DNA of 64,000 bases from assembly GCA_009746045.1 (NCBI GenBank), contig RPFO01000406.1:1027159-1091158 (forward strand). Direction: 5' to 3'. Shown here one piece after another: positions 1-64,000 of the stretch (the stretch's first letter is position 1; each line of letters begins with the position of its first letter). Under the pieces are notes generated by a model, which saw nothing but the letters and a program-made list of their open reading frames with translations, was not told the DNA's origin and did not search any database. A program made the translations under genes and the position numbers. The DNA is from Mesostigma viride (lineage: Eukaryota; Streptophyta; Mesostigmatophyceae; Mesostigmatales; Mesostigmataceae).

Positions 1-592
1 GGCTGGCATGTTCAATCCTTACTGCACCGGAATCCTGTCCTGCGACATCGGTTTACCTCTTCCACCTTGTCCTGTCGGTTTTCTATCCAGGATGTTGCAA
101 GGAATGGTGGTTACATGAAACGTGGTGGGCAAATGTAGCACATCCCTCGTCCCTGACCACCCTCATCACCCTCAATGCTCTTCCAATCGCCGTCACCCCC
201 ACCCTCCACACACACAATGCCTCTTCTCCCCGCCCAGCTATACCTCCCTCCCCTGACCTGGAACCCATGACATTCACACACTAAGCCAACATTCACACAC
301 TAAGCCAACGCGATCGTAATCCAACCCCCTTAAGGGGTTGCCTTTGGGAAGCCGCAGGACCCCCCTTCCTGTGCATTTACCCCCGGCACTCAGCACATAT
401 TTTGATGGAGTCTTTAGCATCACGTGTTAGACCCGGAAGTGTGGATGTCGTCTGTGTTGTTGTCACAGTACAGCATGTTTCTACTGTTATTCTTCTCCTC
501 GACGCCACCTCCTCTCCTCGTTAACACAACCCATGCCTTACCCCCTAATCTTCCTTCCCATTCCCTCTGCGCGTGCCCCCCCCCCCCCCCAG
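1..592 (+). other. Intron or upstream sequence of ECM29
   Basis: No convincing coding exon is visible here. The stretch ends in a C-homopolymer polypyrimidine tract and an AG at 591-592, which is the 3' splice site of the first visible ECM29 exon. Because that exon begins in mid-codon, the region is most simply an intron whose upstream exon lies left of the window. A short palindromic stretch built on CCCCTTAAGGGG lies near 326-338. Confidence 0.6.
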
Positions 593-3500
593 CAAGGAGA
601 TGCGTGCGTCCGGCGCCATCTGGTCCGTCTCTCTCCTCGCGTTCTGCGGCCACCAGGCCCAGGTGCAGGCGCGGCTGCCCCGCTTCCAGGAGGCCTTCTC
701 CTCGCTGCTGGGCGACGCCAGCGAGCTGACGCAGGAGGTGGCCTCGCGCGGCATGTCGCTTGTGTACGAGCTGGGCGACACGGCCACCAGGGAGCGGTTG
801 GTGCAGGACCTGGTGGGCACCCTGGCAGGGACATCGCGCAAGAAGGAGGCCATCAAGGTAGGGTGGTCGTGTGAATTAAGGCAATGATTGAAACAATAAA
901 GTTCTGCTATCCAGCGGAGGTGATTGTCAGCAACAGTCCATATGTCCACATACGACAGTAGTGATGGGGAATGCATAGCTGCCATGCAATCGCTGGCATC
1001 CGTCACACGCGACGGTAGGAATCGCTGCATTGAGTACCTTCGCCAGTTTGCTCACGCAACGCCCGTAGCCTATCCCCCTGCCCCCCCCCCCCCTCGTTTT
1101 CTGTCCTTGGCTTGATGACTATCCCCTGCTGTTTGGCACCCCCTCCCCCCTCTCCTCCCATCGGCCCCCCTCGCTCCCCGTTAACCTTCCTCGCCAAAAC
1201 AACAACGATATTAACAACTGCCGCAGGTAACGGACGACACCGAGGTGTTCCAAGCCGGAGCGCTCGGGTCGGCGCCAGGTGGCGGAAGCCTGAGCACCTA
1301 TAAGGAGCTCTGCTCCCTTGCCAACGAGATGGGCCAGCCGGACATGCTCTACAAGTTCATGGACTTGGCCAACCACGCCGCCTCTCTCGCCTCCAAGCGA
1401 GGTGCTGCGTTCGGGTTCGCAGACATCGCCAAGCAGGCCGGGCGCCAGCTGGACGCGCACCTGCCGCAGCTTCTGCCGAAGCTCTTCCGGCTCCAGTTCG
1501 ACCCCAACCCTCGGATCGCAGAGGCCATGGGGCACATCTGGAAGGCGCTGGTGCCCGACACGAGAAAAGCCGTGGACCAGTACTTTGGGAAGATCCTGGA
1601 GGAGCTGACGGGACAGATGGGGTCGCGCCTGTGGCGGTCGAGGGAAGGCGCGTGCGCCGCACTGGGGGATCTGTTGCAGGGGCGGCCGGCCAGGGACGTG
1701 CTGCCTCACCTGGAGTCGGTGTGGACCATGTCGTTTCGTGCGTTGGATGACATCAAGGAGAGCGTGCGTGTGGCCGCGGGGATTCTGTCCCGCACGGTGA
1801 GTATCGACTAGTTTAGGCCTTGAATTAATGAACACGAGTTCTTAAGTATTGACGGAAGGGTGGATGGCTGCATTACTAGTTACTACTGCATGGTGGGTGG
1901 AATGGGGCAGCATCCTCTCCTGCACGGTGAGTACCAATTGGAGCGGTCGGCTAGGCGCGTTTTTCCCTGCATGATGAGGGCACTCTCTCTTGCGCCGATG
2001 GGAAGGGGTTGAGTGGTCGGAAAGACGGATCGGGATAAGTCGTGAAGGGTGCTACGAGGATGGAGCGGAAGGAAAGTTTTGCAGGGATGGGTTATAAATA
2101 GAAATGTGGATAAAGGGTGGGGATTTCTAGTAGTACTGCCGTCTATTTCAGCCTCTGTTGCTACTTCCGCCAATCATTGTGCTGTCGCCCTCCAGCTCAC
2201 GCGCTGTGCTTGTAGTCAACAGCGATGTTGTCAATAACTATCTGGCATCTGTTTTTGACAACATCACATCTCCTCTGTCCAGCATTTATGTAATACCACT
2301 ACTACTATATTTTTTGCATGAGAATCCTTAAAAATGAGCGGAACACCTTTCCTGATATCTCGTTTTCTAATTTCTTTCCCTGCATCCTTTTTTATACCAT
2401 CTGTCTGGTCGATTCGGGGACACACACACACACACACACACACATGGCAGGTGGCATCGCTGAGCATCCGCGTGTGCGACGTCGCGCAGACCTCCCCCGC
2501 CGAGGCGTCGCAAGCGCTCGCCATCGTGCTTCCCCTTCTCCTCGACAAGGGGATGTCCAGCGAGGTGGCCGAGGTGCGCGGCCTCTCCGTGCGCACGATC
2601 ATGAAGATCGTCAAGGGGGCAGGGCCCAGCGTGCGGCCCCACATACCCAAACTCGCCACGGCGATGCTGGAGTCACTCTCCAACCTCGAGGACGCTAGGC
2701 TCAACTACGTGGAGATGCACGCAGCCAAGATGAACCTGAGCACGGACAAGCTCGAGAGCGGACGTATCGCCGCCTCCAAGGACAGCCCCATGTGGGACAC
2801 CCTGGATTTGTGCCTCCGCCAGGTGGACACGTCCACCGCTGAAGCCCTTGTGCCCCGCCTATGTCAGCTTGTCCGGTCCGGTGTCGGGCTAAACACGCGC
2901 GCGGGGACGGCACGGTTCGTGGGGCAGCTCTCGGCGCGGCTCCGCGGCGACCTGCGCCCTCACACGCAGGCTCTTATCAAGGCGTTCCAGACGGCGATGG
3001 GGTCGGAGCGCTCTAAGGCCGTCCGGCAGGCGTTTGCTTCGGCAATCGCGTCCTGCCTGCCCTTTGCCGCCGACTCGCGTCAAGAGAAGGTCATCCAGGA
3101 GACGCTGGCACTATACCACGAGCCGGGCGACGCGGACGCCCGCTGGTGCTCCGCACAGCTCATCCGAGAGATTGCCCGCGGGGCCGGTGACGTGCTCCAG
3201 AAATACTCCTCCGACGTGCTCCCGCTTGCGTTCTTCGCACGGCAGGACGAGGAGGCCCCCGTTGCGTCTCTCTGGTCGGAGGTATGGGAGGAGAACAGCA
3301 GTAGCCAAGCGGCCACCGTGCGGCTGCACCTGGGCGAGATATCGACATTGTGCCACCAGGGTCTGGTATCATCCTCGTGGGGGCGCAAGAAGCAGGCCGC
3401 CAAGGCTGTGAAATCCCTCGCTGAGGCGGTGGGCACGCCCGGGGATGCCAGTAGCGGCAACGGTGCTGGTGGCGGGGGGGGAGGAGGAGGGGAGAGCGTG

Positions 3501-5008
3501 CTGCAGCCGCGTGCGCACGAGCTTGCGCGCACGTTGCTGGGTGAGCTGCCAGGGCGGCTATGGGATGGCAAGGAGACGCTGTTGGACGCGCTGGGCGCGC
3601 TGGTCAAGGCGTGCGGGGGTGCCGCTTTTGGCAGCAGTGGCGCCACCCCCGCATTGAGCGCTAGCACAGCTGGGGCAGGCGCCACTGCTGCTGCTTCTGC
3701 TCCTGCAGCGGGCGGTGTGCGGCCAGTGGACGCGGCGCAGGTGATCGAAGCGCTCGTCGCTGCGTGCGGCCGCCAGAAGAATGCGTACCGGCTGCGGGCG
3801 CTGGCCGCGCTGGAGACCTCCCTGGACGCGCTCGAGGGGGTGGATCTGTTCGACAAGGTGGCGCCCGTGCTGCTTGATGCCGTGCGCCAGCATCAGCAGG
3901 CGGCCGCCACTGCCGCGGGTGGCAGCAGTAACTCGTCGTCGGATGCTGCTGCTGCTGCTGGTGGTGGTAAGGGCAAGGAGGCGGCAGGGGAGGACGAGAA
4001 CGCACCGCCGGCACCACTCCCGCTAACCGAAGTGCTTGGCTGTCTGCGGGCCGCGTGGGTGTCGGCTAGTGCAGGGGTGATGGAGGCGAATGGCCAAGCC
4101 ATGGTGGAGGCGTTTGGTGCGGCGATGGCGGTGAACCGGACGTGGTCTGGTGAGCAAGGTCTCCTCTATTATTTCTCTGCAGATCTGTGACGATGCTGGG
4201 TAGTGGGTTCGCATAGTTCTACGCTCTTGTACCTGGCTGCGGACAGGGTGAACTCGCATGGGCACTGGGACGGGAACTTGGACAGGAACTTAAACATCCT
4301 CAAACGGATTGGGATGCCGGGGGGAACTCTGTTGCCGCAGCAGGCAGTGGCCCATGCATCGAGTGATGCATCAACTGGTGTCAAGCCACAAGCAAACCTA
4401 GCCTACCTGGCATTTGGGGCATGTTTGTGAAAGAAGTTGATGTCCCTTGTCGTAAGTAGATCAACCCCTTCTCTCATCAGCATGAATTGCCATGCATGTG
4501 TGCATCACCTGCGCCCTTACTGAGCCATCCATGGGTGTTTTCCCGCCTCGTTTCGCCTTTGCTCCCTTGCCAAATCCACAATGCACTGTGGTTTTCGCTG
4601 CTGGCAGAGCACGTGGCGGCCCTCACAGCTGCCAAGTCCTTTGCCGTATCCGCCTGCAAGAAGCTCCCGCCACAACCAGCCAGCGACGCCAGCTTCGCAG
4701 CAGGAGGACGGCCGAATCCAAAGGTGCTGTCCTGGATCCAGGATGCGCTGCTGCCCTGTGCCCTCCGCTGCCTGGATGACCTCAAGTACTCGCAAGTGCG
4801 CCAGGCGAGCTTAGAGTGCATCGAACGCATTGCTGAGAACACGCACAACCTGGGGGACTTGCGTGCTGAGGTGGCCAGCTCTGTCGTGGCCAAAGTGCAG
4901 GCCATGTCGGAGTCTGATAAGAACTCTAATGTGCGTGCCATGGCGCTGCGCACGCACGGCCTGCTTAGCAAAGGGAGCCCAGGCGGTAGTGAGGACATGA
5001 AGAGTTAG
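593..5008 (+). CDS. ECM29: ECM29-like proteasome adaptor and scaffold, C-terminal half (5' partial)
   Basis: Exons 593-857, 1227-1796, 2451-4149 and 4608-5008 join in frame (phases 0, 0, 1) and give about 977 residues ending in TAG. The rebuilt protein follows animal and fungal ECM29/ECPAS collinearly to its C-terminus. Recognisable blocks are STYKELCSLA, KGMSSEVAEVRGLS, LVPRLCQLVRSGVGL and LWSEVWEENSSS. ECM29 is a protein of about 1800 residues made of HEAT-like helical repeats. It binds the 26S proteasome, bridges core and regulatory particles, and monitors their assembly. Here only the C-terminal half is in the window; the first exon starts with the last base of a split codon. Lineage-specific insertions include a poly-Gly stretch (bases near 3460-3495) and Ala/Ser-rich stretches (near 3650-3710 and 3900-3970). 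All introns are GT-AG. The acceptor of exon 3 directly follows a CA dinucleotide run. Family identity is very secure; the exact last junction rests on phase and alignment. Confidence 0.93.
2421..2444 (+). repeat. (CA)12 microsatellite next to an ECM29 3' splice site
   Basis: An uninterrupted CA dinucleotide run ends four bases before the CAG acceptor of ECM29 exon 3 (exon starts at 2451). It takes the place usually held by the polypyrimidine tract. Confidence 0.85.
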
Positions 5009-5043
5009 ACTGTTGCGGATCAAAGGCCGGCCCTTAAACACAT

Positions 5044-5048
5044 TGTAA
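5044..5048 (+). terminator. Candidate TGTAA poly(A) signal of ECM29
   Basis: TGTAA lies 35 bases after the ECM29 stop codon. TGTAA is the dominant polyadenylation signal in many chlorophyte algae. The motif is short and would occur by chance, so this is supportive only. Confidence 0.4.
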
Positions 5049-6083
5049 GGAAGGTCCCTGTTATGTTACACTACTACTTGGCACAAGGGCCATGGAACCA
5101 GATGATGCAAGTACATGCCCTGTTATAATACAATATGAGACAAACAGCGCACACACCTGACTAATGCATCAATCTGGAACGTCTAGTATAGCTGGACCAC
5201 GGAAGCTCAAGCCTAGGCGCTGCCGCGTTTTATATCTTATGCACGCTTGATCGAAGGAGGGGTGTCCCGCTCAGTGTTGGGTACCGTGGGTCCTCCGGCA
5301 CTTTCCGGGGACGGCCGACGACGGGAGATAATGCATCGCCTAGCGAATTGCGGAACTCCTTCCGCGCCATTTTGGGGGACAACGGACATGAATCAGGACT
5401 GAGCACCACAATACAGCCCAATATGGTTTAATTTGTGCTCGGCCCGCCGGCCCGGCGCGTAGGTTAATCAGCAGGCTCCAGCCGGCTCCAGCCGGCTCTT
5501 CATGCTCATCCCATGCATGCAATAATGGTCGGCGGCGGGAGTTTAATTTGCGAAGTAGTGCACCACAAGCTACCACAAGAGTCATGCAGGACTCCACAAG
5601 ATCTGGTTGCTCTCTCCGTCCATATACTGGACGACGACCGACATCAGTCCAGTAAAAACGGATCGAGAAGTCCTTCCGGCCAGCCACTTGGGCGACGACT
5701 GTAACTCGGAACTCCTTCCTTTCCTCCATATCTGGACAACGGAACCCATTTTGGGCGAACCAACAGGCTCCTTAAGTCCCGTCCAAAAGCGGGACGACAG
5801 GTCGGCCGACACCGGAACCTGCATGCAAAATGGCTGATGGGGCACCCAGCTCCTTTGCTCGATGGCTTCATGACATTGAATGGGGTTGGCTTGATCGAGT
5901 TCGATGTCTGGCACTGTTCACGTCAAATTAAAGTTTTGGATGTCTATAATAATTAATCAATTATGTATCTATCAGACAGCCATGTTCATCAATGTCAATG
6001 CCTAGTCACCCCTGTAACTAGGACCTAGATAGCTTATACCATCCATTCCATCCCATGTTCCCCTCCCACTGAGGACTTATGCT

Positions 6084-6102
6084 CACGTGACGCAGTCACG
6101 TG
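6084..6102. promoter_or_regulatory. Inverted repeat of two G-box cores
   Basis: CACGTGAC and GTCACGTG face each other around a 3-bp spacer, a perfect 8-bp inverted repeat with two CACGTG cores. In plants CACGTG is a bZIP/bHLH site. No gene start is nearby, so a regulatory role is only a possibility. Confidence 0.3.
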
Positions 6103-6244
6103 TCTATTAATTAATTAATTAATTAATGCCTAGTCAACATTGAAGACAGTGGCAGCTGCCCCACAGTCAGGCTTTGCTTTGTTCTATAAAGGTTGCGTTG
6201 TACAAACTAAGCCTCAGCCAGTCGGCAACAGGCCCGTATGCTTC

Positions 6245-7994
6245 TTTTAACCCGTGTTTTTTTAATTAGAACGCGATATATCGCGTTGTAAGCTTTTTTT
6301 AGAACGCGTATAGCACCTAAGGAAAATTTTTTTTCATGGTCATGTATATACTTTCCTGAAAGCCCATAAATCAAAGGATTTTTTGAGCTACTCAGACCTA
6401 CAAAATGCTAATTCATTAGAGAGATACACTGGTTTGAATACAGGGGGGTCTGACCATGACCGCGATTTCTTGACCCTAGGTCACAAGTCATGTGCTTATT
6501 CACAAATGGTTCATGAAAAAAATCTGGCTTCTTGCACGAGCTATGGGCAACATATGCAGGCTCTGTGAAACAAAACTCAGGCCCATTGGGCCACTGGAGC
6601 TATTTTTCATTAGCATCACAATTACAACGCAGTACAACGCAGTGGGAAAAATGAGAGCCCTTCACAACATGACGCAACGACATGAGCCCCATAAACGGGG
6701 CCATAGTGAGCTTGGAGGGTCAAAACGTTGAAAATAGGTGTTGTATAAGTTATACAGCATCAAACATGCATCAAACATCATGACTGGATGACCTAATATG
6801 ACTGAATCAGGCAGCCATAGCCAAAGCATCATCCACTCTCACAACGTGTTGAGCACATGCCTCGTGGGAACGGAGGTGCTGGGTTTTCATTCCATAACGC
6901 GTGCAATACTGAAAGAAAGAGGCACGTGTAATGCAAGGCTTGGATAGGTTGAGTGATCCATGAGCTTACATGCAGGCAAAGATGACGCTGGAATGCATGC
7001 TAGCAAATGGTGGCAAGATGCTAACAACACATGATTATACACCATGATTATGGGCACCTAGCTGGTCTTCTTGCAACAATCAACGCAGTATAAACCATCA
7101 ACATCCAATCCTCACGATATATGCACGGCTTGACGACGTATACAGCACCTAAATACTGCACAACTGCAACCTGCTATGGCTGACATGCAAGCAACGTCGA
7201 GTAGGATGGCGGTCTTAGAGAGGCTGGGCAGAGGTCGGTAGAAATAAGTGGAAAACTGGCAGAAACTAGGTAGAAACACGATATACTTACGCCTGCAAGC
7301 ACTATTGAGCCGGTGGCAGAGGCCATTTCCAGGAAAATACAGCATACCGTAGCAATAGCCACGGTCACGCCTTACGCTATTTGCAGGCACCATCATGCCC
7401 GGCGCTACCCAATAAAAGTCTGCACAATTCTCGGTTTAGCCGAGAGTCCGGACGTTCGGAATGAATAAACATGTGTTAAGAAGTCGAAACACCATGGAAA
7501 TACCAAGCATGGTGCCGCAGCAGACCCGAGTCTTGACGTAATAATATGTATGCCGGTTTCCAGGGTTTCCGCATGAAAGTTGGGTGAGAAACTGGAAAAA
7601 ACTACGTTTCCTTTGCCCCAGTACCTCAACAAACTCGTAGAAACCTAATTATCAACCTTTGAACGCATCATCATGGTCGTGCCACCCAACAGCCACTGAA
7701 ATTCGCGCGAAAACTGGCGAGATCTACGTGCCGCCATCGCCGTCGTCTTCACCTTCGTCCCGCGAAAATGCCTGATTTCAGTGGTACATATTTGTTTGCA
7801 GCTGTCACAAAAAAAATACCAAAAATACCAGGATTTTTTCTTTAATTCTATGAGATGTTTCTGACCTATCTTGAAAGTTTCAGACCAAAAATCGCATGTT
7901 TAATAGGTTTGCCACGTGTCAGATTACAACGCGATACATCGCGTTCTAACCCTACAACGCGATGTATCGCGTTGTAAAAAAACACGGGTTAAAA
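6245..7994. mobile_element. Inverted-repeat element of about 1.75 kb with subterminal palindromes
   Basis: The two ends are inverted copies of TTTTAACCCGTGTTTTTTTA. Just inside each end sits the palindrome AACGCGATxxATCGCGTT: once on the left (6270-6287, a perfect 18 bp) and twice on the right (7928-7945 and 7954-7975, the latter with 10-bp arms). The interior is AT-rich with no long open frame, so it looks like a non-autonomous DNA element or foldback. I could not identify a clear target-site duplication or assign a superfamily. Confidence 0.7.
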
Positions 7995-8352
7995 ATGCAT
8001 CTCACTCCGCTCATACTCGACATGTGCGGACAGGTGCGGATAAGATAATGACAGCCTCAAGATACCATGGTCCTGATTTCCAGATTTCAAGCTTGCTTCG
8101 GTTGTCTCATTGATTCCAAGGTGATAACCTGGAAAGGAACTCACAAAGGGCCACCTGCTATGACAGAGTGCACTTGGATTAGACTGCATCATCTGGAAAT
8201 GCTCTGCTCATTGGGTTTCGGGCGGAATTGAGTTAACATTTGATGATTCAAAAAGCCCCAAGTAATCATCTCTCAAGCTTCACTGGCCAGCGGCGTCATG
8301 AATGTTGCTGCTCACAACCTGCTGAGATGTTATCGCGCAGGTCAACATCCTC
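7995..8352. other. 3' flank of the meckelin gene
   Basis: Sequence downstream of the meckelin stop codon on the minus strand. It probably includes the 3' UTR. I see no gene and no clear poly(A) motif close to the stop. Confidence 0.5.
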
Positions 8353-34298
<25,946 letters not shown>

Positions 34299-35130
34299 GC
34301 TTCCAGTCGTAGCTCCTAGTAGCACAATTGGAAAGTAAGTTATCGTTTTGAGCTCCGGCAGCTATATTACATAGACGCCTCGTTTAAACTTGGGTTTGTT
34401 CGTCGCCGAATCAGGCCAACCGCCTTGTGATTGCTGCTTAGTAGACGCTTGAAGTAATCGTATGTAATTAAAATTTATCCCGTGTTATGGGTCTCCATGG
34501 GCGCCTATGTAAAATCTTCTTCACAAAAACCCGCCGGGTAATGTCCAAGCTTGCGCAAAAATTTCGCAGATGTCAACCACTTGAATTAGCGTTGTCGATT
34601 CGTTGTCTCTGTGGTGTTCCGCGCCATTGGGTGCTGCGACTCCATATGAAAAATTATGATCGACGTCATGGTTTTTTAGATTATGGGCCAAGTTCAAAAA
34701 TGAGTCGATCGGTCCACAGTTGCCAGCATGCGCGTGCTCGATATATCTAATGTATCACTGTTCTGACTTCTCCCGCGCAAAACGGCTGCGCCGTACGATC
34801 TCCCTCCCCAGCCGGCTGGCAGCCTGGCACCTGGCCTCGCCGAGCGGAGCTGGGGACGGCTCCAATGCAGGTGTTGGAAGTTAATCCGTTGGGAAGACCA
34901 AATTTCGGTTTCACGCACAGGAATGGATAACCATATTTTATGGCCGACCTGGTACGAAGCCCGACATCAGAGCAGGGCAAATACCAAGGCTTTAGCGAGA
35001 ATTGAGAGCGCAGGGCGCACATGTAATTGACGCTTTTTCTGGAACATCGCTGCGAAGGCAATGAATTACACTTATAACTCCTCTTTTGGCGATTTAACCT
35101 CGGGCAACCATTATTAGCAATTTATTCAAC
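34299..35130. promoter_or_regulatory. Divergent upstream region between meckelin and the GNAT gene
   Basis: The two start codons are 832 bp apart and point away from each other, so promoters and 5' UTRs of both genes must lie here unless untranslated exons extend further. I recognise no clear TATA box or RFX X-box. Its position makes it a candidate bidirectional promoter. Confidence 0.5.
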
Positions 35131-44353
<9,223 letters not shown>

Positions 44354-44402
44354 CCGGCTGCAAGCTATAAAGGGGAACAATTCAATTGCAAGGCTCTCGC
44401 TT

Positions 44403-44407
44403 TGTAA
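44403..44407 (+). terminator. Candidate TGTAA poly(A) signal of the GNAT gene
   Basis: TGTAA begins 50 bases after the stop codon at 44353, the spacing expected of a chlorophyte poly(A) signal. The motif is short, so the call is supportive only. Confidence 0.4.
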
Positions 44408-45881
44408 AGCCTGAGCTGGTATTCAAGGATATCCGCAAGCCATAGTATTTATCTTGCATTGCCTTGTGTCAGCCATTTACCTTGTGTTGTGACATGTATT
44501 GTCTTATCGGAATGACTGGTATTTCAGAATGACCAGTATTGCCGCGCCTTCAGTACTGCGCTGGCATACACCTTCAACACAGGAAGCTGGCCCCACCTTT
44601 AGGGTCACCTGGAGCGTGATCGAAGATCACACATGTGGTGTGTAAATGATCGCAACCGCCCTTGATTTGGTGAGTTGAGCGAATGTGCAAACTACATGCC
44701 CTTGTCTGAGATGACCAAGCACTATATAGTAAACTAGCCATCGTGTTTTATATGCTCGACCCCCGCTACTGCCACCGCGTCATTATAATCTAATGCCGAG
44801 GACGTGTGCTCTAGCTTGTGACCATAGTGGCATGTTGTTTCAAATTTGGGTTCAAGCTGTTACATAGTTTCTAAATTTAATGTTGCGCATTGCTGAAACA
44901 AACAACCTGGACGGGACATGCATGAATTTTTTGTCGCTGAAAAAATTGCAGCACATGGAGTTCAAGATACCGTCCGTACGTACCGTGAAAAGTGCATGGG
45001 TGTGCAGAAGTACGTGGCCATGACAAAACAAATTATAACTCTCCGCGTTGACCGATCCGTTGGAAAAAATGAATAAATGCATGCGAACGCGCATACTCAT
45101 TGAATTAAATTTGATTAAATTATAACATGAGTAATTTCAGTTCTGGCTAATTGATAACTAAAATTGCTAAAATCTAATTGTTCTTTAGGATTTTAAAAAT
45201 AAAATTTAGAATTATTTCTGGCCTGCGCTGGTTGCCTCCTTGATAACATTACTCCGTTGGGAGATCATGTAGCACGCGTATTCCCTTGCTGGATGATTGA
45301 TGGAGGTGAGCAGAGCCGCGAAACCGAACTAAGCTAATCTAGAAAATCCTAACTTCTCTACTCAGCAAAGCGCCCCTTCCTCCTGAGGGGGGGGGGGGGC
45401 GGGCTTGCCCACAGGGGCTGGCGTGTGAGCCTGGACAATATCGTCTTCTTGTTCTGCATAGCAGTCCACGCAAGAGAGAGGGAGGAAATGCGGTGTTCAA
45501 ACTGGGCTGGGACCACTAGGTCGGCCAGCAGCTGCTGTGGATAGGTCATGGCAGGTTTACCCATCTTTCTTGGAACATCCTTGGGGCCAGGCCAGGTCAG
45601 GATATGCCGCCCTGGCGCACGTACTCATGCGCCTCGAAATGTCACGTACATATATTCTGATTTACATATATAATCTGCATTACGTACATATATAATCTAG
45701 CCCGTCTCACGGTGCGAGACTGAACAAGTCTCGCGTGCAGACACGTGTGTAGTACTCCTACACACAGATCTCGAGTGATTTATCTAGTACCAAATCCGAA
45801 AGGCTTGCATCACTCCCCGGACAGGAGAACTTTTGCGGATGACTGTAGGTGTAAGTTGGCGATGCCATGGTAACCGGAGAC

Positions 45882-45940
45882 GTCCGTCCTATAGTCAGCA
45901 AAATTGGTGCGAGAGGTCCCCAGTTCGATTCCGGTCGGAT
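45882..45940 (+). other. tRNA-like fragment, possibly tRNA-derived
   Basis: TGGTGCGAGAGGTCCC followed by AGTTCGATTCC resembles the 3' half of a eukaryotic tRNA-Pro, including an exact RNA polymerase III B box (GTTCGATTCC). The 5' half, anticodon stem and acceptor stem do not fold properly, so it is not a functional tRNA as written. A truncated tRNA or SINE head is the likely origin. Confidence 0.35.
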
Positions 45941-47329
45941 TCATTTGCAGATCGCGTTTTCCGCGTTTTCCGCGGCCTGGCACTGAACGCAAAGGTTTTC
46001 ACCTTTGCGGAGTGTCTGATCAGAATATATAATCTGCATGCGCGGTCTTTGCTTCCTTCCTCTCCGATAATTAATGCATCTACCCTAGTCCTTACACGAC
46101 CTTGGAACGCCATGCGTCCAGGAATAGGAGTCTCAACTATTAATAAAATTAAAAATCTGCAGCTGTTTTTATTGCATTATTTAATGATTACATCGACATG
46201 ATGGGTGGGTTCTCCATGAATTGCCCTTACCGGCTGTGCATTACCCGATCACCAAAATTTGATTGCTAAAATGTGAGCTTGTGGCGTGCACTCAGCATGA
46301 AAGCGCATCGCCTTTCTTGGTACATGCCATTTATCTAATGCAAAAAAAAATGCACCTACGAAATGCCCAGAAGTGCCTTCACAATGCATGGCAGATGGCC
46401 CCCCAACGGACATCCAAGTAAGGAACAAGGATGGGTCTTTCCTGCGGAAGAGTGCTATACTAGGGTACACACATGGACCATCCTGCCCTGTTGTGGCTTT
46501 ATCAAGAGAAAGTCGGGGATTGCACCAACCGGAGAGACTCCAGAGCCACACAGACACTCTCAAAGATAAAGCAATGATTGCAAGCCCTACACAATGCATC
46601 CTGATGGCACAGCGTGCCTGCATACATCAGCATTGCTGGCCTCTATAAGCCGCCGCAGACTTGCGCGGAGACTGGATTGAGTAGACAACCAGCACTAGCT
46701 GCTGTCAAACATTTTCAACAATGCCCAGTCCCCTGCATGTCCCAGCCGCCCCAGCTATCCTAGCATTGCCCGCCAAGTGAGCTATGACCGCCAGTTTGCC
46801 CTTGAAGCAAATATGCATTCATGCTGCTTGGCAGAAAAGCCGTGAAAGGCGCTTATGCCCCTGCCATCCCATTCTCCCCCCACGAAGGACTTGCGTATAT
46901 GGGGAAGGGTGTTTGACTGGAATCTTGGTTTCAAAAACCACCTAGCCATGAGCCACGGGCAATGTGTACACATCTCCAGGAGGATCTCTCCCAGTCAGCT
47001 GCTGACGCAGCGGCCAAACCTCTGCCAGCCACCACGTTCTGCCCACACTGCACTCAATCAATGAGATAACCAGCACAGGCCAGGGATCTGGAGAATCTGG
47101 ACCATGCCATGGACGCTCGACCCTGCCGTTACCTTATCCATATGCAAGAAATCCTTGACCCCCGTCACACTCGCATAACCCCGCTGTGCTTGCCGATATC
47201 ACCGTGACGCGCATCAGAAAAAGAAAATCACCGCGAAGAAGGAGAAAGCCCTCCCGCGTTCTCCAGGCCCGCCACCCACATCACTCGGGTGAATCCCCAT
47301 GCATCGCTCACACACTCTCAGCATCTCGC

Positions 47330-50300
47330 TCACACGTTCTCCAGCCCCACCACCCCGTCCTCGTTCTCCCCCGTGTTGCTCTCGTCCTCGCTGACCGAAT
47401 CGCCCGTCGGCTCCGTCGTGTACGCCGTCTTGGCGCCACCGCTGGGATCCTCCTCCTCCCCTTGGGCAATCTCCTGTTCGGCCTCGCTGATCTCATCAGG
47501 GCCGCCGTCGCTCACCGCGCGCGCGCCGTCGTCCCTGCGCACACGCATGGGAAAGGAATGGGGAAGGGATGGGGAAGGGATGGCGAAGGGATGGGGAAGG
47601 GGGGGGGGAGGGGGGAAGGGGGGAAGGGGGGGAAGGGGGGGAAGGGGGGAAACGGGGGGTGGGGAGGGGGGGGAAAGGCATGGGTAAGGCATGGGTAAGG
47701 CATGGGAAATTTGAGAAAGGAATCAGTTCAATGGTTGGCCTCCAAGAAGTCCATTCACTGGGCTCTTTGGTTAAATGCAATACACCCAAGTGGATACCCT
47801 GCTTGTCATCTTCAACACTGGATTCGCTAATCTAACACATGGTCATGCTCATGTGTGGGGAGGTAACCCAGCCAAGGCATGGCAGACAGGGACCATGAGA
47901 AGATGATCTAGGTTCTAGGTGGAATTAAAGTAGATACAACAATTAAAGTAGAAACAACAATTTAAGTAGAAACAACCAAATGGGCCACATTGCGTCTGGG
48001 CATCAGCACCATCAAGAGGCAGGGTCACAGGATGCTCCAGTAGGGGTAAGCACCAGCGGACGCCAGTAGAAGACAGCACCGCCGGGTCACAGGATGCTCC
48101 TTGTCATGGAACTACGCACAGTACCACGTGCGGTGCGCAACACGTCCCATGCGATGTCCACTGCATTCGCTAGCCTGGCGGTATGGATGCCTTGCTCGTC
48201 ATGTCCGCCCACTTACTAAACAGCTGGTGGCCATGGATGGCAACTAAACAGGGTGCGCCAAGGTGCAGACAAGGTGCAGGCGCCTCACGAGGTTAAACAA
48301 GCAGCATGTAGGTACAACACTTGAGCTCAAACCATGGCATCTACTGTACATCAAATAACTCCACGTACTCAAGCAGCGCATCCCCCACGGCAGCCTTAAC
48401 CTCATAGAGCCAAGCTCAGACGATTCACGTACATTCACTTCTCGGAACTTACACAAATGGTGCCTCTCCAACCTTAGAAGCTCAAACAAATTTAGCTATT
48501 GGACTGTTAACATTTCCTTCACAAAAATAATACTAGGAAAGCTGCACTCACTCGGATGGCGCCTCCCCCACGGCGGCCTTGAGCTCCTCCGCCAGCCCCG
48601 TGAGCAGCGACGTGGACTCCTCAGGTTGCGGCTCCTCCTCCTCCACCGCCTGCAGGCTGGGCTGCGGCCGCGTGGTCGGCTGGTAGAGGCCGATCGTGGT
48701 GCCCAGCCGAATCCAGTCCTCCGACACCACCTTGTAGCTGGGGGGTTGGAGGCGGCGTGAGGAGGCGTGAGGAGGCGGCATGAGGAGGAGAATAGCGGGA
48801 GGGATAAGAATGGAGCCGTGAGCACGAGCGCTGGGAGACAACACGCGCGCCACCTGCGGGTGTAGGCGTGTGGTCTCGATGTGTGATGTGGGTGTCTTTG
48901 TGTGCGCATGCTGTCTGTGCATGTGTGTAGTGCTGGTGCCTTGCGTGGGGTGGGATTCTGCGCGGGAGAGATAAGGACACCAGCAACCGGCATGGGGTTC
49001 ATTTTCGACGGCTGCACTAATGTAGACGTTCAGGAAAAGTTGAATGCACATTCTTTTCAACGCATCCGGCAATGCAGCTACCGCATTGTGCACACTCATT
49101 GGGTCATGTTGGCCCTTCTCACTGCATCATTCCTAGCCAGGCGTTGCAATACACACATACTACTACATCCTCCACCCTACATCACTTCGTGCACATTCAG
49201 GGCGCCTCCAAAAAATCTATCCGCAACAATTGACACTCACCATATCCTGACGCGCTTGACCTGGTCATATACCAAACCCATATCTGGCATCCACTTGATA
49301 TTGTGTCTCATCCCCCCCTCTCTCGCCGTATCGTGGCGCGCTTGACCTGGTCCTTCCCTAACTTGGAGAACATCTATTCAACCGCTGCATCCTTTTCATA
49401 TTGCACTTCAGCCTCCGTCCTTCTCCAACCGTGTAACGCAATAATAACAGCTCGTTGACTTGTGCGTTGCTTGACCTGGTCCTTGGCAGCTTACATTGAA
49501 AACGTTTACTCAACCACTGCAGTGGCCACACTCAGCCCAGCCCCCCCTCCCCCCCACGGCATCGCGGTATTGATAACTCACCGAATCGTGACGCGCTTGA
49601 CTTGGTAGGACCAGGTGTAGGTCACGTGGATATCTCCGTTGGGCGTCTCCAGCACGGAGGGGTAGCTGTACTCCAGCCCCTCGTCGTACACATCCTCCAG
49701 GTCGCGCACGTACGGCCACGTCTTGCCGTCATCCTCCGAGAGAGCAATCGCCATCGGGCCCCACTTGGCGCCACCTACCGCATTGGGTATGTGTGTGTGT
49801 GTGGGGGGGGGCAACACATGGGTGGACGCACAAGAGATATTGTTCGTGAGGCCGCTTGGCACCGCCTGCCAGTTGGTGGGTGGGGGCAAAACATTACATT
49901 GTAATAAAAATTGTGATTGTGTGACAGGGGGTACCAGTTAAGGTACTGCCCACCCTGGCTGTTGCCAAACACGGCACGAGGCGGACTAGAACGTGCAGAC
50001 AACCAGCGCGTGCTCACCCTGGTTGTTGCCAAATGTCATGACAATGTTCCCGTTGCGCAGCACGCACGCCTGGATGGCCTTGTTGTTGTTGGGCAGCGGC
50101 GTCGGCTCGGCCACGCTCCACGTGCGCCCCTCATCGGTGCTGTTGGCCATGAAGATGTTCTTCTTCTTGCGGTCGCGGTAGTAGGCAAGCAGCACGTCGT
50201 CGTTGGTGCGCAGGCGGACAACCGTGGGTTGGACCTGCGGGGAAGGATATGGGTGGGGGAAAGGGGGGGAGGAGGGGGGGGGGAAGAGAGAGAGGCAAAG

Positions 50301-53300
50301 CAGGCAGGAAGACAGGGGAGGACGACAGGGGGCGAGATGGGGAGATAGAAGGGGAACAAGACGGGCGGGAGGGGGAAGTGCTGAGATGGAAAGAGGAGAA
50401 CAATTCACTCGTCCACAAAGTGTGTGCAAAGTAGGGGAGGTCCTACCAGTATAATCAACGCAAAAACGTCTTGAGAAGGAATGGATCCGTGCTCTTGCCA
50501 GTACTTGCGTCCGCAATGCATTGCACCTGTAACAGCCTTGCCACATGACCCAGCCACATGGCACATACCTACCACACACTGCGCACACAAACGCTAAAGA
50601 AGTCAAACGCTAAAGAACTCATCCACGCACCACGTACTGCCCCGGCAGCGACATCGTGTGCTCCTCCCAGTGGCGCTCGCCGTGCGTGGCCCCAGGCAGC
50701 AGCGTGTAGATTTTCATGGCCGAGTATTGGTCGCGGATGTTCGCGCCGCCCATGCCCGAGGGCGTGTAGTACATGGGCAGCAGCCAGTCGTTGTTGATCT
50801 TTGACAAGAGCATCTGGTTGCGGATGAAGGCACCTGGGGGGGGGCGGTGGCGGTCACAGTTACAGATGGAGGGGGGGAGGGGGGAAGGGGAAAAGGGGAG
50901 AGAAAAGGAGTGAGAGACAAGGAGGAGCAGAGAGCGGGCAAGGAAGAAATGATGGGGCGTATGCTGGCATTACGGATGGGCCGCTATTGCCGAATTCCAT
51001 GCATCGCGCTGTGTGGCTCCACTACGTGCCCTTGGAAAAGAATCCAACGAAGTGTGCGGTGGGACTATTCACCCCCATGCTGCGTGGGCTATCGTCCGCC
51101 GTGCTGCGCCTACCATCGTTTTCCCACCACATCTCACTGCTTCAGTAGCAAATCAACAACATGCGTCAAGTTGTCTGCAGTGGGCCGCTCCCACCTCCGC
51201 TGGTATACAGCAAGGTAGAAATGTTGTTCTTGCATGTCCATTCCCAGTACCGGGCTGCATGCATCATACCCACTTGGACCAACCCAGAGCACCCACCGCG
51301 CTGCGAGGAACCAGCAAGAAGAAGGGGGTTGGATTGTGAAATTTTGGCTTGCGCTCTTCCCACGCATACAGTGCTGCTCGGTCCATCACCACCGTGGGTT
51401 CACCCACCGTGCTGCGTGAAGAGCGGCGCCGGGTCTGACCACGTCGCGCCCTCGTCGGCCGAGACCAGCAGCAGCACGGACGAGGTGCCCTGCCCCTGCT
51501 CCGCGTTCTGCGTGGTGTGCAGCAGGAACAGCTTGGACGCCTCGGCGTCAAAGAAGAGGACCGGGTTCTGTGCGCTGTGGCCGGGCCACTCGGACACGAT
51601 GGCGGGGGTGGACCACTGGAAGCTGCCTGCGAGGGGTCAAAAGAAGCAACGTAGTGGAGACATGTCGGTGCAAAGGCATGTCTATGAGATCAACCACCAC
51701 TCGGACACAATCGCAGGGGGTGGACCACTTGAAGCTGCCTGCCAGGTGCTGAGCAGAGCCTGGTCGTGAGTGACTCAACAGAATCGAGAGGTATCATGAA
51801 ATACTTACCACAAGGGAGGAGGTACTGACGTGAGAATCGCAACTCACGAGAAGTGCGGCGAAAGAAGATCCTACAAATGCAGACAGAAACAAATAAGAGC
51901 CTAGTAAGGAAAAGAATGCAACTTAAACCGACAATAATGACACAAGAATATAACAAATACAGCTTTAAAAAGGTGAATTTCAGGGCTTTCCCCGCCATCA
52001 CAAATCAATATGGTATGTGCATGGTGGTGGCGGTGGTGGGCATACGTACATATCGGAGAGTAAATAAAACATCTAATCAGGCACATATTGTCGTCAGAAA
52101 GCAACAAACGTGAAAACGCTAGCTGCCCAAATCTGAGATTCTGCAGAACACAGAAAGTAAGAAAGCCCAGAGGCTACCAGCAAGAAATCGAACATAGGAC
52201 CTTTGGCATGATTTCGCGGCTGTGTGAGTCTCCTGATCCGAAGGCATCTCACTTAACGTTTCGAAACAGCCCAACTGCGAAAAAACTCGCTCTACGTACA
52301 CACTGACAAAAGCACAGGGAAGGCCTTTAGCCCACCTGAGGGCAACATCATCACCCCAGCAGTCGTTTCCCATTCCAACCACATACCCGCGGGCAGCACA
52401 CAAACAAACACACGAAACCCATCACACCAGGCCATACATCCACCGGACAGCGGTTTTATGGACACGACGCCGCGATGCACCCAAAAGCAACACCACCACG
52501 CCGGGAGTGGTTCTCATAACCCATAAGGACTACTCACCTTTGGGCGGCGCAAACTAGCATGGCAATGGCCCACCACATACCCGATGGCAGCTTTGTGAAT
52601 GCGATGCCGCACCCGTCGTGATTCTCCACCCCCGCAAAGAAGGCGAGCGCCAGGTCACCGGACGGCAGCATGGCCAGGTTGGACGCGTGCGCCTGCTCGC
52701 GCGGGTTGGCAATCAACGCCTGCAGGCTGCCGTCGTCGTTCTGGCGCACGATGCCGTCGCAGGTGAGGCCCTCGTCGCCCACCGCGTCGTACAAGTCTGC
52801 ACGCTCGTGCTTCCAGTTGTGCGGCGCCCACAGAGGCTGGTCCTCTGATGGGGGTCAAGGACCGGGGGGGGGGGGGGGAGAAAGGGGGGGTAATGGGGAT
52901 ACAAGGGGTGAGAAATAAAGGGGGGCGAGGGGGATAACAGAGGGGGCAGGAGCGAAACTGAGGGTAAAAGCTGGGGAGAGGAACGAAGGGACGAGACAAA
53001 AGGAGGGAAGAGGGGAGGGGGGGGAGGGGGGAGTGCAGAAGGCGGATAAGAATGAGAGATCAGAAGGGACAAGATAGGGGGGGGGGGGGGGCGGGGCGGA
53101 TGAAGGAAAGGGAGGTATCCAAGAGGGGGGGGGGGGGAGAAATGGGTCGGGGAAGAGGTAGATGATCGAACATCACTTGCAACATGTGATTGTGATTGTG
53201 ATTGTGATTGTGATTATGATTGTGATTGTGATTGTGATTGTGATTGTGATTGTGATTGTGATTGTGATTGTGATTGTGATTGTGATTGTGATTGTGATTG

Positions 53301-56300
53301 TGATTGTGATTGTGATTGTGATTGTGATTGTGATTGTGATTGTGATTGTGATTGTGATTGTGATTGTGATTGTGATTGTGATTGTAATTGTGATTGTGAT
53401 TGTGATTGTGATTGGGAAAGTGAAAGTGAAAGTGAAAGTGATTGTGATTGTGATTGTGATTGTTGGCACGGGTCAAGGCACACCATCGATCCACACAAAA
53501 CAGAGCACAGATGTACAGAGGAGTGCAATCACCGCAGACGCGGCGGCTGGCAGTCGGTGCCCAGGCGCCGGGTGAGCGGAGACCGGCGCCGACAAAACAG
53601 TCCATGCAACGTTCATGCTACCCTCCGACATGCTGACATGGCTAATGTATGCCTGTACTACCCAAGACGAATCGACATGGTGATACATCATCTCCACCGG
53701 ACTGTCACCGCCACCCAAAAGGCATGAGTAGAAAGGCAGAATCCGTACAGGGGTTCCAGCACGCAGCTGTTGGACCACACAAGACTGCACCATGCAATAC
53801 TGCAACACGCAAGACAGCACCACGCACCCTCCAAGGCTTCCTCCTCGGGTTGCGGCTTGTCCTCGTTTGCCACCTCCTCCTCCTTGTCCGCCAGCTCATC
53901 GCCTGCGACCACCTCACCACCGCCCAGCACGTCCTTGCCAGGGACCACCACGCGGTCGTGCTCGCCCACCTCCATGTCGCCCTCTGCCGCCACCATGCTG
54001 TCGGTCACGGGCAAGCGGAAGAGCACCTGCGGGGGGGGAAGAGCAAGAGTGCACGGGGAGGGTGCAAGGGGCGGGGGCAGGCGTGGGGGAGGGAGTCAGA
54101 GGCCTGCGCTAGCTGGAGTATAAGATGGGCACAAGGAGAGGAGCGAAAGGGATGGGCAAAGAAGAAAATGAGAGGAGCCCCGGCATTTGGGGAGATGAGG
54201 GTGGGCAGGAGATTTGTGGTTTGTTCTCGTCGCAAGGCCATGTGTGAGGCGTTGGCGAGCAAAGTGAACAAGGGGGCAGTGGCAGCGAGCGGGGGCCACA
54301 AAGACGGAGGTCAGGTAGAGGAGCAGGAAGAGGGTGGTCAGGTGGCCATGGTGATACGCGCATGGACACGTCTGGGGATGTGGTGTCTGGACACGTGGTG
54401 TCTAGAGACCATACCAGGGAGTGCCCTTGCCCATAAACCTCATTGAGCGTTCCCCCATAAACATCGATGACGGGAGACACACCGCCCCCCCCTGCCAACA
54501 CAAACTTTGGGTACGACAGAGCCCCTTGGCGTGACCGAGGACCGGCGGCAGCTACAGCACCGTATGACAGACATGTGGCAACCAGCGACGCGCAGGCATG
54601 GGGTCCACAGGAAGCGCCCTCATGGGCAATAGACTGCGTGGGCGCACATCGGGTGAAAGCGCTGCATGGACACAGCGAGCAGCCGCAGTCAGTCCGCCCA
54701 GCAACGGCCAGCAACAGCCAGCAACGGCCAGCAACGGCCAGCAACGGCCAGCAACAGCCAGCAACGGCCAGCAACGGCCAGCAACGGCCAGCAACGGCCA
54801 GCAACGGCCAGCAACGGCCAGCAACGGCCAGCAACGGCCAGCAACGGCCAGCAACGGCCAGCAACGGCCAGCAACGGCCAGCAACGGCCAGCAACGGCCA
54901 GCAACGGCCAGCAACGGCCAGCAACGGCCAGCAACGGCCAGCAACGGCCAGCAACGGCCAGCAACGGCAAGCAGTAACGCAAGCACGGAAGCAACCCAGC
55001 GGGCAGCAGCCGACAGAGCAACCGACCTACCGAAATAACCACGGAACAAAGAACCAAACGAGCAAACAGCGAGCACCGAGCAAGGACCCCAGCAATGAGG
55101 ACATGCTTGCGGGACGTGGCGTGGGCCTCTGGGTGCGCATGCACATGTGCGGTGGTGGATGTGACCGTGCGCATGAAAGGTGGCGGATGCCTTCATGGAG
55201 GTTGGGCGCAGAAGAACGCAGGGGGGAGGAGGTAGCCGGCAAGAAGGGTCACGGACGGCGACCAACAAGCCCGTGCAGGCACCAACACGAACCACCAACA
55301 CGAACCACCAACACGAACCACCAACACGAACCACTAACACGAACCCCCAGACATGACACGCCTGTCTTAAGAGGCTATTGCACCCCGTTGAGCTACCGGC
55401 AGCCAGCGTGGAACAAGCAGGGAGGCGGAAGCAGGTAGGGGAAAGAACAAGACAAAGCAGCCCTTTCACGCCAGGCACGTGCCATAGCCGAGGGCGAGCG
55501 CAAGGTTTTACAGACACGAACACGCCCGAGAGCTACATACTATAAAAAGGAATGAAGCGGGAGGCAACGAACAAAAACGAGACAGAGGCAGGCCGAGGGC
55601 GACACTCACGCGGGAGCAAGCGGGCTGACGCAGACTAAAGGAGGCCAGGTGCTTTCAATAGAGGCGGTACAGAGGCACAGGAGCTGGTACAGGGGAAGGG
55701 AAGGCGCACACAGCGGGCAGCAGGGAATGATGGCGTCTGCAGCAGCGCAACCCCAAAGAACGCATGCCAGGTGCGGCCCCCATGCCCCTTGAAACTGGGA
55801 GGAGTGCAGTGGTCAGTCCCCCAGCCAGCCAGCCACCGCTAACTCGCAGGGCTGCCACGTGGCGAACCATAGCCACCCGGGGGCGCGACCAGCAACCAAC
55901 CTCGTTTGTCTCAAACCATTCAAGACATCACGGGCCCCCCGTGGCCATGCGGTTTCTAGCAGCTGCCCCAGTGGCCATGAAAGACACAGGTGACAGCAGG
56001 CAGCAGGACAAAGGGCGACACCAGACAGCATGGCAGCAGGTGACAGGAGCCAGCACGGCAGCAGGTGACAGCAGACAGCAGCAAGGACGGCAACAACAGC
56101 GACACCACAGCGGCAGCAGCAGCATGACAGCCCCCCTCATGGCATCATGGCAACAGCAATGCTTAAACACCACAGGCAACCGCCACGAACAAAACTTCAC
56201 GAGCAAGCCTTCACAAGCAAGACCGCCATGGGACCGCGTGGTTCACGGGCACACAACGAAAATGGACACCTGTCACCTGTCACCAGCAACAACACGTGCC

Positions 56301-59091
56301 CATCACAGCCAGCATGAGGTTGGCCGCTGCGTGGTAGATGCCAGTCTCAGGGGACTGTCATCCTCTCAACACAGATACCTTCACCCCCAGAGTTGCCTTC
56401 CCCCCTCCCTACACGCAGTACCCCGTCTGTGTGTCCCGAATATGGAAGGTCCCCACCCCCCAATGGTTGGGTACGTACTTATAGTGAATGTCCATCGAGG
56501 CATTGATGGGTAGCAATCATGGGCGGGCATGTACACACGTGTTTATTTTTACAGCAAAAAAAAAAATTCATTGCAAAAAGATGGAAATAAATCATATAAC
56601 ATTTCGTAGCCATAAACACGATGTCTATGTCTCTGGTTGGGAAAATGGAAAAGAATTGCCCATCGCGTGGCCAGTGTCACAGGCACCGCCACCACCACGC
56701 CGGGTGTTGTATGACTAGCCCAAGCATCCTGGCCACACCCTTATCCCTATGCTCCCTGCCCCATGTTCCCCAGGGTATGCCACAGGGTGGTGCACCAGTG
56801 CGGCCCATGTGGTCAGGCCGTAACCAGGGGTCCAATCAACCCACACCCCATCCATTAACACCGAATGTTCAGTGCCAGAATCCCATGCTAAAAAATCACG
56901 AAACAAGCGTATAGAAACAGGGGCCCTGTGCCCATACAGGGCGAGTCGCTGTCCCGCAATAAACATGACCCGCGATCCGCTGCACTACCCTATCCGCCAC
57001 GCGGCACGCGCCACCATGAGCGCGCGCCACATCATCTGAGGCGCGCGTTGCCAAGCAACGTGACAACACACCGCCGCAGCCACGTGGGACCAACGGACCG
57101 CCGCGTCTGCATGCGAGATAAACCATCTCATCCCTCCCCGTTCTTTCATCCCATCTCATCCTCTTTCAGCCTTTCATTCCACCTCATTTTATTCCTTCCC
57201 ACCCCCTTTATTCCCACACGTGGCCGCCCTGATTGTGTTTATTCCATTGTGCTTATTCCCACACCTGGCCGCTCTCGTCCACGTTCTCCGGAACGCTCTC
57301 GGTGACTGCCGCCTCGATGGCGTCGTCGTCGCTCACGTGCAGCACGCCAGCAGCGCCGTCCTCCACCGATGCGCCCGCTGCCTGGTCCGCAAACGACATC
57401 GCGCTCTCGTCCACCTCCTCGCCACCACCATCCTCGTTGCTGCCACCGGCGGCGCCATCGCCCGCGTCACTGGCATCCGCGCCATCCCCCCCCGCGGCAA
57501 CATCACTCTCCTCCCCACCACCAGTCTCCTCTGCAGCACCGCCAGCCTCATCCTCCGGGACACTGGCGACCTCCGCAGCGGTAGCGTCGTCCACCGCCAA
57601 TGATATTGCACTGTCGTCATCCGCGTCCGAGGGGGCCGCCTCCGTCTCCGCGTCAGCCCCCGAAGAGGCCGGCCCATCATCCGCCGCGTTCATCAGCGCG
57701 TCCGCAATCTCCCGCAGCAGCGCGCGCTCCTCCTTGGCAGCCTCATGCGCCTCCTCGGCCGCACGGACCTCCTCCCCAATCTGCTTGGCCGTGTCCGCGA
57801 ACGCCATGATGGAGTCGTCGGGGTCCTCGTCGTGCGCCTCCGTGTGCGAGATGCCAACAACAGGGGTCGCATCGCTCTCCTCCACGACCGCAGAATCGCC
57901 ACTGCTGCTGTCATCTTCGGCAAACTCCGTTGCGGCCGCGCTGGCATCCGCATCCTCCTCCGACTTTTCAGCCGATGATGGCGAGGGTGAGTCCGCAAAC
58001 GCAAACACAGACTCGTCGGGGTCCTCGTCATGGGCCTCCGTGTGGACGACCCCTGCAACCGGCGTCGCGTCGCTCTCCTCGTCATCCCCGGCCTCCACCT
58101 GGCCCCCCTCAGGCATTGCGCTGTCGTCCCGGACATCCGCCACCGTGGTAAACTCGGCTGCCGGCTCGCCGTCCGCGTTGCTGTTCACATCCTCCTCCTC
58201 GGAAACGGCGCTAAGGCCAGTGTCCGCGTCGTCGTCGCTGCCTTGCTCCGCTTGGGCCTCCTGGAGCGCCTCGCTTAGAGCCGCCACGTACGCCTCGGTC
58301 GACACGGAGTCACTGGCAGGCTCCTCGCCGGCATTGCCGCCATTCTCGGAGATCAACGTCTCGTCTTGCGCCGACGACTCGGTCTCGTCCACCTGGCCGC
58401 CGTCCGCCTCGCTGGCGGTCTCCTCCGGGGTCTCGTCCTCCGGGAGCAGGCTCGGGTCCAGCTTGGGCTTCACCACCGTGTCCTCGGGAGCCTGCTTGTG
58501 CATCAGGCGGTACCGCTTGGCCAGCGTCGGGGAGATCTCGACCGGCTTGTCATCGTGCTCATGGAGGAAGTGTGACGTGCCCCCATGTTGACCGGGAGAG
58601 TCATGTCCGTCGTCGTCGGAGGCGGACTCGTGCCTCTGAGCGCGGAGCCGTCTGGGATCGACACCCTCTTGCTCGCCGTCTGCCGCCGAGTCCTCTGCCA
58701 CCGAGTCATCGGCAACCGAGTCATCGGCAACCGAGTCTTCAGCCACCGAGTCATCGGCAACCGCGTCTTCAGCCACCGAGTCTTCAGCTACAGAGTCTTC
58801 AGCCACCGAGTCCTCAGCCACCGAGTCCTCCGCGACCGAGTCGTCTGCCACGGAGTCTTCAGCCACCGAGTCCCCAGCCCCGAAATCGTCATCTTGCAAG
58901 AGACGGCGGGACGCGCGATGGTGGACCACATTTCCTACACCAAGACCCGATCCCACGGTTTCAGCATCGAAAGCTGGGCGAGACCCGATGAAAAAGCTCG
59001 CCAACGACGCCACCGCCACCAGGACCAAAATCCGGCCTCGCAATGAGAGCCCCATCACGGAAGGGCTCCTTGGAGGTGAGGATTTCAACAA
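47330..59091 (-). CDS. Type II membrane or secreted protein with acidic stalk and BNR/Asp-box sialidase-like domain
   Basis: Nine exons join in frame to 1170 residues: 59091-57265, 54026-53828, 52844-52581, 51626-51408, 50833-50631, 50234-50018, 49774-49582, 48737-48552, 47534-47330. Residues 20-36 (ILVLVAVASLASFFIG) are a signal anchor; a second in-frame ATG is at 59055. RRLLQ follows near residue 64, then DSVAE/DSVAD pentapeptide repeats and about 500 very acidic residues. Residues about 677-1050 match the BNR_2 sialidase-like family: SNLAMLPSGDLALAFFAG, GHSAQNPVLFF, GAFIRN, LLPMYY and LPNNNKAIQACVLRNGNIV. Three Asp boxes (SADEGATW, STDEGRTW, SEDDGKTW) mark beta-propeller blades. The C-terminal 115 residues are acidic again. 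The family cleaves or binds glycosidic substrates in the secretory pathway or outside the cell; I see no FRIP motif, so sialidase activity is unproven. Introns repeat exon-donor junctions. Confidence 0.88.
48368..48420 (-). repeat. Diverged copy of the exon 8 donor junction (sialidase-like gene)
   Basis: GCATCCCCCACGGCAGCCTT at about 48378 mirrors GCGCCTCCCCCACGGCGGCC near the end of exon 8 (48560-48580). The copy is 175 bp into the downstream intron, and the match continues into ACCTC/AGCTC. Confidence 0.75.
49240..49484 (-). repeat. Three copies of the exon 7 donor junction (sialidase-like gene)
   Basis: CGTGACGCGCTTGACTTGGT at the end of exon 7 (from about 49588) recurs as CTGACGCGCTTGACCTGGT near 49248, CGTGGCGCGCTTGACCTGGT near 49332 and TGCGTTGCTTGACCTGGT near 49461. 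The first copy keeps a GGTGAG donor in the sense strand. Confidence 0.85.
49948..49978 (-). repeat. Copy of the exon 6 donor junction (sialidase-like gene)
   Basis: CACCCTGGCTGTTGCCAAAC mirrors CACCCTGGTTGTTGCCAAAT at 50015-50034, the exon 6 end plus donor. The copy lies about 65 bp into the intron and retains GTGGGC after CCAG in the sense strand. Confidence 0.85.
51699..51742 (-). repeat. Copy of the exon 4 acceptor side (sialidase-like gene)
   Basis: A 44-bp block containing GTGGACCACTTGAAGCTGCC mirrors 51588-51630, the acceptor and first 39 coding bases of exon 4, with few mismatches. It lies upstream of the real exon and keeps an acceptor-like CAG. Confidence 0.85.
53185..53462. repeat. 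(TGTGAT)n hexanucleotide array, about 275 bp
   Basis: TGTGAT repeats about 45 times with rare substitutions and one short GTGAAA interruption near 53416-53440. It lies in intron 2 of the sialidase-like gene. Confidence 0.96.
54699..54968. repeat. 10-bp tandem repeat, 27 copies
   Basis: CAGCAACGGC repeats 27 times with an occasional A for G. The array is in intron 1 of the sialidase-like gene. The open frames it creates on both strands are repeat artefacts. Confidence 0.95.
55282..55345. repeat. 13-bp tandem repeat, about five copies
   Basis: ACCAACACGAACC repeats about five times, the last copy with one change, in intron 1 of the sialidase-like gene. Confidence 0.88.
57207..57231 (-). repeat. 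Copy of the exon 1 donor junction (sialidase-like gene)
   Basis: TATTCCCACACGTGGCCGCC mirrors TATTCCCACACCTGGCCGCT at the end of exon 1 (57254-57273). The copy is 45 bp downstream in the gene's direction. Confidence 0.85.
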
Positions 59092-59699
59092 CCTTCACAG
59101 TCAAAGACTGAATATGTCCTTCCTTATCCACCCCTACAGGCTACCATGGCCTAAACGGACATCAAATGCGGGACAGGCACCTGGGATTTTGGGGAGCTGG
59201 TCGCAGGACCTTTACAGCCTCCGGCAACGCTCTTGATGCCACCAGTAGCTAGTACAGCATCCACCGCCATGCTGCATCAGCAAAAGGCACGCGATGGAGC
59301 ATGTAAGCAAGTGGTACGGATACCGTACGATCGGCAGCGGTAAGTGCATCCAGCACCAGACTGGGCAGCGGCCAGTCGATGAATTTGCGCCAGAGAAGAC
59401 CGCATGCAGCGCAACCATTGGCTGGACGAAGTGGTGGTTGACTACAGCTATGGATGGAGAACTAAAATGTAAAGGTACTAAGAAATGTGATTTCTTCCGC
59501 ATCCTCCGTCGGTTCGCCTGAACTGATCTTGAAAAAAATGCTGCGCCCGCGCGGGTTACAGTCCGGTCACTATGCACCGTCACTATGCACCGTACTACAC
59601 CCCCCCACACACACGTTTAAGATTGGGGTCCGGCCGACCCACTCAGGGCTGCCTAAAATCAAATCCAGGGCTGATGAGAGCTGATGCGGCATACCTGAT
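59092..59699. promoter_or_regulatory. Upstream region of the sialidase-like gene
   Basis: Non-coding sequence directly 5' of the first ATG. It should contain the promoter and 5' UTR, but no core element is recognisable. Confidence 0.4.
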
Positions 59700-60481
59700 T
59701 ACACCGTCCGCATTGGAAGTTTGTTATTATGGGTCAATTTTTGCCGTATTTGCATTACGAATAACCCTGGATTGTTTGTTGGGGAGCCAGTTAGAGTCCC
59801 GGGTTTTTATTATTTAATTAAAACCTTTTGTTTGTTTGTTTGTCCTGCAGCCGTTCACGGCACTTGGGTACTTATTTAATTAAATTTCTTTTGTTTGTTT
59901 GGTAGATATGGTACACGCCGTCCCCAACCCGGCCCGGCGGCCCCCCTTTCGGCGGCCACAGGCTATAGTCAGTGGAGGTCTCAGGTCAGTGATACCCTAT
60001 TTAATTGCTCAAGGCCCAGTATCGCACATGAGTAGTACATCTTACATGTACATCTGTAGACACGCTCAGGCCTCAGCCTCTACTGAGTACCGACCGACGT
60101 GCCCTGCCGAGGCAGTAGAGCGTGGATTGCTGGATGCAAAAGCGGTTCACTTGGTTCGCGCCTCACCCCGCGCTCGGCCTGAGTCTCGCGGTTTTTTTTC
60201 GATTTTCACGATATTTCATGTTCCCCGCCTGTCCACTGAAGGTATTTTCGAAGGTTTTATGTACTTTTATATAATATAAAGTGTTTGTTTGTTTTCTCAC
60301 AGGGCGACGACCCCGTGCCCACATGAGTTAATTAATTAATTTTGTTTGTTTGTTTGTTGAGTCCAGTCCTCAGCCCCCGGAGTTAATTAATTAATTTTCT
60401 TTTGTTTTTTTTATGGTTTTCAGCCAGAACATTTTCCAGAAGCTAATTATTTAGTTAGAACTTCCAATGCGGACGGTGTAC
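59700..60481. mobile_element. Inverted-repeat element, about 780 bp
   Basis: ACACCGTCCGCATTGGAAGT at 59701-59720 faces its exact reverse complement at 60460-60479; the matching end is 21-22 bp. Inside, blocks of TTAATTAA next to TTTG repeats recur four times (near 59813, 59876, 60330 and 60382). There is no coding capacity. It is probably a MITE or other non-autonomous DNA transposon. Confidence 0.7.
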
Positions 60482-60853
60482 ACTGGGCACTGGCCGGAAC
60501 TTGGCAGCTTTTTGTACCAACTTTCAGATCTTTTTGCCCAAAACCAGCCCTGCGACCTGAAATTTCAAAATCCACGGTCTCATGATCTTAAACCTGAGAA
60601 TCTTAAACGTGGGGCTGGGGGTGTACTTTCCGCTACTCCCTGTATACAGTATACACGCCTTGCGGTCCCCTCTCTGCTTGGTTGAAGGGGGGGGGGAGCA
60701 CTTCCCCACCACCACACACACACACATGACCCCGCGACACACACCGACACACACTGCACACACACACACACGCACACACACACAACACACACTAACACAC
60801 ACTAACACACACTAACAAGGCTAACACACACACTAACACTAACACACACACAC

Positions 60854-60912
<59 letters not shown>

Positions 60913-61714
60913 CACACTTACTACACCTGCACCCACACCAACTGAACAGTACGTGCCGCCGTTCACTCCCACCCCAACCCCCCTCCCCTCAGCCCACCAC
61001 CACCACCACCCCGCCCCACGTGTACCTCAACCTGCACACTGACTACATGCTGAATAATGAACCCCTGTGAGCCCCCACGTTGTTGTCAACAGCGCGAGCT
61101 TCCCCCCCACGGCAGCCAGTCCACCACCTAGTAGTAGTCTCCCCTCACCCGTCTATATGTGTGACCGATACTCCGCCGTGCACCAGCAAGACGCCCAAGC
61201 CCGTCCCGGACCTTGTCCCCCCACCACCCCGCGGCCCTAGGCTCCCCCCGCAAGCGCGCCCGACCTAACTAGTACTCGCGATCGGCCACGAGCGTCGATC
61301 CGCGCGGCCGCATCGCCGCCACGCGGCGCGCCGTCGCAGCGCTCGCTCAGCTATGCATCCGACCCATCTTCTCACACAATCTGCTGCTTGGATACTTGGC
61401 GGAACCTCGTTTGCACACCAAGTTGCTGTACCAACGCGGGCCGTGTCCCCGATGAGGCAACCGTCCATGCTCCGCTGTCATCAGAGTACCTTGTTGTTGT
61501 CTCCCACAATCTGGCTCTCGACTACTTAGCGGAACATCGTTTGCTAGGACACACCAAGCTGTTGTACCAACGCGGGTGTATCCAATGATGCAACCGTACA
61601 TGTCCCCGCTGAACACGTACAGGTCATTGTTTCTTTGTATGTTTGTGATGGCATGCTGTTCAGTGTCCTTGCCCTCGGCCGTTTCCAAATCTCTGCTGCC
61701 GCTGTGCGGCGTGG
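60482..61714. other. Gene-free flank with (AC)n and a diverged direct duplication
   Basis: AC-rich repeats fill about 60712-60912. A diverged direct repeat of roughly 100 bp lies at 61378-61480 and 61508-61605, sharing GCGGAAC, TCGTTTG and TTGTACCAACGCGGG. I see no gene. Confidence 0.6.

Positions 61715-64000
<2,286 letters not shown>

Follow-up and report, generated by a model that had tools for sequence, protein, structure and literature searches.

Analysis of a 64 kb window of genomic DNA, the whole stretch under study, showed that exon ends have been copied, together with the splice signals that follow them, into the downstream introns of the three genes modelled there, ECM29, meckelin and a sialidase-like gene. 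We lean towards reading these copies as degenerate 'mirages', that is, small tandem duplications of about 15-60 bp that straddle the exon-intron junction, mostly on the donor side. The whole analysis covers this one window and these three genes.

Genes were modelled with a home-made codon-plus-splice-site finder and manual choices, without RNA evidence. The ECM29 model has exons at 600-857, 1227-1796, 2451-4149 and 4608-5008 on the forward strand. On the reverse strand, 21 meckelin exons were used, from 32461 down to 11620 (further exons extend down to ~9243), and 8 exons of the sialidase-like gene, from 59055 down to 48557. Meckelin was identified by a match to PDB entry 7fh1 (E 9.8e-34; five aligned pieces, two significant alone), and a homology check matched the sialidase-like gene to BNR_2 and the ECM29 gene to HEAT_ECM29. 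An Rfam search gave no matches, a PDB search with ECM29 exon 3 matched no entry, and alignment of ECM29 against viral and prokaryote contigs confirmed no related loci. In the top 120 of the 1776 sialidase relatives, the highest-ranking named sequences bore labels of the Mesostigma, Pyramimonas, Tetraselmis, Cymbomonas and Chlorokybus type (39-46% identity), and the same 120 included amoeba, clam and bacterial sequences at 35-41% identity. We take the labels Mesvir1, Chlat1 and Tetstr1 to stand for Mesostigma, Chlorokybus and Tetraselmis. The DNA is eukaryotic, probably from a green alga, its GC content is 54%, and the introns are GT-AG with one GC-AG case. In the sialidase-like gene, the N-terminal region encoded by exon 1 (57265-59055), which precedes the BNR domain, is very acidic and full of repeats, and another acidic exon is predicted at 47334-47510.

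Each donor junction was represented by its last 30 exonic and first 8 intronic bases ([-30,+8]) and aligned to the next 400 bp of its own intron. The set comprised 32 curated junctions from the three genes, and a score of at least 28 was taken as a strong copy. For two of the donors (17020 and 48572) the position was chosen by hand in sight of the copies, and meckelin model exon 5, whose end is a GGAT microsatellite, was retained in the set of 32 and omitted from the copy lists. A strong copy was observed for 14/32 donors, and a copy scoring at least 24 for 16/32, in agreement with the initial annotation, which had described exon tails plus 5' splice sites recurring in their own downstream introns. 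The same queries gave 0/992 at a score of at least 28 when run against the introns after other donors (3/992 at 24 and 12/992 at 22), and control 38-mers from exon interiors gave 0/277 at 24 or above against the same introns. The corresponding Fisher p values at threshold 28 were 3e-23 and 8e-16. These two controls rule out chance similarity as the source of the copies, and the objection raised at the outset, that unrelated exon ends might match as often as the own exon end, was not borne out. When the window was compared with itself after masking of tandem arrays, repeat pairs that scored at least 28 and were separated by under 400 bp numbered 39 in direct and 3 in inverted orientation; many of the direct pairs coincide with exon-donor junctions. 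Donors with and without copies showed no significant difference in donor strength, exon length or G content.

On the forward strand, the tail and donor of ECM29 exon 2 (-15..+7, 1782-1803) recur in the downstream intron at 1912-1933 with 86% identity and GTGAGT kept. All other cases lie on the reverse strand. In the sialidase-like gene, single copies follow exon 1 (junction 57253-57275, copy 57208-57230), exon 3 (52569-52591, copy 52375-52397), exon 6 (50011-50033, copy 49947-49969, 91%) and exon 8 (end 48559-48586 with the hand-set donor GCC|GTGGGG, copy 48376-48403), and two copies each follow exon 4 (51399-51418; copies 51290-51305 and 51068-51086) and exon 7 (49576-49606; copies 49322-49351 and 49235-49265). 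The copies proposed earlier after ECM29 exon 2 and sialidase exons 1, 6, 7 and 8 were thus all recovered. The one after exon 3 had been called weak; it is present but not weak (score 28-31). Exon 4, which was missing from the earlier list, has copies too (score 27).

In meckelin, the junction of model exon 4 (exon 28839-28904, junction 28832-28863) has three copies, at 28800-28826, 28743-28776 and 28655-28686, and so does that of model exon 6 (26999-27092; 26992-27023), at 26920-26951 (91%), 26887-26908 and about 26806-26836, with poly-C and a CA repeat lying between the junction and the first of these. Model exon 7 (26078-26179; 26069-26092) has a copy at 25938-25961, from which weaker similarity extends into the intron. 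The hand-set donor of model exon 14, ending at 17020, has a near-adjacent copy (junction 17010-17029, copy 16983-17002), and model exon 15 (16337-16501; 16334-16363) has one at 16157-16186 that is 97% identical over 30 bp, its donor changed to CAA|GTGCAC. Four listed copies of model exon 16 (15242-15427; 15237-15253) were found at 15188-15204, 15108-15119, 15058-15074 and 14936-14953, along with a fifth, weaker one at about 15145-15155; the donor here appears to be CAG|GCAAG (15236-15247), and its GC is kept in all four listed copies. Model exon 18 (13596-13643; 13588-13618) is followed by a near-adjacent tandem copy at 13553-13583, offset by 35 bp, and model exon 19 (12967-13062; 12958-12985) by a five-copy ladder at 12873-12900 (96%), 12832-12846, 12788-12807, 12719-12744 and 12640-12664.

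Twelve meckelin exons had been named as having copies, in a numbering that appears to be shifted by about four from ours. Eight of these are clear at a score of at least 28 (model exons 4, 6, 7, 14, 15, 16, 18 and 19). Model exon 13 (17917-18072) is marginal: its match (17905-17920, copy 17772-17787, score 24-27) is mostly intronic and includes only the last four exonic bases. Model exons 10 and 21 reached a score of 22, near the level seen with other introns. The last named exon, number 26 in the earlier count, could not be matched to a model exon, but a copy exists after an additional meckelin exon whose end is at 9243 (..QPIFYH|GTATGT; junction 9240-9263, copy 9144-9167). That junction, found via its repeat, and the junction of the acidic exon at 47334-47510 (47329-47355, copy 47251-47277) lie beyond the set of 32, with first intron bases at 9242 and 47333, respectively. 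Three extra donors beyond the set, at 10540, 9918 and 30827, had no copies.

The 29 copies listed at 16 donors (score at least 24) are 15-58 bp in total length and lie 27-341 bp from the source junction, with 2 to 225 bp between successive copies. Their exonic part reaches to between -4 and -27; when extension was left free, the intronic end lay between +3 and +39, and in 22/29 no further than +12. A fixed-window profile had strongly suggested that a mechanism sets a sharp limit at +6 to +9, an idea given up after the free-extension test (mean right end +11.4 versus +13.2 for uniform placement, p 0.08). GT or GC is kept at the copied donor in 27/29, as anticipated in the initial annotation for many copies. 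The ladders described there are also present, with several listed copies in the introns after meckelin model exons 4, 6, 16 and 19 and sialidase exons 4 and 7, indicating that duplication was recurrent.

Strong copies were found in the downstream intron (14/32) and not in the upstream intron (0/29, where 26/29 exons are 220 bp or shorter), the next intron (0/29) or inverted orientation (0/32). They sit in the same intron as the source donor, in direct orientation, with no intervening exon. This downstream-only, direct-only arrangement is predicted by flanking or tandem duplication and not by dispersed copying, and dispersed templated copying in either orientation and to either side was unsupported by the direction test. 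In some ladders the flank following the junction is partly repeated after the copy (6/29 cases) as compared to 29/580 controls (p 0.004), and part of the following intron is repeated as well in the introns after the exons at 12967-13062, 15242-15427 and 26078-26179. In 23/29 cases, three of them with only ~20-25 comparable bases, the two flanks matched with a score below 20, so that, for most copies, a simple duplication in tandem of everything from donor to donor is unsupported. Most copies thus do not appear to be head-to-tail, and insertion of filler must be assumed if they began as tandem duplications. Near-adjacent forms do occur, with fillers of 2, 4 and 7 bp at meckelin model exons 4, 18 and 14, respectively. 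These forms, whose offsets are 27, 29 and 35 in ascending order, resemble ordinary small junction-crossing tandem duplications, which supports the mirage reading.

Insertion of an introner-like mobile element at donors, with the copies as target-site duplications, would likewise leave two copies flanking an insert. Target-primed insertion yields copies of variable length, and the copy lengths here do vary. We give this origin hardly any credence. The inserts are as short as 2 bp and no longer than 225 bp, ladders are hard to explain in this way, and the 25/29 inserts of at least 20 bp showed no common family when compared within the window, the best cross-intron match being 17 bp (E 0.02). Matches of inserts to the window with E <0.001 were confined to their own places and a same-intron repeat.

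We then compared donors with anchors in intron interiors, using the same geometry as in the donor test and leaving minisatellites unmasked. At a score of at least 28, 133/1929 interior anchors had a copy, forming 17 loci. Donors were duplicated far more often (14/32; odds ratio 10.5, p 1.4e-8), also when the two hand-set donors were left out (12/30, odds ratio 9.0), and the rates of 44% and 6.9% correspond to a ratio of 6.3. An earlier interior control (20/1025) overstated the contrast, because it masked minisatellites and left out most short offsets, and is superseded. Donor-like intronic motifs, considered as possible hotspots at the DNA level and numbering only 19, gave 0/19 at a score of 28, as compared to 21/1158 random places. 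An unlikely explanation, though one with some chance of being right, is that minisatellites and tandem duplications arise evenly across introns and that junction cases are conspicuous since selection freezes the exon side. Tandem repeats are indeed plentiful in the window (62 TRF rows), and the 17 interior loci show duplication inside introns, although two or more of these loci, including those near 14741 and 49471, derive from junctions. In addition, simulated copies were detected at 0.83-0.92 under one-sided decay and at 0.47-0.74 under two-sided decay, making junction copies up to ~1.8 times easier to see, so that decay on one side only, beside a conserved exon, may reduce the real excess to 3.6-5-fold. 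Detection thus differs less than twofold, and an estimated excess of about 3.6- to 5-fold at donors may remain, arguing against an even background. The proposal that local duplication centres on exon-donor junctions is upheld in this form, part of the excess being due to easier detection. Within a meckelin intron, 11 copies of a 27-bp unit (97% matches) form a minisatellite at 18738-19033, indicating that tandem growth occurs off junctions too.

Acceptors were examined with a [-8,+30] query against the upstream intron. Copies scoring at least 28 were found for 4/30 acceptors in their own upstream intron and for 0/870 in other introns, and by direction in 4/29 upstream and 0/29 downstream. This frequency is lower than that at donors (p 0.012) and not significantly different from that in intron interiors (p 0.15). 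On the reverse strand, one acceptor-side case is the beginning of sialidase exon 4 (51586-51634), whose upstream copy at 51697-51746 is 90% identical over 50 bp; the other cases are 15414-15457 (copy 15507-15548), 14577-14638 (copy 14682-14755, in two aligned pieces), 11753-11770 (copy 12022-12039) and 23215-23238 (copy 23336-23359, score 25-28).

The copies could also be remnants of intron birth, either by tandem duplication of exonic AG|GT (the Rogers 1989 model) or by insertion at staggered breaks as in Daphnia, an origin we hold to be very improbable here. According to the excerpted accounts, direct repeats of 4-30 bp lie close to exon-intron borders, as in our window, and near the splice sites of 213 introns (PMC11782384). 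New Daphnia introns likewise carry direct repeats (55/90 introns), and repeated staggered breaks are proposed to have lengthened introns there and to have left repeats inside them (PMC4202315). However, as excerpted, the former study sets the 5' border against the 3' border, and in Daphnia the terminal bases of the adjacent exon recur as repeats of 4-12 bp at the opposite end of the new intron. The tandem-duplication model predicts a copy at the acceptor, and the donor junction was found duplicated at its own acceptor in 0/30 cases at a score of at least 24, as compared to 15/930 for other acceptors. Moreover, to acquire a ladder or copies of unequal divergence, an intron must have been present already and have been hit more than once.

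We next considered the fate of the copies. Mismatches in their exonic part fell at codon positions 1, 2 and 3 in 21/149, 12/152 and 31/162 cases (position 2 versus 3, p 0.005), an open frame and GC3 being the criteria for choosing frames. This distribution fits a neutrally drifting copy compared with an exon whose changes fall mostly on third positions, and would equally arise from two constrained sequences. One- and two-base indels in the copies of meckelin model exons 6 and 15 and sialidase exon 4 speak against the copies being translated. With 27/29 retaining GT or GC, the copied sites are possible competing donors. Selection might keep them as extra U1 sites, as alternative or recursive donors, or through nested splicing of the stwintron kind. 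Many copies do have good donor scores. For a reticulon-like gene of Lipomyces, the excerpted report proposes that [D] stwintrons began when a functional donor was duplicated, an event it attributes to the repair of staggered breaks (PMC7138796). The Lipomyces case resembles ours in the duplicated donor and differs in that, as excerpted, it concerns one gene and duplications of 4-7 nt with no long exon tail, and in that nested splicing was demonstrated (PMC7138796). We judge selection of this kind improbable for the window: mismatches are not clearly fewer in the donor core of the copies than in the exon body (18/156 versus 30/156, p 0.08), the copies are weaker donors than the originals (median score 5.2 versus 7.4), and offsets modulo 3 (14, 7 and 8) give no clear sign of selection. 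Nothing in the window data demands a function.

Taking the copies as degenerate mirages, they would have originated by tandem duplication across the junction, through fill-in of a staggered break and end joining or through slippage. According to the excerpted source, small tandem duplications can arise from complementary 3' overhangs at breaks that are filled in and then joined (PMC8355091). Duplication across a donor would leave the first donor intact and place the second copy in the intron, and it presumably survives because of this; acceptors would be the mirror image. Ladders would then come from repeated rounds, and the copies would be pushed apart by later insertions and microsatellite growth while drifting neutrally. 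The donor excess suggests a hotspot of breakage or slippage at donors, which, as a guess, is perhaps tied to transcription and splicing. A stronger proposal, that splice junctions and mainly donors are hotspots of short tandem duplication in this lineage as a result of co-transcriptional splicing, with nearly half of all introns carrying fossil copies of exon ends, seems to us doubtful; it would involve a paused polymerase, or RNA-DNA hybrids ending at a bound 5' splice site.

The statement that no standard feature explains the pattern does not hold, since amphioxus mirages and human boundary minisatellites have already been described. The account of the amphioxus mirages cites Canestro et al. 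2002. A mirage unit spans the boundary, including exon bases and the splice signal, as was found here at 14/32 donors and 4/30 acceptors, and lies in direct orientation beside an authentic boundary with no exon between, as was also the case here; the head-to-tail arrangement is approached only in the three near-adjacent forms, with the flank repeated in 6/29. The excerpted accounts describe mirages as minisatellite-like tandem duplications of 5' and 3' exon-intron boundaries in the Adh3, globin, troponin C and PGBD5 genes, with units of 10-72 bp in Adh3, many repeats carrying AG/GT signals, regular splicing kept and a generating mechanism called unclear (PMC3087553, PMC3902484). The two systems are alike in their boundary-spanning units, the many retained splice signals and the overlapping unit sizes, and mirages, as excerpted, may degenerate inside introns, as the copies in the window have done. 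Unlike these mirages, the copies belong to a probable green alga, affect 14/32 donors in three genes, are mostly gapped, diverged and donor-biased, and were read from sequence alone. The pattern is thus of the same kind as mirages, differing in lineage, in frequency in the examined genes, in donor bias and in degeneration. Human paralogues in segmental duplications carry boundary minisatellites; their tandem repeats at or in exons have a mean unit of 30 bp and elongate exons and introns, those at boundaries possibly forming new introns (PMC2812944, as excerpted). In contrast to our copies, these arrays are recent, near-identical and half coding and belong to recent paralogues, and the excerpted text does not describe them as exon-tail-plus-donor copies (PMC2812944). 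We found no description of the pattern in algae in searches that listed open-access papers, which does not establish its absence from print.

The idea that the duplications lengthen introns as a general effect was not supported, as introns with copies (15, median 654 bp) are not longer than those without (15, median 655 bp; p 0.68). If the pattern were true genome-wide, a process for which we found reports from several genes of amphioxus and from some human paralogues would be frequent in a distant lineage, and boundary-spanning duplication may then be a general mutational habit. Introns would hold an archive of differently aged duplications and ready spare donors for new splice forms. Automatic gene finders would also call for caution; our own finder, when loosely set, took several copies as extra exons. 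Apart from the genes, the window contains a perfect CAA microsatellite of 762 units (61715-64000), which reaches the window end, and long CCAT, CT and CTCT/CA microsatellites at 27627-28265, 39019-39681 and 42176-42942, two of which lie outside the modelled genes.
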